The notes under the pieces are model-generated. The model made no database searches, had not been told where the DNA came from, and was given only the letters and a program-made list of their open reading frames with translations. The position numbers were made by a program, and so were the translations under genes. Positions 1 through 64,000 of a stretch of 64,000 nucleotides of DNA are shown here, one piece after another. Source of the stretch: Paucisalibacillus globulus (GTDB taxonomy: Bacteria > Bacillota > Bacilli > Bacillales > Amphibacillaceae); assembly GCF_900184735.1 (NCBI RefSeq), contig NZ_LT855395.1, positions 186,001 through 250,000 of the forward strand, read 5' to 3'. Positions within the stretch are counted from its first letter, which is position 1. Each line of letters begins with the position of its first letter.

Positions 1-4
1 CGAA

Positions 5-35
5 AAAAATCCCCCGCACTACCGCGGGGGATTTC
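5..35 (-). terminator. Rho-independent terminator of the atp operon
   Basis: A GC-rich hairpin (AATCCCCCGC paired with GCGGGGGATT) lies 7 nt past the atpC stop codon and, read on the minus strand, runs into a T-rich tail. It closes the ATP synthase operon. Confidence 0.9.
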
Positions 36-41
36 TTATAA

Positions 42-455
<414 letters not shown>

Positions 456-474
456 TTAGACTGGCTCCACTCTT

Positions 475-510
475 ACACTAAATGTCAGTCAGTTGACTGA
501 CATTTAGTGT
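475..510 (-). other. Intercistronic 17-bp perfect hairpin between atpD and atpC
   Basis: ACACTAAATGTCAGTCA at 475-491 is the exact reverse complement of 494-510, with a 2-nt loop. No T-run follows it toward atpC, so it is unlikely to be a simple terminator. It may act on mRNA processing, stability or partial attenuation of the low-stoichiometry epsilon gene. Confidence 0.75.
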
Positions 511-541
511 ATAGGTGTTTCCTGAGCCAAATGTCTATTTA

Positions 542-1951
<1,410 letters not shown>

Positions 1952-1968
1952 TTACTTTCAACCTTAGA

Positions 1969-2832
<864 letters not shown>

Positions 2833-2926
2833 TCACCACCCTTTCATAGCCGAGTTAAAGGGTAAAAAGCTTATGAGATTTAGGTAAACCCCTAAGCTTC
2901 TTACTCATCACTCTTAAAGGTATTTA

Positions 2927-4444
<1,518 letters not shown>

Positions 4445-4543
4445 TCACCCCTATCATCAAATTAGGTTAGAAAAACTCGCATTCGCACGACCTTGGCGAA
4501 GTTTTTTCATTTTTCTAGTCGCACGGAAAGGGTTTATACTTTC

Positions 4544-5086
4544 CTAACTACCAAGTTTAATATTTAACTCAATACGACGTAGTTTTCCACTTATAGTTCC
4601 ATCATAAATGGTGTTACCCATGCGGATCTTCACACCACCAACAAGGCTAGGGTCTACTACATTTTCCAGCTTGACCACTGATTTGTTCAAACGTTTTGCG
4701 AATGAATGTTCAAGGTCTGCTTTCTCGGCATCGGATAACATACGAACAGAATATACTTTACCTTGTGCAACACCGCTAGCTTCGTTCACAAGCGTTTCAA
4801 AAGCATCCACAACATCTGTTGTCATTCCAATACGATGACGTTCTACAAGGATTTTCAATGTGTTCAATACATCATTTGAAACACCTTTAAATACTTCATC
4901 TAGGAAATTGCGCTTTTTCTCGTTTGTAACACGTGGATGTGCTAGGAATGCATGTAGTTCTTTGTTTTCCCCGAAAACTTGCTTTACAACCCGAAGTTCT
5001 TCTAGCAAGTCATTTAAGTTAGACTTTTCACTTGCTAGTTGGAAAAGAGCATCTGCGTAACGTTTTGCAACTACTGCTTCACTCAT
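4544..5086 (-). CDS. atpH: ATP synthase F1 delta subunit
   Basis: Peripheral stator subunit (OSCP equivalent) that links the F1 head to the b-subunit stalk. The 180-residue protein has the N-terminal helical bundle (1-105) and the C-terminal motif VDPSLVGGVKIRMGNTIYDG typical of the family. Its ATG overlaps the atpF stop by 4 nt, suggesting translational coupling. Confidence 0.97.
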   Translation of the reverse strand: MSEAVVAKRYADALFQLASEKSNLNDLLEELRVVKQVFGENKELHAFLAHPRVTNEKKRNFLDEVFKGVSNDVLNTLKILVERHRIGMTTDVVDAFETLVNEASGVAQGKVYSVRMLSDAEKADLEHSFAKRLNKSVVKLENVVDPSLVGGVKIRMGNTIYDGTISGKLRRIELNIKLGS

Positions 5087-5598
5087 CGCTCTTCTCCTAC
5101 CTCTTTAATGTATTCGTTGATCAATTTCTCTTGATCTTGTGCACTTAATTCTTTCTCAATAACCTTACTTGCAATAAGTACAGATAAGGACGCAACTTGC
5201 TCTTGAAGTGCTTGAAGTGCTTTTTCTTTTTCATTTTGAATATCTTGTTGTGCTGATTTTTTGATACGTTCTGCTTCCCTGCGCGCGGACTCGATAATGT
5301 CTTGTTCTTGCTTCACACCAGCAGATTTAGCATCTTCTATAATCTTTTGTGCTTCTAATTTTGTTTGCTTTAATTGTTCTGTAGCTTCTTTTGCTGCTTT
5401 CTCTGCTTCTAGTCTAGAGCTTTCTGCAGCTTCGATTTCACTAGCTACATATTCTTCACGCTTTTTCATCATATTCATTACTGGTCCCCAAGCGAACTTA
5501 CCAACTAGGAAAAGTAATAAAATGAAGAAGAAAAGCTGTACTAACATGTCTCCACCATGGAATCCACCAAGTGATGCGTATATAGTGAATGCTTGCAC
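5083..5598 (-). CDS. atpF: ATP synthase Fo b subunit
   Basis: Membrane-anchored stator stalk. One membrane segment near residues 18-37 is followed by GPVMNMMKKREEYVASEI and a long charged, Ala/Glu/Lys-rich coiled coil to the C-terminus. Length 171 aa is normal. The start is GTG (5596-5598) behind GAAAGGAG. It overlaps atpH by 4 nt. Confidence 0.97.
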   Translation of the reverse strand: MQAFTIYASLGGFHGGDMLVQLFFFILLLFLVGKFAWGPVMNMMKKREEYVASEIEAAESSRLEAEKAAKEATEQLKQTKLEAQKIIEDAKSAGVKQEQDIIESARREAERIKKSAQQDIQNEKEKALQALQEQVASLSVLIASKVIEKELSAQDQEKLINEYIKEVGEER

Positions 5599-5672
5599 TC
5601 GAATTCACTCCTTTCAGACCTGATTCAATCTTCTAATCAATTTGTTCATTGTTCATTTCTTACTCAGGTAAA

Positions 5673-5710
5673 AACAACGGCGAAGTTATATTGGACATCT
5701 TCGCCATGTT
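5673..5710 (-). other. Intercistronic hairpin between atpE and atpF
   Basis: AACAACGGCGAAG (5673-5685) pairs with CTTCGCCATGTT (5699-5710). It sits just after atpE, whose product is needed in about ten copies per complex. Its position suggests an mRNA-protecting or attenuating role; this is inference. Confidence 0.6.
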
Positions 5711-5731
5711 AAAAATGAATATAATTTTTAA

Positions 5732-5959
<228 letters not shown>

Positions 5960-6034
5960 TTAAAATGTATAAATAATTTTTTTAATAATTTCCGGTTTTA
6001 ACAGTTTGCTATTAAAACTGGTTAATTAATGAGA

Positions 6035-6763
<729 letters not shown>

Positions 6764-6774
6764 TCACCCCTCTT

Positions 6775-7149
6775 TCAAGCGCTGTCCTTATTTTTGTTCA
6801 TTAAAAAATCTATCATAATGACTAAGTAAGAAGTCATTAATCCAATTATGACAGCAATCATATCAAAATATTCTTCGTATCGAAGAGCAATGATGACTGC
6901 TAAACTGGCTGCGGCGAATCTGGAAATCATCCCTATTCCTCGTGGTTTCTCACTTTTCGCGACTGCTTCTGTAAATTCAATTGTCTTCTTTTGTAATAGA
7001 TAAAGGTTGTAGAAGCTTATTGCGCTCCCTAATAGAAGCCCGAGGAAAACACGTAAATAAGGAGTAAATCCTGCCCCAAGTACAAGAATTGCTAATAGGT
7101 AAAACATCCACTTACGTTGACGGGCATATTGATTTTCGTTGTTGGTCAT
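6775..7149 (-). CDS. atpI: ATP synthase subunit I
   Basis: Small four-helix membrane protein of the AtpI family, considered an assembly helper for the c-ring and possibly a Mg2+-related channel. Four hydrophobic segments (about 16-30, 33-50, 76-92, 96-114) fill the 124 residues. Its ATG overlaps the end of the preceding atpZ-like gene by 4 nt. Confidence 0.9.
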   Translation of the reverse strand: MTNNENQYARQRKWMFYLLAILVLGAGFTPYLRVFLGLLLGSAISFYNLYLLQKKTIEFTEAVAKSEKPRGIGMISRFAAASLAVIIALRYEEYFDMIAVIIGLMTSYLVIMIDFLMNKNKDSA

Positions 7150-7370
7150 TCCTTATTATCTCCCGTTTCCGTGAATTTCCTAACAGTTGTCACCATTCCA
7201 TAGATTCCTGCAGCTAGTCCTAATAGAAGCCCAATTATTGTGAAAATTGGCTTTGCAGCTAATTCATTATCGACCCAGCTACCAAGGAAAATCCCTAGAA
7301 TCGTTCCACCTGCTAAATTAGCAGAAACTGCACTTGCTAACACAACTTGCTGATGTGGTTTTTTCCCCAT
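7146..7370 (-). CDS. AtpZ/AtpI-type ATP synthase-associated membrane protein (first gene of atp operon)
   Basis: A 74-residue protein with two membrane helices (about 13-32 and 40-62) and the GxxxGxxxG-rich segment typical of the ATPase_gene1/AtpZ family. These proteins are encoded ahead of atpI and help Fo assembly or Mg2+ handling. An upstream in-frame start would give 94 aa, but the ATG at 7368-7370 is preceded by a good GAGGAG site and begins MGKKPHQQ, as family members do, so it is preferred. The 3' end overlaps atpI by 4 nt. Confidence 0.85.
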   Translation of the reverse strand: MGKKPHQQVVLASAVSANLAGGTILGIFLGSWVDNELAAKPIFTIIGLLLGLAAGIYGMVTTVRKFTETGDNKE

Positions 7371-7508
7371 ATTTTTCACTCCTCTTATAGAGTTCATCGG
7401 GGATAAAGTAGATTTGGAGAGGTTCATCAACTATGACTATGTAAGATACGAAATTGTACACAGTTATGCAGTTTAATGAAAACCTTATCATTCATTCCAC
7501 ACTAAGTC

Positions 7509-7538
7509 AGTTTACATTAGCCCACCTTTGTTTGTCAA
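7509..7538 (-). promoter_or_regulatory. Candidate sigma-A promoter of the atp operon
   Basis: On the minus strand a perfect -35 TTGACA (7533-7538) is followed after 18 nt by TAAACT (7509-7514). Transcription would begin near 7502, about 130 nt upstream of the first atp start codon. The rest of the 7371-7755 gap is AT-rich and shows no other element. Confidence 0.5.
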
Positions 7539-7756
7539 TTGAATTCCATGTAAATTTGACATATTTCATGCATTCCATTTTTTGTATATTTAATTGATGT
7601 TTCTGAATGCTATGAAATTGGATATTCCTACCTCATTATATCGGATTCAGGCGCTGTTATAAGTGACAGTTTTGTGAACAAGGTTTGGATTTTTGGGGTT
7701 ATTTTTTGGACTAGAGAGGATTGCTTTTTTAGGAGGATTTTTTGTCGAAAAAGTTA

Positions 7757-7788
7757 CCCAGGCAGTATTTTTGGATATTCTGCCTGGG
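7757..7788 (-). terminator. Terminator of the subtilisin-like protease gene
   Basis: CCCAGGCAG and CTGCCTGGG form a 9-bp stem with a 14-nt loop, 24 nt past the stop codon. A T-rich stretch follows after TAAC on the minus strand. Weak to moderate intrinsic terminator. Confidence 0.65.
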
Positions 7789-7811
7789 CTTGTAGTTTTG
7801 TCTTTATAAGA

Positions 7812-10031
7812 TTACAGTTCTGGACTAATAACAAGCTCTGTTTCATAACTTTCATATGTTCCGTCCTCAAGCTGCAACGTTATAATGGCCAAGTAGCTAC
7901 CTGGTTCACCGATTTCTCTTTTATTGATATATCCCTCATTCATCCCAACTTGAGTATCCTCAGTTTGAAAGAGTGTCCGATTATAGAGTAGTGTTTGTGG
8001 GTCATAGAATTCTACCTCGACGCTTCGTGTTTCTTCTGTTAGATATAGTCGGTAGACATACTCATCTTTTGAAAATGGTTTAAGCGAAAATTCAAAGCCA
8101 GTTGCTTTTGGATATTCTGCCGTTTCATTTATAAATAAGTATGGTAAATAATAGGTTTCGCCTTCTGAGCTTAATTGAAGCCACCCTTGATGAATTCCTT
8201 TCTTCATCTGAGGAGATGTGATACTTAGTTCAATTGGGATTTCTATTTTTTTACCTGCTTTGACTGTAAAAGGTAGAGGTAGATTCCAGCTTAATCCGGC
8301 TTGCTTCATTGGAATATTAAAGGAAAATTTCCTCGGCTTTTTAGATGTATTCTCTATCGTTAGGTTCACTGTTGTTGTTTTTCGGTATTCGTTGATTTTT
8401 CCAAATGTGAGTGATGGATTATAGATAATGGCTGGTGTTTCAATGGCAGCTTTCGGATTGACTTTTCCCATTCCTTGGACGATTGGATCTGCTGGTTGAC
8501 CTTCTTCGTCATTCACTCGTTGCGCAGTTGTTTTCAGTGCACCGAAGATTTGTTCATTGCTCCAATTTGGCTTGGCTTCCTTCAGGAGGGCAATAACGCC
8601 AGCAACATGTGGTGCTGCCATACTTGTTCCTTGTAGTGGCATATACCCTCCAGGTACAGTACTTAATATATTGGTTCCAGGAGCAAGTACATCCGGTTTG
8701 ATTTCCCAATTAACAGTCACCGGACCTCTAGAACTAAAGGCTGCAGTTCCGCTACTCGTTTTTTCATAAATGGTTTCGATAAAGGGATGTCGTTGTTCAG
8801 ATGCAAATTGACTCAACCACTCTCCATCCTTCTTTGTTACAGATACTACTGGAATGGTTATCGGTTGTCCCTGGTCATGGATAGCCCCTTGAAATAGCCC
8901 GTCCTCATTATTGTAAATGACGGCTGCAATGGCTCCCTTTTCCTCTGCTTCCTTTGCCAGTTCATAGAATGGAATCTCTCCCCTTTTTATTAGAGCAATT
9001 TTACCTTCCAAATTTGAAGACTTACCGGTTGCAACTTGATAGTCCATAGAAAGTTCCCATGGGACAGATCCTACCATTGGTAAGATGGGTATTTTTTTAC
9101 CTGCAAATGAGTCGTATAACATGGGGACAGTCTGGGAGTTGGCAAAAGCTCCAACTGCTAATGCTTTTGTTGCGGTTGCTGGAGCTCCAACTGTCCAATT
9201 ATCCGGTCCACTATTTCCATTGGCAATGACCACCGCCACCCCAAGTTCTGCTGCACGATTTACGGCGACACTCGTTGGGTAGTCAGGTCCATTTACCGAG
9301 TTTCCGAGTGAAAGATTGATAATATCGACTCCGTCTTCTACCGCTTGTTCCATGGCCGCGATAACTTGTACAGAAGTCCCGCTCCCTCCAGGGCCAAGTG
9401 CCCGGTATGCACGAATCTTAGCATCTGGGGCAACCCCTTTCAAACTACCATCTGCAGCGATAATTCCTGCAACATGACTCCCGTGATTCGTTGGCATCCC
9501 TTCTGTTTCCAAGGTCTCCATAGGATCTTTATCTAGGTCAACCAAGTCATACCCACCTTCATAATTCTCTTTCAAATCAGGGTGGGTATGGTCGATGCCT
9601 GTATCCACTACTCCAACCGTGATGCCTTTGCCGGTGAAAGTCGTATTATTTAGAGTGGATGGTAATACAATATCGGGATTACCTTGTGTGACATCTTCGA
9701 CTGTACTTGCTGGTTTTTGATAAAGGTTTGTTTTTATGGAATTGGTTTGGTATGTCTGGACAGTGTGTACGGCTTTGACAAAATCAAGGGTTCCCATCTT
9801 AGCTAAATCATTTGGTGAGCCTTGTAATGCCAAACCATTAAAAAGCTTATTATATGTAGCGATTACGGTGATGAATGGATGATAGGTTTCTAAGTACTTT
9901 TTATGTTCTAGCGGGTTACCCTCTACTTCAATGATGATGGATTGGTCTTCTTCTTGGGCTTGGGCGGGGCTTTGAATTGTGATGGTCATTATTATGGAAA
10001 ATGCTACTATAGCTAATCGTAAGTAACGCAC
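7812..10031 (-). CDS. Secreted subtilisin-like serine protease with PA domain (Vpr-type)
   Basis: Extracellular S8-family endopeptidase. A signal peptide (residues 1-26, ending PAQAQ) is followed by an inhibitor I9-like propeptide (about 30-92). The catalytic triad is D143 (VVDTGIDHTHPDL), H186 (NHGSHVAG) and S470 (GTSMAAPHVAG), with the oxyanion Asn at N271. A protease-associated domain is inserted at about 310-425 between H and S, as in Vpr of B. subtilis. After the catalytic domain there is a beta-rich C-terminal region (about 525-739). The start is GTG after AAGGAGGAG. The protein is somewhat shorter than Vpr (about 800 aa). It stands alone with its own terminator; likely a feeding protease. 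Confidence 0.93.
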   Translation of the reverse strand: MRYLRLAIVAFSIIMTITIQSPAQAQEEDQSIIIEVEGNPLEHKKYLETYHPFITVIATYNKLFNGLALQGSPNDLAKMGTLDFVKAVHTVQTYQTNSIKTNLYQKPASTVEDVTQGNPDIVLPSTLNNTTFTGKGITVGVVDTGIDHTHPDLKENYEGGYDLVDLDKDPMETLETEGMPTNHGSHVAGIIAADGSLKGVAPDAKIRAYRALGPGGSGTSVQVIAAMEQAVEDGVDIINLSLGNSVNGPDYPTSVAVNRAAELGVAVVIANGNSGPDNWTVGAPATATKALAVGAFANSQTVPMLYDSFAGKKIPILPMVGSVPWELSMDYQVATGKSSNLEGKIALIKRGEIPFYELAKEAEEKGAIAAVIYNNEDGLFQGAIHDQGQPITIPVVSVTKKDGEWLSQFASEQRHPFIETIYEKTSSGTAAFSSRGPVTVNWEIKPDVLAPGTNILSTVPGGYMPLQGTSMAAPHVAGVIALLKEAKPNWSNEQIFGALKTTAQRVNDEEGQPADPIVQGMGKVNPKAAIETPAIIYNPSLTFGKINEYRKTTTVNLTIENTSKKPRKFSFNIPMKQAGLSWNLPLPFTVKAGKKIEIPIELSITSPQMKKGIHQGWLQLSSEGETYYLPYLFINETAEYPKATGFEFSLKPFSKDEYVYRLYLTEETRSVEVEFYDPQTLLYNRTLFQTEDTQVGMNEGYINKREIGEPGSYLAIITLQLEDGTYESYETELVISPEL

Positions 10032-10124
10032 ACAAACTCCTCCTTAGCTATTAGCATTTGTATTTTTTGTTGGATTGATACATGGATGTTTCATTGCTTG
10101 GTTGTTAGGAGAAGAGTGCGTTAT

Positions 10125-10691
10125 TTAACCCAAATGATAGATTAGTTGCACTACACCAGATTTGAATGGTCTTGTGTTAACTAGTTTTAAATTTACTCTA
10201 TCTTTAATATCAGTGAATAATGGTTTTCCTTCTCCCAATATAACGGGATGAACGGATAATCTAAATTCATCCACCAGACCTAGATTAACGAAGGTGGTAA
10301 TTAGACTTGCCCCACCATATAGCCAGATGTCCTTGCCAGGTTTGTTCTTTAGTTTCGTTATTTCTTGAACAAGATTATCGTTTATATATGTAGCCTTTTG
10401 GTCATTTTCTCCTGTTTGGGTTCTAGAAAATACATATTTATCTTTACTATGAACGATGTTCCACATTTCTTTATCCATTTGTGAATCGTCTTCTTTTGGC
10501 TTGTATTGCCCCCAAAGGTCATAGCTTTTTCTACCGTAAAGAATGGTGTCGATTTGATCCAAAAATATAGTAAATCCCATTTCATCGTCCATGATACACC
10601 AGTCAATCTCACCATTTTTTCCTTCGATAAAACCGTCTAGGGTTACTGCTAGGTCTAGGATTACTTTTCTTCGGTTGTTGGTATTCGACAT
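10125..10691 (-). CDS. Dihydrofolate reductase/RibD C-terminal domain protein (YwjB-like)
   Basis: A 188-residue protein with the RibD C-terminal/DHFR-like fold: LDLAVTLDGFIEGKNGEIDW at the N-terminus, TILYGRKSYDLW (about 50-61), and DIWLYGGASLITTFVNLGLVDE (about 140-161), where the GG loop would bind NADPH. Members such as YwjB are presumed NADPH-dependent reductases of unknown substrate. ATG start with AAAAGGAGG. The flanking genes do not indicate a pathway. Confidence 0.85.
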   Translation of the reverse strand: MSNTNNRRKVILDLAVTLDGFIEGKNGEIDWCIMDDEMGFTIFLDQIDTILYGRKSYDLWGQYKPKEDDSQMDKEMWNIVHSKDKYVFSRTQTGENDQKATYINDNLVQEITKLKNKPGKDIWLYGGASLITTFVNLGLVDEFRLSVHPVILGEGKPLFTDIKDRVNLKLVNTRPFKSGVVQLIYHLG

Positions 10692-10715
10692 GGTTATTCC
10701 TCCTTTTTGTTGTAA

Positions 10716-10761
10716 AAATGATGACTACAAATTGATAATGGTCAATTTGTAGTCATCATTT
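10716..10761 (-). terminator. Terminator downstream of upp (20-bp stem)
   Basis: A 20-bp perfect stem (10716-10735 with 10742-10761, 6-nt loop) is followed on the minus strand by TTTTTAC. It lies about 85 nt past the upp stop and ends upp transcripts before the next gene. Part of the T-run is shared with the A-rich stem base, so it could also work on the other strand. Confidence 0.8.
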
Positions 10762-10844
10762 AATTAGTTATTTAATAAAGTACTCACTCATCGCACTCGC
10801 TGTAAGTGATACTTCTGCATCATCATATGTTCTGATATGATAGC

Positions 10845-11474
10845 TTACTTCGTTCCAAATAAACGGTCACCAGCGTCTCCAAGACCTGGCACGATATAAG
10901 CATGATCATCTAATTTTTCATCAAGTGCAGCTAAATAAATATCTACATCTGGATGATGTTCTTTAATTACCTCTACACCCTCTGGCGCTGCAATCAAGCA
11001 CATTAAACGAATATTCTTCGCACCACGATTCTTCAAGGATTGAATGGCATCATTGGCAGAGCCACCAGTCGCAAGCATTGGGTCAATGACAATCAACTCA
11101 CGCTCATGGATATCTGAAGGAAGCTTTATGTAATATTCAACTGGTTTCAATGTTTCTGGATCACGGTATAATCCAACATGTCCAACTTTTGCAGCAGGAA
11201 TTAATTTCAACATTCCGTCCACCATGCCAAGTCCAGCACGTAGAATTGGAACAAGCCCAATCTTCTTACCAGCTAATACTTTTGTTGTAGTTGTTGTAAC
11301 TGGTGTTTCAATTGTCGTTTCTTCCAGTGGTAGGTCACGAGTAATTTCAAATGCCATCAGCATTGCAACCTCATCCACCAACTCACGAAATTCCTTTGTT
11401 CCCGTATTTCTATCTCGGATAAATGATAATTTATGTTGGATCAACGGATGATCTAAAACATGTACATTTCCCAT
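10845..11474 (-). CDS. upp: Uracil phosphoribosyltransferase
   Basis: Salvage enzyme converting uracil and PRPP to UMP. The 209-aa protein carries the PRPP-binding loop [14 protein letters not shown] (about residues 128-141), the [12 protein letters not shown] segment and the C-terminal uracil-binding stretch [15 protein letters not shown] start with an AAGGAG site 12 nt upstream. In B. subtilis it also follows glyA. Here a 21-bp repeat array and upp's own promoter separate the two. Confidence 0.98.
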
Positions 11475-11513
11475 TTAGCGATCACTCCTTATCGAATTGT
11501 TTACATCTTTAAA

Positions 11514-11542
11514 ATTGTACTGAAAAAACGGGACATATTCAA
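11514..11542 (-). promoter_or_regulatory. Sigma-A promoter of upp
   Basis: TTGAAT (11537-11542) and TACAAT (11514-11519) are spaced by 17 nt on the minus strand. The predicted transcript starts about 30-35 nt upstream of the upp ATG. No PyrR-type leader fits in this short distance. Confidence 0.7.
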
Positions 11543-11618
11543 GGTAGAGATATGAATTGTTGAGAAACTGTAATGGGATGGTGGTGGAATTGTGTTATTT
11601 TGAGAGCGCGGGGTTGGG

Positions 11619-12095
11619 TTTGTGACTGATTTTGGGAAGGTTGTGACCGTGGTGGGTGAGCTTGTGACTGCGGGGCCTGGGCTTGTGACTGATTGTAGCG
11701 AGCTTGCGACTGATTATGGGAAACATCTGACTGAGAAACTTAAGCTTGTGCCCGACTGAGAAAAGCTTGCGACCGAGAAACTTGAGCTTGTGACCGATTA
11801 TGGGAAACATGCGACCGAGAAACTTGAGCTTGTGCCCGACTGAGAAAAGCTTGTGACCGAGAAACTTGAGCTTGTGACCGATTGAGAAAAGCTTGTGACC
11901 GAGAAACTTGAGCTTGTGACCAATTTGGGAAAACTTGTGTCCGAGAAACTTGAGCTTATGACCAATTTGGGAAAACTTTTGACCGAGGGACCTGGGCTTG
12001 GTACCAATTGCCGAAAGCTTGTTACCAAAGTACTCTTGCTTGTGCCCATTCCACATATGTATGCGCCCGCAAGTTACGAGCTTGCACCCAATCCC
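11619..12095 (+). repeat. 21-bp periodic repeat array 1 (glyA-upp intergenic)
   Basis: About 23 head-to-tail units of exactly 21 bp fill the gap between the glyA terminator and the upp promoter region. The core on the plus strand is CTTGTGACC, with variants CTTGCGACC, CATGCGACC and CTTGTGCCC. Two linker types, GAGAAACTTGAG and GATTGAGAAAAG, alternate in the centre, giving a 42-bp higher-order repeat. Edges are more degenerate. Open frames of up to 169 codons on the minus strand result from the period being divisible by 3. They have no ribosome site, so no protein is called. Confidence 0.9.
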
Positions 12096-12149
12096 TAGCA
12101 CCATTTACACAAATCAAATTGCCAAACCCCCATCAACACAAACAACAAA

Positions 12150-12180
12150 AAAGAGGACACCAAACCTGGTATCCTCTCCC
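12150..12180 (-). terminator. Terminator of glyA
   Basis: GAGGACACCA (from 12153) pairs with TGGTATCCTC (to 12176), followed on the minus strand by TTTTTTG. It lies 11 nt past the glyA stop; repeat array 1 begins beyond it. Confidence 0.9.
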
Positions 12181-12187
12181 TAATATT

Positions 12188-13423
12188 TTACACATATAAA
12201 GGTGATTTTTCTGTTAATGCTAGTACACGGTCTGCTGCTTCTTTTAGTACTGTTTCATTTTCATGATCATGTAGGGTCATGGAAATGATGCTTGCGATTT
12301 CGCGCATTTCTTGTTCTTTGAAGCCACGAGTTGTAACAGCTGGTGTTCCGATGCGGATTCCGCTTGTTACGAATGGGCTTTCTGTGTCGAATGGAATCGT
12401 GTTTTTGTTCACTGTGATTCCGATTTCGTCTAAGACATGCTCTGCAATTTTTCCAGTGATGCCAAGTGGTGTTACATCTAGTAATAATAGGTGGTTGTCT
12501 GTACCGCCTGATACTACACGGATTCCTTCTGCCACTAATGCTTCCCCTAGTGCTTTTGCATTGGCGATGATTTGCTGGTTATATACTTTGAAATCATCGG
12601 ATAGTGCTTCTTTGAATGCCGTTGCTTTTGCAGCGATGATGTGCATTAATGGACCACCTTGCATTCCTGGGAATACTGCTTTATCCACTTTCTTTGCATA
12701 TTCTTCTTTACAAAGAATCATTCCGCCGCGTGGACCACGTAATGTCTTATGAGTTGTTGTTGTGACAAAGTCTGCATATGGTACTGGATTTGGGTGTAGA
12801 CCAGCTGCTACCAGTCCTGCGATATGCGCCATGTCTACCATTAGATAGGCACCAACAGCATCTGCTATTTCACGGAATTTAGCAAAGTCAAGCGTGCGAG
12901 AATAGGCACTTGCTCCTGCTACGATTAATTTTGGATTCACTTCTTTTGCTTTTTCTAGCACCTTATCATAATCCAGTGTTTCGGTTTCTTTTTCCACACC
13001 ATAATCTACAAAGTTGTATAGTGTTCCACTAAAGTTAACAGGGCTACCATGTGTTAGATGCCCACCGTGATTTAGATTCATACCAAGGACTGTATCTCCT
13101 GGCTCAAGCATGGAGAAATATACAGCCATATTTGCTTGTGCACCAGAGTGTGGTTGTACGTTAGCGTGTTCTGCACCAAATAGCTCTTTTGCACGGTCAC
13201 GAGCTAGGTTCTCCACTACATCAACATGTTCACAGCCACCATAGTAGCGTTTACCTGGATATCCTTCTGCATATTTGTTAGTAAGTACGGATCCCATTGC
13301 TTCCATTACCGATTCTGATACAAAGTTTTCAGATGCGATTAATTCGATTTTAGTTTGTTGGCGTTTTTTTTCTGCTTCCATTGCTTCAAATAGTTCGTGG
13401 TCTGTTTGTTTTAAGTGTTCCAT
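12188..13423 (-). CDS. glyA: Serine hydroxymethyltransferase
   Basis: PLP enzyme interconverting serine and glycine while charging tetrahydrofolate with a one-carbon unit. The PLP lysine is K226 in [14 protein letters not shown], and the N-terminal [11 protein letters not shown] and [10 protein letters not shown] substrate-site motifs are present. Full length (411 aa). ATG start after GGGAGGATTACC. It is cytosolic, monocistronic by its own terminator, and in the conserved position between upp and ywlG. Confidence 0.99.
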
Positions 13424-13528
13424 TGGTAATCCTCCCTGTGGTTATGATTTCAATGCCGACCATTGGCCAGCATCAGTAGCATGTATTTTCTTTTAAAAAA
13501 TAACAACCTATTTATCTAAGAAACTTTA

Positions 13529-14089
13529 TCAATAAGGATTTCTATCTCCTGGCACACCATAAAATGCTCTTGATCCGCCTATTAATTTAGGACGGGTTTT
13601 GGCGGCGTTCACTCTTGCTTGGCCTATGTATCGTTGGTTTAGTCTTATAGGTACGGCAACATGTTTGAGGTGCATACCGATCATGGTTTCTCCTATGTCA
13701 ATGCCGGCATGGGCTTTAAGGTGTTCCACGACAACTGGGTTTTCCATATGTTTATAGGCATAGGATGCCATGGCCCCTCCTGCTTTCGGTACAGGAATGA
13801 CCGATACCTCTTCTAACCCGAATTCCTCGGCTGTCTCTCGCTCTACTACAAGTGCCCGGTTTAGATGTTCACAGCATTGAAACGCTAGATGGATTCCAGT
13901 TCTTAATTTAGCCGCTGTTAATGCAGAAAATAATTGTGCTGCGATATCTTCATTTCCGGATGTACCAATATGTTCACCAGCAACTTCGCTTGTTGAGCAA
14001 CCGGTTACAAAAATGGATCCGCTCTTAAGAATGTTCTGATTCTCAAGCTCTAATAAAATAATTTGTGAATCTCTTTTTATACTATCCAT
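13529..14089 (-). CDS. ywlG: YwlG family protein (UPF0340/TIGR01440)
   Basis: Conserved Firmicute protein of unknown function, 186 aa from the preferred ATG at 14089. The N-terminal frame also contains GTG (14104) and ATG (14101) starts, but these fall inside or next to the AAGGTGAT ribosome-site sequence. Motifs seen are VTGCSTSEVAGEHIG, FQCCEHLNRALV, PVPKAGGAMASYAY and IGMHLKHVAVP. The Cys/His-rich pattern suggests an alpha/beta enzyme, but no reaction is assigned. It follows rpiB in the same direction, as in B. subtilis. Confidence 0.85.
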   Translation of the reverse strand: MDSIKRDSQIILLELENQNILKSGSIFVTGCSTSEVAGEHIGTSGNEDIAAQLFSALTAAKLRTGIHLAFQCCEHLNRALVVERETAEEFGLEEVSVIPVPKAGGAMASYAYKHMENPVVVEHLKAHAGIDIGETMIGMHLKHVAVPIRLNQRYIGQARVNAAKTRPKLIGGSRAFYGVPGDRNPY

Positions 14090-14146
14090 TGTCTTATCCA
14101 TCACCTTACTTAGATATTTGGCGGGGTGGACTCCCCGCCATAATAA

Positions 14147-14593
14147 TTATAGATTTTTATCTTCGTAAGCAGTTAACTTATCAAGGCGTCTTTGGTGACG
14201 GTCCCCTTCGAAATCTGTTTCTAACCATGCTTTTGCGATCTCTCTAGCAAGACCAGGGCCAATTACGCGCTCCCCTAATGCAATCATATTGGAATTATTG
14301 TGCATACGAGTTAGTTTAGCACTGTAAACATCAGAAAGAAGTGCACAACGAATTCCTTTTACTTTGTTTGCTGCAATGGACATTCCAATTCCAGTTCCAC
14401 ATACTAGAATTCCACGGTCAAATTCACCACTTGCAACTCGTTCCGCTGCTGGTAGGGCATAGTCAGGATAATCTACCGATGTTTCACAGCTACAGCCTGT
14501 ATCCTCATATGCAATACCCATTTCATCTAGTAAGCTTTTTACTTCATTACGTATCGTCATTCCTGCGTGGTCACCTGAAATAATTACTTTCAT
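14147..14593 (-). CDS. rpiB: Ribose-5-phosphate isomerase B
   Basis: Interconverts ribose 5-phosphate and ribulose 5-phosphate (RpiB/LacAB family). SGDHAG at the N-terminus, C65 of GILVCGTGIGMSIAANK (the catalytic base in RpiB) and the MHNNSNMIALGERVIG substrate loop are present. 148 aa is the normal length. In B. subtilis it is ywlF, in the same order between ywlE and ywlG. Here a chemoreceptor gene intervenes before ywlE. Confidence 0.93.
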   Translation of the reverse strand: MKVIISGDHAGMTIRNEVKSLLDEMGIAYEDTGCSCETSVDYPDYALPAAERVASGEFDRGILVCGTGIGMSIAANKVKGIRCALLSDVYSAKLTRMHNNSNMIALGERVIGPGLAREIAKAWLETDFEGDRHQRRLDKLTAYEDKNL

Positions 14594-14619
14594 TGTTATT
14601 AGCTCCTTCTCTTGTTGTA

Positions 14620-15912
14620 TTAGTTCATACGGAATTTTTGTATTTGATTATTTAACTCACTAGCTTGCTCCTCTAATTCATGGACGAGATGATCCACTTT
14701 ACCAATAGAAGCCGCTTGCTCGTGTATAGAAGCATTCACTTCTTCTGCTCCTGCTGACGTTTCTTCTGCAATCGCTGCAACCTCTTGAGATTGTGAGGCT
14801 GTCGCTTGGATTGAAGCTAGTTGTTGATTCACGATAGATAAGATTACATCAATTTCACCAGCTACTTCTTCCACTGAACCAGACATTTGCTCAATGGAGG
14901 CGTTGGTTGTCACACCATTATTTGATTCTCGAATTGCGAGCTGAACATTTTCATTAATCTTATTCACTACTTGGTTCACATCATCTTGAATAGCTTCGAT
15001 TAAACTAGAAATACGTCCAACCGCTTGGGCGCTTTGATCTGCTAACTTACGAATTTCTTCTGCAACTACCGCAAACCCTTTTCCATGCTCCCCTGCTCTT
15101 GCCGCTTCAATCGAAGCATTAAGCGCTAGAAGGTTCGTTTGTTCGGCAATTTCTCCAACCATGGTGATGATGGACTCCACTTGAAGTGCATTTTCTTTTA
15201 AATGATCAACGTCCTTCAAGGATAGCTCTTGATCTTTTGCTAGTTTTTGAATACCTTCGACCAGTTGATGTACTACTTGTTTACTGTCATTTAAAGTTGA
15301 TAGCATGGTTGTTGACTTCTCTTTGGATAGTCCCGCTTTTTCTTGAACCTTCTGTGCTAAAGCAGTTGCTTCTTCCACAGATTCAACGGTTTGCTGAATT
15401 GCTTCAGATGAGCTCTCTGCTCCCTTTGAAATATCCTCAACCGATGCACTAATTAAATCGGAATGCTGCGCAACCATGCTAGAAGCAGCTCTGAGTTGTA
15501 CTACCGATTCATTCGTATTCTTGAAATGGACATCTATATTTTGCACCATTTCTTGAAGATTTTTTAGCATCGTATCAAATGATGTGCTTAACGCACGGAT
15601 TTCATCATCAGAAGACGGAATTACTACCTCTTGGTTAAGTTGTCCATTTGCTACTTCTGAGGCAACAGCTGCCAACCGATCCAATGGTTTGGTAATCAAC
15701 CTAGCCGCAAAAAATGCTAACAGTCCAGACCAGATGATACCTAAGAGTAAAATTACAATAGTATAAACTTCCATGGAAACCTGCCAAAAATCTACTACAT
15801 AGTCATAAAGAAAGTACAGAAAGAATGCACTAGTGGAGTAAGTAATAATCGCTAATATTGTTGTGAATAATACAAGCTTTAATCTTAATCCAAAGCGGTA
15901 TTTTTTGCTCAT
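14620..15912 (-). CDS. Methyl-accepting chemotaxis-type transducer with minimal sensor region
   Basis: Membrane chemoreceptor signalling to CheW/CheA. Two membrane helices (about 12-36 and 49-70) are joined by only about 12 residues, so there is no extracellular ligand domain. A HAMP domain (about 71-123) and the cytoplasmic signalling hairpin follow, with the near-invariant tip [20 protein letters not shown]. Such receptors sense signals in or near the membrane, or through partners. It is inserted between rpiB and ywlE, where B. subtilis has no receptor. Confidence 0.9.
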
Positions 15913-15994
15913 CTCGTTTTTCCCCCAGCTTGTGTAAGTATTTTCTATTTTTATTTAGCTCGAGCACTGTAAAGGGCGCTATTAGCTTTTTTAT

Positions 15995-16597
15995 TTATTT
16001 TATCTTTTTTAGTAATAGCTCAATATAATCTTCTAATTCTTCTAGTGTTTTTTGATATGTGGCTATGTCTCCACCGAATGGGTCGGAAATATCATAGTTG
16101 ATTAAGCTGCTTTCTAGTTGACTAATCTTCTGGATATCAGGTTGTAAATATTCACGGAGCTTTTCTTCCAGTTGGACATTATTCAATTTATGTTGATATT
16201 CTTGGATGATTTGAGATTTTTTCATTTCATATTCCGCATAAAGCGATTTCAATTCATCCCATACTTTCCGGTCAGAGTCCGATACAAATTCCTTTAATGT
16301 ATAATACTTATCTTGAAAATTAGGATATTCCATGATGAGTGACTGCTTGTGTCCTGTTGTCATTAATAGTACAACGTCCGCCCAATTTAGAAGTTTTTCA
16401 TCAACCGGTTTGGATTGATGGCTAAGCTCGATTCCCTTCTTGTCTAAAAGTGTAACAACATGCTTTGATGCACGTTGATTTTTAGCCGCAAAGATTCCTG
16501 CTGATTTTACTTCTGCTCCTGGTAATTTACTTTTTAACAAAGCCTCAGCCATTGGACTACGACAAGTATTACCAGTACAAACAAACAAGATTTTCAT
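15995..16597 (-). CDS. ywlE: Protein arginine phosphatase YwlE-like, with an extra helical insertion
   Basis: Low-molecular-weight phosphatase fold. The P-loop is CTGNTCRSP with nucleophile C7 and R13; T11 in the loop is the residue that favours phospho-arginine over phosphotyrosine in YwlE. The general acid is D172 in DPFGGD. The protein is 200 aa where B. subtilis YwlE is about 150. The difference is a charged, Lys/Glu/Gln-rich segment at about 106-168, probably helical, between LKEFV and DPFGGD. YwlE reverses McsB arginine phosphorylation in protein quality control. Function call is good; the role of the insertion is unknown. Confidence 0.88.
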   Translation of the reverse strand: MKILFVCTGNTCRSPMAEALLKSKLPGAEVKSAGIFAAKNQRASKHVVTLLDKKGIELSHQSKPVDEKLLNWADVVLLMTTGHKQSLIMEYPNFQDKYYTLKEFVSDSDRKVWDELKSLYAEYEMKKSQIIQEYQHKLNNVQLEEKLREYLQPDIQKISQLESSLINYDISDPFGGDIATYQKTLEELEDYIELLLKKIK

Positions 16598-17002
16598 GAA
16601 GAACCTCCATTCCGGTGAGAATCATCTATATAACTAAAATATAACATAGAATTATGACAGTTGACAGAAAAAGAATATAAAGTAAAATACAATACAACAG
16701 AGAATTCTGAATTCCGATTCAGTTTGTGTTTTCTTTCCAAAAATGATTACTTTGGTACAACATTCAAAAACCTCATAGTGCATTAGACCTAGATAATTTT
16801 TCATAAATTCGTTAAAAGTGAGAAAAATGTAGAAATTCTAATTCATAAGTATTACTATTAAGAGGATGAAATAAAAATACCTAAGCTACCAATTTACTAT
16901 TTCAATTTGCACTTTCCATTTTGTTTAACATAGCCCTTGGTATTTCTCTATACAATATAGAGAAGTCTCATTTAGGTATTATCCTTTGGGAGGGGAAAAG
17001 AA
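16598..17002. other. 405-bp intergenic region between ywlE and the YkvS-like gene
   Basis: AT-rich divergent promoter region. It contains the perfect 9-bp inverted repeat at 16944-16964 close to the plus-strand gene. I see no riboswitch, tRNA or further coding sequence. Confidence 0.6.
16944..16964 (+). promoter_or_regulatory. Perfect inverted repeat upstream of the YkvS-like gene
   Basis: TTCTCTATA CAA TATAGAGAA (9-bp arms, 3-nt spacer) lies 38 nt before the start codon of the 64-aa gene, where a promoter -10 region or operator would be. It could be a repressor site or a short RNA hairpin. Confidence 0.5.
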
Positions 17003-17197
17003 ATGAATAATAATGAAACAGCAAATGTAGGGGATGTTGTCCTTTTTGACAGAAGGAATCAACAGTATGAAGGTAAAGTATTTCAAGTAAGGGAAAATAG
17101 TGTACTAGTTGAATTATCAAAGGATGCAGCAAAGATTTTAGGGTATGAAATGCCTAACACTGTAGTGAGACACGGAAAATATAGTATTATATCATAA
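17003..17197 (+). CDS. YkvS/DUF2187 family small protein
   Basis: A 64-residue protein with the DUF2187 pattern: GDVVLFDRRN near the N-terminus, GKVFQVRENSVLVEL in the middle, and a C-terminal NTVVRHGKYSII. It looks like a small SH3-like beta-barrel. Members such as YkvS of B. subtilis have no assigned function. ATG start with GGGAGGGG 8 nt upstream. It stands alone on the plus strand among minus-strand genes and ends at a terminator shared with mntP. Confidence 0.8.
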   Translation: MNNNETANVGDVVLFDRRNQQYEGKVFQVRENSVLVELSKDAAKILGYEMPNTVVRHGKYSIIS

Positions 17198-17223
17198 TGA
17201 ACTGGGAGACTTCTCCCTAACAA

Positions 17224-17256
17224 ATGAGGATGCCCATATCGGACATCCTCTTATTA
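17224..17256. terminator. Bidirectional terminator between the YkvS-like gene and mntP
   Basis: GAGGATGCCC pairs with GGACATCCTC (7-bp arms extended by CC/GG). It is flanked by T-rich sequence on the plus strand and by ATTTG on the minus strand, between two convergent genes. Confidence 0.8.
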
Positions 17257-17261
17257 ATTTC

Positions 17262-17798
17262 TTAGAAAATGATATAGAGGCCAAATCCACAAAGAATACT
17301 ACCTCCAAGTATTTCGCTATAGGCACCTAATAATCCTTGCGCTTTTCTCCCAATTAGCATCCCAGCCCAAGTTAAGACCATACTACTTGCCCCGAAAAGT
17401 ATTATAGTTAGAGCTGTTTTCACCTCAGATAACCCTAAGCTTAGACCAACAGAAAAACTATCAATACTAACACTTAAGGCTAAAATTACTAACCCTAAGC
17501 CTGCAGTCTGCACAACTTTTGTCGCTTCATGATTAAAGGCTGAAAACAACATATGTGCCCCAATCGCAAACAGCAACAGACCGCCAGCCAAGGTTGTCCA
17601 ATCGCCAATTTGCCCGGAGATAAATTTCCCTACCACAATTCCCAGGAACGGCATGATAATGTGGAATAATCCAATCACAATGCCAATAAACGCAATTCGC
17701 TTCAACCGAACCTTCTGCATACCCAGCCCAAGGCTAACAGAAAAAGCATCCATTCCTATAGCAACAGCCATCATTAATACTGAAATTATTTCACCCAT
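17262..17798 (-). CDS. mntP: Putative manganese efflux pump MntP
   Basis: Six-helix membrane protein (178 aa) with two homologous halves. Each half carries the signature Asp motif: AIGMDAFSVSLGLGM (about 13-27) and ALSVSIDSFSVGLSLGL (about 107-123). The family exports Mn2+ (YwlD in B. subtilis). ATG start behind AAGGGGG. No yybP-ykoY Mn2+ riboswitch fits upstream, because repeat array 2 begins within about 50 nt of the start codon. Confidence 0.9.
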   Translation of the reverse strand: MGEIISVLMMAVAIGMDAFSVSLGLGMQKVRLKRIAFIGIVIGLFHIIMPFLGIVVGKFISGQIGDWTTLAGGLLLFAIGAHMLFSAFNHEATKVVQTAGLGLVILALSVSIDSFSVGLSLGLSEVKTALTIILFGASSMVLTWAGMLIGRKAQGLLGAYSEILGGSILCGFGLYIIF

Positions 17799-17846
17799 GA
17801 ATCATCCCCCTTGGACATGCCTTTTACACTATATGCTGGGGTGGAT

Positions 17847-18310
17847 GGGAATATGATTGGTGCGTGGGATTGGGTTTATGCTTTGAGGTTTTGGGCGCAT
17901 GGTCCGTGGAGGCGGGCTCATGGTTCGTGGGATCGGGCGCATGATCCCTGGGATTGGGTGCATGGTGCGCGGGATTGGGCGCATACTCCCTGGGGGCGGG
18001 CTCATGATGCGCGAGATTGGGCGCAAGCTCCGTGGGATCGGGTACATGATGCGCGGGATTGGGCGCATACTCCGTTGGGGCGGGCTCATGATGCGCGGGA
18101 TTGGGCGCATACTCCATGGGGCGGGCTCATGATATGCGGGATTGGGCGCATACTCCGTGGGACCGGGCACATGATATGCTGGATTGGGCGTATAGTCCAT
18201 GAGTTCGGGTTCATGGTGCGCTAGATTGGGCGCATACTCCGTGGGTTCGGGCGCATGCTCCAGTTTTACGGGCACATGCTCCAAGATTACAAGCACAGTC
18301 ACTAAAATCG
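17847..18310 (-). repeat. 21-bp periodic repeat array 2 (ywlC-mntP intergenic)
   Basis: About 20 units of 21 bp (one unit of 20 bp near 18103) fill the gap between the ywlC terminator and mntP. On the plus strand the units begin GGGCGCATG, GGGCTCATG or GGGCACATG. Read on the minus strand the core is CATGCGCCC, CATGAGCCC or CATGTGCCC, the same core as in array 1 in the opposite orientation. Linkers are GC-rich (CCGTGGGATC-like). Frames of more than 130 codons are open on both strands and have no ribosome sites; not called as genes. Confidence 0.9.
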
Positions 18311-18324
18311 GGAGCAAGCCATAA

Positions 18325-18366
18325 AAAAAGAGGCGCATGCTAACCGGTTTTGGTTACATGCGCCAC
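18325..18366 (-). terminator. Terminator of ywlC, built from a repeat-like sequence
   Basis: GGCGCATGCTAACC (18332-18345) pairs with GGTTACATGCGCC (18352-18364) with one bulged base, followed on the minus strand by a run of seven T after CTC. Both arms contain the CATGCGCC core of the neighbouring array. Confidence 0.88.
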
Positions 18367-18373
18367 TTCCTCA

Positions 18374-19408
18374 TCATTCCACAATATATCGACTTGCTGC
18401 TTTTCGTAATCGGTTCATTACCGCCTGGCCAATTCCGATTTCTGGGTAGGTATCGCAAAGAATAATATCCACATCACCTTGCTTGAATTTCCGCAATCCG
18501 TCATAGAGATTGGAGGCCACTTCTTCAAGAGATTCTCCTAGGGATATTTTTTCGTCTACCGTTAGCTTTTCTAATATGTTTCGATTTGCTAGGACGCCGA
18601 CGCGTTTACCTTCTGCTTTTAGTTGAATATAGGTTTCTTGTATTTTTTCACTGCCGCCTTCAATCAACCACATTGGTACTTCTGGTGCATAGTGTTTGTA
18701 TTTCATTCCAGGAGCTTTTGGCTTTTCTGTTGCACTTGCACTTTGGAGGGCGGGATCCATCATTACTTTTCCAACAACCTCCTCTAGTTCCTCTAGGGAG
18801 ATTCCACCTGGTCTTAGGATAATGGGGATATCTTGTGTACAATCTACCACAGTTGATTCCAACCCAACACCGGTTGGACCACCATCTACTAGCCCTGCTA
18901 TTTTTCCATGTAAATCATCCCACACATGTTCAGCTGTTGTTGGGCTTGGTTTTCCTGATAGATTTGCACTTGGTGCGGCAATGGGTGTGTTACAAGCCTT
19001 TAATAGTTTAAGTGCTACGGGATGACTCGGTATACGTACTCCGACTGTTGTTAAACCAGCTGTTACGTTATCTGCACAAGTCCCGTTAGATGGTAATACA
19101 TAAGTAATCGGCCCAGGTGAAAATGTGTCTATTAATTTTTCCACATAACTAGGAACAGATTCCACCAGTTGGAATAATTGTTCTTTTGTAGCAACATGGG
19201 CGATTAGTGGGTTATCTTGCGGACGACCTTTTGCTTGGAAAATTTTCGCTACAGCCACACTATTGGTTGCATCTGCCCCCAGACCGTAAACCGTTTCTGT
19301 CGGGAACGCTACCGTTTCACCTGCTTTCAATAGTTCGCCAGCTTCTATGATCCTCATTTCATTATTTGTTCCAGTTTTCATTACATTCCATCGTTTCGTT
19401 TCTACCAT
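18374..19408 (-). CDS. ywlC: L-threonylcarbamoyladenylate synthase
   Basis: Sua5/YrdC family, makes threonylcarbamoyl-AMP from threonine, bicarbonate and ATP for the t6A modification of ANN-decoding tRNAs. The YrdC domain (about 25-215) has VAFPTETVYGLGADA, KGRPQDNPLIAHV and GVRIPSHPVALKLL. A Sua5 C-terminal domain (about 235-344) makes it the long form, as in B. subtilis YwlC. ATG start after GAGGTAGTAGGA. The DnaA-box cluster lies just upstream of its start. Confidence 0.95.
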   Translation of the reverse strand: MVETKRWNVMKTGTNNEMRIIEAGELLKAGETVAFPTETVYGLGADATNSVAVAKIFQAKGRPQDNPLIAHVATKEQLFQLVESVPSYVEKLIDTFSPGPITYVLPSNGTCADNVTAGLTTVGVRIPSHPVALKLLKACNTPIAAPSANLSGKPSPTTAEHVWDDLHGKIAGLVDGGPTGVGLESTVVDCTQDIPIILRPGGISLEELEEVVGKVMMDPALQSASATEKPKAPGMKYKHYAPEVPMWLIEGGSEKIQETYIQLKAEGKRVGVLANRNILEKLTVDEKISLGESLEEVASNLYDGLRKFKQGDVDIILCDTYPEIGIGQAVMNRLRKAASRYIVE

Positions 19409-19470
19409 TCCTACTACCTCTTTTCTTTCCTCATTTTATCGGAATGATATTGTTTTCGCAAAATATATAG

Positions 19471-19627
19471 TTATCCACAAAATAAAAGGAAAATCTGCAG
19501 TTTATCCACAGATTTTCCAAACAAACGTTTATTTTATTGTGCTTACTAACACGTTATCCACCAATTTTTGATTTATCGACAGTTTTCTCACAACTTATGC
19601 ACAAGCCCTTGTGGATTATGTGCATAA
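19471..19627. promoter_or_regulatory. DnaA-box cluster upstream of ywlC
   Basis: Seven DnaA-box-like 9-mers lie in 157 bp between ywlC and the ywlB-like gene. Plus strand: TTATCCACA (19471), TTATCCACA (19502), TTATCCACC (19554), TTATCGACA (19573), TTATGCACA (19595). Minus strand: TAATCCACA (19610-19618) and TTATGCACA (19619-19627). Four match TTATNCACA exactly and three have one mismatch. From memory, B. subtilis has strong DnaA-binding clusters at a few oriC-proximal sites including the ywlC region. This looks like the conserved counterpart, a titration site restraining initiation. Confidence 0.85.
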
Positions 19628-19631
19628 TCCC

Positions 19632-20033
19632 TTAGGAAACCTCGTATGCCCACCAATTCCCTTGTTTAGGACGCGTACTATTCACATTCAGTGCCTCTTT
19701 TTGTGGGTGGAATTGCAGTGCTCCCAGTAAAATGTCTACTACCGGTTGATGACTATGTACATAGACTTTTTTTGCTTTTTTGGTTTTTGCTAATACAATG
19801 ATCATCTCTAGTAAGACTGGTAGGGATTGAGCAGCCTCTTTTGAAATATAGAGTTGCTTTAACCAAAAAATATCATCTTCTACCGTTGATAAGACAAAAC
19901 ATCCTTTGATTTCATCACCAATCTCCACTACATAGCCGCCCTGTAGTAAACTCTTCTGATCCACTTGATCTGTCGTACTTAAAAATTCTGTTATTCTATC
20001 CTCTGCTACTTCGCTTGCAATCAATAATCTCAT
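19632..20033 (-). CDS. YwlB-like GNAT-type N-acetyltransferase
   Basis: A 133-residue protein in the ywlB position between ywlC and spoIIR. The beta-strand pair GGYVVEIGDEIKGCFVLSTV (about 32-51), followed by FWLKQLYISKEAAQSLPVLLEMII (helix after the acetyl-CoA strand), and VYVHSHQPVVDILLGALQFHP resemble the GNAT fold. The classic Q/RxxGxG/A acetyl-CoA loop is not clear, so activity is uncertain. ATG start. Confidence 0.7.
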   Translation of the reverse strand: MRLLIASEVAEDRITEFLSTTDQVDQKSLLQGGYVVEIGDEIKGCFVLSTVEDDIFWLKQLYISKEAAQSLPVLLEMIIVLAKTKKAKKVYVHSHQPVVDILLGALQFHPQKEALNVNSTRPKQGNWWAYEVS

Positions 20034-20111
20034 CTTTTACACCCCTGTTATTAGTAGAATACTTCATTTAGAATCTCGCTTTTCTAGCATTTTATGCAAG
20101 GGTACTATATT

Positions 20112-20711
20112 CTATGACAAACCGAGCCATTCAAATAGGAAAAATTTTATCTTCAAGCCATTATCTTGTTGTGCTTCTTCTTCAAAACCACCAGGGCTTG
20201 CAGCCGCTACACTAATCCCATTGGCAAAGTCTAGGAAACATAATGGAGGGAATAATACACACCACCAATTGGACCCTTCTCCTTCACCAATTGTAATTAA
20301 GATGGCTTCATATTCACCTGCTGGATATAAATACGATCCATATATTTTCGTGGGGAAACTTACACTATCATTATATTCCACATCAAAATCTCGCTTTTCC
20401 CCTTCTTCTGCTAGTGTCTGTTTCACAATCTCACTAATCTCAGGTATTCTATTTTCTAATAATTTCCTTGCTTCCTCTATATCCGTGATTTCAGCTACCC
20501 ATTCTGTAATGGCAGCATTCACTTGATCACGAACTTTTTGCTTAATTTGCTGGTCTGCATCATTATCACTGTTCGCTAAAATCCTTAAGCGAATCGCATC
20601 ATCTGGTATAACTTGATAATCATCAAAATTATTTTCTTCACCCTTGCCCTTGATAGGCAAAGTAAGTGCTATCATAATTATTATAATTAGAATAAATGCA
20701 AATTTCTTCAT
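20112..20711 (-). CDS. spoIIR: Stage II sporulation protein R
   Basis: Forespore-made secreted signal that crosses to the intermembrane space and triggers SpoIIGA to process pro-sigma-E in the mother cell. An N-terminal hydrophobic segment (3-20) serves for export. The conserved DAIRLRILANSDNDADQQIKQKVRD block (about 38-62) and WWCVLFPPLCFLDF near 149-162 are present. 199 aa; ATG start. Neighbours match B. subtilis. A sigma-F-like promoter is visible upstream. Confidence 0.95.
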   Translation of the reverse strand: MKKFAFILIIIIMIALTLPIKGKGEENNFDDYQVIPDDAIRLRILANSDNDADQQIKQKVRDQVNAAITEWVAEITDIEEARKLLENRIPEISEIVKQTLAEEGEKRDFDVEYNDSVSFPTKIYGSYLYPAGEYEAILITIGEGEGSNWWCVLFPPLCFLDFANGISVAAASPGGFEEEAQQDNGLKIKFFLFEWLGLS

Positions 20712-20741
20712 TTCCCCATCCCCCAGTTACTGAATTAGTCA

Positions 20742-20771
20742 TAGTATGGACAGGCGGAAAAGTTTTTAAAC
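20742..20771 (-). promoter_or_regulatory. Candidate sigma-F promoter of spoIIR
   Basis: On the minus strand GTTTA (20767-20771), a 15-nt spacer and GTCCATACTA (20742-20751) resemble the sigma-F pattern GYATA-N15-GGNRANAHTR with two mismatches in the -10. spoIIR is known to be sigma-F dependent in B. subtilis. Spacing to the start codon (about 35 nt) is suitable. Confidence 0.5.
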
Positions 20772-20937
20772 TAGTAATCTAGTAATTTTAATAAAACTAG
20801 TTATTGGCACTAGTTAATAACTGTTAACAAATGGGGATGGTTTAACGTGTCAGTTCTGTTTTCGTAATGACATAGGTAATTGATAAAATCCCATTTACCG
20901 AAAATATCTCCATATGATTAGGTTCTTATACCAACGA

Positions 20938-20966
20938 GTATATTATTTTTTTAACTGTGGATATTA
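20938..20966 (+). promoter_or_regulatory. Candidate sigma-G/sigma-F promoter of the DUF3231 gene
   Basis: GTATA (20938-20942), 17 nt, GATATTA (20960-20966) is close to the forespore sigma-G pattern GYATR-N17/18-CATWMTA (one mismatch in each element). It lies just before the GGGAGG ribosome site of the plus-strand gene. This supports, but does not prove, forespore expression. Confidence 0.4.
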
Positions 20967-20993
20967 ATATTATCAATTATTGGGAGGATTAAT

Positions 20994-22007
20994 ATGCAAG
21001 AGAATCATAGCACAAGGCTAACTTCCTCTGAAATTTCAGCCATTTGGAGTAGCTATCAAAACAACTCTCTTTCTATTTGTATGTTGAAATATTTCTTGGC
21101 CAATGTGGATGATGCAGATATCAAATCCGTAGTACAGAATGCACTTATTACTTCAGAGCAAAATCTCAATATCAGTAAAGATATTCTACTAAACGGTAAT
21201 CAGCCAGAACCAGTTGGCTTTACGGATGAAGATGTAAGTCCAACAGCTTCTCGCCTATATTCGGATACATTTTATTTATATTACCTTGAAAATATGGCGA
21301 AGATCGGATTATCTGTTTATGGTGTTGCTCTATGCACTGCAGCAAACACAAAGGTTCGTGATTTTCTAAGTCAGGCAATACAAAAGTCAACAGAACTATA
21401 TAATAAAGTTGCTGAAGTATTACTAGCTAAGGGATTATATGTGAGACCACCTTATGTTTCCACTTCTAAAACGGTAGATTTTATCGATAACAAAAAATAT
21501 CTAGGTGGATTAATGGATTTAAACAACAATAATAGACCATTAAATGTTATTGAAATTACTCATATTGAAGCCAATTTAAAGACTAATTCAGTTGGAGCAA
21601 CACTATTAACCGGCTTCGCACAGGCCGCAAAATCTAAAAAAGTACGTAATTATTGCACGACTGGTAAGGAAATAGCAAAAAAACATGTCCAAGTTTTTAC
21701 GACCATGTTAACAAATGATGACTTACCATCACCAATGCCATGGGATATGGAGATAAGTGATTCAACCGTTGCACCATTTTCAGATAAATTAATGATGTAT
21801 CACACAACTACACTTATTACATCTGGTTTATCTAACTATACGACTGCTTCAGCTGCAAGTTTTAGAACCGATCTCCAAGCATCTTATGTTCGCTTAACTG
21901 CTGAAATTACTCAATACGCAAAAGATGGTATAAACATTTTGATTAAAAATAAATGGCTTGAGCAACCTCCACAAATCCCCGACCATAAAAAACTAGCAAA
22001 AGAGTAA
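20994..22007 (+). CDS. DUF3231 family protein (spore-associated, two-domain helical)
   Basis: A 337-residue protein with two similar halves: residues about 8-165 and 180-330, each starting with LTSSEISAIWSSYQ or VIEITHIEANLKTN and containing a four-helix ferritin-like/CotF-like bundle. DUF3231 proteins are found in spore formers and often occur in several paralogs. Their function is unknown. ATG start with GGGAGG. It is divergent from spoIIR and followed by a small membrane protein on the same strand. Confidence 0.8.
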   Translation: MQENHSTRLTSSEISAIWSSYQNNSLSICMLKYFLANVDDADIKSVVQNALITSEQNLNISKDILLNGNQPEPVGFTDEDVSPTASRLYSDTFYLYYLENMAKIGLSVYGVALCTAANTKVRDFLSQAIQKSTELYNKVAEVLLAKGLYVRPPYVSTSKTVDFIDNKKYLGGLMDLNNNNRPLNVIEITHIEANLKTNSVGATLLTGFAQAAKSKKVRNYCTTGKEIAKKHVQVFTTMLTNDDLPSPMPWDMEISDSTVAPFSDKLMMYHTTTLITSGLSNYTTASAASFRTDLQASYVRLTAEITQYAKDGINILIKNKWLEQPPQIPDHKKLAKE

Positions 22008-22050
22008 TATTTTCTAGAGTTAGTCCAAGAAAGGATTGGTGTTAATTCAT

Positions 22051-22512
22051 GTGATAAACAGTAAATTAGAGATGTTATTGTGGTCAATTGCTTTACCGGG
22101 TCTTGGACAGCTTTTAAACAAAAAATACATAATAGGTATCGTGCTACTCCTATTAGAAATAACTGTAAATATTCAGTCTAATTTAAATGAAGTAATCGTC
22201 TTAAGCTTTCAAGGGGATATTAGTACCGCTGTAGAAAAAACTAATTATCAATGGCTTATGTTCTATCCTTGTTTATATTTTTTTGCGATGTGGGATGCAT
22301 TTAAGGACGCAAAAGGGGAAACACCAGACTTCTCTTTTCTCCCCTTTATTTTTTCTGCATTTTTTATGACCGTTGGGGTTATATATTCATCAAAAATAGA
22401 ATTGTTAGGGGTTTTACTTGGCCCAGTGTTTTTACCATTACTGTCTATTATTCCAGGATTGTTGGTAGGTTTTTTATTAATTAAAATAATTAAGCATTCT
22501 ACAGCAACATGA
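22051..22512 (+). CDS. Small polytopic membrane protein, unknown function
   Basis: A 153-aa protein with about four membrane helices. It starts near the motif LPGLGQLLNKKYIIGI, which resembles the PGLGQ-x-YN-G signature of small membrane proteins (TM2/DUF5683-like). The start is uncertain: TTG at 22036, GTG at 22039 and GTG at 22051 are in frame. The last has GGTG 9 nt before it and is preferred. It follows the DUF3231 gene by 43 nt and ends at a strong terminator, so the two are probably one transcript. Confidence 0.65.
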   Translation: MINSKLEMLLWSIALPGLGQLLNKKYIIGIVLLLLEITVNIQSNLNEVIVLSFQGDISTAVEKTNYQWLMFYPCLYFFAMWDAFKDAKGETPDFSFLPFIFSAFFMTVGVIYSSKIELLGVLLGPVFLPLLSIIPGLLVGFLLIKIIKHSTAT

Positions 22513-22550
22513 AGAAACACACTCCTTACAATCGGAGTGTGTTTCTTTCT
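22512..22550 (+). terminator. Terminator after the DUF3231/membrane-protein pair
   Basis: AAGAAACACACTCC (22512-22525) pairs perfectly with GGAGTGTGTTTCTT (22534-22547), with a T-rich tail. The A-rich left side means it may also act on minus-strand transcripts from prmC, whose stop is at 22588. Confidence 0.9.
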
Positions 22551-22587
22551 TAGGAGAAATTATTCTGAAAGTCGTAAAGGATACACA

Positions 22588-23442
22588 TTACTTTAAGTTA
22601 TCAGCAAACACAATCCGGTCTCTTCCGTTGATATCCTTTAAAATAGAGACGTCACTTTCCGGAAATGTTTCCAGTATTAGTGCTTTTACAGCCCCGCCCT
22701 GTAGATGACCAATTTCAAATGCCACAGTTCCTCCTGAGATAATAGCATCTGGAAGTTGGCTGATTATTTTCTTATAAGCAGCTAGTCCGTTATCGTCGGC
22801 AAATAGGGCTAGTTCTGGATCATGGTTCACCACGGTATCCGTTAGTTCAGGTCTTTCTTCTTCAGATATATATGGTGGATTAGATACAACAATATCCGCT
22901 TTTAGACTTTGAGCCAAGAAAGGAGCAAGAAAATCTCCTTGTAAAAACGTCACATTTGCATGAAATTTTTCCGCATTGCTTTTAGCTGTCTCCAGAGCTT
23001 TTTCTGAAATATCAATAGCATAGACGGTTGCATTCGGTAATTCTAGTGCTAGCGTTATCGCAATAATTCCACTGCCTGTCCCTATATCAACAATAGTTAA
23101 TGGCTCCTGTTTGGTAGCATGATTCATCACTCGCTGAACCAGTTCCTCTGTTTCTGGACGTGGTATTAAAACATGTGGATTAACGGAAAATTTTCTTCCG
23201 TAAAATTCTTCATAGCCCATTAAATGCTGGACAGGCACTCCCGTTTCCACATGATTTTCAATATCCATGCGAAATTTTTCCGCTATCTCCTCTGGTACAT
23301 CCTCTCGCATTTGTGCAAAAAATTCTGTCCTCGACACATCTAAATGATGCTGGAGAAGGAGGTCAGCCACTTTTGGTTCTCGATTATTTTTTTCTAAAAA
23401 AAGAGAAGCCCATTGTAGGACTTCATATTGTTTTTGACCCAT
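22588..23442 (-). CDS. prmC: Peptide chain release factor N5-glutamine methyltransferase
   Basis: SAM-dependent enzyme that methylates the Gln of the GGQ motif in release factors RF1 and RF2. The SAM site is DIGTGSGIIAITLAL, and the catalytic NPPY is in VVSNPPYISEEE. The ATG at 23442 (MGQKQ) has GGTGA 6 nt before it and starts 1 nt after the prfA stop; an upstream TTG in the prfA tail is less likely. It forms an operon with its substrate gene prfA. 284 aa, normal length. Confidence 0.95.
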   Translation of the reverse strand: MGQKQYEVLQWASLFLEKNNREPKVADLLLQHHLDVSRTEFFAQMREDVPEEIAEKFRMDIENHVETGVPVQHLMGYEEFYGRKFSVNPHVLIPRPETEELVQRVMNHATKQEPLTIVDIGTGSGIIAITLALELPNATVYAIDISEKALETAKSNAEKFHANVTFLQGDFLAPFLAQSLKADIVVSNPPYISEEERPELTDTVVNHDPELALFADDNGLAAYKKIISQLPDAIISGGTVAFEIGHLQGGAVKALILETFPESDVSILKDINGRDRIVFADNLK

Positions 23443-23443
23443 G

Positions 23444-24514
23444 TTATTCACCAATTTGTTCTAATTTATTTGCTTGCTCTTCCATAATCAACGCATCAAT
23501 TACTTCATTTAGCTTACCTTCTAGAATTTGATCTAGCTTTTGAATAGTAAGGCCGATACGGTGATCGGTAACACGGTTTTGCGGGAAATTGTACGTTCTA
23601 ATACGCTCAGAACGGTCTCCAGTACCGACTGCAGATTTACGAACTTCATCGTATTCAGCCTGTGCTTCCTGTTGGAATTTATCATAAACACGGGCACGAA
23701 GAATTTTCATTGCTTTTTCTTTGTTCTTGATTTGTGATTTCTCATCCTGCATAGAAACAACAATACCCGTTGGTAAATGTGTCAAACGAACAGCGGACAT
23801 TGTAGTGTTTACACTTTGCCCACCTGGTCCACTGGATGCAAATAAATCCACACGAATATCCTTATCGTGAAGTTCAACTTCAACCTCTTCTGCTTCCGGT
23901 AGTACGGCAACAGTTGCAGTGGATGTATGAATACGGCCACCTGATTCCGTTTCCGGTACACGCTGTACGCGGTGAGCACCATTTTCATATTTCAGTTTGG
24001 AATAAGCTCCATTACCTTTTACCATGAAAATAATTTCCTTATAACCACCGGTACCAGTCGTATGGGCATCCATTACTTCTGTCTTCCAACCTTGGCTCTC
24101 GACAAAGCGAGTATACATGCGGTATAGGTCACCAGCAAATAATGCTGCCTCATCTCCACCAGCAGCCCCACGAATCTCAACAAATACATCTTTATCGTCA
24201 TTTGGATCTTTTGGTAAAAGAAGAATCTTCATTTTCTCTTCTAATTCTTCTTTAGCTTTACTTAGCTCGGAAATCTCAGACTTAACCATTTCCTGCATTT
24301 CCTTATCCAAATCATCCTCAAGCATTTCTTTCGCATCTTTCAGCTGCTCCGACACATCTTTATACTCACGATAAGCCTGCACAACATCCTCAAGACCAGA
24401 CTGCTCCTTGGAATACTCACGCAATTTATTCGTATCACTAATAACTTCCGGATCACTTAATAATTCATTCAATTTATTATAACGATCTTCTAACGTTTGT
24501 AATCGTTCTAACAT
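23444..24514 (-). CDS. prfA: Peptide chain release factor 1
   Basis: Recognises UAA and UAG stop codons. The anticodon-like PxT motif is P187-E-T189 and the catalytic GGQ is at 231-233 ([11 protein letters not shown]). The ATG at 24514 ([13 protein letters not shown]) fits the GAGGTGA ribosome site 8 nt upstream and matches B. subtilis. The GTG nine nt upstream lies inside that ribosome site. 356 aa. Confidence 0.98.
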
Positions 24515-24629
24515 CACGTTCACCTCACTCAGATTAACATTCTAATTATAGTATACAGAAAGGATGAGGTCAAAATTCTTTTTTGGATTTGGGATTATTA
24601 GGGTTGGGGAGTGCCGCTTTGGGCTGGAG

Positions 24630-25049
24630 CTTGTGACTTTATTTGCTTATCTTGTGACCAATTTTACTCACCATGTGACCAATGGCATTATACATGCGAC
24701 CGAAAACGCAGACCATGTAACCAACTCTGCTCTTCATGTGACCTTGCGTATCATGCATGCGACCAAGTTCACATACCTTGCGACCGAAAACGCAGACCAT
24801 GTAACCAACTCTGCTCTTCATGTGACCTTGCGTATCATGCATGCGACCAAGTTCGAATATCTTGGGCCTGAGAACACAGACCATGTGACCGATAATGATC
24901 ACCTTGTGACCAGAAGCACGGTGCTTGCGACCAAATTCACACAACTTACGACCGAGAACAGAAACCATGTGACCGACTCTGCTCATCTTGTGACCAAGAA
25001 CACTATACATGTGACCAAATCCACCAATAATGTGCCCGCCCAAATCAGT
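24630..25049 (+). repeat. 21-bp periodic repeat array 3 (tdk-prfA intergenic)
   Basis: Twenty units of 21 bp lie between the tdk terminator and prfA, with core CATGTGACC, CATGCGACC, CATGTAACC or CTTGTGACC on the plus strand. Linkers differ from those of arrays 1 and 4. A 75-bp block (24696-24770) recurs exactly at 24780-24854, 84 bp (four units) later, showing recent expansion by whole units. Open frames here (171 aa on plus, 134 aa on minus) are by-products. Confidence 0.92.
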
Positions 25050-25059
25050 TCACATACAA

Positions 25060-25092
25060 AAAATGAGCATCCTCAATAAGGATGCTCTCAAA
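25060..25092 (-). terminator. Terminator of tdk
   Basis: GAGCATCCT (25065-25073) pairs with AGGATGCTC (25079-25087), then ATTTTTTG on the minus strand, just past the tdk stop. Confidence 0.9.
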
Positions 25093-25093
25093 A

Positions 25094-25714
25094 CTATTTG
25101 CTAACGTTCATCAACTTTCTCATCCCTATGCTTGTTGGGCGGTTTGGGACTTCGTGATGGTGGCGGCATCTTGGTTCGTAGGATTCGGATGCGCCAACCA
25201 TGATGATTGGGTCGTTGTATGATGCTGGTTGTCCATTGATTAGGCGTTGTGTGCGGCTTGCGGGAGATCCGCAGATTGGACAAATGGCATTTAGTTTAGT
25301 TACGGATTCGGCAAGGGCCATTAATTCTGGCATTGGTCCGAATGGTTCACCGCGGAAATCGCGGTCTAGTCCTGCAGCAATTACACGAATGCCACGGTCT
25401 GCTAGTTGCTCTGCAACTGTGATGATGTCTTCATCGAAGAATTGGGCTTCATCAATCCCAACTATCTCCACATTAGTTTGAAGGTTTTCAAAGATTTCTG
25501 AGGATGAGCTTACTGGTGTTGCCATGATGGATGTCCCATTGTGAGATACAACTGCTACATCGTCATAACGATTATCAATTGCTGGTTTGAATACTTGAAT
25601 CTTTTGGTTTGCATAGGTTGCTCTTCGTACTCTTCGAATAAGTTCTTCGGATTTACCTGAAAACATGCTGCCACAGATTACTTCTAGCCAGCCACTCTCT
25701 TTCATAACATACAT
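25094..25714 (-). CDS. tdk: Thymidine kinase
   Basis: Type II thymidine kinase phosphorylating thymidine in the salvage pathway. P-loop GSMFSGKS at residues 15-22, the Walker B/catalytic stretch GIDEAQFF (about 90-97), a zinc site CPIC...C-RHHH in the lasso region, and [12 protein letters not shown] are present. 206 aa is normal. ATG start behind AGGGAGA. It occupies the usual place between prfA and rpmE. Confidence 0.97.
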
Positions 25715-25811
25715 GTTTTGGGATCTCCCTTCGTTTCTACTAGGTTTTTATAGGTATTAGCACATGTATAAGTTCACTTTTAATGATTAGTATGTGTATT
25801 AGTTAAATAAA

Positions 25812-25843
25812 AAACAGGCAAAGCATAGTTGATTTGCCTGTTT
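25812..25843 (-). terminator. Terminator of rpmE
   Basis: AAACAGGCAAA (25812-25822) pairs perfectly with TTTGCCTGTTT (25833-25843), followed on the minus strand by TTTATTT. It is 73 nt past the L31 gene. Confidence 0.9.
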
Positions 25844-25915
25844 CCTATCGGCATGAGTAAACTCACCCAAAAATTGTATTATTTGGTCATTCACTAGGAA
25901 GTGAATTTGCCATTC

Positions 25916-26161
25916 TTATTTCAAATTATATTTCTTCTTGAAGCGATCCACACGTCCACCAACAGTGTCAGCTTTTTGTTTACCAGTGTAGAATGGATGA
26001 GATTCTGAACTAATTTCAACACGAATTAATGGGTATGTGTTACCATCTTCCCACTCAATTGTTTCGTTTGAAGATTTAGTTGATCCGCTTAAGAATTTGA
26101 AGTCAGAACTTGTATCAAGAAATACAACTTTTTTGTATTCTGGATGGATTCCTTCTTTCAT
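25916..26161 (-). CDS. rpmE2: Ribosomal protein L31, type B (zinc-independent)
   Basis: An 81-residue L31. It begins [19 protein letters not shown] and ends [28 protein letters not shown]. The CxxC zinc ligands of type A L31 are absent and the type B insertion (about residues 17-45) is present. A GTG nine nt upstream is within the GAAGGAG ribosome site, so the ATG at 26161 is used. At the same rho-adjacent locus B. subtilis carries the short zinc-binding type A protein. Confidence 0.92.
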
Positions 26162-26208
26162 GTCTTTCACTCCTTCTGCCCTGAATCCTTTGGAAACAGA
26201 GTTATTTT

Positions 26209-26362
26209 AGAGGTTGTTCAAAGCGTCCGGTAAAAATGACTCTCGCATTTCTTCGTTGGCTTGATTTTCCGGTCCTCATGTACCTTTCGAGTACATTCCG
26301 GTCCTCAAATCTACGCCGCCTCGAACTGCTCGGTCCTTTTTATCCTCCTATTTGAACACTCA
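26209..26362. repeat. AT-rich intergenic element with terminal inverted repeats (rho-rpmE gap)
   Basis: A 150-bp unit bounded by TGTTCAAA (26215-26222) and TTTGAACA (26351-26358). An internal stem TGTAC...GTACA lies near the middle, and the CGTCCGGTAAAAATGA and CGGTCCTTTTTATCC stretches are partly complementary. It resembles dispersed non-coding elements common in Bacillaceae intergenic regions (from memory, not checked). Only one copy is in this window. No terminator is visible for rho, so the folded element may serve as its 3' end. Confidence 0.5.
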
Positions 26363-26489
26363 TTTTAAGAGCCGCGTTAGGTATAAACCTTTTCTAAACT
26401 CACTAAAAAATTATAACAATATGCGACTCTGTTTGCAATAGCTTATTAAAATATTTCGTCTCTGAAATGTATTACTTTTATTAGTTTGC

Positions 26490-27770
26490 TTATTTCCCTG
26501 TTCGTTTACGCTGCATTTCCTCTTCTATTTTTTGTAAAAATAGATCATTGCTTTCAGATGCTTTTAGTTTTCTAAGGAATCGTTCTAAGAAATCAGGAGA
26601 ATCCTGCATAGTCTTACGAATTGCCCACATTTTATCTAGTTGGCCCTTATTCACTAGTAGCTCTTCTTTACGAGTTCCAGAGCGTAAGATATCAATCGCA
26701 GGGAAAATCCTACGGTTCGCAAGGTTGCGGTCTAGGTGTAATTCCATGTTACCTGTACCTTTGAATTCTTCGTAGATTACATCATCCATACGTGAACCGG
26801 TGTCAACTAGTGCCGTTGCTAAGATAGTGAAACTTCCACCTTCTTCAATATTACGCGCGGCACCGAAGAAACGTTTTGGACGGTGAAATGCTGCTGGGTC
26901 AATACCACCAGAAAGTGTACGTCCACTTGGAGGTATAACAAGGTTATAGGCACGGGCAAGTCGTGTAATACTGTCCATTAACACGATAACATCACGTTTG
27001 TGTTCTACTAAACGCATAGCACGTTCAAGAACAAGTTCAGATACTTTAATATGGTTCTCTGGTACTTCATCAAATGTAGAGCTTACCACGTCAACGTCTG
27101 GGCTAACAGAACGTTCAATGTCTGTTACCTCCTCTGGACGCTCGTCTACTAATAGTATGATTAATTTTGCTTCTGGATGATTGACGGTAATACTATTTGC
27201 AATCTCTTTAAGAAGCATCGTTTTACCAGCTTTTGGTGGGGCAACGATTAAACCACGTTGACCAAAGCCTACTGGTGCCATTAAGTCCATAATTCTAGTG
27301 GATAGCTTGTTTGATTTTGTTTCGAGCTTCATTAAGCGATCTGGGTATAATGCTGTTAGGGCTGGGAAGTGTACTCTTTCTTTTGATGAGTCTGGGTCTT
27401 CACCGTTTACCGCATCAACATGCAACAAACCGTAATAACGTTCGTTTTCTTTCGGAGGTCGTACTTTACCAGATACTTTATCCCCATTACGTAAATCGAA
27501 TCTACGTATTTGAGATGCTGAAATATAAATATCTTCTGCACTTGGAGAATAGTTAATCGGTCTTAAGAAACCAAATCCTTCTGAAGGGATAATCTCTAAT
27601 ACCCCATCCATGAATAAAAAGCCATCTTTTTCTGCTTGAGCTTTTAAGATTGAAAAAATAAGTTCTTTCTTCGTTAATTTCGCATAATAAGATACCTTAT
27701 ACTCTCTTGCTAATGCGTAAATTTCTTTTAGATTTAGTTCTTGAAGCTTACTTAATGTTAGTTCTGCCAT
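26490..27770 (-). CDS. rho: Transcription termination factor Rho
   Basis: RNA-dependent ATPase helicase that ends transcription. N-terminal RNA-binding domain: Rho_N (1-48), cold-shock-like domain with [21 protein letters not shown] (about 64-84). ATPase domain: P-loop PPKAGKT at 178-184, Walker [17 protein letters not shown], and the secondary RNA loop. 426 aa, a normal length for Bacillaceae. ATG start. It precedes rpmE as in B. subtilis. Confidence 0.98.
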
Positions 27771-28224
27771 TTAAATATCACGCCTATTCCATATACATAT
27801 TTACTATTTTGATAGAAACACAAATGATTATGTAACATTTATAAGTTCTTTTATTTACTGGGTACTTAAATTATCTTGATAAGGCTTATCTGATTATAGA
27901 TTGAATTTTGCTTCTTAGATGTGAAACTGTGAAGAAGGGAAGAAAATAATTAGAAGCTAGAATAGAAGTTTTCGGGTCTCCTCATTTGTCTCTGAGACAC
28001 CATTAGAATTTTTCTTTTTATCTTGTATATTAACCAAACAACACCTATCTTAAACATTTACAATATTAAACGTTTTAACAGGATTATTCAATAGTTTTTT
28101 TGCTTTAAGGAATTTGTACTTTTTTATATAGAGGTTCATGTAGGAAAGTACTTGAGCCAAGTATTCATGCTACTTCTGGCTACAATAGATTTTTGCTTTC
28201 ATTCTAAAGCTATGCAAATTAGAG
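27771..28224. other. 454-bp intergenic region upstream of rho
   Basis: AT-rich region that must hold the rho promoter and leader. A short palindrome TGTCTCTGAGACA lies at 27987-27999. I recognise no riboswitch, tRNA, repeat or reading frame with a ribosome site here. Confidence 0.5.
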
Positions 28225-28265
28225 AAATTGGAAAACATTGGCATGGTACCAATGTTTTCCAATTT
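28225..28265 (-). terminator. Terminator of glpX
   Basis: A 17-bp perfect stem (28225-28241 with 28249-28265, loop CATGGTA) begins directly after the glpX stop. The T-tract beyond it is short (TTTCTC), so it may be an inefficient or processing hairpin. Confidence 0.75.
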
Positions 28266-28266
28266 G

Positions 28267-29238
28267 TTATTCAGGCTGCATAACTAAGTTTGGTTTTTTC
28301 TTTAAGCTATGTTCTCCGTCGATAAAGCGAACTGTTCCACTTTTAGCTCGCATGACGACCGTTTGTGTTTTTGCCTTTGATCCTTTGAACTGGACCCCTT
28401 TTAATAATTCTCCATCTGTAACTCCAGTTGCAGCAAAGATGGCATCATCCCCACTACAAAAGTCATCCATATAGAAAACTTTATTTATATCGCTTATGCC
28501 CATTTTGTGACAACGTGCAATTTCCTCATCATTAGATGGTACAAGTTGCCCTTGCATCTCACCGCCTAAGCATTTTAATGCCATCGCAGCGATAACGCCT
28601 TCTGGTGCACCACCGATTCCCATAAATAAATCAATACCAGTATCGTCAAATGCAGTATTAATGGCAGCTGCTACATCACCATCTTGAATTAAACGGATTC
28701 TTGCTCCTGCGGCTCTAATTTCATCGATTATTTTCTGGTGACGAGGACGATCGAGTAATATGACAACCAGGTCTTCGATATCTTTGTTTTTTGCTTTTGC
28801 AACCGCTTTTAAATTATCTATGGTTGGTGCATTGATATCAATTTGGCCAACTGCTTCTCGTCCAACTGCAATTTTTTTCATATACATATCGGGTGCATGC
28901 AACACTTTTCCATGATCACCGATTGCGATAACGGTTAAAGCGTTGGTTGTACCGCTGGCAACGATGTTTGTTCCTTCTAATGGGTCAACTGCTATGTCAA
29001 CTAGTGGGCCTGTTCCAGTGCCTAGTTTTTCTCCGATATATAGCATTGGGGCTTCATCCATTTCGCCTTCTCCAATGACTACGGTTCCTCTCATCGGAAT
29101 GGTATCGAATACGTCGCGCATTGCTGTGGTTGCAGCATCGTCTGCTTCTTCTTTTTTTCCTCTTCCCATCCAGCGTGCGGATGCTAGTGCTGCTGCTTCG
29201 GTTACGCGTACGATTTCCATTGTTAAGCTTCTTTCCAT
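28267..29238 (-). CDS. glpX: Fructose-1,6-bisphosphatase class II
   Basis: GlpX-type phosphatase of gluconeogenesis. Metal and substrate motifs are [19 protein letters not shown] (about 54-72), DPLEGTN (about 83-89) and [20 protein letters not shown]. The ATG at 29238 ([15 protein letters not shown]) has AAAGGAG 9 nt before it; the ATG three codons upstream touches the ribosome site. 323 aa. It sits in the usual rho-glpX-murA order. Confidence 0.96.
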
Positions 29239-29328
29239 GTTCCCCATCTCCTTTAAGTAAATAAAGCCTCATCCCAAGAAGGTTTATATACTTAAAAGGT
29301 GTTAATTATGTGGGAGTTCCTGGCCGGG

Positions 29329-29454
29329 TCCGCGGCCCGAATACACTTCGCTTTCCATGGGGTGTGCGGTGAGCCTCCTCAGAGCTAAAGCTCTTGCGGG
29401 GTCTCACCCTGCCCACTATCCCCATAGGAGTCTTCGTGTATTCGGGCCGCTCAG
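29329..29454. repeat. GC-rich hairpin element, copy B1 (murA-glpX gap)
   Basis: Closing stem GCGGCCCGAATACAC...GTGTATTCGGGCCGC, inner stem GGTGAGCCTC with GGGTCTCACC, and the conserved TTCGCTTTCC and AGGAGTCT arms. It begins about 75 nt past the murA stop, where no other terminator is seen. Central bases differ from the other copies (CATGGGGTGTGC rather than CGCGGGCGGC), with a matching change in the right arm (CCCAT). Confidence 0.85.
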
Positions 29455-29524
29455 TGGTAAAATCATAAACCATTTAAATTAAATTAAGTTAATACCACTT
29501 TAAAGCAAATCGCTATAAAGACCC

Positions 29525-30811
29525 TTACGAATTTTGATATTGTAATATTTCTGTTTCTGTCATGTCTTCTCGCCATACGTTTGCGCCGAGGGAGTTTAGT
29601 TTTTCTGTTAGGTTTTCGTATCCTCGGTCGATGTGGTCGAGTCCGGTTATTTCGGTTATTCCGTTTGCCATTAGTCCTGCGATGACGAGTGCTGCTCCGG
29701 CTCTTAGGTCGCTTGCTTTGACTCGTGCTCCTTGTAGTTGTACTGGTCCTGATACGATGACAGAACCGCCTTCTACTTTGATAATGGCATTCATTCTTCT
29801 TAGCTCATCAATATGCTTGAGCCTTGCAGAATAGATGGTATCGGTTACGACTCCGGTATTGTGTGCCTTTGTCAGTAGGCTTGTAAATGGTTGTTGTAAA
29901 TCCGTTGGAAAACCAGGATATACTAATGTTTTAATGTCTACGCTTTTAAGTGGTTTCTTGGCTGCAATATATAGTTGGTCGTCTGAATCTTCTACGGTGA
30001 CACCCATTTCACGTAGTTTCGCTAATAGTGATTCTAAATGTTGTGGAATCACATTATCAATGATTACTTCATTTCCAGCGGCTGCGGCTGCGATGGCATA
30101 GGTACCTGCTTCAATTCGGTCTGGTATAATGGTATGTCTACAACCATGTAGAGTTGGTACTCCTTCGATACGGATGACATCCGTACCAACGCCCTTAATT
30201 TTAGCACCCATATTGGTTAATAATGTTGCCACATCAATTATCTCTGGCTCTTTCGCTGCATTTTCAATGATGGTTTTTCCTTTTGCCTTAACAGCGGCAA
30301 GCATTATATTAATGGTGGCACCCACACTAACCACATCTAAATAGATTCTGGCACCTCTTAGTTCGTTTGCTCGAAGGTAAATCGCACCTTGTTCATTAGT
30401 TACTTCTGCACCTAACGCTTCAAATCCTTTGATATGTTGATCAATAGGACGAGGACCTAAAAAGCATCCTCCAGGTAAGCCAATAACTGCTTTGTTAAAT
30501 TTCCCTAGCATAGCACCCATGAAATAATAGGATGCTCTAAGTTTTTTAACTTTACCATTTGGTAATGGCATGGATATCATGTGTTCCGGATCGATATGAA
30601 TCGTTTGTCCATCCCACGCAACTTTTCCGCCAATTTCTTCTAATAAATCACTTAATGTATATACATCCGAAATTTCTGGCAGTCCTTCAATTGTAACTTC
30701 CGAATCAGCTAAAATGGCAGCTGGAAGGAGAGCTACTGCTGAATTCTTAGCTCCACTGATGCGTACCTTTCCATTTAAGACATGACCGCCCTCAACTATC
30801 ATCTTTTGCAC
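29525..30811 (-). CDS. murAB: UDP-N-acetylglucosamine 1-carboxyvinyltransferase (MurAB/MurZ type)
   Basis: First committed step of peptidoglycan synthesis: enolpyruvyl transfer from PEP to UDP-GlcNAc. Catalytic Cys C116 in [16 protein letters not shown] (the fosfomycin target), K22 in [15 protein letters not shown], and [15 protein letters not shown] are present. 428 aa. The start is GTG with GGGG 8 nt upstream. The position between glpX and tal identifies it as the second Firmicute MurA paralog (MurZ/MurAB) rather than the one near atp in some species. Confidence 0.95.
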
Positions 30812-31038
30812 GTCAAAAACCCCGCTTTATGAGGTAAGGATGTTAGAAGATTTGTCCCCTTTTACATCCTCCACATTATTTAAATATTCCAGCCTATTTA
30901 TTACCCAGTTCTTCATCTCTTCAAACATAGTGCTAAAGTAAATTCTCATTTAGCATTCATTCGATGATTTGAATACTATGCCGTTCTAAAAATCACTGGA
31001 ATCTCTAGTCAACCTTAGTTTGGTCTACTAGGTCAATT

Positions 31039-31686
31039 TTATTGATTAACTTTAGCCCAATCTGCAAGAAACTTTTCAATTCCTTGATCTGTTAAAGGAT
31101 GTTTCACAAGTTGCGCTAATACGTTATATGGTACGGTCGCAATATGCGCACCGTTTAGTGCTGCGTCTGTTACATGCATCGGGTGTCTAACACTTGCAGC
31201 GATAATTTCTGTTTCAATTCCGTGGCGATTAAAGATTTCCGCAATCGTTGCAACTAATTGCATTCCATCATGACCAATATCATCTAAACGGCCAAGGAAT
31301 GGTGAAACATATGTAGCTCCTGCTCTAGCAGCTAATAGTGCTTGGTTCGGATTAAAAATAAGTGTCACATTGGTTTTAATTCCTTTGTCACTAAATGCTT
31401 TTACTGCTTTTAACCCTTCAAGAGTCATTGGTACTTTGATTGTAATATTTGGCGCAATAGCAGCTAGCTCGAGTCCTTCTTTAATCATTCCTTCTGCATC
31501 TTCTGCAATAACTTCTGCACTAACAGATCCTTCTGTTACTTCTGCAGTGATCTCTTTCAGACGATCAACGAATGATACACCTTCTTTTGCTACTAGGCTA
31601 GGATTGGTTGTTACTCCTGCTAGTACACCCAGCTTGTTAGCTGAACGAATTTCTTCAATATTTGCTGTGTCGATAAAAAATTTCAT
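31039..31686 (-). CDS. tal: Transaldolase, TalC/fructose-6-phosphate aldolase type
   Basis: Short transaldolase (215 aa) of the pentose phosphate pathway. The Schiff-base lysine is K84 in [21 protein letters not shown] (about 24-36) and [13 protein letters not shown] (about 130-142) are typical. Equivalent to ywjH of B. subtilis and in the same place between murAB and fbaA. ATG start. Confidence 0.95.
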
Positions 31687-31712
31687 GTTGGATTTTCCTC
31701 CCCTATTTTACA

Positions 31713-31787
31713 GGAATAGCCCTGTCTATAAGACCTTCTACATATATAATATATACGTAGTTCGACCAAATGGATAGGGCGTATTCC
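31713..31787. other. 75-nt near-perfect hairpin between fbaA and tal
   Basis: Arms starting GGAATAGCCCTGTC and ending GATAGGGCGTATTCC pair over about 34 bp with a few mismatches, down to a TATATAATATATA centre. No T-run follows. It lies after the fbaA stop and just before the tal ribosome site, and may control processing or differential expression of the two genes. Confidence 0.65.
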
Positions 31788-31798
31788 TAAAAAAATTA

Positions 31799-32653
31799 TT
31801 AAGCTTGATTAGAAGAACCAAATTCACGCATTTTACCAATTACAGTTTGCTTAATTGCTTCTGTACCTGGTCCTAAGTATTTACGAGGGTCGTACACTTC
31901 TGTTTTCTCGTTTAATACTTGGCGAATAGCTTTTGTTTGAGCCATTTGGTTTTCTGTATTTACGTTAATTTTCGCTGTACCTAATGAAACTGCTTTTTGA
32001 ATATCTTTCGTTGGAATTCCAGTACCACCATGTAGTACTAATGGAACTTGAGTAAGGTTTAGAATTTCTTCCATTTCCTTAAATCCTAAGTTCGGTTCAC
32101 CTTGGTATGGTCCATGAACAGAACCTAATGCTGGTGCAAGGCAATCAATACCTGCTTCTTTCACAAGACGTACACATTCCCCAGGATCTGCATAGTTGAT
32201 TCCACCGATAACACCGTCTTCTTCTCCACCTACAGTACCAACTTCAGCCTCAACAGATACCCCATGGATATGTGCTAATTCTACAACCTTTTGAGTAGTT
32301 GCAATGTTTTCTTCGATTGGTGAGTGAGAAGCATCAATCATAACAGAAGTGAATCCTGCATGAATTGCTTGGGCACATTTTTCAAAGCTTGAACCATGGT
32401 CTAAATGGATAGCAACTGGCACAGTAGTACCGTACTCTTCCATTAATGATTTAACCATTGCCACAACTACTTTGAAGCCACCCATATATTTTCCAGCACC
32501 TTCAGAAACCCCTAGGATTACAGGAGATTTTTCTGCTTCAGCTGCTTGCAAAATCGCTTGTATGTACTCCAAATTATTTATATTGAACTGTCCAACTGCA
32601 TAGCCATTGTCTTTCGCCTTATTTAACATGTCTTTCATTGATACTAATGGCAT
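31799..32653 (-). CDS. fbaA: Class II fructose-bisphosphate aldolase
   Basis: Zinc-dependent glycolytic aldolase, 284 aa. Metal ligands are in HLDHG (H83, D85, H86) and [15 protein letters not shown]. Later LHGGTG and the VNVNTENQ phosphate-binding segment are present. ATG start with GAAGGAGGAC. It follows spo0F and precedes tal, as in B. subtilis. Confidence 0.97.
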
Positions 32654-32776
32654 TTAATGTCCTCCTTCGTGATAGACCAAAATCCATCTTTTTCTTCACT
32701 TCAGTATAAGAATACCAAAGTCAAAGACATGCGTGCAAGGTTATCGAGTCAAAGTACCTATTTAAAAAAATTCCAA

Positions 32777-33139
32777 CTAATCTGCCAGTATCTCTTTTAC
32801 ATAGTCTCTAACCGCAAGAACGTCAAAAGGCTTGGACAATACTTTTACGACACTTGTTAATTCATATGTATGATCTTTAAAGTTTTCTGTTAAACCACTC
32901 ATAATAATAGTAGGAATATGGTTACCTTCTTTTTCTAATTGTTTCACCACTTCAATACCATCCATCATAGGCAGCTTATAATCTATCATCATTAAATCCA
33001 TCTTATGTTTGGTAATCATTTCTAATGCTTCTTTTCCGTTTTGGGCAGTATGGACTTGAAATCCTTCACTTCCCAATAAATCTTCTAGTAAAAGCCGGAT
33101 TCCAATTTCGTCATCAACTATTAATATTTTTCTCTTCAC
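32777..33139 (-). CDS. spo0F: Sporulation phosphorelay response regulator Spo0F
   Basis: Single receiver domain (120 aa) that carries phosphate from sensor kinases to Spo0B. Acidic pocket D9-D10, phosphorylation site D53 in MIDYKLPMMDG, and K103 in SKPFD are present. The switch residue, Thr82 in B. subtilis, is Ser here (S81 in IIMSGLTEN), and the stretch after it diverges from B. subtilis. The only plausible start is GTG. A perfect sigma-H promoter precedes it. Position between fbaA and pyrG confirms identity. Confidence 0.93.
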   Translation of the reverse strand: MKRKILIVDDEIGIRLLLEDLLGSEGFQVHTAQNGKEALEMITKHKMDLMMIDYKLPMMDGIEVVKQLEKEGNHIPTIIMSGLTENFKDHTYELTSVVKVLSKPFDVLAVRDYVKEILAD

Positions 33140-33166
33140 CTTGACAACATCCCCCTTTTTTATTAA

Positions 33167-33196
33167 TTATTCGATATAAAGCACGCTTTTTCCTTC
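33167..33196 (-). promoter_or_regulatory. Sigma-H promoter of spo0F
   Basis: On the minus strand GAAGGAAAA (33188-33196), a 12-nt spacer and ATCGAATAA (33167-33175) match the sigma-H pattern RNAGGAWWW-N11/12-RNNGAATWW at every fixed position. spo0F is a known sigma-H gene. A TGTCGAT at 33254-33260 is a one-mismatch Spo0A box candidate upstream. Confidence 0.85.
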
Positions 33197-33310
33197 TTTT
33201 TAGCGAACGCTACTTATGGAAATTTATGGTTTAATCAAAATAGCTGTTTCTATATCGACAATTACTAATACCCCATTGTCCTACTTGATAAACGTTAAGT
33301 TGAATATAAC

Positions 33311-33352
33311 AAAAAAATCGCGAATTGTATCACACTTGGATACAATTCGCGA
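33311..33352 (-). terminator. Terminator of pyrG
   Basis: TCGCGAATTGTATC (33318-33331) pairs perfectly with GATACAATTCGCGA (33339-33352), followed on the minus strand by seven T. It lies 33 nt past the pyrG stop. Confidence 0.93.
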
Positions 33353-33384
33353 CTAATGCCCTATGATAATAAATCCAGATTTGG

Positions 33385-35058
<1,674 letters not shown>

Positions 35059-35174
35059 TTAGTTTGTGCTTAATTTCTTTTTAGAATCGTATAAATTAAA
35101 ACTTCACAGTGGTTTTAAAATCTTGTTGGTACTTTCTGGCCTTAGATACAAAGATTTTCACTTCGGCCATACCC

Positions 35175-35292
35175 GTGCCCCGAATACACTTCGCTTTCCG
35201 CGGGCGGCTGGTGAGCCTCCTCAGAGCTATCGCTCTTGCGGGGTCTCACCGATGCCTATCCTCCCGCAGGAGTCTCCGTGTATTCGGGGCAC
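35175..35292. repeat. GC-rich hairpin element, copy B2 (rpoE-pyrG gap)
   Basis: Closing stem GTGCCCCGAATACAC...GTGTATTCGGGGCAC, inner GGTGAGCCTC/GGGTCTCACC stem and CTTTCCGCGGGCGGC...CTCCCGCAGGAG arms. The outer base pairs differ from copies B1 and B4 on both sides at once. It lies about 180 nt upstream of the pyrG start. Confidence 0.88.
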
Positions 35293-35454
35293 TCAGTGCT
35301 AAGAATAAATGATTACTCTTTATTCACGTTAGTCTAGCTATGAATGAAAAAACAACAAATGATTCATTCCAAACCAAAACATTATTACTAACTAGAAAAT
35401 GGATACTTCATTTCTACCGCTAGGGTATTGATTCCCGTTATGGGCTTGTGTAAA

Positions 35455-35492
35455 ACACAAAAAGCGCCCCCCTTTTTAAGGGAAACGCTTTG
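35455..35492 (-). terminator. Terminator of rpoE
   Basis: AAAGCG...CCCTTTTTAAGGG...CGCTTT forms a hairpin followed on the minus strand by TTTTTGTG, about 65 nt past rpoE. Confidence 0.8.
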
Positions 35493-35557
35493 GATAAATA
35501 ATTTTAAAGAGCCCAATACATATTGTACAAACCTGTTGTTTAAAAGTCAAGGTTGTT

Positions 35558-36106
35558 TTATTTTTCGTCTTCGTCTAGGTCTTCGTCTTCTTCAATTTCG
35601 TTAAGGTCTTCTAGTTCATCTTCAACCTCATCGTCGTCATCGTCATCGAATTCATCGAAATCTTCGTCTTCTAGGTCGAAGTCTTCATCGTCTTCGTCTT
35701 CGTCAATGTCGTCGAAATCATCATCATCTAGATCATCATCTAGGTCAAGATCTAAATCATCATCTTCTAAGTCTAGATCGTCATCATCCAGTTTCTTTTT
35801 GGATTTTTTCTTTTTCTTCTTCGGTTCGTTGTGGATATCTTCATCCATTTGTTCGAATGGATACCAGCGTTTCAAGCCCCACATGTTAGCACCAAGTGTA
35901 ATGAATCTTCCATCTACATTTAAATCTGTGTAGAATTGTGCTAGTAGGTCACTTTTTTGTTGTTCAGAATAGCCTTTTAGTTCAGCAATTTTATTATAGA
36001 TATCTCTAAAGTCCATTGCTTTTGTTTCAACTAATAGTATTTCTTTTGCCAATTCTAACATTGACATTCTTTCAATTTCCTCGCGGCTAAGATTATCCAA
36101 GCTCAC
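35558..36106 (-). CDS. rpoE: RNA polymerase delta subunit
   Basis: Firmicute-specific RNA polymerase subunit that aids recycling and promoter selectivity. The folded HARE-HTH domain spans about 1-90 (MSMLELAKEILLVETKAMDFRD, GRFITLGANMWGLKRWYP). A short lysine-rich stretch (95-105) is followed by an extremely acidic, unstructured Asp/Glu tail to residue 182. 182 aa is close to the B. subtilis length. The opposite-strand Ser-rich frame is its shadow. Confidence 0.96.
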   Translation of the reverse strand: MSLDNLSREEIERMSMLELAKEILLVETKAMDFRDIYNKIAELKGYSEQQKSDLLAQFYTDLNVDGRFITLGANMWGLKRWYPFEQMDEDIHNEPKKKKKKSKKKLDDDDLDLEDDDLDLDLDDDLDDDDFDDIDEDEDDEDFDLEDEDFDEFDDDDDDEVEDELEDLNEIEEDEDLDEDEK

Positions 36107-36339
36107 AATACCGCACTCCCTTTTCGTTAATATACAGTTTCTATTAGAAATGAATCCTATAGGGTAGGATAACTCTTGCTAGTATAACTATGTATGTATT
36201 GTTTTTAAAGCTATGATACATTATAAACAAAATATGATGTAATTATCAAATTTATTTTCTTTGTTTTTTAAATGTGTGTAGGATATGACAAATTAAGCTT
36301 AAATTCTACAACTTTTGTATAGTTTTTTCTATCCAGTCC

Positions 36340-36516
36340 GCGGCCCGAATACACTTCGCTTTCCGCGGGCGGCTGGTGAGCCTCGGGCCAACAGGATGTT
36401 GGTCACAAAGGCGTTGCCACAGGACGTGGCGTTCTTAGCCTTTGAACCCCTATTTAGTCTTGTGGGGTCTCACCGATGCCTTTCCTCCCGCAGGAGTCTT
36501 CGTGTATTCGGGCCGC
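36340..36516. repeat. GC-rich hairpin element, copy B3, with an alternative internal module
   Basis: Same closing stem as B1 (GCGGCCCGAATACAC...GTGTATTCGGGCCGC), but the central loop is replaced at about 36380-36462 by a module holding two small hairpins, CAACAGGATGTTG and GCCACAGGACGTGGC, and the partly complementary CAAAGGC/GCCTTTG. It begins about 95 nt past the icmF stop and no other terminator is seen there. Confidence 0.85.
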
Positions 36517-36610
36517 TCACTGCTACAATTATATTTTTTTCCTCTTTAATGGAAATCTAACAGTATAAAATCAAAGATTTAATAAAATTTATAAAACTAC
36601 TCGAACTAAA

Positions 36611-39600
36611 TCACATATTCCTTCTATACTGTCCTCCAACCTCGTATAGGGCGGTTGTGATTTGGCCTAGGCTGGCTACTTTTACGGTTTCCATTAATTC
36701 TTCGAAGACGTTTCCTCCCGATGCTGCTACTTCTTTTAGACGTTTTAGGGCTGGTTCAGCTTGGTCTTGGTGTTTAGCTTGGAATTTCTTTAGTTCTTGG
36801 ATTTGATGTTCTTTTTCTTCGGTTGTTGCCCGCGCTAACTCCATTGAGTCAATTTCCTCTTCTGATGGTGGGTTTGGATTCAGGTATGTGTTTACCCCAA
36901 CAATCGGTAGTTCTCCTGAATGTTTTTTCCCTTCATAATAGAGGGATTCCTCTTGGATTTTACCACGTTGGTATTGACGTTCCATCGCTCCAAGTACACC
37001 ACCACGATCATTGATGCGTTCAAACTCTTGTAGTACCGCTTCTTCTACCAAATCTGTCAGCTCATCGACAATAAACGATCCTTGTAGGGAGTTCTCATTT
37101 TTCGTTAGGCCAAATTCACGATTGATAATCATTTGAATGGCCATTGCACGTCTAACAGATTCTTCTGTTGGTGTCGTAATCGCTTCATCATATGCATTGG
37201 TATGGAGTGAGTTGGTATTATCTTGAATAGCGATTAACGCTTGTAATGTGGTACGAATATCGTTAAAATCAATTTCCTGTGCATGTAAGGAACGACCAGA
37301 AGTTTGAATGTGATACTTCAATTTCTGACTTCGCTCATTGGCACCATATTTATCACGCATCGTTATCGCCCAAATACGACGTGCTACCCGGCCAATAACG
37401 GTATATTCTGGGTCCAGTCCATTGGAGAAGAAGAATGATAAATTCGGTGCAAATTTGTTAATATCCATGCCGCGACTTAGATAATACTCTACATAGGTAA
37501 ATCCATTCGCTAGCGTGAAGGCAAGTTGTGTAATTGGATTTGCTCCAGCTTCTGCAATATGATAGCCAGAAATGGATACCGAATAATAGTTTCGTACGTT
37601 TTTATCAATAAAGTATTCTTGTATATCACCCATCATACGTAGCGCGAATTCTGTAGAGAAAATACAAGTGTTTTGTCCTTGGTCCTCTTTTAGAATATCT
37701 GCTTGAACCGTTCCGCGTACTACGGATAAGGTGTCCGCTTTAATCTTTTCGTATTCTACCTCAAAAGGTTTACGACCATTTTCCTGTTCAAACTTTTCTA
37801 CTTGTTGATCAATTGCCGTATTGAAATACATCGCTAAAATAATTGGAGCTGGTCCGTTAATTGTCATGGAAACAGATGTTAATGGATTGATTAAGTCAAA
37901 GCCTTTGTAAAGCTTTTTCATATCATCAAGGGTACATACATTAACACCACTCTCTCCAACTTTTCCGTATATATCCGGACGGTATGCTGGATCTTCCCCG
38001 TATAATGTCACAGAGTCAAAGGCTGTTGAAAGACGCTTCGCATCATCATTTTTAGACAGATAGTGAAAACGGCGATTGGTCCTTTCTGGTGTTCCTTCTC
38101 CCGCAAATTGACGAGTTGGGTCTTCCCCTTTTCGTTTGAACGGGAAGACGCCAGCAGTAAACGGAAATGCTCCCGGAACGTTTTCCTTTAGCTGCCAAAG
38201 GAGTCTTTCTCCCCAGTCCATGTATTTCGGAAATGCAACTTTAGGAATCTTTAAGCCTGCAAGAGACTCTGATGTTAGTTCCATCTTAATTTCTTTGTCT
38301 CGTACCTGGAATGTCATCGTATCGCCCGAATAGCTTTCTTTGGTCGTATCCCATGATTCTAATAATTTCTTAGCATTTGGATGAAGTTTCGCTTCATAGG
38401 TGGTATAGGTTGACCTCAAGGAGTCTTTCACCATATCATCTTCAACCAGTTCAAGTGCACCTTGTAATTGATACATTTTTCTAGCAATAACACTTTGTTC
38501 TGTTGCAGTTTTATGATAGTTTCGGACATGGCTAGCGATTTCACGTAGATAGTGACGGCGTTCGTTTGTGATGATTAGGTTTTGTTTTTCTGAGATGGTA
38601 AAACGGTCAAATTCAACCTTTTCATCCCAGCCATACTTCTCATTTAGTTTATCAACTATTGCAGCAAATAAGGCATTCGTTCCTGTATCATTAAATTGAC
38701 TTGCAATGGTTCCAAACACAGGGAATGTCTTCTTATCTTGGTGGAACAGCATATGGCTGCGCTCGTATTGTTTTCTAACTTGGTTCAAGGCATCCTCTGA
38801 GCCTTTTTGTTCGAACTTATTGATGACAATAAAGTCAGCAAAATCAATCATATCTATCTTCTCAAGCTGTGTCGGCGCACCGAATTCAGATGTCATTACA
38901 TACATAGAAAGGTCGGTGATGTCCGTTATCGCCGCATCCCCTTGGCCGATTCCACTCGTTTCCACCACAATAAAATCAAACCCGGAAGCACGAACCACTT
39001 GAATAACATCATTAATCGCTTTCGATAACTCACTTCTTGAATCTCTTGTTGCAAGTGAGCGCATGTAGACACGATTAGTAAAAATGGCATTCATCCGGAT
39101 TCTATCACCAAGAAGTGCCCCACCTGTCTTCCGCTTCGTAGGATCAATGGAGATGATGGCTACTTTTTTATCTTGTACTTCATTCATGAAACGACGAATT
39201 AGTTCATCAGTTAAGGAACTTTTTCCTGCCCCACCAGTACCGGTGATTCCAAGTACCGGAATTTCGGCATCCGCAATTTTGCTAACTGCTTCTAATACCT
39301 TCTGTTTCTCTTCTTCCTGAATCTCTTCATTCTCCACATAGGTAATCATTCTAGCAATTGCCTGGCGATCTCCACTTTGCAGCTTTTCCAATTGTATTTC
39401 CAAATCAAATGGTGGTAGAAAATCGCATTCTTCTAACATGAAATTGATCATACCTTGGAGGCCATGTTCACGACCATCATCTGGTGAAAAAATACGGGTT
39501 ACACCATATTGGTGCAGTTCTTTAATTTCGCGTGGGATGATAACACCGCCACCGCCTCCAAATACTTTGATATGGTCAGCGTTTAATTCTTTTAAGAGGT

Positions 39601-39856
39601 CTATCATGTATTTAAAATACTCCACATGTCCACCTTGGTAAGATGAGATGGCTATTCCTTGTACATCCTCTTGTATCGCGGCATGGACTACTTCTTCAAC
39701 AGAGCGATTGTGGCCTAGGTGGATTACTTCTGCTCCGCTTGCTTGTAGGATTCGGCGCATGATGTTGATGGAAGCGTCATGGCCATCAAAAAGACTTGAT
39801 GCGGTAACAAAGCGAACTGGGTGCTTTGTTTTGTATGGTGTGACTTGTTGTACCAT
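36611..39856 (-). CDS. icmF: Fused isobutyryl-CoA mutase IcmF
   Basis: Adenosylcobalamin enzyme interconverting isobutyryl-CoA and butyryl-CoA. 1081 aa in the IcmF order: B12-binding domain (about 12-145) with cobalt-ligand motif SLFDGHDAS (H26); MeaB-like GTPase chaperone (about 200-420) with P-loop GTGGAGKS (206-213) and [12 protein letters not shown]; substrate-binding mutase barrel (about 540-1081) with [24 protein letters not shown]... region and [23 protein letters not shown] start behind GGAGG. It sits at the end of the acyl-CoA cluster and would feed branched-chain-derived acyl groups into beta-oxidation. Confidence 0.95.
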
Positions 39857-39913
39857 TTTTTAAAACCTCCAATTTTTTTATCTATTGCATAAACTAGCTG
39901 TTTAATCTTGCCC

Positions 39914-40029
39914 GCAGCCCGTATACACTCCGCTTTCCGTGGGCGGCTGATGAGCCTCCTCGCGCTATCGCACTGCGGGGTCTCACCGATGCCTTTCCTC
40001 CCACAGGAGTCTCCGTGTATACGGGCTGC
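39914..40029. repeat. GC-rich hairpin element, copy B4 (tetR-icmF gap)
   Basis: Closing stem GCAGCCCGTATACAC...GTGTATACGGGCTGC. Compared with B1, one inner A-T pair has become T-A and one outer pair has changed on both strands, so pairing is kept. The GTGGGCGG...CCCACAGGAG arm pair also varies in a matched way. It starts 60 nt past the tetR stop. Confidence 0.88.
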
Positions 40030-40088
40030 TCAGAGGATAAAACTAGTTAAATCCCTTTAAAATAGGCCAATTAATAAAAAGCAGCAAT

Positions 40089-40712
40089 TTATTTTAAGTA
40101 ACTTATTCCTAATGCCGAGAAGGCGAATTGTAGTTGTTTTTGGATGTATTGTTCTAGGGTGAATTCTTTTTGTAGCATCCATCTTCGGAATCCCCACATA
40201 TGCCCTTGGATCATGATGTTGTTGGCTAGTAGTGTGATGTCTTGTTTGGGTAAGGCATTTGGGAGTGAGGCTGTGATTGCTTTTTCTAGCATGGTTGCCA
40301 TTTCTCTTTCTTTTTGGAGAATGGCGCTTCTTGTTTCTTTACTTAGGGATTTGACTTCTTGATACAGGATTAAAATCTCTTCCTGCATTTCATCCATGAG
40401 ATGGAAAAAGGATGTAATCACATTGCCTAAGTTTTCTGTTGATGCTTGATTTCGCTCCACTACTACCTCAAGACGCTTCTTCACTTCTCCATGGATAGAA
40501 TCACAAACTAGGTATAATACATCTTCTTTGGTACGGATATATTCATAAAGGGTGCCAATGCTGAATCCTGATTCCTTGGCAATTTCCCTTGTTGTTGTTC
40601 GATGAAATCCTTTTTCTTTAAACAATGTTAAGGCGCCTTTAATCATTTGATCTCGCCTTTTCCTTATTAACTCTTCATCTTTTACAGAAGATAGAACTTT
40701 ATTGTCCTTCAT
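40089..40712 (-). CDS. TetR/AcrR family transcriptional regulator of acyl-CoA metabolism
   Basis: A 207-aa regulator. The N-terminal helix-turn-helix is at about 25-70 (GALTLFKEKGFHRTTTREIAKESGFSIGTLYEYIRTKEDVLYLV). The C-terminal half is a helical ligand domain that in this context probably binds an acyl-CoA. The ATG at 40712 has GGGAG 8 nt before it and lies 5 nt after the meaB stop; the longer frame upstream runs through meaB. FadR of Bacillus is the closest functional model. Likely targets are the palindromes at 46534 and 48850. Confidence 0.88.
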   Translation of the reverse strand: MKDNKVLSSVKDEELIRKRRDQMIKGALTLFKEKGFHRTTTREIAKESGFSIGTLYEYIRTKEDVLYLVCDSIHGEVKKRLEVVVERNQASTENLGNVITSFFHLMDEMQEEILILYQEVKSLSKETRSAILQKEREMATMLEKAITASLPNALPKQDITLLANNIMIQGHMWGFRRWMLQKEFTLEQYIQKQLQFAFSALGISYLK

Positions 40713-40716
40713 CCTT

Positions 40717-41649
40717 CTATCTCCCTTCCCTTTTCCATTTCTCATACCAATCACTTGCTTGTTTATATGGATCTACGTTTTCTTGGTCAAAAGCTAAATC
40801 CGGTTGATTCTGAATGAACTGATGGACATCACGCCATATCTCTTCACGGATCAATTCCAACACTTCTAGTTTATCTTGCTTATGGCGCCGCTTTTTTCCT
40901 TCTGTCGTACTATACAAGAACTGATGGTGTTCGTTGATTTTCTGCCAGAGTTCATCAATTCCTTTATTTTCCGTTGTGATAGTTTTCACGATGGCTGTTT
41001 CATGTTGGTCGGTACTGGTTATATGCACGAGTTCTCTCAGCATCGCTCTTAACTTCCCAACACCATGTAAATCAGCTTTATTGATAACGTATAAATCTGC
41101 AATCTCCATGATTCCAGCTTTAAATATTTGCAGTACATCACCACTATTCGGAGTTAGTACGACTGCTGTGGTGTCCACGATTTTCATGATATCTAGTTCT
41201 GATTGTCCGACTCCGACAGTTTCAACTATAATGACGTCAAAGCCATAGGCATCACAAATCCGAACTGCGTCTTTCGTTGCTCGTGCTAAGCCCCCTAGAC
41301 TTCCCCGGGTTGCCATACTACGAATATAAACACCGTCATCCGTGAAATGCTCATTCATTCGAACACGGTCACCAAGAAGTGCTCCACCACTAAATGGACT
41401 AGTAGGGTCAACGGCAATCACCGCTACCGTCTTCCCCTCTGTCCGGATATGGGATATCAACCGGTTTACAAGCGAACTCTTACCGGCACCAGGGGAACCA
41501 GTTAGTCCAATAAACATGCCATTCTTTCGAATAGAATAAGCATCCTGCATGATTTGTAATTTATCTTCATGGTCATTTTCTACAAGCGTAATTGCCCTCG
41601 CTAAGGCACGTACATCCTTATTGGCAATTCGCTCCACTAACTGGTGCAT
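40717..41649 (-). CDS. meaB: MeaB/ArgK-type GTPase, B12 enzyme chaperone
   Basis: G3E-family P-loop GTPase that loads and protects the adenosylcobalamin cofactor of acyl-CoA mutases. P-loop GSPGAGKS at 51-58, the [21 protein letters not shown] switch region, FDVIIVETVGVGQSE, and the NKAD base-specificity motif (VINKADLHG) are all present. 310 aa. ATG start. This second, stand-alone chaperone is notable because IcmF has its own GTPase domain; it may serve a separate methylmalonyl-CoA mutase encoded elsewhere. Confidence 0.95.
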   Translation of the reverse strand: MHQLVERIANKDVRALARAITLVENDHEDKLQIMQDAYSIRKNGMFIGLTGSPGAGKSSLVNRLISHIRTEGKTVAVIAVDPTSPFSGGALLGDRVRMNEHFTDDGVYIRSMATRGSLGGLARATKDAVRICDAYGFDVIIVETVGVGQSELDIMKIVDTTAVVLTPNSGDVLQIFKAGIMEIADLYVINKADLHGVGKLRAMLRELVHITSTDQHETAIVKTITTENKGIDELWQKINEHHQFLYSTTEGKKRRHKQDKLEVLELIREEIWRDVHQFIQNQPDLAFDQENVDPYKQASDWYEKWKREGR

Positions 41650-41666
41650 CCCTTTTGACTCCCTTT

Positions 41667-42806
41667 CTATTTCGTTACCATTCTACCGATAACCAAACGT
41701 TGTACTTCTTGTGTTCCTTCATAGATTTGTGTAATTTTTGCATCACGCATATAACGCTCTACCGGGTAATCCTTTGTATATCCATATCCACCGAAAATCT
41801 GAACCGCTTCAACAGTAGATTTCATAGCAACATCACCAGCGAATAGCTTCGACATAGCAGATGCCTTCCCATATGGAAGTCCTTCTGATTCTAGCCATGC
41901 AGCTTGATAGGTTAATAGACGTGCTGCTTCAATTTCTGTTGCCATATCGGCTAATTTAAATGATATCCCTTGGTTATGTGCTATCGGCTTTCCGAACTGC
42001 TCACGCTCCCGTGCATAGTTGGTTGCCGCATCTAGTGCACCTTGTGCAATACCAACTGCTTGTGCTGCAATCCCATTTCGACCACCATCTAGTGTCGTCA
42101 TGGCAACTTTGAATCCTTCTCCTTCAGCACCTAAAAGATTTTCCTTTGGCACACGGCAATTTTCAAAAATAAGTTCTGTCGTTGGAGAGGAACGAATTCC
42201 TAACTTCTTCTCTTTCTTACCGAATGTGAATCCCTCTGTTCCTTTTTCTACGATAAATGCACTTATTCCTTTATGACGTGCATCCACATCTGTTTTGGCG
42301 AATACCACATAAATATCGGCAACACCACCATTGGTAATCCAAACTTTACTACCATTTAGGACATAGTGATCACCATCTAATTTAGCTGTTGTTTTCATCG
42401 AAGCAACATCACTTCCAGCACCTGGTTCTGATAATGCATACGCCCCTAATGCTTCCCCTGTTGCTAGACGTGTTAAGAAGTTCTTCTTCTGTTCTTCATT
42501 TCCATATTTATAAATTGGCCAGCTAGCTAAGGAAAGGTGCGCAGATAGCGTTACCCCTGTCGAAGCACACACACGAGATAATTCTTCTACTGCGATCACA
42601 TAACTTACATAATCCGCACCAATTCCACCATATTCTTCTGGCCAAGGAATCCCGGTTAAACCTAATTCTGCCATCTTGTCGAAAATCTCACGGTCAAAGC
42701 GTTCTTCCTCATCACGCTCTGCAGCTGTTGGTTCTACTTCTTTTCTGGCAAAATCCTGTACCATTTTACGTAGCATTTCTTGTTCTTCTGTTAATTGAAA
42801 GTTCAT
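41667..42806 (-). CDS. Acyl-CoA dehydrogenase (first of pair)
   Basis: FAD flavoenzyme of the short/branched-chain acyl-CoA dehydrogenase group (379 aa). It oxidises acyl-CoA to trans-2-enoyl-CoA and passes electrons to ETF. FAD-binding motifs [15 protein letters not shown] and WITNGG, and the C-terminal catalytic-Glu motif [15 protein letters not shown] are present. ATG start with GGAGGCC. 12 nt downstream of the paralogous gene, so co-transcribed. Confidence 0.95.
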
Positions 42807-42818
42807 GTTCCAGGCCTC

Positions 42819-43949
42819 CTAGTTTCTAATTAAGTTATTGGAAATAACAATATGTTGTATTTCATTTGTTCCTTCATAAATTTGCGTGATTTTCGCGTCC
42901 CGGAATAACCGTTCCACAGGATACTCCTCTGTGTAACCATATCCACCAAAAATCTGTACTGCTTCTATCGCCACTTTCATGGCTGTGTTGGAAGCATACA
43001 TTTTTGCCATGGATGCTTCTTTAACACATGGAAGGTCTTGCTCAATAAGAGATGCTGCTTGGTAGACTAATAGCTTAGCCGCTTCGACCTGTGTAGCCAT
43101 ATCTGCAAGTTTGAAAGATATACCTTGGTTGTGGGCGATTGGCTTTCCAAACTGTTCCCGTTCACGCGCATATTTTGTCGCATGCTCTAGTGCTGCCTCT
43201 GCTATCCCAAGTGCTTGTGCCGCTATCCCTACTCTTCCTTTATTCAAGTTTGCCATGGCAATTTTAAAACCATCTCCAACATTGCCAAGAAGTTGTTCTT
43301 TCGGCACTCGGCAGTTTTCAAAGGTTAACTGGACAGTATTTGATCCATGTAAGCCCATTTTCTTTTCTTGCTTCCCGATGATAAATCCTTCTGTATCTTT
43401 TTCCACGATAAAAGCAGAAATCTCGTCTGGTGAAGTTCTAGCGAATGTAATATAGACATCCGCTGCCCCGCCGTTTGTGATAAACACTTTCGAGCCATTC
43501 AAGATATAGTAATCCCCATCAAGCTTAGCGGTTGTCTTTAGATTTTTCGCATCAGATCCTGCTTGTGGCTCGGTTAATGCAAATGCACCAAGGTATTCAC
43601 CTGTTGCAAGCTTTGGCACATATTTCTCTTTTTGTTCCTCAGTACCGAAAAATAAAATCGGGTTTGTACCGACAGATGTATGAACGGATAAAATAACCCC
43701 TAGTGTTGCACTTACTTTTGCTAGTTCATGTATCGCGATAATATAGGATGTGTAGTCCATTCCTGCCCCTTGGTACTTTTCAGGAATTGGAATCCCCATG
43801 ATTCCAAGCTCACCCATTTTCTTAATCAGCTCTACCGGAAATCGTTCTTCTTGTTCCATTCTTTCTATTTCTGGAAGTACTTCTTTCTGGGCAAAGTCTT
43901 GAACCATCTTACGCATCATCTGTTGTTCATCGGTAAAATGAAAATGCAT
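42819..43949 (-). CDS. Acyl-CoA dehydrogenase (second of pair)
   Basis: Paralog of the adjacent dehydrogenase (376 aa), with [44 protein letters not shown] and catalytic-Glu motif [14 protein letters not shown]. Different residues around the substrate pocket suggest another chain length or branching preference (inference). ATG start behind AAAGGGGG. Electrons would reach the quinone pool through ETF and FadF. Confidence 0.95.
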
Positions 43950-43991
43950 GGTTCTCGCCCCCTTTCTAAAGATGTAAAAAGCTATGTAAAC

Positions 43992-44837
43992 CTAATTGTA
44001 CTGATAAAATCCACGTCCTGATTTCTTCCCTAACCATCCAGCCTTCACATATTTCCTTAATAATGGACAAGGGCGGTACTTACTATCACCAAATCCTTCA
44101 TGTAACACTTCCATGATATATAGACAAGTATCCAGACCAATAAAATCGGCTAATTGTAAAGGTCCCATTGGATGATTCATCCCTAGCTTCATTACCGTAT
44201 CAATATCCTCCACTGAGGCTACACCTTCATATAATGTGTAAATCGCTTCATTAATCATAGGCATGAGAATACGATTAGATACAAAGCCTGGAAAATCATT
44301 CACTTCAACAGGTGTCTTGCTTAGTTTATGTGTCATATCTTCAATCGCTTGATACGTTTCATCGCTAGTTTGTAGACCGCGAATAATCTCAACAAGCTTC
44401 ATCACCGGCACCGGATTCATAAAATGCATCCCAATAACTTGTTCCGGTCTGTTGGTAGCGCTTGCAATTTCTGTAATAGGAAGTGATGATGTATTCGATG
44501 CAAGAATCGCATGTGCTGGTGCAATATCATCTAGTTGTTTAAAAACACTTGTTTTCACATCCATGTTTTCAATAACCGCTTCGATAACAAGATCACAGTT
44601 TTTCGCATCTTCTAAACTTGTGGATGGAGTTAATCTAGTTAATGTATCTGTTTTCTCTGTATCCGAGATACGACCTTTATCGACCGCACGAGTTAAAAGT
44701 TTCTCAATATTGTTCATGCCCTTTTCTAACGCTGCTTCATTCATATCATTTAAATAAACATCGAATCCAGATTGTGCACAGACCTGGGCAATTCCAGCTC
44801 CCATTTGTCCAGCACCAATTACCATTACTGTTTTCAT
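43992..44837 (-). CDS. 3-hydroxybutyryl-CoA dehydrogenase (MmgB-like)
   Basis: NAD-dependent oxidation of 3-hydroxyacyl-CoA. Rossmann motif GAGQMG at residues 8-13, then catalytic SNTSSLPIT and [15 protein letters not shown] (His and Asn dyad region) and [19 protein letters not shown]. The frame is open upstream through repeat array 4, giving a false 390-aa version. The ATG at 44837 ([10 protein letters not shown], 281 aa) has AGGAGGTG 6 nt before it and is the real start. Confidence 0.96.
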
Positions 44838-44877
44838 GTGATGCACCTCCTGTTTTTTTGTGGAATGAGGCAGTGGG

Positions 44878-45253
44878 CTTGTGACCTTGTGGCCGGAGCT
44901 TATGACTGGTTGCCTCGAGCTTGTGACCTTCTGGCCGGAGCTTGCGACCTCTTGCCACGAACTTGTGACCTTCTGCGCGAAGCTTGTGACCTCTTGGCCG
45001 GAACTTGTGACCTTCTGCGCGAAGCTTGTGACCGCTCGGCCGGAGCTTGTGACCAACTGCCACGCGCTTGTGACCAACTGCCACGTGCTTGTGACCTTTT
45101 GGCCGGAACTTGTGACCTTCTGCGCGAAGCTTGTGACCATCCCCTCTGAACATGTGCCCTGCAACCTGGACCTTATGACCGTTAGCCCGAACCATGGGAC
45201 CTCTCTACCGAATCATCTGCCCGTCTCAACGCAACATATGCCCAACACCCAAA
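44878..45253 (+). repeat. 21-bp periodic repeat array 4 (thl-hbd intergenic)
   Basis: Eighteen units of 21 bp lie between the thiolase stop (45289) and the ribosome site of the 3-hydroxyacyl-CoA dehydrogenase gene. Core CTTGTGACC on the plus strand is nearly invariant in the centre, with CATGTGCCC-type variants at the right end. Linkers are GC-rich, for example TTCTGCGCGAAG and TCTTGGCCGGAA. No terminator separates thiolase from the array, so it may be transcribed within the operon. Confidence 0.92.
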
Positions 45254-45288
45254 CTATTCCTCATCCCAAACCAAATCCTATTAATCTA

Positions 45289-46476
45289 CTACTCCGCTGG
45301 TACCTCAATCAAAATAGCATCGCCTTGACCGCCTCCGCTACAAATTGCAGCGATTCCTAGTCCGCCACCACGACGTTTTAATTCGTGGATTAGTGTTAAG
45401 ATGATACGGGATCCACTTGCTCCGATTGGATGACCTAGTGCTACTGCTCCACCGTTAACATTTACTTTTTCAGGATCTAGACCAGCTATAACGCCACTTG
45501 CAAGGGATACTGCGGCAAACGCTTCGTTAATTTCATATAAATCAATATCATCTTTGGTATAGCCTGTTTTTTCTAGTAACGCATTAATGACGATTCCTGG
45601 TGTTTGTGGGAAATTCTTTGCTTCTACGGCTACTTCCGCATGACCTAGAACCGTTGCTAATGGCTTTTTGCCAAGACTTTCAGCTTTTTCTTCTGACATT
45701 AACACGAATGCTGCTGCACCATCATTAATGCCAGGTGCATTTCCTGCTGTGATGGTTCCATCTTTATCGAATGCAGGTCTTAACTTTCCTAATACTTCTA
45801 AACTAGTATCTTTTCTTGGTGCTTCATCTTTATCTACTAAAACTGGTTCACCTTTACGTTGCGGTATTTCAACTGAGATAATTTCATCGTCAAACTTTCC
45901 ATCTTCCATTGCTTTTATCGCACGCATATGACTGCGGTATGCCCATTCATCTTGTGCTTCACGAGTTAGATTAAATTCTTCGGCAGTTGAGTTGCCGTAT
46001 GTTCCCATATGAACACCTGTGAAGGAGCATGTTAAACCGTCATGAATCATCATATCCACTACACGTTTATCCCCCATGCGGTTACCCCAGCGTGCATCTG
46101 GTAAAATATATGGTGCATTGCTCATGCTTTCCATTCCACCAGCCACAACAACCTCTTCTTCACCGAGTCGAATTAACATATCTGCTAATGTGACACTACG
46201 AAGGCCAGAAGCACAAACCTTGTTGATCGTTTCTGTTTTTACATCCCAAGGGAGACCTGCCTCACGTGATGCTTGACGGGATGGAAGCTGTCCTTGACCA
46301 CCTTGCAGAACATTCCCCATAATTACTTCGCCTACTTCAGTGCCATCGACGCCAGCTCTTTCTAATGCCGCCTTGATTGCTTTTCCACCTAATTGAGATG
46401 CAGTCAGTGATTTTAAGGCACCACCAAATTTTCCAAATGGCGTTCTTGCGCCAGATACAATAACTGATTTTTTCAT
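45289..46476 (-). CDS. Acetyl-CoA acetyltransferase (thiolase)
   Basis: Final beta-oxidation step, or acetoacetyl-CoA formation. Nucleophile C88 in NKVCASGLR, the [15 protein letters not shown] His motif and C-terminal CSGGGQGDA are all present. 395 aa, normal. ATG start with GGGAGGAAAT. It is the first gene after fadF's terminator, with a palindromic operator candidate in its promoter region (46534-46547). Confidence 0.96.
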
Positions 46477-46533
46477 TATTATTTCCTCCCACTTTTATAT
46501 TTTCTATGTTGTCATTCCTTATGTCACAACGAT

Positions 46534-46547
46534 TGAACGCTCGCTCA
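46534..46547. promoter_or_regulatory. TetR-type palindromic operator candidate upstream of thiolase
   Basis: TGAACGCTCGCTCA is an inverted repeat of the form TGAnCG-N2-CGnTCA, inside a 20-bp region that differs from its own complement only by transitions at most positions. It lies just upstream of a possible promoter (minus strand TTGTGA, 17 nt, TAGAAA). The TetR protein at 40089 is the natural candidate to bind it. Confidence 0.55.
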
Positions 46548-46564
46548 GTCCTTATTCTGAAAAT

Positions 46565-46596
46565 AAGAGGGGTAATCCAACTTGCTTACCCCTCTT
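46565..46596 (-). terminator. Terminator of fadF
   Basis: AAGAGGGGTAA (46565-46575) pairs perfectly with TTACCCCTCTT (46586-46596), followed on the minus strand by ATTTTC. It separates fadF from the thiolase operon. Confidence 0.88.
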
Positions 46597-46606
46597 TTCC
46601 CTGAAC

Positions 46607-48715
46607 TTATGCGGTCTTTACTTCTTCTTCGACTAAAACGGATAATGCTAGAATTTCTGCAACATCCATTGTACTGATATCTTCTTCTACTTCTTTCGCC
46701 TTTGTTCCATCACTTAACATGGTTAAGCAGAATGGACACGCACTAGAAATCATAGTTGGTTCAACAGCTAATGCTTGTTCAGTTCTGGCTACGTTAATAC
46801 GGCTTCCTGTTGTTTCTTCTGTCCACATTAAACCACCACCAGCACCACAGCACATCGCATTTTCACGGCTACGATCCATTTCTACCAGTTCTAGACCTGG
46901 TATTGCGGAAAGAATCTCACGTGGTGGATCATATACGCCATTATATCTTCCTAAATAACAGGAGTCATGATAGGTTAATCGTTCATTAATGGCTTTGGTT
47001 GGTTTTAATTTACCTTCCATAACTAAATCATAAAGCATTTGTGTATGATGGTAAACCTCCGCCTCATACCCGAAGTCCGGATATTCATTCTTAAAAATAT
47101 TGTATGCATGTGGGTCAATTGTTACGATTTTTTTCACTTCATTTTTCTCAAATTCTTTAATGTTCTTCTCAGCAATTTCTTGGAACAAGAATTCATTTCC
47201 GATACGTCTTGCTGTATCACCGGAGTTCATTTCTTTGTTCCCTAATATTGCAAAGCTTACACCAGCTTGATTCATAAGTTTTGCGAATGCAATGGCAATC
47301 TTTTGACTGCGTGCATCAAATGAACCCATAGAACTAACCCAGAATAAGTATTCGAAGTCTTTTCCTTCTTTTTTTAATTCTTTAACAGTAGGAATGTATG
47401 CTGTTTCATCGGTTTCACGCCATTTAATACGGTCTTTCTTCGATAAGCCCCAAGGGTTACCTTGACGTTCAATATTCATAACCGCACGTTGAACATCCGC
47501 ATCCATCTTTCCTTCTGTCATCACTAAGTAACGCCTTAAATCAATAATCTTATCTACATGCTCGTTCATTACTGGACATGCATCTTCACAGTTACGGCAA
47601 GTTGTACAAGCACTGATTTCTTCTTCTGTTATAACATCACCAATTAGGCTGATTGTTTCCATTGTAGCTGCCGCTTCATCTTTAGCAGTTTTGGCTAATT
47701 GATTTCCCTGTGTTCCAGCAAATGCATAGGATGGAACCCAAGGTGATTTCCCTGTAACTGCAGCGCCTTTTTCAGTCAAGTGATCACGAATTTTAACCAT
47801 TAAGTCCATTGGGGATAGCATTTTCCCTGTTCCTGCTGCCGGACAAACATCTGTACAACGTCCACATTCTACACAAGCATAGAAGTCAATCATCTGTACT
47901 TGTTCAAAGTCCTCTACTTTTCCAACTCCAAAGGATACTTCTTCTTCACTTTCTTCATCAATATCAAAGTCTAGTTTATTCAGTTTACCCGGCACACGCT
48001 TACTTAGGAATACGTTGATTGGTGCTGCGATTAGGTGTGCGTGCTTGGATTGTGGTACGTAAACTAGGAATGTAAATAATGTCAGGTTATGGATCCACCA
48101 ACTAGCAAAGAATATAACCATGGCAGCAGTTGGGGATACGAAACCACCAAATATAGTGGCTATTAAACTAGCAACTGGTTCTGTCCATGTTGCAGAATGC
48201 CCATGCCAAATCTGCGACATACCATTTCCAACTAATACAGATACCATTAACGTTCCGATGAATATTAATACTAAACCAGCTTTAAGCCCGCGCTTTAAGC
48301 GCACTAGTTTCTCAATATAACGGCGATAAAATGCCCAAATAACCGCTACTAAAATGGTTAATGTTACGATTTCCTGGAAGAACGTAAATCCTGGGTATAA
48401 AAATCCAAACGGTAAATGATTCCCAGGTGAAATACCTTTTACAATAAAATCAATGGCACCGAATTGAACGAGAATAAATCCGTAAAACATCATCACGTGA
48501 ATGATACCGGACTTTTTATCCTTTAATAATTTCGACTGTCCAAAGACAATCTTAATAATTCGGTTTACTCGTTCTTTAATTTCCCCATCAAACTCCGATT
48601 TTTTTCCGAGTCTAATGTAGGCTACCCTTGTTGCTATTACTCTACCAAACAAGTAAAGAGCATAGAGTGTAACGGCGATAAATAATAGCGTGTTGATTAA
48701 TAAGAATACTTCCAT
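46607..48715 (-). CDS. fadF: FadF-like membrane Fe-S oxidoreductase
   Basis: Membrane protein proposed to move electrons from acyl-CoA dehydrogenase/ETF into the quinone pool. About five to six N-terminal helices form a nitrate reductase gamma-like domain (1-245). Two 4Fe-4S binding motifs follow (CVECGRCTDVCP and CTTCRNCEDACP). Then come two heterodisulfide reductase-type CCG domains (MCCGAGGG near the C-terminus). 702 aa, close to B. subtilis FadF/YwjF. A FadR-like operator lies 135 nt upstream. Confidence 0.94.
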   Translation of the reverse strand: MEVFLLINTLLFIAVTLYALYLFGRVIATRVAYIRLGKKSEFDGEIKERVNRIIKIVFGQSKLLKDKKSGIIHVMMFYGFILVQFGAIDFIVKGISPGNHLPFGFLYPGFTFFQEIVTLTILVAVIWAFYRRYIEKLVRLKRGLKAGLVLIFIGTLMVSVLVGNGMSQIWHGHSATWTEPVASLIATIFGGFVSPTAAMVIFFASWWIHNLTLFTFLVYVPQSKHAHLIAAPINVFLSKRVPGKLNKLDFDIDEESEEEVSFGVGKVEDFEQVQMIDFYACVECGRCTDVCPAAGTGKMLSPMDLMVKIRDHLTEKGAAVTGKSPWVPSYAFAGTQGNQLAKTAKDEAAATMETISLIGDVITEEEISACTTCRNCEDACPVMNEHVDKIIDLRRYLVMTEGKMDADVQRAVMNIERQGNPWGLSKKDRIKWRETDETAYIPTVKELKKEGKDFEYLFWVSSMGSFDARSQKIAIAFAKLMNQAGVSFAILGNKEMNSGDTARRIGNEFLFQEIAEKNIKEFEKNEVKKIVTIDPHAYNIFKNEYPDFGYEAEVYHHTQMLYDLVMEGKLKPTKAINERLTYHDSCYLGRYNGVYDPPREILSAIPGLELVEMDRSRENAMCCGAGGGLMWTEETTGSRINVARTEQALAVEPTMISSACPFCLTMLSDGTKAKEVEEDISTMDVAEILALSVLVEEEVKTA

Positions 48716-48849
48716 TAGCTGCCCCTCCTACTGAAGTTCTTTCTCCTAATGTATTAATTTTCTTGCAAAGAATACCATCTAAGGTTAAAATGATAGCGAT
48801 TCCAATTATTTGAAAATAAAAAACAATGCTTCATTTACTACTATAAATT

Positions 48850-48869
48850 ATGAATGACTATTCAGTCAA
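48850..48869. promoter_or_regulatory. FadR-box-like operator upstream of fadF
   Basis: ATGAATGACTATTCAGTCAA matches the Bacillus FadR pattern WTGAATGAMTANTCRTTCAW with one mismatch. In B. subtilis this TetR-family repressor controls fatty acid degradation genes, including the fadF operon. It differs from the palindrome in front of thiolase, so two regulators may act on this cluster. The rest of 48716-49000 is AT-rich without recognisable genes. Confidence 0.75.
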
Positions 48870-49000
48870 CCTGTTTTTTATGGATATGCTTTATTATTTG
48901 GATATATGAATGTTCTTCTCTTACTAATTTTTATGATTGGTGTCCAAAGGGAACCTTCTTCCTCACCCTCACAAAAATTCCATTAATTTAATTGTAAAAA

Positions 49001-49035
49001 AATAACCCAATTCCTTAGTAGGAAATTGGGTTATT
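49001..49035 (-). terminator. Terminator of the isochorismatase-family gene
   Basis: AATAACCCAATTCC (49001-49014) pairs with GGAAATTGGGTTATT (49021-49035), with a T-run beyond on the minus strand, 20 nt past the stop. Confidence 0.88.
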
Positions 49036-49054
49036 TCTATATTATATTCTCATT

Positions 49055-49612
49055 TTATCTAAATGTATCGTGAGTTGGATGGAATAAGTCTTCTACTGCA
49101 TTTCTAACAATAGAAAAGTGTTCCACATTGTAATGACCATGAAGTGTTTCATTATGGTGCTTAATAATTTGTTCTGCACTTAAAGTATCGCTGTCTGTTG
49201 TTGAATGACCATCACCAACTAATGTAACATCAAACCCGCTTATAGTAGCCGTTCTCACTGCACTGTCTATACAGTGTTGAGTTTTACACCCCATAATAAC
49301 AACATGCTCAATATTTTGATCTTTTAAGTGATTTAGTAGTCCTGTTCCATAAAAAGAATTTGTTGCAGATTTATCAAAGACCTCTTTATCCGAAGGCACA
49401 TTAATTTTATCGTGAATCTGAAATCCTTTACCTTTCCCTTCTGCAACATCTAAATCCCTTATAAAGACAACTGGAACATTGTCTTGTTTTGCTTTTTCAA
49501 TTACTAAATTGATATTCGTAATAAGTTGCTCTTTATTAAGAACAGCACTTTCTTCATGATTTCCATCCATTAACTCCTGTTGAGCATCAATAATTAACAA
49601 TGTTTGATTCAA
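49055..49612 (-). CDS. Isochorismatase-family cysteine hydrolase
   Basis: A 185-aa amidohydrolase-like protein. The family triad is visible: D9 (LLIIDAQQEL), K81 (FDKSATNSFYGT) and nucleophile C114 (MGCKTQHCID). Substrates in this family include isochorismate, nicotinamide and various small amides; none can be assigned here. The start is likely TTG at 49612 (LNQTLLIID), 8 nt after AAAGGGG; a TTG six codons upstream would overlap the ribosome site. First gene of the accessory patch. Confidence 0.85.
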   Translation of the reverse strand: MNQTLLIIDAQQELMDGNHEESAVLNKEQLITNINLVIEKAKQDNVPVVFIRDLDVAEGKGKGFQIHDKINVPSDKEVFDKSATNSFYGTGLLNHLKDQNIEHVVIMGCKTQHCIDSAVRTATISGFDVTLVGDGHSTTDSDTLSAEQIIKHHNETLHGHYNVEHFSIVRNAVEDLFHPTHDTFR

Positions 49613-49656
49613 ACAATTTTCCCCTTTCAATTTTCGGGAAACGCTATATATTACAT

Positions 49657-49713
49657 TTATTTAGACGTATCCCCCGTAGTCTTATTCATGCCAATAACTT
49701 CATTGTTTGCCAT
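49657..49713 (-). CDS. Possible 18-residue peptide with strong ribosome site
   Basis: ATG at 49713 is preceded by TAAGGAGG, 9 nt before it, and encodes MANNEVIGMNKTTGDTSK before a stop. A perfect 18-bp palindrome sits 37 nt upstream of the start, in a promoter-like position. It could be a regulatory leader peptide for the isochorismatase-family gene (45 nt downstream) or the remnant of a truncated gene. I do not recognise the peptide. Confidence 0.45.
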   Translation of the reverse strand: MANNEVIGMNKTTGDTSK

Positions 49714-49749
49714 AATATCTACCTCCTTAGTTAAATGCGTAAAAGTAGG

Positions 49750-49767
49750 TGTCTAAATATTTAGACA
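49750..49767. promoter_or_regulatory. Perfect 18-bp palindrome, likely operator
   Basis: TGTCTAAATATTTAGACA is fully self-complementary. A half-site-like TTTAGACG recurs at 49660-49667, around the stop codon of the short peptide. On the minus strand a TTGAAA (-35-like) lies upstream, so the palindrome would cover the -10/+1 region, as a repressor site does. No regulator gene is adjacent. Confidence 0.6.
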
Positions 49768-49835
49768 GTTAAAATTTTAACATAGATTCTTTCAAAATAA
49801 TACTCTTAAAATGGAGAGTTTTTTATCTATTACAC

Positions 49836-49870
49836 AAAAAATACGGACCATCAATTTGATGATCCGTATA
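49836..49870 (-). terminator. Terminator of the 78-aa gene
   Basis: ATACGGACCATCA pairs with TGATGATCCGTAT (one G-T pair), followed on the minus strand by TTTTTTG, 20 nt past the stop codon. Confidence 0.88.
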
Positions 49871-49890
49871 TCACACTTGCACCCATTAGC

Positions 49891-50127
49891 TTAATATGAG
49901 GGTGAATAAATTCTATCTGTATCTGTGTCAATAACAAATTCAACTTCAACATCAACGTCAAAAGGTAATGGTTCAAAGTTGTGTAACTTACAAAATACAT
50001 TAGGAAGGTCTTTTATATCATAGGTTAACTTTTTCGCTTGTAAATATTTTTGCTCTAGCTGTTGTTTGGAACATTTTTTACCTGTAAGTAGAACTTGATG
50101 ATAATAACTGTCAATTTCAATAATCAT
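49891..50127 (-). CDS. Hypothetical 78-aa protein
   Basis: Unrecognised small soluble protein: an N-terminal MIIEIDSYYHQVLLTGKKCS, a Lys/Gln-rich helix (about 20-35) and an acidic C-terminus (DVDVEVEFVIDTDTDRIY). The ATG has only a weak ribosome site (GTGAT). A good terminator immediately downstream and a compact fold-like composition support it being real. Neighbours are also variable genes. Confidence 0.6.
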   Translation of the reverse strand: MIIEIDSYYHQVLLTGKKCSKQQLEQKYLQAKKLTYDIKDLPNVFCKLHNFEPLPFDVDVEVEFVIDTDTDRIYSPSY

Positions 50128-50237
50128 AATATCACGACTGGTCGCTAATCAGTCTTATAGCTTAGATTTTTATCTAAAGGCCCGTTAGCTAAAAAATCAC
50201 ACAATAATTGCTGTTATAAAGATGTGACAATAAGTCA

Positions 50238-50522
50238 TTATTTCGTTCCTTTTCGATCTAAAAGAATAGGTGCTATATTTAGTAAGATAGAAACAATAGT
50301 CAGAAACCACAATGCTCTTTCCATACTAGGTACAACATCCATTAAAGCCGCCCAATCTTCCACCTCTACCCATGTCGATACAAGACTGTACTCTGCACAC
50401 AGAGTTAATGCTGTGAATGATAATCCTATCGCCATAGCAAGCTTATAATCCTTTCCTGCTTTATACAAATAAAGATTTATAAAGGTTGCTACTATTGCTA
50501 TAACCCCTAATATTACCCACAT
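50238..50522 (-). CDS. Small three-helix membrane protein, unknown function
   Basis: A 94-aa protein with about three hydrophobic segments (2-20, 27-45, 69-86) and a charged tail RKGTK. The ATG at 50522 (MWVILGVIAIVATF) has GGAGG 7 nt before it; an ATG 15 codons upstream lacks one. I do not recognise a named family. It lies in the AT-rich accessory patch between fadF and argS. Confidence 0.7.
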   Translation of the reverse strand: MWVILGVIAIVATFINLYLYKAGKDYKLAMAIGLSFTALTLCAEYSLVSTWVEVEDWAALMDVVPSMERALWFLTIVSILLNIAPILLDRKGTK

Positions 50523-50688
50523 AAGTATACCTCCATAAATTCGTGTTACAATACCAATGTGCATCATCTATCTTTTTCATTGCTTTTTTTAGACATTATT
50601 ACGTCAAATCTTATTTTATAGTAAGTACCCTTACTTTTGTGATTTTTCATTTAAACAAACATACCCCGTTAGTTGACAAATAACCATT

Positions 50689-51567
50689 TTACAATTGTGA
50701 TATCATTCTTTCTATTGTTCTAATGATGACATCTGGTCTATCTTTATGTATTTCATGGTCACTACCATCTGCAATTATCAGTTCACCCTTATTAGTTAAA
50801 TGTGATAGTTCAATCTGTAAATCTCTCCATACCTCTTCGTGTAGAAATGCTTCTTCCTTTGGGATACCATGCTCGATAAAAGGTTTAGCTGATAACTCTT
50901 TGTCTCTTGCTATCACCATCAATGGTATAGTAGGGAATTCGCCTAATTCAACTATTAATTGGCTACTTCTTTCCCAATTCATAAATTCGTTTGCAATGGT
51001 ACGAAATAAGGTAGGGCTGGTAATAAAGTTCTTAAAACTTTCAGTGTCTTGCTTGAGTAAATTACTTTCATATTCTTCAATCATATTTGTAAACATTTGA
51101 TATAGTTCTTCTTTTGACTTTTTTGATGAATCTATGTTGCTTTCAATCATTTTCTCTAAAGAAATCATAGAATACATGACCGGGAGATTTAGGTTATATA
51201 AGCGTTTGAAGTTTTGTGATGTCGCATCTACTAAAATGATTCCTTTAAGCTTTTCAGGAAACATTTTTGCATATTGTTGAGCACATAGACCACCGAAAGA
51301 ATGTCCTATTAAAATAAACGGTTCTTCAATATGTAGTTTCTTAATCAGTTCATTTAGTTCCATTGCAATATTGGAAACGGTTCTTTGTTTCTTTGACGCT
51401 CTACTATTACCGTATCCAGCTCTATGATATATAACAATTTTATAATTATCTTTTATCTGCTCTAAAAATGAAAACCAATTATAAAAAGAATTACCTATTC
51501 CTATTTCTATAACAATGGTAGGTCCTTTTTCACCAATGACTAGATGTTCAAGTTCTAATTCATCCAT
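50689..51567 (-). CDS. Alpha/beta hydrolase
   Basis: A 292-aa alpha/beta hydrolase-fold protein. The nucleophile elbow is GHSFGG with S90, the oxyanion segment is EIGIGNSFYNW (about 21-31), YHRAGYGNSRAS follows beta strand 4, and the C-terminal His is in DGSDHEIHKDRP. Substrate unknown (esterase, lipase or epoxide-type hydrolase possible). ATG start with AAGGAGTA. Accessory-patch gene. Confidence 0.87.
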   Translation of the reverse strand: MDELELEHLVIGEKGPTIVIEIGIGNSFYNWFSFLEQIKDNYKIVIYHRAGYGNSRASKKQRTVSNIAMELNELIKKLHIEEPFILIGHSFGGLCAQQYAKMFPEKLKGIILVDATSQNFKRLYNLNLPVMYSMISLEKMIESNIDSSKKSKEELYQMFTNMIEEYESNLLKQDTESFKNFITSPTLFRTIANEFMNWERSSQLIVELGEFPTIPLMVIARDKELSAKPFIEHGIPKEEAFLHEEVWRDLQIELSHLTNKGELIIADGSDHEIHKDRPDVIIRTIERMISQL

Positions 51568-51721
51568 ATAAATACTCCTTTATAATTGCCATATCATTTA
51601 ATAAATGAGGGACTTCAACTAACTAAATATATTTCTACTTACAATAGCCCGGCATGTATAAAATCTTCTAACACAATATTAACATAATATTCCAAACGCA
51701 TTATAGAGTTGTTAACCATAA

Positions 51722-51751
51722 TAAAAAGGTGACCTTCTTAGGTCACCTTCT
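51722..51751 (-). terminator. Terminator of the 197-aa gene
   Basis: AAGGTGACC (51726-51734) pairs with GGTCACCTT (51741-51749), then TTTTTAT on the minus strand. Confidence 0.85.
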
Positions 51752-51797
51752 TTTAGAATTGCACTAGTTGAACGATACTTCTCTTTTAAAAAACTTT

Positions 51798-52391
51798 TTA
51801 TGCAGGAAAATCATCCATAATTTCTACGACTTCAATCTTTCCATTTATCAATAGTTCAGGAAGTTCGTTACTAATATTGCCGTTCCAATATTCTCTTGCT
51901 TGTTCTATTTTTTTAGAGAATGAAGTTCCGTCTTCTTTTGGTAAAAGATCCCCATCCCCTTCAAAATAATTCCCAACAACTTTTAATTTAACAATCTGCA
52001 ATACCTTACGATTGAAAGAATCAAATATTTGTTTCCATTTCAATACATCCTCATAAGTTTTAGCAGCGTATAAGCAGGATAATCTGGAAGGGTATTGAGA
52101 ATACTCTTTTAATCGAACCATTTCTACTATCACTTCTCTAATAGCTCTAGTTGTTTGCCCAATATATCTAATAGCTGTATCCGCATTTTCTTTATCTAAA
52201 TATAAACCTTCATTGGTGTATTGACACTGTAAAATTTGAATAAAATCTTCACCTTTAGAATTTATTTGTTCCTTTTCAAAGAAGAATCGATATAAGGAAT
52301 TATATTGATTCTCATCAAAGTTGATTACCTGCCCAAGACTCATTTTATTCCTAGTAACAATGTGATAAGCAAAGAATTGGTTTTCTCCCAT
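51798..52391 (-). CDS. Hypothetical protein, DUF2441-like
   Basis: A 197-aa soluble protein. The start ([18 protein letters not shown]), the [22 protein letters not shown] region and the later [20 protein letters not shown] segment resemble DUF2441 proteins, which have an ADP-ribosyltransferase-like look (H near the start, a [12 protein letters not shown] helix, Ser-Arg later). That assignment is tentative and from memory. ATG start with GGAGATTAAC. Last gene of the accessory patch before argS. Confidence 0.6.
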
Positions 52392-52590
52392 AGTTAATCT
52401 CCTAAAATTTATATATTTTTCAGTGCTTTATTCAACTAAACTGCCCATAGTTTCAGTACTTTTCTTCAAAAACTCTTATCTGATATTAACATATTTTGTT
52501 AATATATTTTAAATTGCATTTCAATTTCTTCAATAGATTACCCCTGTTAATTACCGCTAATAATCTCATACAACCACTTATACAATATAA

Positions 52591-52628
52591 AAAATAGTGC
52601 TAAACCTTATGTGATTTAGCACTATTTT
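52591..52628 (-). terminator. Terminator of argS
   Basis: AAAATAGTGCTAAA (52591-52604) pairs perfectly with TTTAGCACTATTTT (52615-52628), with TTTTTTATATTG on the minus strand. 75 nt past the argS stop. Confidence 0.9.
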
Positions 52629-52702
52629 TGTAATGTACTATTCAATTTTCTTCAAATAAACTGAACTACTAAGAAAAAGCAGGTTTTAAATCTACTAACT
52701 TC

Positions 52703-54373
52703 CTACATCTTCTCTGGTGCATTTACACCAATCAACTTCAACGCATTCGCAATCGTCGTTCTTACTGCCTTCATCAATGCTATTCTCGCATTGGTTAATT
52801 CAAGATGATCGGTATCCAATACTTTCTCTGCATTGTAGAAACTGTGTAGTAAGGAAGCTAGATCAAATACATATTGCGTGATTTTCTGTGGTGCATGTTT
52901 ATCAGCCGCATCTACGATTACTTGTGGGTATTCTCCCATTTTCTTAAGTAGATCTAGCTCTTTTTCAGAAGTTAGTAATGACGAATCAAACGTTTGTTTG
53001 AACTCTATACCCTTTGCTTCTGCTTGTTTTAGCATGGTACAAATTCTTGCATGTGCATATTGTACATAGTATACCGGGTTGTCATTAGACTGAGAACGCG
53101 CCAGTTCCACATCAAAGTCAAGCTGAGAATCATTCGAACGAGCTACGAAGAAATAGCGCACAGCATCAATTCCTACCTCATCCATTAGCTCTCTAAGTGA
53201 TACGGCATTACCAGTACGTTTGCTCATACGAAGCTTTTCGCCACCATCAAATAGGTTTACCATTTGAATGATTTTTACATCCAGTTTATCTGCTTCATAC
53301 CCAAGTGCTTGGATTGCCGCTTTCATTCTTGGGATGTACCCATGGTGGTCAGCTCCCCACACATTGATCAGTTTATCAAATCCGCGGTTTAATTTGTTTT
53401 GATGGTAAGCAATATCCGGTGTTAAATACGTAAATGCCCCATCATTCTTTACTAGCACACGATCTTTATCGTCACCGAAATCTGTTGAACGGAACCATGT
53501 CGCACCGTCTTTTTCATAAATATAGCCGCCTGCTTCTAACTTGGTTAGTACATCTTTGATTTCATCATTCTTATAAAGACTTCTTTCAGAGAACCAATTG
53601 TCAAAATGAACACCAAAGTCATTGAGGTCTTTCTTGATCTTCCCTAATGTATACTCTAGTCCGTATTCTTTAAAGAATGCTAGACGCTCTTCTTCTGATT
53701 TGTTAGCGTATGTTTCCCCATGTTCAGCTGCTAGTTCTTTTCCAATTTCAATAATATCTTGACCACGGTAGCCATCTTCCGGCATTTCCGCTTCTTGCCC
53801 TAAGGCTTGTAGATATCGTGCATTCACGGATAATGCAAGATTATCAATTTGGTTTCCAGCATCATTGATATAGTATTCACGCTCTACTTCATATCCTGCA
53901 GCATCTAACACACTACATAAAACATCCCCAAATGCTGCCCCACGAGCATGCCCAAGATGTAGGTTTCCAGTTGGGTTTACGGACACGAACTCAACTTGCA
54001 CTTTATTGCCTTTACCATATTCCGTTCTACCGTAATTTTCCCCCGCTTCTAATATTGTCGGGATTAAATCAGTCAAAAAGTCATTTTTCATGAAGAAGTT
54101 TATGAATCCAGGACCTGCAATATCCACTTTTTCCACAGAAGCTTTGGATGCATCTAAATGTTCTACGATAGCTTCTGCAATTTGTCTCGGTGCTTTCTTT
54201 GCGATTCGTGCTAATTGCATCGCGATATTGGTCGCAAAGTCCCCATGTGACTTATCCTTTGGCTTTTCTAGTATAATATTTGGAATTTCAGCTTCTGTCG
54301 CAAGTTCCGCTTTCAGAACCGCTGCATGGATTTCTTCTTTTAAATTGGTTTCTGTTTGTGCTAAGACGTTCAT
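52703..54373 (-). CDS. argS: Arginyl-tRNA synthetase
   Basis: Class I aminoacyl-tRNA synthetase (556 aa). HIGH motif is HLGH at 139-142 ([18 protein letters not shown]); KMSKS-like loop is [10 protein letters not shown]-terminal Arg-specific tRNA D-loop domain (1-115) and C-terminal anticodon helical bundle are present. The ATG overlaps the ywiB stop by 1 nt (TAATG), giving translational coupling. No T-box leader precedes the operon. Confidence 0.98.
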
Positions 54374-54801
54374 TATGCGTCCTCCTTATTAATGGTAAGT
54401 GTTAGCTTATGTTTACGTTCCTGTTGTCCGTTCAATTTTACCGTGTAATCAATTATTAGTTGCCCCTCTTGTTGAATGTCCATCGCTTGATAGTATAGAG
54501 AGTTTGTATAAGTTTCCATATGTATGTTGCCATGTGGATGTGTGTAGACATTTTCCGTTACTTTCTCCATACGGAATTGTTGATTCATGGAGATGATTCC
54601 TGACCTTTTGATATTAACCTTTTCCGGATGTATTGTGATGAAACTTTTAATCAGATGATTATCCTCTGTCTTCTCTTCAAAGGTAATCACATCCATCTTG
54701 TCTTTTCGATAAAACTTTCCAATTTGTTTACTTGAATTGGTTTCTTGTTGGCCATTGTCTTCAATAACCGTTTGTAAATGAATTCTAACTTGTTGTTCCA
54801 A
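54373..54801 (-). CDS. ywiB: YwiB family beta-barrel protein (DUF1934)
   Basis: A 142-aa calycin-like beta-barrel protein of unknown function that is conserved upstream of argS in Bacillaceae. The N-terminal [16 protein letters not shown], central DVITFEEK and [12 protein letters not shown], and C-terminal [23 protein letters not shown] strand pattern are typical. ATG start. Overlap with argS suggests co-translation. Confidence 0.88.
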
Positions 54802-54879
54802 AATTGCACGCCCCTACCTTGCTCGTATTTATCTATTATAGCGACAACTGAAGCCCGTTTTCAATATATATAATTAGAA

Positions 54880-54909
54880 GTTTATTTCCCTGAATATTCA
54901 CCCATAATG
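54880..54909 (+). promoter_or_regulatory. Candidate forespore (sigma-F/G) promoter of the PBP gene
   Basis: GTTTA (54880-54884), 18 nt, CATAATG (54903-54909) resembles GYATR-N17/18-CATWMTA. B. subtilis pbpG is forespore-expressed, so this fits the gene call. Sequence evidence alone is moderate. Confidence 0.45.
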
Positions 54910-54953
54910 ATAATAATTGACAGATTACGACAAAACCAGATGGAGTCTTGCAT

Positions 54954-56996
54954 ATGGAGAAAAAATCCCTACGAAAAAAGATTAACCGTATTCTATTAAA
55001 AACAGTGTTTGGATTTACTCTAACAGCGGTATCTGCTGTTCTATTGATATACCTTGTAGCCCTTATACTTGGACCACCTAATTTAATGAATGAACAAAAT
55101 ACGATTTATTATAGCATAGACAATGAGGTGATTGGAGAAGAACAAGGTGTAGAAAATCGATATTGGGTGGATCTTGAGAAAATGTCTCCTTATGTTATTG
55201 ATGCAACATTAATGATAGAGGATCAACGATTTTTCCAGCATAATGGCTTTGATATCAAGAGAATTCTTGGTGCTATTCTGAAGGATATTAAAACAATGTC
55301 CTTAAAAGAAGGAGCCAGTACCCTTACCCAACAGTATGCCCGAAATCTATACCTTTCCCACGAAAAGACTTGGACAAGAAAATTAAAAGAAGCATTTTAT
55401 GCGATACGACTCGAAATGTATTATTCAAAGGAAGAGATTTTGGAGGGTTATTTGAATACGGTCTACTACGGTCATGGAGCATACGGGATTGAAGCTGCAA
55501 GTATACATTTTTTCAATAAATCAGCTAGCGAACTGACTATTGCAGAAGCTGCCATGCTTGCCGGAATTCCGAAAGGGCCAACTTATTATTCTCCTTTAAA
55601 TGATTTGGAACGCGCAACCAATCGGCAAAAGCAAATTCTTTCCGTAATGAATGAAGAACATGTCATATCAGAAGAAGATTTTTATTTGGCAAGTCGAGAA
55701 AACCTGGTATATGCCGATCCAAAGGAAAGAAAGAAACTTACGATTGGCCCCTACTTCCAAGATACTGTGTTGACGGAAGCCGCTAATCGGTTAGATATTG
55801 ATCAGGAATCTGTACGGTCAGGTGGGTATCAGATTTATACTACATTAGATATCGATATGCAGGAAAAGTTGGAAAAGAGTGTAGCTAATACAATGGCTGA
55901 CACAAGTGAGATGGAAGTTGGTGCTGTTGCGGTAGACCCAAAGAATGGCGCTATTCGTGCATTAGTTGGTGGGCGCGACTACCGCCTGAGTCCCTTTAAT
56001 CGAGCAATCCAAGCAAAACGAATGCCAGGTTCCACATTCAAGCCATTTCTATACTATGCAGCATTAGAAAATGGCTACACTGCAACTACCATGCTAACGA
56101 GCAAACCGACTACCTTTGAAATTGAGGATGGCCAAGTCTATCAACCAAGTAATTTCAACGGGTATTATGCAAATGAGCCTATTACCTTAGCCCAAGCCCT
56201 GGCCGTATCGGATAATATTTATGCGGTAAAAACTAATATGTATTTAGGTGTAGAAACCTTGATTGATGCGGCTAAAGAGTTCGGGATATCAAGCGACCTA
56301 CCATCCGTACCATCCCTAGCCCTCGGAACAGCAACAGTAACCGTGGAAGAAATGGTCTCCGGGTATGGGATGCTTGCGAATGGGGGGAAAAAGATTGATG
56401 GCCATACAATCGAGAAAATTGTGGACCGCGAAGGTAAAACAGTCTATGAACGTGATGATAGTAAAAAAGAACAAACACTCGATCCACAACATGCTTTTAT
56501 CTTAACCCAGCTTATGACAGGAACATTTGACGAGTCATTGAACGGCTATATGTCAGTTACTGGAATTTCATTGGTCGATCAATTATCCCGCACATACGCT
56601 GGAAAAACCGGCTCAACCGATTCCGACACTTGGATGATTGGATATAGCCCATCACTCGTAGCTGGAGTTTGGACAGGGTATGACGATAACCGAACAATTA
56701 CGAAAATGCCAGAAAGATCCTATTCCAAGGATATATGGGCAGACTTCATGGAAAGTGCTCATCAAGATATACCTGAAGAAAACTTTAAAGCACCAGGTGG
56801 ATTAGTTGCCGTTCCAATCGACCCAGCTACCGGCTTACGCGCAACACCACACTGTCCAGTAAGTACCGTAATGTTCTTTGAAAAAGGCACAGAGCCTGAT
56901 TACCACTGTTCCGAACACTTTTACGGGGAATTAGAGCATGACACTGAGGAGGAAAAAGGCTTGTTTCAGCGGTGGTTTGAGGTGTTTTTTGAGTGA
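54954..56996 (+). CDS. pbpG: Class A penicillin-binding protein, PbpG-like
   Basis: Bifunctional glycosyltransferase/transpeptidase of peptidoglycan synthesis, 680 aa. Membrane anchor at about 17-40. GT51 domain with catalytic E89 (IEDQRFFQH), EGASTLTQQYARN and GYLNTVYYGHGAYGI. Transpeptidase domain with SxxK S360 (GSTFKP), SDN at 419-421, and KTGS at 551. Size and position (next to argS-ywiB side) match YwhE/PbpG, made in the forespore for the germ cell wall. The ATG at 54954 has GGAG 8 nt before it. Confidence 0.92.
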   Translation: MEKKSLRKKINRILLKTVFGFTLTAVSAVLLIYLVALILGPPNLMNEQNTIYYSIDNEVIGEEQGVENRYWVDLEKMSPYVIDATLMIEDQRFFQHNGFDIKRILGAILKDIKTMSLKEGASTLTQQYARNLYLSHEKTWTRKLKEAFYAIRLEMYYSKEEILEGYLNTVYYGHGAYGIEAASIHFFNKSASELTIAEAAMLAGIPKGPTYYSPLNDLERATNRQKQILSVMNEEHVISEEDFYLASRENLVYADPKERKKLTIGPYFQDTVLTEAANRLDIDQESVRSGGYQIYTTLDIDMQEKLEKSVANTMADTSEMEVGAVAVDPKNGAIRALVGGRDYRLSPFNRAIQAKRMPGSTFKPFLYYAALENGYTATTMLTSKPTTFEIEDGQVYQPSNFNGYYANEPITLAQALAVSDNIYAVKTNMYLGVETLIDAAKEFGISSDLPSVPSLALGTATVTVEEMVSGYGMLANGGKKIDGHTIEKIVDREGKTVYERDDSKKEQTLDPQHAFILTQLMTGTFDESLNGYMSVTGISLVDQLSRTYAGKTGSTDSDTWMIGYSPSLVAGVWTGYDDNRTITKMPERSYSKDIWADFMESAHQDIPEENFKAPGGLVAVPIDPATGLRATPHCPVSTVMFFEKGTEPDYHCSEHFYGELEHDTEEEKGLFQRWFEVFFE

Positions 56997-57030
56997 TGTG
57001 AGTTGGTGCTGGGTGTTTGGTTGGGCGTGG

Positions 57031-57640
57031 CGGGCGCATGGTCGGGAGCTTCGGGGCGCATGATTGGGGCTGGAGGGCTCATGTTTGGGTGTTTCGGGTG
57101 CATGGTTCGGATTATTGGGCACATGCTTGGGCTTGATGGGCTCATGTTCGGGGCTGGTGGGCACATGATTGAGCGTAGCGGGCACAAGGTCCGGCACTTT
57201 AGTCACATGGTCATGAGTTTGGGGCGCATGGTCAGGTGAATTGGGTACAAGTTTGATTTATTCGGGCGCATCTTCCTGATTAATGGGCACATGCTCGGTT
57301 TATTCGGGCGCATCTTCCTGATTAACGGGCTCATGCTCGGTTTATTCGGGCGCATCTTCCTGATTAACGGGCTCATGCTCGGTTTATTCGGGCGCATCTT
57401 CCTGACTAACGGGCTCATGATCGGTTTATTCGGGCGCATCCTCCTGACTAACAGGCACATGCTCGATCTTTTAGGGCGCATCTTCCTGATTAACGGGAAC
57501 ATGCTCGGTTTATTCGGGCGCATCCTCCTGACTAACGGGCACATGCTCGATCTTTTAGGGCGCATCCTCCTGACTAACAGGCACATGCTCGATTTTTTAG
57601 GGCGCATCCTCCTAACTATCGGACACATAACCGGCTTGCC
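57031..57640 (-). repeat. 21-bp periodic repeat array 5 (after pbpG)
   Basis: The longest array, about 29 units. On the plus strand GGGCGCATC(T/C)TCCTGA(T/C)TAAC alternates with GGGC(T/A)CATGCTCGGTTTATTC, so the minus-strand core is (C/G)ATGCGCCC alternating with CATGAGCCC or CATGTGCCC. The right two-thirds is highly regular with a 42-bp dimer; the left third is degenerate and has one 22-bp unit. It starts about 35 nt after the pbpG stop and ends before a bidirectional terminator. Frames of 149-170 codons open on both strands are by-products. Confidence 0.93.
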
Positions 57641-57678
57641 CCAGCCACAGCCCACGTCCCACACAAATCTAACCCAAC

Positions 57679-57735
57679 AAAAGAAGCCGACGTACTGCAA
57701 GTGTCCAGCTTGCAAGTCGTCGGCTTCTTTTTTGT
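57679..57735. terminator. Bidirectional terminator between pbpG/array 5 and the lipoprotein gene
   Basis: AAAAGAAGCCGACG (57679-57692) pairs with CGTCGGCTTCTTTT (57718-57731), with a second inner stem CTGCAAG/CTTGCAAG. A T-run follows on the plus strand and an A-run precedes it, so it can stop transcripts from both convergent sides, including any through array 5. Confidence 0.9.
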
Positions 57736-57863
57736 CCTAGTAATACATGAGTAAGCCCATGTACTAATTAGTTTACAAATTTCTGACGTAAAGTACAACA
57801 TTTTAGTTAAAGTTTCATTATTCAGACACAAATTAGTCACTTTTAGCTTTTTTCCCTTGTTTT

Positions 57864-58355
57864 TTACTTATTCATAATTACTATGTCCTCAATAGTTGGT
57901 TCTGTGTAGTTATAGGATACCCAGTAACTTTTAGCTAGCGTTACGCCTTCCACCGGGCTATCTATATAGGAAACGTACCGTGCTGGTACACCCTTTACTT
58001 CTACTTGTTCTATAGAGGAATCTTCAGTTTGAACTACTGTTATGTATGGTGTTTCCCCATTTCCAACGACCATGGTTCCCGCGAAAAGTGATTCTGATAA
58101 AATTAGATTCAATCCCTCCTTATTCTGCTTTAAAACAGAAACGCTTAAAGTACCTATTCCAGTTTCTCGGTAAAATACAAATACATAATCATCTTTTAGG
58201 TCGTAATCAATTATGACATCATACCCGTTGTTCAAATTCTTATCTAATTCTTTTTTAATTTGCTCTTCAAATGTGACCTCATGCTCTTTTGACTCTGTGC
58301 AAGCTGACAATGAGAGCACTAGCCCCATTAACATAATAAATTTAATGATTTTCAC
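57864..58355 (-). CDS. Putative lipoprotein, unknown function
   Basis: Type II signal peptide: Lys-rich start, hydrophobic core and lipobox LSAC (about residues 16-19), so it should be anchored on the outer face of the membrane. The mature part (about 145 aa) has alternating strands such as GYDVIIDYDLKDDYVFVFYRE and VKGVPARYVSYIDSP and no recognised domain. GTG at 58355 is preceded by GAGGGGGG; an ATG five codons upstream overlaps that site. Monocistronic. Confidence 0.8.
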   Translation of the reverse strand: MKIIKFIMLMGLVLSLSACTESKEHEVTFEEQIKKELDKNLNNGYDVIIDYDLKDDYVFVFYRETGIGTLSVSVLKQNKEGLNLILSESLFAGTMVVGNGETPYITVVQTEDSSIEQVEVKGVPARYVSYIDSPVEGVTLAKSYWVSYNYTEPTIEDIVIMNK

Positions 58356-58385
58356 TGTTTCCCCCCTCATCCATCCTAATACAAA

Positions 58386-58420
58386 AAAAGACTAGCAACT
58401 TTTTTCTAGCTGCTAGTCCA
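58386..58420 (-). terminator. Terminator of ywhD
   Basis: GACTAGCA pairs with TGCTAGTC around a T-rich loop, just past the ywhD stop. On the minus strand it runs into TTTTTTTG. Confidence 0.85.
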
Positions 58421-58427
58421 TTAAGTA

Positions 58428-58928
58428 TTATGCTAAGCTATTTTTTAATTCATCCGTAGAGTTCTCCCAGAAATCTGGTTTAAACTCTTTTAAGAAGTCT
58501 CGTAGTAAATGTCTGGAATGTTCATCCATGTGATCGACAATGACATGACCCTTTAGAGATTTTTCCATATGTTTCACATGTTCACCCATTGATTTATAGG
58601 CGATTTTATTTGGGCGGTCCACTCGGATTTCACATCCCGTGACACCTGCATAAAATGGTCCGTTTTCATTTCGTTCTACATTCACCCACACGATCCAATA
58701 CAGTAAGCCGTTTGGAACCTTGGATTTATCTCCTTGCCATTTTACTCGGCGTTCTACTTCACTGCGGGCATGCATGGCACCCATGTCTACATAGGCTTTA
58801 TTTTCATTTGGATCTACAATGACGGATGACATATTTTCTAAGCTGATTGCTCCTACACCGTACCCGCCATGTCCGTCATTGGAGTCATCTTTTATTATCG
58901 TAAATTGATTCTTTTTTGGTTCGCTCAT
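58428..58928 (-). CDS. ywhD: YwhD family protein
   Basis: Conserved Bacillaceae protein of unknown function (166 aa). It has NQFTIIKDDSNDGHGGYGVG at the N-terminus, WVNVERNENGPFYAGVTGCE in the centre, and a DHMDEHSRHLLRDFLKEF helix near the C-terminus. ATG start with GGAGGTTGACC. Same region as in B. subtilis, near ywgA and ywfO. Cytosolic; no catalytic motif recognised. Confidence 0.88.
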   Translation of the reverse strand: MSEPKKNQFTIIKDDSNDGHGGYGVGAISLENMSSVIVDPNENKAYVDMGAMHARSEVERRVKWQGDKSKVPNGLLYWIVWVNVERNENGPFYAGVTGCEIRVDRPNKIAYKSMGEHVKHMEKSLKGHVIVDHMDEHSRHLLRDFLKEFKPDFWENSTDELKNSLA

Positions 58929-59002
58929 TGGTCAACCTCCTATACAAACTCATTATCCCTTATTGTAGCATAGCCAGGTAACCAATTTCACCTTTCAAAA
59001 AC

Positions 59003-59506
59003 TTAGTGTAATTTTAGACCTAATTCACCGATTAGCTTCCAGGCTTCCGACATTTCTTCGTCGCTGTATTTCTGCTTCGGCTTTACTGCATGTACTTTGG
59101 ACTCTACTTCGTCTTTAGATAAGTCTTTGAAATAAAGCATGGTAGACACAAGTTCAAGAAAGCGAGAACTCTTGCCCTGAAGTAATTCAATACTTTCTGT
59201 GCAATTTGGCATATTCACAGAAAACTGATTTAAGAATTGGGTGCCATCATTTGTTAGCGAATAATGATATTGAAAATAATTGCTCTTTACTTCTTTCTCT
59301 TCGTTGATGAATCCTAAGTTACATAACTCTTCAATGCGTAAAGTTAGTTCTTCTGAGTATGGACCGTAAAAATGGAACTGAAATCTTTCCTCAAATGGAA
59401 TGCCAAATGATTGTAAAATATATACCATCTTCTGCAGTTTTTTTCTTCCGGTAACCTGCTTTGCTTCAGAAAAAAACTGCATGAGCTTTGCGTGATTTTC
59501 AAGCAT
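59003..59506 (-). CDS. ywgA: YwgA family protein
   Basis: A 167-aa protein of the YwgA family, likely a winged-helix fold: LMQFFSEAKQVTGRKKLQKMVYILQ (about 7-31) and RFQFHFYGPYSEELTLRIEEL (about 42-62) resemble the PhnA/DUF4065-type or antitoxin-like pattern. Function unknown. Its ribosome site AAGGAG lies inside the 3' end of ywfO, 6 nt before its own ATG-proximal region, so the two genes are coupled. Confidence 0.87.
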   Translation of the reverse strand: MLENHAKLMQFFSEAKQVTGRKKLQKMVYILQSFGIPFEERFQFHFYGPYSEELTLRIEELCNLGFINEEKEVKSNYFQYHYSLTNDGTQFLNQFSVNMPNCTESIELLQGKSSRFLELVSTMLYFKDLSKDEVESKVHAVKPKQKYSDEEMSEAWKLIGELGLKLH

Positions 59507-59512
59507 GTATGA

Positions 59513-60814
59513 TTACATCTCCTTGTGATATAGAATTGCTGTAATTTCTTGTACGATTTTTTCATCTTCAATTGCATATAAAAAGTCTTTAGGGAAATAT
59601 AATTTATGATCGGTTCGTTTTTTACCCGAAATAGATTCGACAATATCCGAATGCCTCGACAGTTCTTTCAATGCACCATTCGGCATTAGTAAGTGAATTG
59701 GAAGTCTCTCTTCTTCTTCACCTGGACGGTAAAAGTCATATGGTAAATCGGAAGAAGAATCTACTACTAAATAATAATCTGGGTCTATTCCCGCTTCCTT
59801 AAATAATTGAATTAGCCGCATCAGATCATTGATTTGTTTATTCGGATTAAACTCGACATATTTAAACAAACGTCGATTCATGAATCGTTCACAAAGGTCA
59901 CGTAGAACCTTATCATCTTCCTCTTGCCATAGTTGGAAGTAGTAATGAACAATCGATTCATCTAGTTTTAAGTACTCGTCCAAGGAAACATTTCCTAGGA
60001 AAAAGGATAGAAAATGTGTCGGTTGTAATTTGAAATTATAGTTAGATTCATACAAGTGTTTGGCACGATGAAGTATCTTCGTTAAAATAACCTCCGCACT
60101 TCTTGTCACTGGGTGGAAATATACTTGCCAGTACATTTGATAACGGCTCATAATATAATCCTCTACCGCATGCATTCCAGACGATTTAATCACGACTTGA
60201 TCCTCAATCGGACGCATGACACGTAATATCCGTTCCATATCAAAGTGTCCATAGCTTACCCCTGTAAAATAAGCATCGCGTTGCAAATAATCCATGCGGT
60301 CTGCGTCAATCTGACTGGAGATCAAGCTGACCACTAGTTTATTAGAATGCGTTTTTGCGATTACATCTGCCACTTCTTGAGCAAATCCAGGGCTTACCTT
60401 CTCTAAGATTTTATGAACAACTGTATCACCCAGAATGATAGCTTGTGTATAGTACTCATGGTCCAGCTTGAATACTTTTTCAAAGGAATGAGAGAATGGT
60501 CCATGTCCGAGGTCGTGAAGTAATGCTGCACACATGCAGAGAAGTCGGTCATCATTATTCCAATGAGGTCTATCTTGGAAGTTATTAATAATTCGACGGA
60601 CGATTTCATAAACCCCTAAGGAGTGATTAAATCTACTATGTTCAGCCCCATGGAACGTGATATTGGTCGTTCCTAGTTGTTTGATTCTACGAAGGCGTTG
60701 GAATTCCGGTGTCGCAATCAGGTCCCATATCACACGGTCACGTACATGCACATACCTATGTACTGGATCCTTGAATACCTTTTCCTCAATTAGTTGCTCA
60801 TCTTTATAGGCCAC
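59513..60814 (-). CDS. ywfO: HD-domain phosphohydrolase YwfO
   Basis: SamHD1/dGTPase-like HD superfamily enzyme, 433 aa. Metal ligands are in FNHSLGVYEI (H), LLHDLGHGPFSH (HD) and the later SSQIDADRMDYLQRDAYFTG (D). YwfO-type proteins are reported to hydrolyse (d)NTPs or similar nucleotides. The start is GTG with a weak ribosome site. It is followed by ywgA after 6 nt and diverges from lipL. Confidence 0.92.
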   Translation of the reverse strand: MAYKDEQLIEEKVFKDPVHRYVHVRDRVIWDLIATPEFQRLRRIKQLGTTNITFHGAEHSRFNHSLGVYEIVRRIINNFQDRPHWNNDDRLLCMCAALLHDLGHGPFSHSFEKVFKLDHEYYTQAIILGDTVVHKILEKVSPGFAQEVADVIAKTHSNKLVVSLISSQIDADRMDYLQRDAYFTGVSYGHFDMERILRVMRPIEDQVVIKSSGMHAVEDYIMSRYQMYWQVYFHPVTRSAEVILTKILHRAKHLYESNYNFKLQPTHFLSFFLGNVSLDEYLKLDESIVHYYFQLWQEEDDKVLRDLCERFMNRRLFKYVEFNPNKQINDLMRLIQLFKEAGIDPDYYLVVDSSSDLPYDFYRPGEEEERLPIHLLMPNGALKELSRHSDIVESISGKKRTDHKLYFPKDFLYAIEDEKIVQEITAILYHKEM

Positions 60815-60916
60815 ACTATTTCAACTCGTTTCTATCAGGCGTTTTTGTTATTATAATTATATAATAGATACTCAAGGGAAAAAAGACATATTTCGGAACT
60901 TACGAAGGAGACCATC

Positions 60917-61774
60917 ATGAAAAATTGGCAAGACATCATACACCATACGACATTTAGATACATAGATCATACAGATGAAAAATATTTTCATCATGTGTCG
61001 AATACTGCTCTAGCATCTTTTGCAATTGATGATGCACTGGCTACTTCCGTTAGTCTGGAACAGTCGCCACCCACTGTACGATTATGGGTACATCCAAAGA
61101 CCATTGTGCTTGGTATTCCGGATGCTCGTCTGCCTTATATTGAGGAAGGCGTCAAACTTTTAGCAAGTCATGGATACCATGTGGTGGTACGGAATTCCGG
61201 CGGTCTTGCTGTTGCGTTGGATGAAGGGGTACTGAATCTTTCCCTCGTCTTACCGGGTGTGAAGCATTTATCGATTCATGAATGTTATGAGGCTATGGTT
61301 AGCTTAATCCAATACATGTTTCAAGATGTGACACAGGAGATAAAAGCCTATGAAATTGTCGAATCATACTGTCCAGGAGATTATGATTTAAGTATTGATG
61401 GAAAGAAATTTGCAGGGATTTCGCAACGACGTGTAAGGGATGGTGCAGCCATTCAGATTTATCTAGATATCGAAGGAAACAGCCATGACCGGGCTTCTCT
61501 TATTCGTCAATTCTATGATATAAGTAAAAAAGGGGAAGAAACAAAATTCGACTACCCTACTGTCAATCCCGATGTAATGGGTTCCCTGTCGAATCTGACC
61601 GGAAAACCGTTAACTGTAGATGACATAAAGCAACGTGTTTTGTCTACCCTGCAAGAATTAAGTGAAGTTGTCGAAATACCTTTTTCAAGTGATGAGCTGG
61701 AAGTGTTTGAGAAAAGGTATGAGCAGATGATAAAAAGAAATGAAAAGATAGCGGAATGGCAAGAGGAAGCTTAA
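60917..61774 (+). CDS. lipL: Octanoyl-[GcvH]:protein N-octanoyltransferase
   Basis: Amidotransferase that moves the octanoyl group from GcvH to the E2 subunits of 2-oxoacid dehydrogenases in lipoate synthesis. Catalytic Cys C152 (YCPGDYDLS) with the conserved lysine in DGKKFAGISQRR, and the VVVRNSGGLAVALDEGVLN segment, identify LipL (YwfL) rather than LplA. 285 aa. ATG start with GAAGGAG. Its stop lies inside its own terminator and overlaps the end of the convergent gene. Confidence 0.94.
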   Translation: MKNWQDIIHHTTFRYIDHTDEKYFHHVSNTALASFAIDDALATSVSLEQSPPTVRLWVHPKTIVLGIPDARLPYIEEGVKLLASHGYHVVVRNSGGLAVALDEGVLNLSLVLPGVKHLSIHECYEAMVSLIQYMFQDVTQEIKAYEIVESYCPGDYDLSIDGKKFAGISQRRVRDGAAIQIYLDIEGNSHDRASLIRQFYDISKKGEETKFDYPTVNPDVMGSLSNLTGKPLTVDDIKQRVLSTLQELSEVVEIPFSSDELEVFEKRYEQMIKRNEKIAEWQEEA

Positions 61775-61797
61775 TCAATCTGTATTAAGCTTCTTTT
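61766..61797. terminator. Terminator overlapping the stop codons of lipL and the S51 peptidase gene
   Basis: GAAGCTTAAT (61766-61775) pairs with ATTAAGCTTC (61784-61793), followed by TTTTATT on the plus strand. The left arm contains the lipL stop and both arms are coding for the last residues of the minus-strand gene. Confidence 0.8.
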
Positions 61798-62418
61798 ATT
61801 GATGGAATAAACGCCCCCACCCTCGATTTCCTGCAGACTATCATTTTTAAAGTAAAGACCTGTGTTCTCATCGATGCCATAATTGTAGGTAGTGGGGATA
61901 TCACTAGTAATCTTTCTTAAATGAGCTTCCTCATTCCATTGAGTGAAGTGAACGGCAAGCATTGTGTCTCTGAGTAATCCTAATCCAGCTCGTTTGTAAT
62001 ATTCCCTACGCCCACTATCCCGAGCTGAAATAACACAGACCTCTGGACTAATTAAGGCACCAGCTGAGAATCCAGCAATTGGCTTTCCCATTAGATATGC
62101 TCCCCGTACTGCTTCAGAAATAGGAGTGTCTACAATATTTTCTGCATATCTAATGGAATCCCCACCACATATAATAATCCCTTTGCTCTGGTTTATTTGT
62201 TCAATAGCTTGTTCCACGGGTGTAGATGGAAGAGGGATGTAGGAAAAGTTGTGATGATGATTTTCTTCTAAAAGATCCGTATATCTAGGAATGATCGGTT
62301 CTCCGCCATCTAAGAAAAGAATAGCAATGGTACCTCCTTTGCTTAACTCTACAAATTTTTTGGCAAACTTATTGGTAAAGGGTGATCCCCCACCAAAAAG
62401 AAATATATACTTATCCAT
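61771..62418 (-). CDS. S51-family peptidase (dipeptidase E-like)
   Basis: A 215-aa protein with the peptidase E/cyanophycinase-like fold. The nucleophile Ser is S118 in GFSAGA, preceded by GIIICGGDSIRYAE; the His is in VHFTQWNEEAHLRK and the Asp/Glu in GIDENTG. Such enzymes cleave N-terminal Asp dipeptides or related substrates. The ATG at 62418 has GGGGGG 7 nt before it. Tail-to-tail overlap of 4 nt with lipL. Confidence 0.88.
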   Translation of the reverse strand: MDKYIFLFGGGSPFTNKFAKKFVELSKGGTIAILFLDGGEPIIPRYTDLLEENHHHNFSYIPLPSTPVEQAIEQINQSKGIIICGGDSIRYAENIVDTPISEAVRGAYLMGKPIAGFSAGALISPEVCVISARDSGRREYYKRAGLGLLRDTMLAVHFTQWNEEAHLRKITSDIPTTYNYGIDENTGLYFKNDSLQEIEGGGVYSINKRSLIQID

Positions 62419-62544
62419 CACAAGTCCCCCCTTTTATGATTCTCTAAAGTAATTTTTCTTTGCTTGTATCCGCAGAGTTTGTCACTATTTTTAATAGAGA
62501 CTGTGCGGTAAGTAAGTATTATGGATAGCGCAACTGACCTGCTA

Positions 62545-62710
62545 CGGAAATACACTCCGCTTTTACTGCCAGCACAGGGGCGACATCTGCTCGAAAAGAC
62601 CCTCGCAGTGTCTACCTTGCCGCGGGCGGCTGGTGAGCCTCCTCAGAGCTAAAGCTCCCCGCGGGTCTCACCGATGCCTATCCTCCCGCAGGAGTCTCCG
62701 TGTATTTCCT
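62545..62710. repeat. GC-rich hairpin element, copy B5, with a 5' insertion
   Basis: Closing stem GGAAATACAC...GTGTATTTCC, then TCCGCTTT, an insertion of about 55 nt, and CCGCGGGCGGCTGGTGAGCC...GGTCTCACC...CTCCCGCAGGAG. The closing stem sequence differs from B1-B4 on both strands (GGAAAT/ATTTCC for CCGAAT/ATTCGG), preserving pairing. Confidence 0.82.
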
Positions 62711-62805
62711 TCGCTGAGATAGAGTTAACAAAAATGAAAGTACCACGTAAATCCAAGACATGATTCATATACTTACAATAATTAGAAAACTAAACTAGCG
62801 CAAGT

Positions 62806-63003
62806 AGAATACGGAGACTCCTCGAAAATAAAGAGCAATTTTCTTCGTGCGATGATTATGCTGCCGAAGCCTTCCTTGGGACTGCGATTACTCGCCCCAC
62901 CGAAAACCATTGTCCTGCGGGAATAGCACGTGTCCGAAGACCCCGCAGAGGTGAACTTTCCTCGAGGAGGCTGAGGCCGTGCCCGCGGAAAGCGGAGTAT
63001 TCT
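62806..63003. repeat. GC-rich element related to the B family, inverted (copy C)
   Basis: Bounded by AGAATAC (62806-62812) and GTATTCT (62997-63003). It contains GAGGAGGCTGAGG and CCCGCGGAAAGCGGAG, the reverse complement of B-family arms (CGCTTTCCGCGGG, GAGCCTCCTC), plus a GTCCGAAGACCCCGCAG block. Similar sequences are frequent in Bacillaceae genomes from memory. It is adjacent to B5, upstream of the S51 gene and downstream of pta. Confidence 0.7.
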
Positions 63004-63187
63004 GCCGGAGCGGTAGCTCCAAGCTTCACTAAAGTTGTATGATTATCGCACAATCTTTATCTACTATTTGTTAGATTAAACTAACTGAAAAAACAACAAT
63101 CTTTTAGAAAATAGCTATTCCTTTAAATGTAGCTTAAAATACGTTCATGTCAATACATTCAAGCTCTAACAAGATTAAAACTGAAAC

Positions 63188-63224
63188 AAAAAAAGCTCGC
63201 AACAGATTCCTATCGCGAGCTTTC
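63188..63224 (-). terminator. Terminator of pta
   Basis: AAAGCTCGC pairs with GCGAGCTTT around a 14-nt loop, followed on the minus strand by TTTTTTTG, 10 nt past the pta stop. Confidence 0.92.
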
Positions 63225-63231
63225 AACATTA

Positions 63232-64000
63232 TTAAAGCGCCTGTGCAGCTGTAATTAACGCCAAATTATAAACATCTTCTGCACTACATCCACGGGATAG
63301 ATCATTTACCGGTTTATTCAACCCTTGTAAAATTGGTCCTACCGCTTCAAATCCACCAAGTCGTTGTGCAATCTTATAGCCAATATTCCCTGCTTCTAAA
63401 CTTGGGAAGACAAATACATTCGCATCCCCTTTGATTACAGCATCTGGAGCTTTCTTTTCCGCCACACTTGGGACAAATGCAGCATCAAATTGGAATTCTC
63501 CATCAATCACTAAAGAAGGATCCTTTTCTTTCGCTAATTGCAATGCTTCGACAACTTTTTCTGTTTCCGGGGATTTCGCTGAACCTTTTGTTGAAAAGCT
63601 TAACATGGCAACTTTCGGGTCCACACCGAATAGTTTTGCCGTCACGGCGGATTCAACAGCGATTTCAGCTAGAGCCTCACTATCCGGAGCAATATTAATT
63701 GCACAATCCGCAAAAACATACTTCTCATCCTCGCGTACCATGATGAAAACACCGGATGTTCTCTTGACGCCCTCTTTCGTTTTAATAATTTGCAGTGCTG
63801 GGCGCACAGTATCAGCAGTAGAATGTGCTGCACCACTCACCAGACCATCCGCTTCATTCATATAAATTAGCATGGTGCCAAAGTAATTCTCATCTAGTAG
63901 CATTTTTCGAGCATCTTCTTCTGTTGCTTTCCCTTTTCGACGTTCGACAAATTGCTGTACCATCTCATCAAATTTCTCATAGCTATTAGGGTCCAGTACC
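63232..64000 (-). CDS. pta: Phosphate acetyltransferase (5' part outside window)
   Basis: Converts acetyl-CoA and phosphate to acetyl phosphate, with AckA completing acetate overflow. The visible C-terminal 255 residues include LIYMNEADGLVSGAAHSTADTVRPALQ, GKxNVFVFPSLEAGNIGYKIAQRLGG-type segment (DANVFVFPSLEAGNIGYKIA) and SRGCSAEDVYNLALITAAQ at the end. The frame stays open to the window edge (VLDPNSYEKFDEM upstream of an internal Met), so the gene is truncated only by the window, not broken. Confidence 0.97.
   Translation of the reverse strand, partial: VLDPNSYEKFDEMVQQFVERRKGKATEEDARKMLLDENYFGTMLIYMNEADGLVSGAAHSTADTVRPALQIIKTKEGVKRTSGVFIMVREDEKYVFADCAINIAPDSEALAEIAVESAVTAKLFGVDPKVAMLSFSTKGSAKSPETEKVVEALQLAKEKDPSLVIDGEFQFDAAFVPSVAEKKAPDAVIKGDANVFVFPSLEAGNIGYKIAQRLGGFEAVGPILQGLNKPVNDLSRGCSAEDVYNLALITAAQAL

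Follow-up and report, generated by a model that had tools for sequence, protein, structure and literature searches.

Helix-phased intergenic minisatellites in Paucisalibacillus globulus may represent an ordered bacterial satellite DNA lying as a barrier between genes

Intergenic DNA in bacteria is generally regarded as lean. Plasmid iterons and centromere-like arrays place a short core at steps of about 20 to 22 bp on one face of the helix. REP/BIME elements are palindromic, 20 to 40 bp long and extragenic, occur in many copies, often at the 3' ends of genes, and have been discussed in connection with termination. The bcr repeats of the Bacillus cereus group are intergenic, lineage-restricted and interspersed elements of the Bacillaceae, and known chromosome organisers, such as parS, are conserved over wide distances. 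The available part of a minisatellite survey (PMC6749651, BMC Evol Biol 2019) describes transposed noncoding families as rare, naming Leptospira interrogans and Methanocella conradii, and reports Bacillus families with long repeats that are multiples of 3. Our literature search found no description of a helix-phased array family of the kind considered here.

In this study, we analyzed a window of 64,000 nucleotides of the P. globulus genome. A scan in which the core was sought at 21-bp steps, with ten base shuffles of the window as the control, confirmed five arrays, all intergenic and far above chance (best six-unit scores of 46 to 48 out of 48, versus 27 to 32 in the shuffles), and found no sixth array in the window (Table 1). 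A sequence-only reading of this DNA had placed the five arrays correctly between genes and had their orientations right (plus in arrays 1, 3 and 4; minus in arrays 2 and 5). Its exact 21-bp period holds nearly everywhere, the exceptions being the single odd steps in arrays 2 and 5, and the core that it proposed is present in all five arrays but is better written CWTGNGMCC. Longer repeats of 42, 84, 105 and 126 bp are superimposed across the window arrays. The neighboring genes are housekeeping genes, and array 4 takes up the whole thl–hbd gap. Neither of the two gathering-level Rfam matches on the window lies at an array, and array 4, used as the sole query, had no match in phage or plasmid collections.

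Table 1. Arrays and associated features in the window
Feature	Position	Strand	Remarks
Array 1	11619..12143	+	between upp and glyA; cores mostly CTTGTGACC; longer repeats of 42/84/126 bp
Array 1 edge, C-poor, G/T-rich	11575..11620	+	example of the skew
Array 1 edge, G-poor, C/A-rich	12050..12140	+	rut-like for a plus-strand transcript
Terminator-like hairpin of glyA	12148..12181	-	adjoins array 1; prediction
Array 2	17839..18299	-	between mntP and sua5 (tsaC family); cores CATGCGCCC; one 20-bp step
Array 3	24588..25070	+	between prfA and tdk; cores CATGTGACC; longer repeat of 84 bp
Terminator-like hairpin of tdk	25065..25087	-	adjoins array 3; prediction
rho	26490..27770	-	transcription termination factor; in the window; required by the proposed mechanism
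Array 4	44857..45276	+	between thl (acetyl-CoA acetyltransferase) and hbd (3-hydroxybutyryl-CoA dehydrogenase); cores CTTGTGACC
Array 5	57021..57650	-	3' of a PBP1A-family gene (54948-56996, +); longer repeat of 42 bp; one 22-bp step
Inverted repeat and T-run past array 5	57682..57735		terminator by eye only

The examined part of the source genome holds 32 arrays with this core, on eight or more contigs and in mixed orientation. Across 31 array consensuses, core positions T3, G4, C8 and C9 are each the same in all 31 and C1 and G6 each in 30, whereas the seven middle linker columns carry 0.05 to 0.29 bits; the claim of a constrained core with free linkers is thus borne out across 31 arrays of one genome. 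Within the window, 61 copies of the core fall in arrays and one falls outside them, where 4.2 ± 1.7 were expected. Arrays contain 7 to 40 units, and of the six fixed core positions the middle units keep 5.43 and the units at the two edges 4.92 and 5.21. All 31 consist of at least four tandem units of 10 to 200 bp; the arrays are bacterial minisatellites, and unusually ordered ones.

The core profile matches 3 of 159 genomes of the family, the source genome included, and all three belong to one genus. The arrays thereby narrowly escape being unique to the strain, which the sequence-only reading would have taken as evidence against a binding function; its other counterindication, a core no more conserved than the linkers across genomes, is half borne out, as the core is usually replaced between species. 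Arrays with different cores occur in congeners, and their intergenic position is often unchanged; the same gene gap can hold arrays of different core and class, and between species the arrays differ wholly. In the congener comparison, the glyA–upp gap contains an array in 8 of 11 genomes and none in 3 (at the glyA locus of G004, 602 bases downstream are array-free and the contig ends before upp), and the tdk gap lacks an array in 5 of 11, with a marginal lag of 65 in G010.

Unit lengths are quantised to two or five helical turns. All 58 noncoding arrays of nine species (1.3 Mb; 1.297 Mb of congener DNA, with periods counted without an ORF filter) have units of 20 to 21 bp, or multiples of these, or of 51 to 53 bp. 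In other genera, 11 of 14 noncoding arrays fit these lengths, and the exceptions have periods of 15, 63 and 143; further exceptions come from Calidifontibacillus (67, 72 and 38) and from two non-Bacillales (8 and 67). A lag scan without the ORF filter also returned weak stretches at lags of 12, 15, 18, 24, 27, 30 and 54, several of which fall in the acidic-repeat gene adjoining pyrG. Arrays are depleted from coding regions. A causal role seems likely for the two-turn phasing that had been suggested from the window, since units of 20 to 21 or 51 to 53 bp persist in arrays whose cores differ. Related species keep the two- and five-turn spacing with other words, which suggests that the arrays belong to an ordered class of bacterial satellite DNA that is little known and may separate genes as a barrier.

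Class I (two-turn) arrays run from C-poor to G-poor along both strands, giving a mirror-symmetric GC skew gradient that is seen in class I gaps and is absent from array-free gaps. Changes between C and G in both directions occur along the array besides transitions, and for this reason C-to-T deamination is not accepted as the sole cause of the skew. Of 13 arrays from outside the genus, 6 show the skew clearly, 2 show it in part and 5 lack it. In counts that used an ORF filter sparing only arrays of the expected periods, class I arrays are present in 14 of the 123 convergent gaps, 20 of the 469 co-directional gaps and 4 of the 172 divergent gaps, and C exceeds G by at least 15 in 78 nt at both exits in 7 of the 17 class I gaps between co-directional genes versus 1 of 85 array-free gaps (C-minus-G medians of 19 and 14 versus 5 and 6), the same exit test being partly significant in convergent gaps (p 0.057 and 0.0009) and not significant in divergent ones. 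The C-rich, G-poor stretch characteristic of Rho-dependent terminators is present in co-directional class I gaps and weaker in convergent ones.

Folding of array 1 is no better than that of shuffles on either strand (z of 0.02 and 0.60), and a giant hairpin was rejected. The ends of the arrays nevertheless look complementary: end-to-end duplexes of 31 arrays are slightly better than shuffles (mean z of -0.97, s.e. 0.30) and better than swapped ends (p 0.0006, a comparison confounded by shared composition), which is a minor point. An inverted pair (p<=0.05) is present in 14 of 29 class II consensuses.

The explanation that we put forward, tentatively, is that the arrays are helically phased intergenic minisatellites for a fast-evolving factor and serve as symmetric transcription insulators. 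A putative sequence-specific DNA-binding factor would recognise the core of about 9 bp, and steps of 21 bp would align consecutive sites along the same face of the helix, where the factor could coat the array cooperatively. New units would arise mid-array, through recombination or slippage involving 42- to 84-bp blocks, and the edges would decay. The coated array could act as a roadblock; read-through transcripts, whichever side they come from, would exit via a C-rich, G-poor, rut-like stretch on which Rho might load before the next gene. In this role, arrays would be retained, or would at any rate be tolerated, in the gaps between genes. Between species, factor and core would change together while the spacing rule stays; in this species-to-species replacement of the recognition word, the arrays can be likened to centromere satellites.

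This explanation is supported by the nearly invariant core, the free linkers and the lack of core enrichment outside arrays, as well as by the quantised units, the core swaps at the same gap and the better-preserved units mid-array. It is also supported by the skew gradient, the C-rich exits, the excess in convergent gaps and the presence of rho. Against it stand the four divergent class I gaps, the congeners in which a given gap is array-free, the exit test, which is partly significant in convergent gaps and not significant in divergent ones, and the patchy skew outside the genus. An insulator would also be unexpected at arrays 2 and 4, because the genes there are co-directional and no terminator was predicted beside either array. 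More doubtful is the extension to many Bacillales, in which satellites of two- or five-turn units with a 9- to 10-bp core would be bidirectional insulators whose word co-evolves with the putative factor. If arrays of a few hundred bp throughout a chromosome obey a helical rule, and keep their site while their sequence changes from one species to the next, this would imply either a widespread DNA-binding system not yet known or a new mode of repeat birth. Direct testing is feasible, as core, spacing and contrasts (units of 20 to 21 versus 51 to 53 bp; array versus array-free gap) are well enough defined. The sequence-only reading did not include the quantisation of periods in relatives, the mirror symmetry of the skew, the five-turn arrays or the copies carried by transposon-like elements, which are described below.

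That the arrays arose as selfish or neutral repeats is only slightly less probable than the explanation above. A mutational machine (recombination or repair acting on protein-bent DNA) might copy two- or five-turn units and amplify those whose intact core it recognises, with no benefit to the cell, the arrays surviving only where they disrupt no gene. Rapid turnover and the array-free gaps of some congeners are consistent with this, as are the better cores mid-array with degenerate edges, the depletion from coding regions and the copies inside transposon-like elements. Taken alone, however, it leaves unexplained the excess in convergent gaps and the mirror-symmetric skew with its C>G and G>C changes.

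The main idea of the sequence-only reading, an array for a chromosome-organising or nucleoid protein with no role in transcription, draws on the phasing, the core constraint and the scatter of chromosomal sites over many contigs. We consider it unlikely: the core occurs in only a few species, all of the same genus, unlike known organisers, orientation is mixed, and location is tied to gene ends.

Spread of the arrays as cargo of a non-autonomous transposon (MITE) family is less probable still. An end like GAAACTGTGCGGTAACT is present, by eye, on at least one side of all six 42-bp arrays read in G001, and L054, an array of the source genome, has the motif at both ends as a terminal inverted repeat. 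The motif is also abundant in the three core-bearing genomes (122, 93 and 37 places, versus 0 to 2 in the other eight congeners). These three are, however, also the closest relatives, so that the co-occurrence of motif and core may reflect descent. Moreover, with up to three mismatches allowed, this one motif flanks none of the five window arrays, most of its copies in the fetched DNA are without an array, and arrays with other cores occur where it is absent. That the arrays encode repetitive proteins, 21 bp being seven codons, is nearly refuted: open frames of about 130 to 170 codons do cross them, but whichever frame is read relative to the core, at most 9 of 31 arrays are free of stops, and sister arrays have units of 20, 40, 41 and 52 bp, none of them a multiple of 3.

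The arrays share the direct 20- to 22-bp step, the short core and the one-face layout of iterons and centromere-like arrays. They differ in lying at dozens of chromosomal loci in mixed orientation, with a core that is replaced between species; no rep or par gene was noted beside the window arrays, and 32 arrays on at least eight contigs do not resemble the one or few loci with a rep gene and origin of an iteron system. A classical iteron or centromere, one of the kinds suggested from the window, is not supported, given the scatter of tens of arrays across many contigs. With REP/BIME elements (cf. PMC3733652) the arrays have the extragenic, multicopy setting, often at the 3' end of a gene, in common, but class I units are direct, with nonpalindromic cores in long arrays: an inverted pair is found in 2 of 33 class I consensuses, and array 1 folds like its shuffles, whereas class II units do hold inverted pairs. 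The bcr repeats are likewise intergenic and lineage-restricted and are not known to form phased tandem arrays. A 9-bp core with a 12-bp linker departs, on repeat layout alone, from the repeats of about 21 to 48 bp and longer unique spacers of CRISPR, and the linkers of the window arrays are re-used within the longer repeats. The arrays are most like the bacterial minisatellites described in the available part of PMC6749651, with which they share tandem units of 10 to 200 bp, here intergenic and dispersed along a chromosome, and from which they are set apart by two- and five-turn units and a common core with free linkers.

The five intergenic arrays described by the sequence-only reading are real: TRF gave periods of 21, 42, 84, 105 and 126 bp at the five sites, and a scan for the 9-bp core CWTGNGMCC at 21-bp steps gave five clusters there scoring 46 to 48 of 48, whereas ten base shuffles of the window scored no higher than 32. 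The core orientations had been read correctly (plus in arrays 1, 3 and 4, minus in 2 and 5), and the exact 21-bp period claimed for them holds except where the register is broken, by a single step of 20 bp in array 2 and one of 22 bp in array 5. Elsewhere in the window the core occurs once (4.2 expected). A terminator scan, in which such sites were no commoner than in shuffles, placed terminator-like sites next to arrays 1 and 3; another stands beside array 5 by eye, and terminator prediction found none beside arrays 2 and 4. Other genes of the window include rho, glpX, murA and pyrG. Gene content, Rfam matches and glyA relatives place the genome (G000; 3.92 Mb, 23 contigs, the window being C12:186001-250000) in the Bacillaceae in a wide sense; its nearest named glyA relatives are Virgibacillus oceani (84%), Oceanobacillus (81%) and Sediminibacillus (80%). 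The second closest glyA among 80 (82% identical) lies in NZ_QWLJ01000013.1, titled Roseburia sp. and probably a mislabelled record.

Features of the window, with strand (of the core, for arrays) and neighbouring genes
Feature	Position	Strand	Neighbours or remark
Array 1	11619-12143	+	upp / glyA
Array 2	17839-18299	-	mntP / sua5
Array 3	24588-25070	+	prfA / tdk
L31-Firmicutes ribosomal protein leader	26170-26201	-	Rfam match
Bacillaceae-1 RNA	36388-36454	-	76.2 bits, exceeds Rfam gathering score
Array 4	44857-45276	+	hbd / thl
Array 5	57021-57650	-	PBP1A-family gene
Array-free element	62498-63056		ends like GAGACTGTGCGGTAAG and its inverse

A profile built from sequence alone, from 27 three-unit blocks, had at least 144 matches in G000 (150 of 712 candidates scored). 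The window, together with 20 regions surrounding profile matches, contains 32 arrays by our count, which excludes two lower-scoring overlapping calls; 31 yielded 667 units, the remaining one being too close to a locus end. Across these 31 consensuses the core agrees almost throughout (C1 and G6 in 30, T3, G4, C8 and C9 in all 31), and an A two bases upstream carries 1.65 bits; seven mid-linker columns carry 0.05 to 0.29 bits. Core positions 2 and 7 are coupled, with A accompanying C in 19 consensuses, T accompanying A in 8 and mixed pairs in 4. For unrelated sites of one genome to have the core in common while their linkers vary freely requires either a trans-acting reader or very strong copying.

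The core is confined to a single genus at E<=1e-6: a search with fast filters, which scored 33 candidates in each genome, matched 3 of 159 family genomes, the window's included. At E<=1e-5, matches occurred in 4 of 41 relatives. Congeners are rich in arrays despite this confinement. Self-identity of the glyA-upp gap exceeded 30 shuffles in 8 of 11 species, the window's among them, at lags of 42 or 21 (G000 and congeners G001, G007, G008 and G010), 103 and 21 (G009), 53 (G005) or 52 (G003), and did not in G002, G004 and G006. The tdk gap has clear arrays in five of the 11 species (G000, G001, G006, G008 and G009), a marginal signal at lag 65 in G010 and no array in five. G009 carries the same core, ATCCCGAAC, in both gaps; the cores of G008, G006, G005 and G001 are ACATCGGACA, CGCTGATAA, GGTTGAT and GGC.GAT.TT. 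Judged by eye, several congener cores look alike after reverse-complementing, loosely as GGCNSATR. An ORF other than prfA follows tdk, by eye, in G002, G006, G008 and G009 (loci L056-L066), so this slot accepts gene insertions too. Degenerate repeats that are related to each other, and include words like TCTAAAGGACAG, stand in the tdk gaps of G001 (L058) and G007 (L057), at lag 51 in G001 (exceeding shuffles) and sub-threshold in G007, which are perhaps decayed class II arrays.

Array periods are quantised. We reran TRF without the earlier ORF filter (at least 90 bp, at least 2.5 copies, period up to 200) on 1.3 Mb from G000 and eight congeners, of which the G000 and part of the G001 DNA had been selected for known arrays and the remainder had not. 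The 58 non-coding arrays fall into a two-turn class I, with periods of 20 (8 arrays), 21 (9), 40 (1), 41 (2), 42 (14) and 84 (2), and a five-turn class II, with periods of 51 (9), 52 (12) and 53 (1); no other period occurred among them. Mean units of 20.8 and 51.65 bp, from filtered array counts, correspond to helical turns of about 10.4 and 10.3 bp. Eleven further arrays lie within longer ORFs, ten with periods of 20, 21 or 42 and one with a period of 24, the latter in an acidic-repeat gene. The ten include window array 4, owing to an over-long mechanical ORF, and an array at 296828 of G006 that resembles a coding acidic repeat. In 1.11 Mb from other genera of the family or order (28 genomes, two left out with pieces below 1 kb), 11 of 14 non-coding arrays had periods of 20, 21, 51 or 52, the exceptions being 15, 63 and 143. 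Among 80 named glyA loci the rule is obeyed in Gracilibacillus, Paraliobacillus, Indiicoccus, Bacillus renqingensis and two Sporosarcina, and we counted Bacillus sp. CECT 9360 (period 101, near 5 x 20) as fitting; the exceptions are Calidifontibacillus (67, 72, 38) and two non-Bacillales (8, 67). Units of 20-21 bp are direct repeats, and inverted pairs 8-12 bp long (p<=0.05 against 25 shuffles per consensus) occur in 14 of 29 class II versus 2 of 33 class I consensuses. The pair in G003, ATGAGTGCCCGT / ACGGTCACTCAT, is similar to the G000 class I core (CATGTGCCC / GGTCACATG). Two- and five-turn units in arrays without common linkers suggest that a reader or copying machine acts on one helix face. 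Literature searches, which reached few subscription papers, returned no description of such helix-phased intergenic arrays; the nearest paper was PMC6749651.

Among gaps of 60 bp or more, class I arrays occupy 14 of the 123 convergent, 20 of the 469 co-directional and 4 of the 172 divergent ones, counted, like skew and exits by gap, under an ORF filter sparing only expected-period arrays. For 30 of the 32 G000 arrays a gene was called at each end; in this tally, from regions selected for arrays, 10 lie between convergent, 16 between co-directional and 4 between divergent genes. Over twelve segments spanning 31 G000 arrays and 90-bp flanks, mean GC skew begins at +0.43, reaches -0.44 in the eleventh segment and ends at -0.14; GT content is lower in the last than the first third in 29 of 31. 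Over eight segments, skew in co-directional class I gaps (n=18) starts at +0.35, drops to -0.48 by the seventh and is +0.05 beside the downstream gene; in convergent ones (n=13) it goes from +0.40 to -0.27 and then -0.21. Array-free gaps stay within -0.12 to +0.15 (130 co-directional, 26 convergent) or -0.16 to +0.26 (62 divergent), and class II skew is weak. From left to right edge, core losses fall for C>T (0.169 to 0.021) and C>G (0.069 to 0.013) and rise for G>A (0.071 to 0.128) and G>C (0.032 to 0.096). Because the opposite strand shows the mirror image of this skew, transcripts entering from either side meet a C-poor stretch first and a G-poor one last. The best C-minus-G per 78-nt window at the two exits had co-directional medians of 19 and 14 in 17 class I gaps versus 5 and 6 in 85 array-free gaps (p 3.6e-5 and 1.2e-4), both exits reaching at least 15 in 7 of 17 versus 1 of 85; in convergent gaps this was so in 4 of 11 versus 1 of 17 (exit p 0.057 and 0.0009), and in divergent gaps the exit test was not significant (p 0.23 and 0.051). 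Outside the genus, skew judged by eye was clear in 6 of 13 arrays (Paraliobacillus, two Indiicoccus, Sporosarcina thermotolerans, Gracilibacillus and G014 L229), partial in 2 (G016 and B. renqingensis) and absent in 5 (Bacillus sp. CECT 9360, S. cyprini, two in G023 and G014 L228). The mirror-symmetric skew, taken with the arrays' preference for the 3' sides of genes, suggests a function between transcription units.

A coated roadblock, its exits ready for Rho, is the reading that we tentatively favour. It is almost as likely that the arrays are of selfish or neutral origin, and some copies do carry mobile-element ends: in all six G001 arrays read, one end or both resemble GAAACTGTGCGGTAACT by eye, and one G000 array (locus L054, about 5609-5839) has both. 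With up to 2 mismatches this motif occurs at 122 places in G000, 93 in G001 and 37 in G007, and at 0-2 in each of the other eight congeners. It was not found beside the five window arrays, so mobility accounts for at most part of the spread. The array-free window element apparently belongs to the MITE family that also provides the ends seen beside some arrays; its GC-rich interior is similar, by eye, to DNA after glyA in G004. Codon-based repeats are excluded by units of 20, 41 and 52 bp. Under the roadblock reading, an array coated by a putative factor would halt transcription from either side, and Rho would act at its exits. Rho acts at rut sites, which are C-rich and G-poor, as class I array exits in co-directional gaps tend to be, and it silences read-through in B. 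subtilis.
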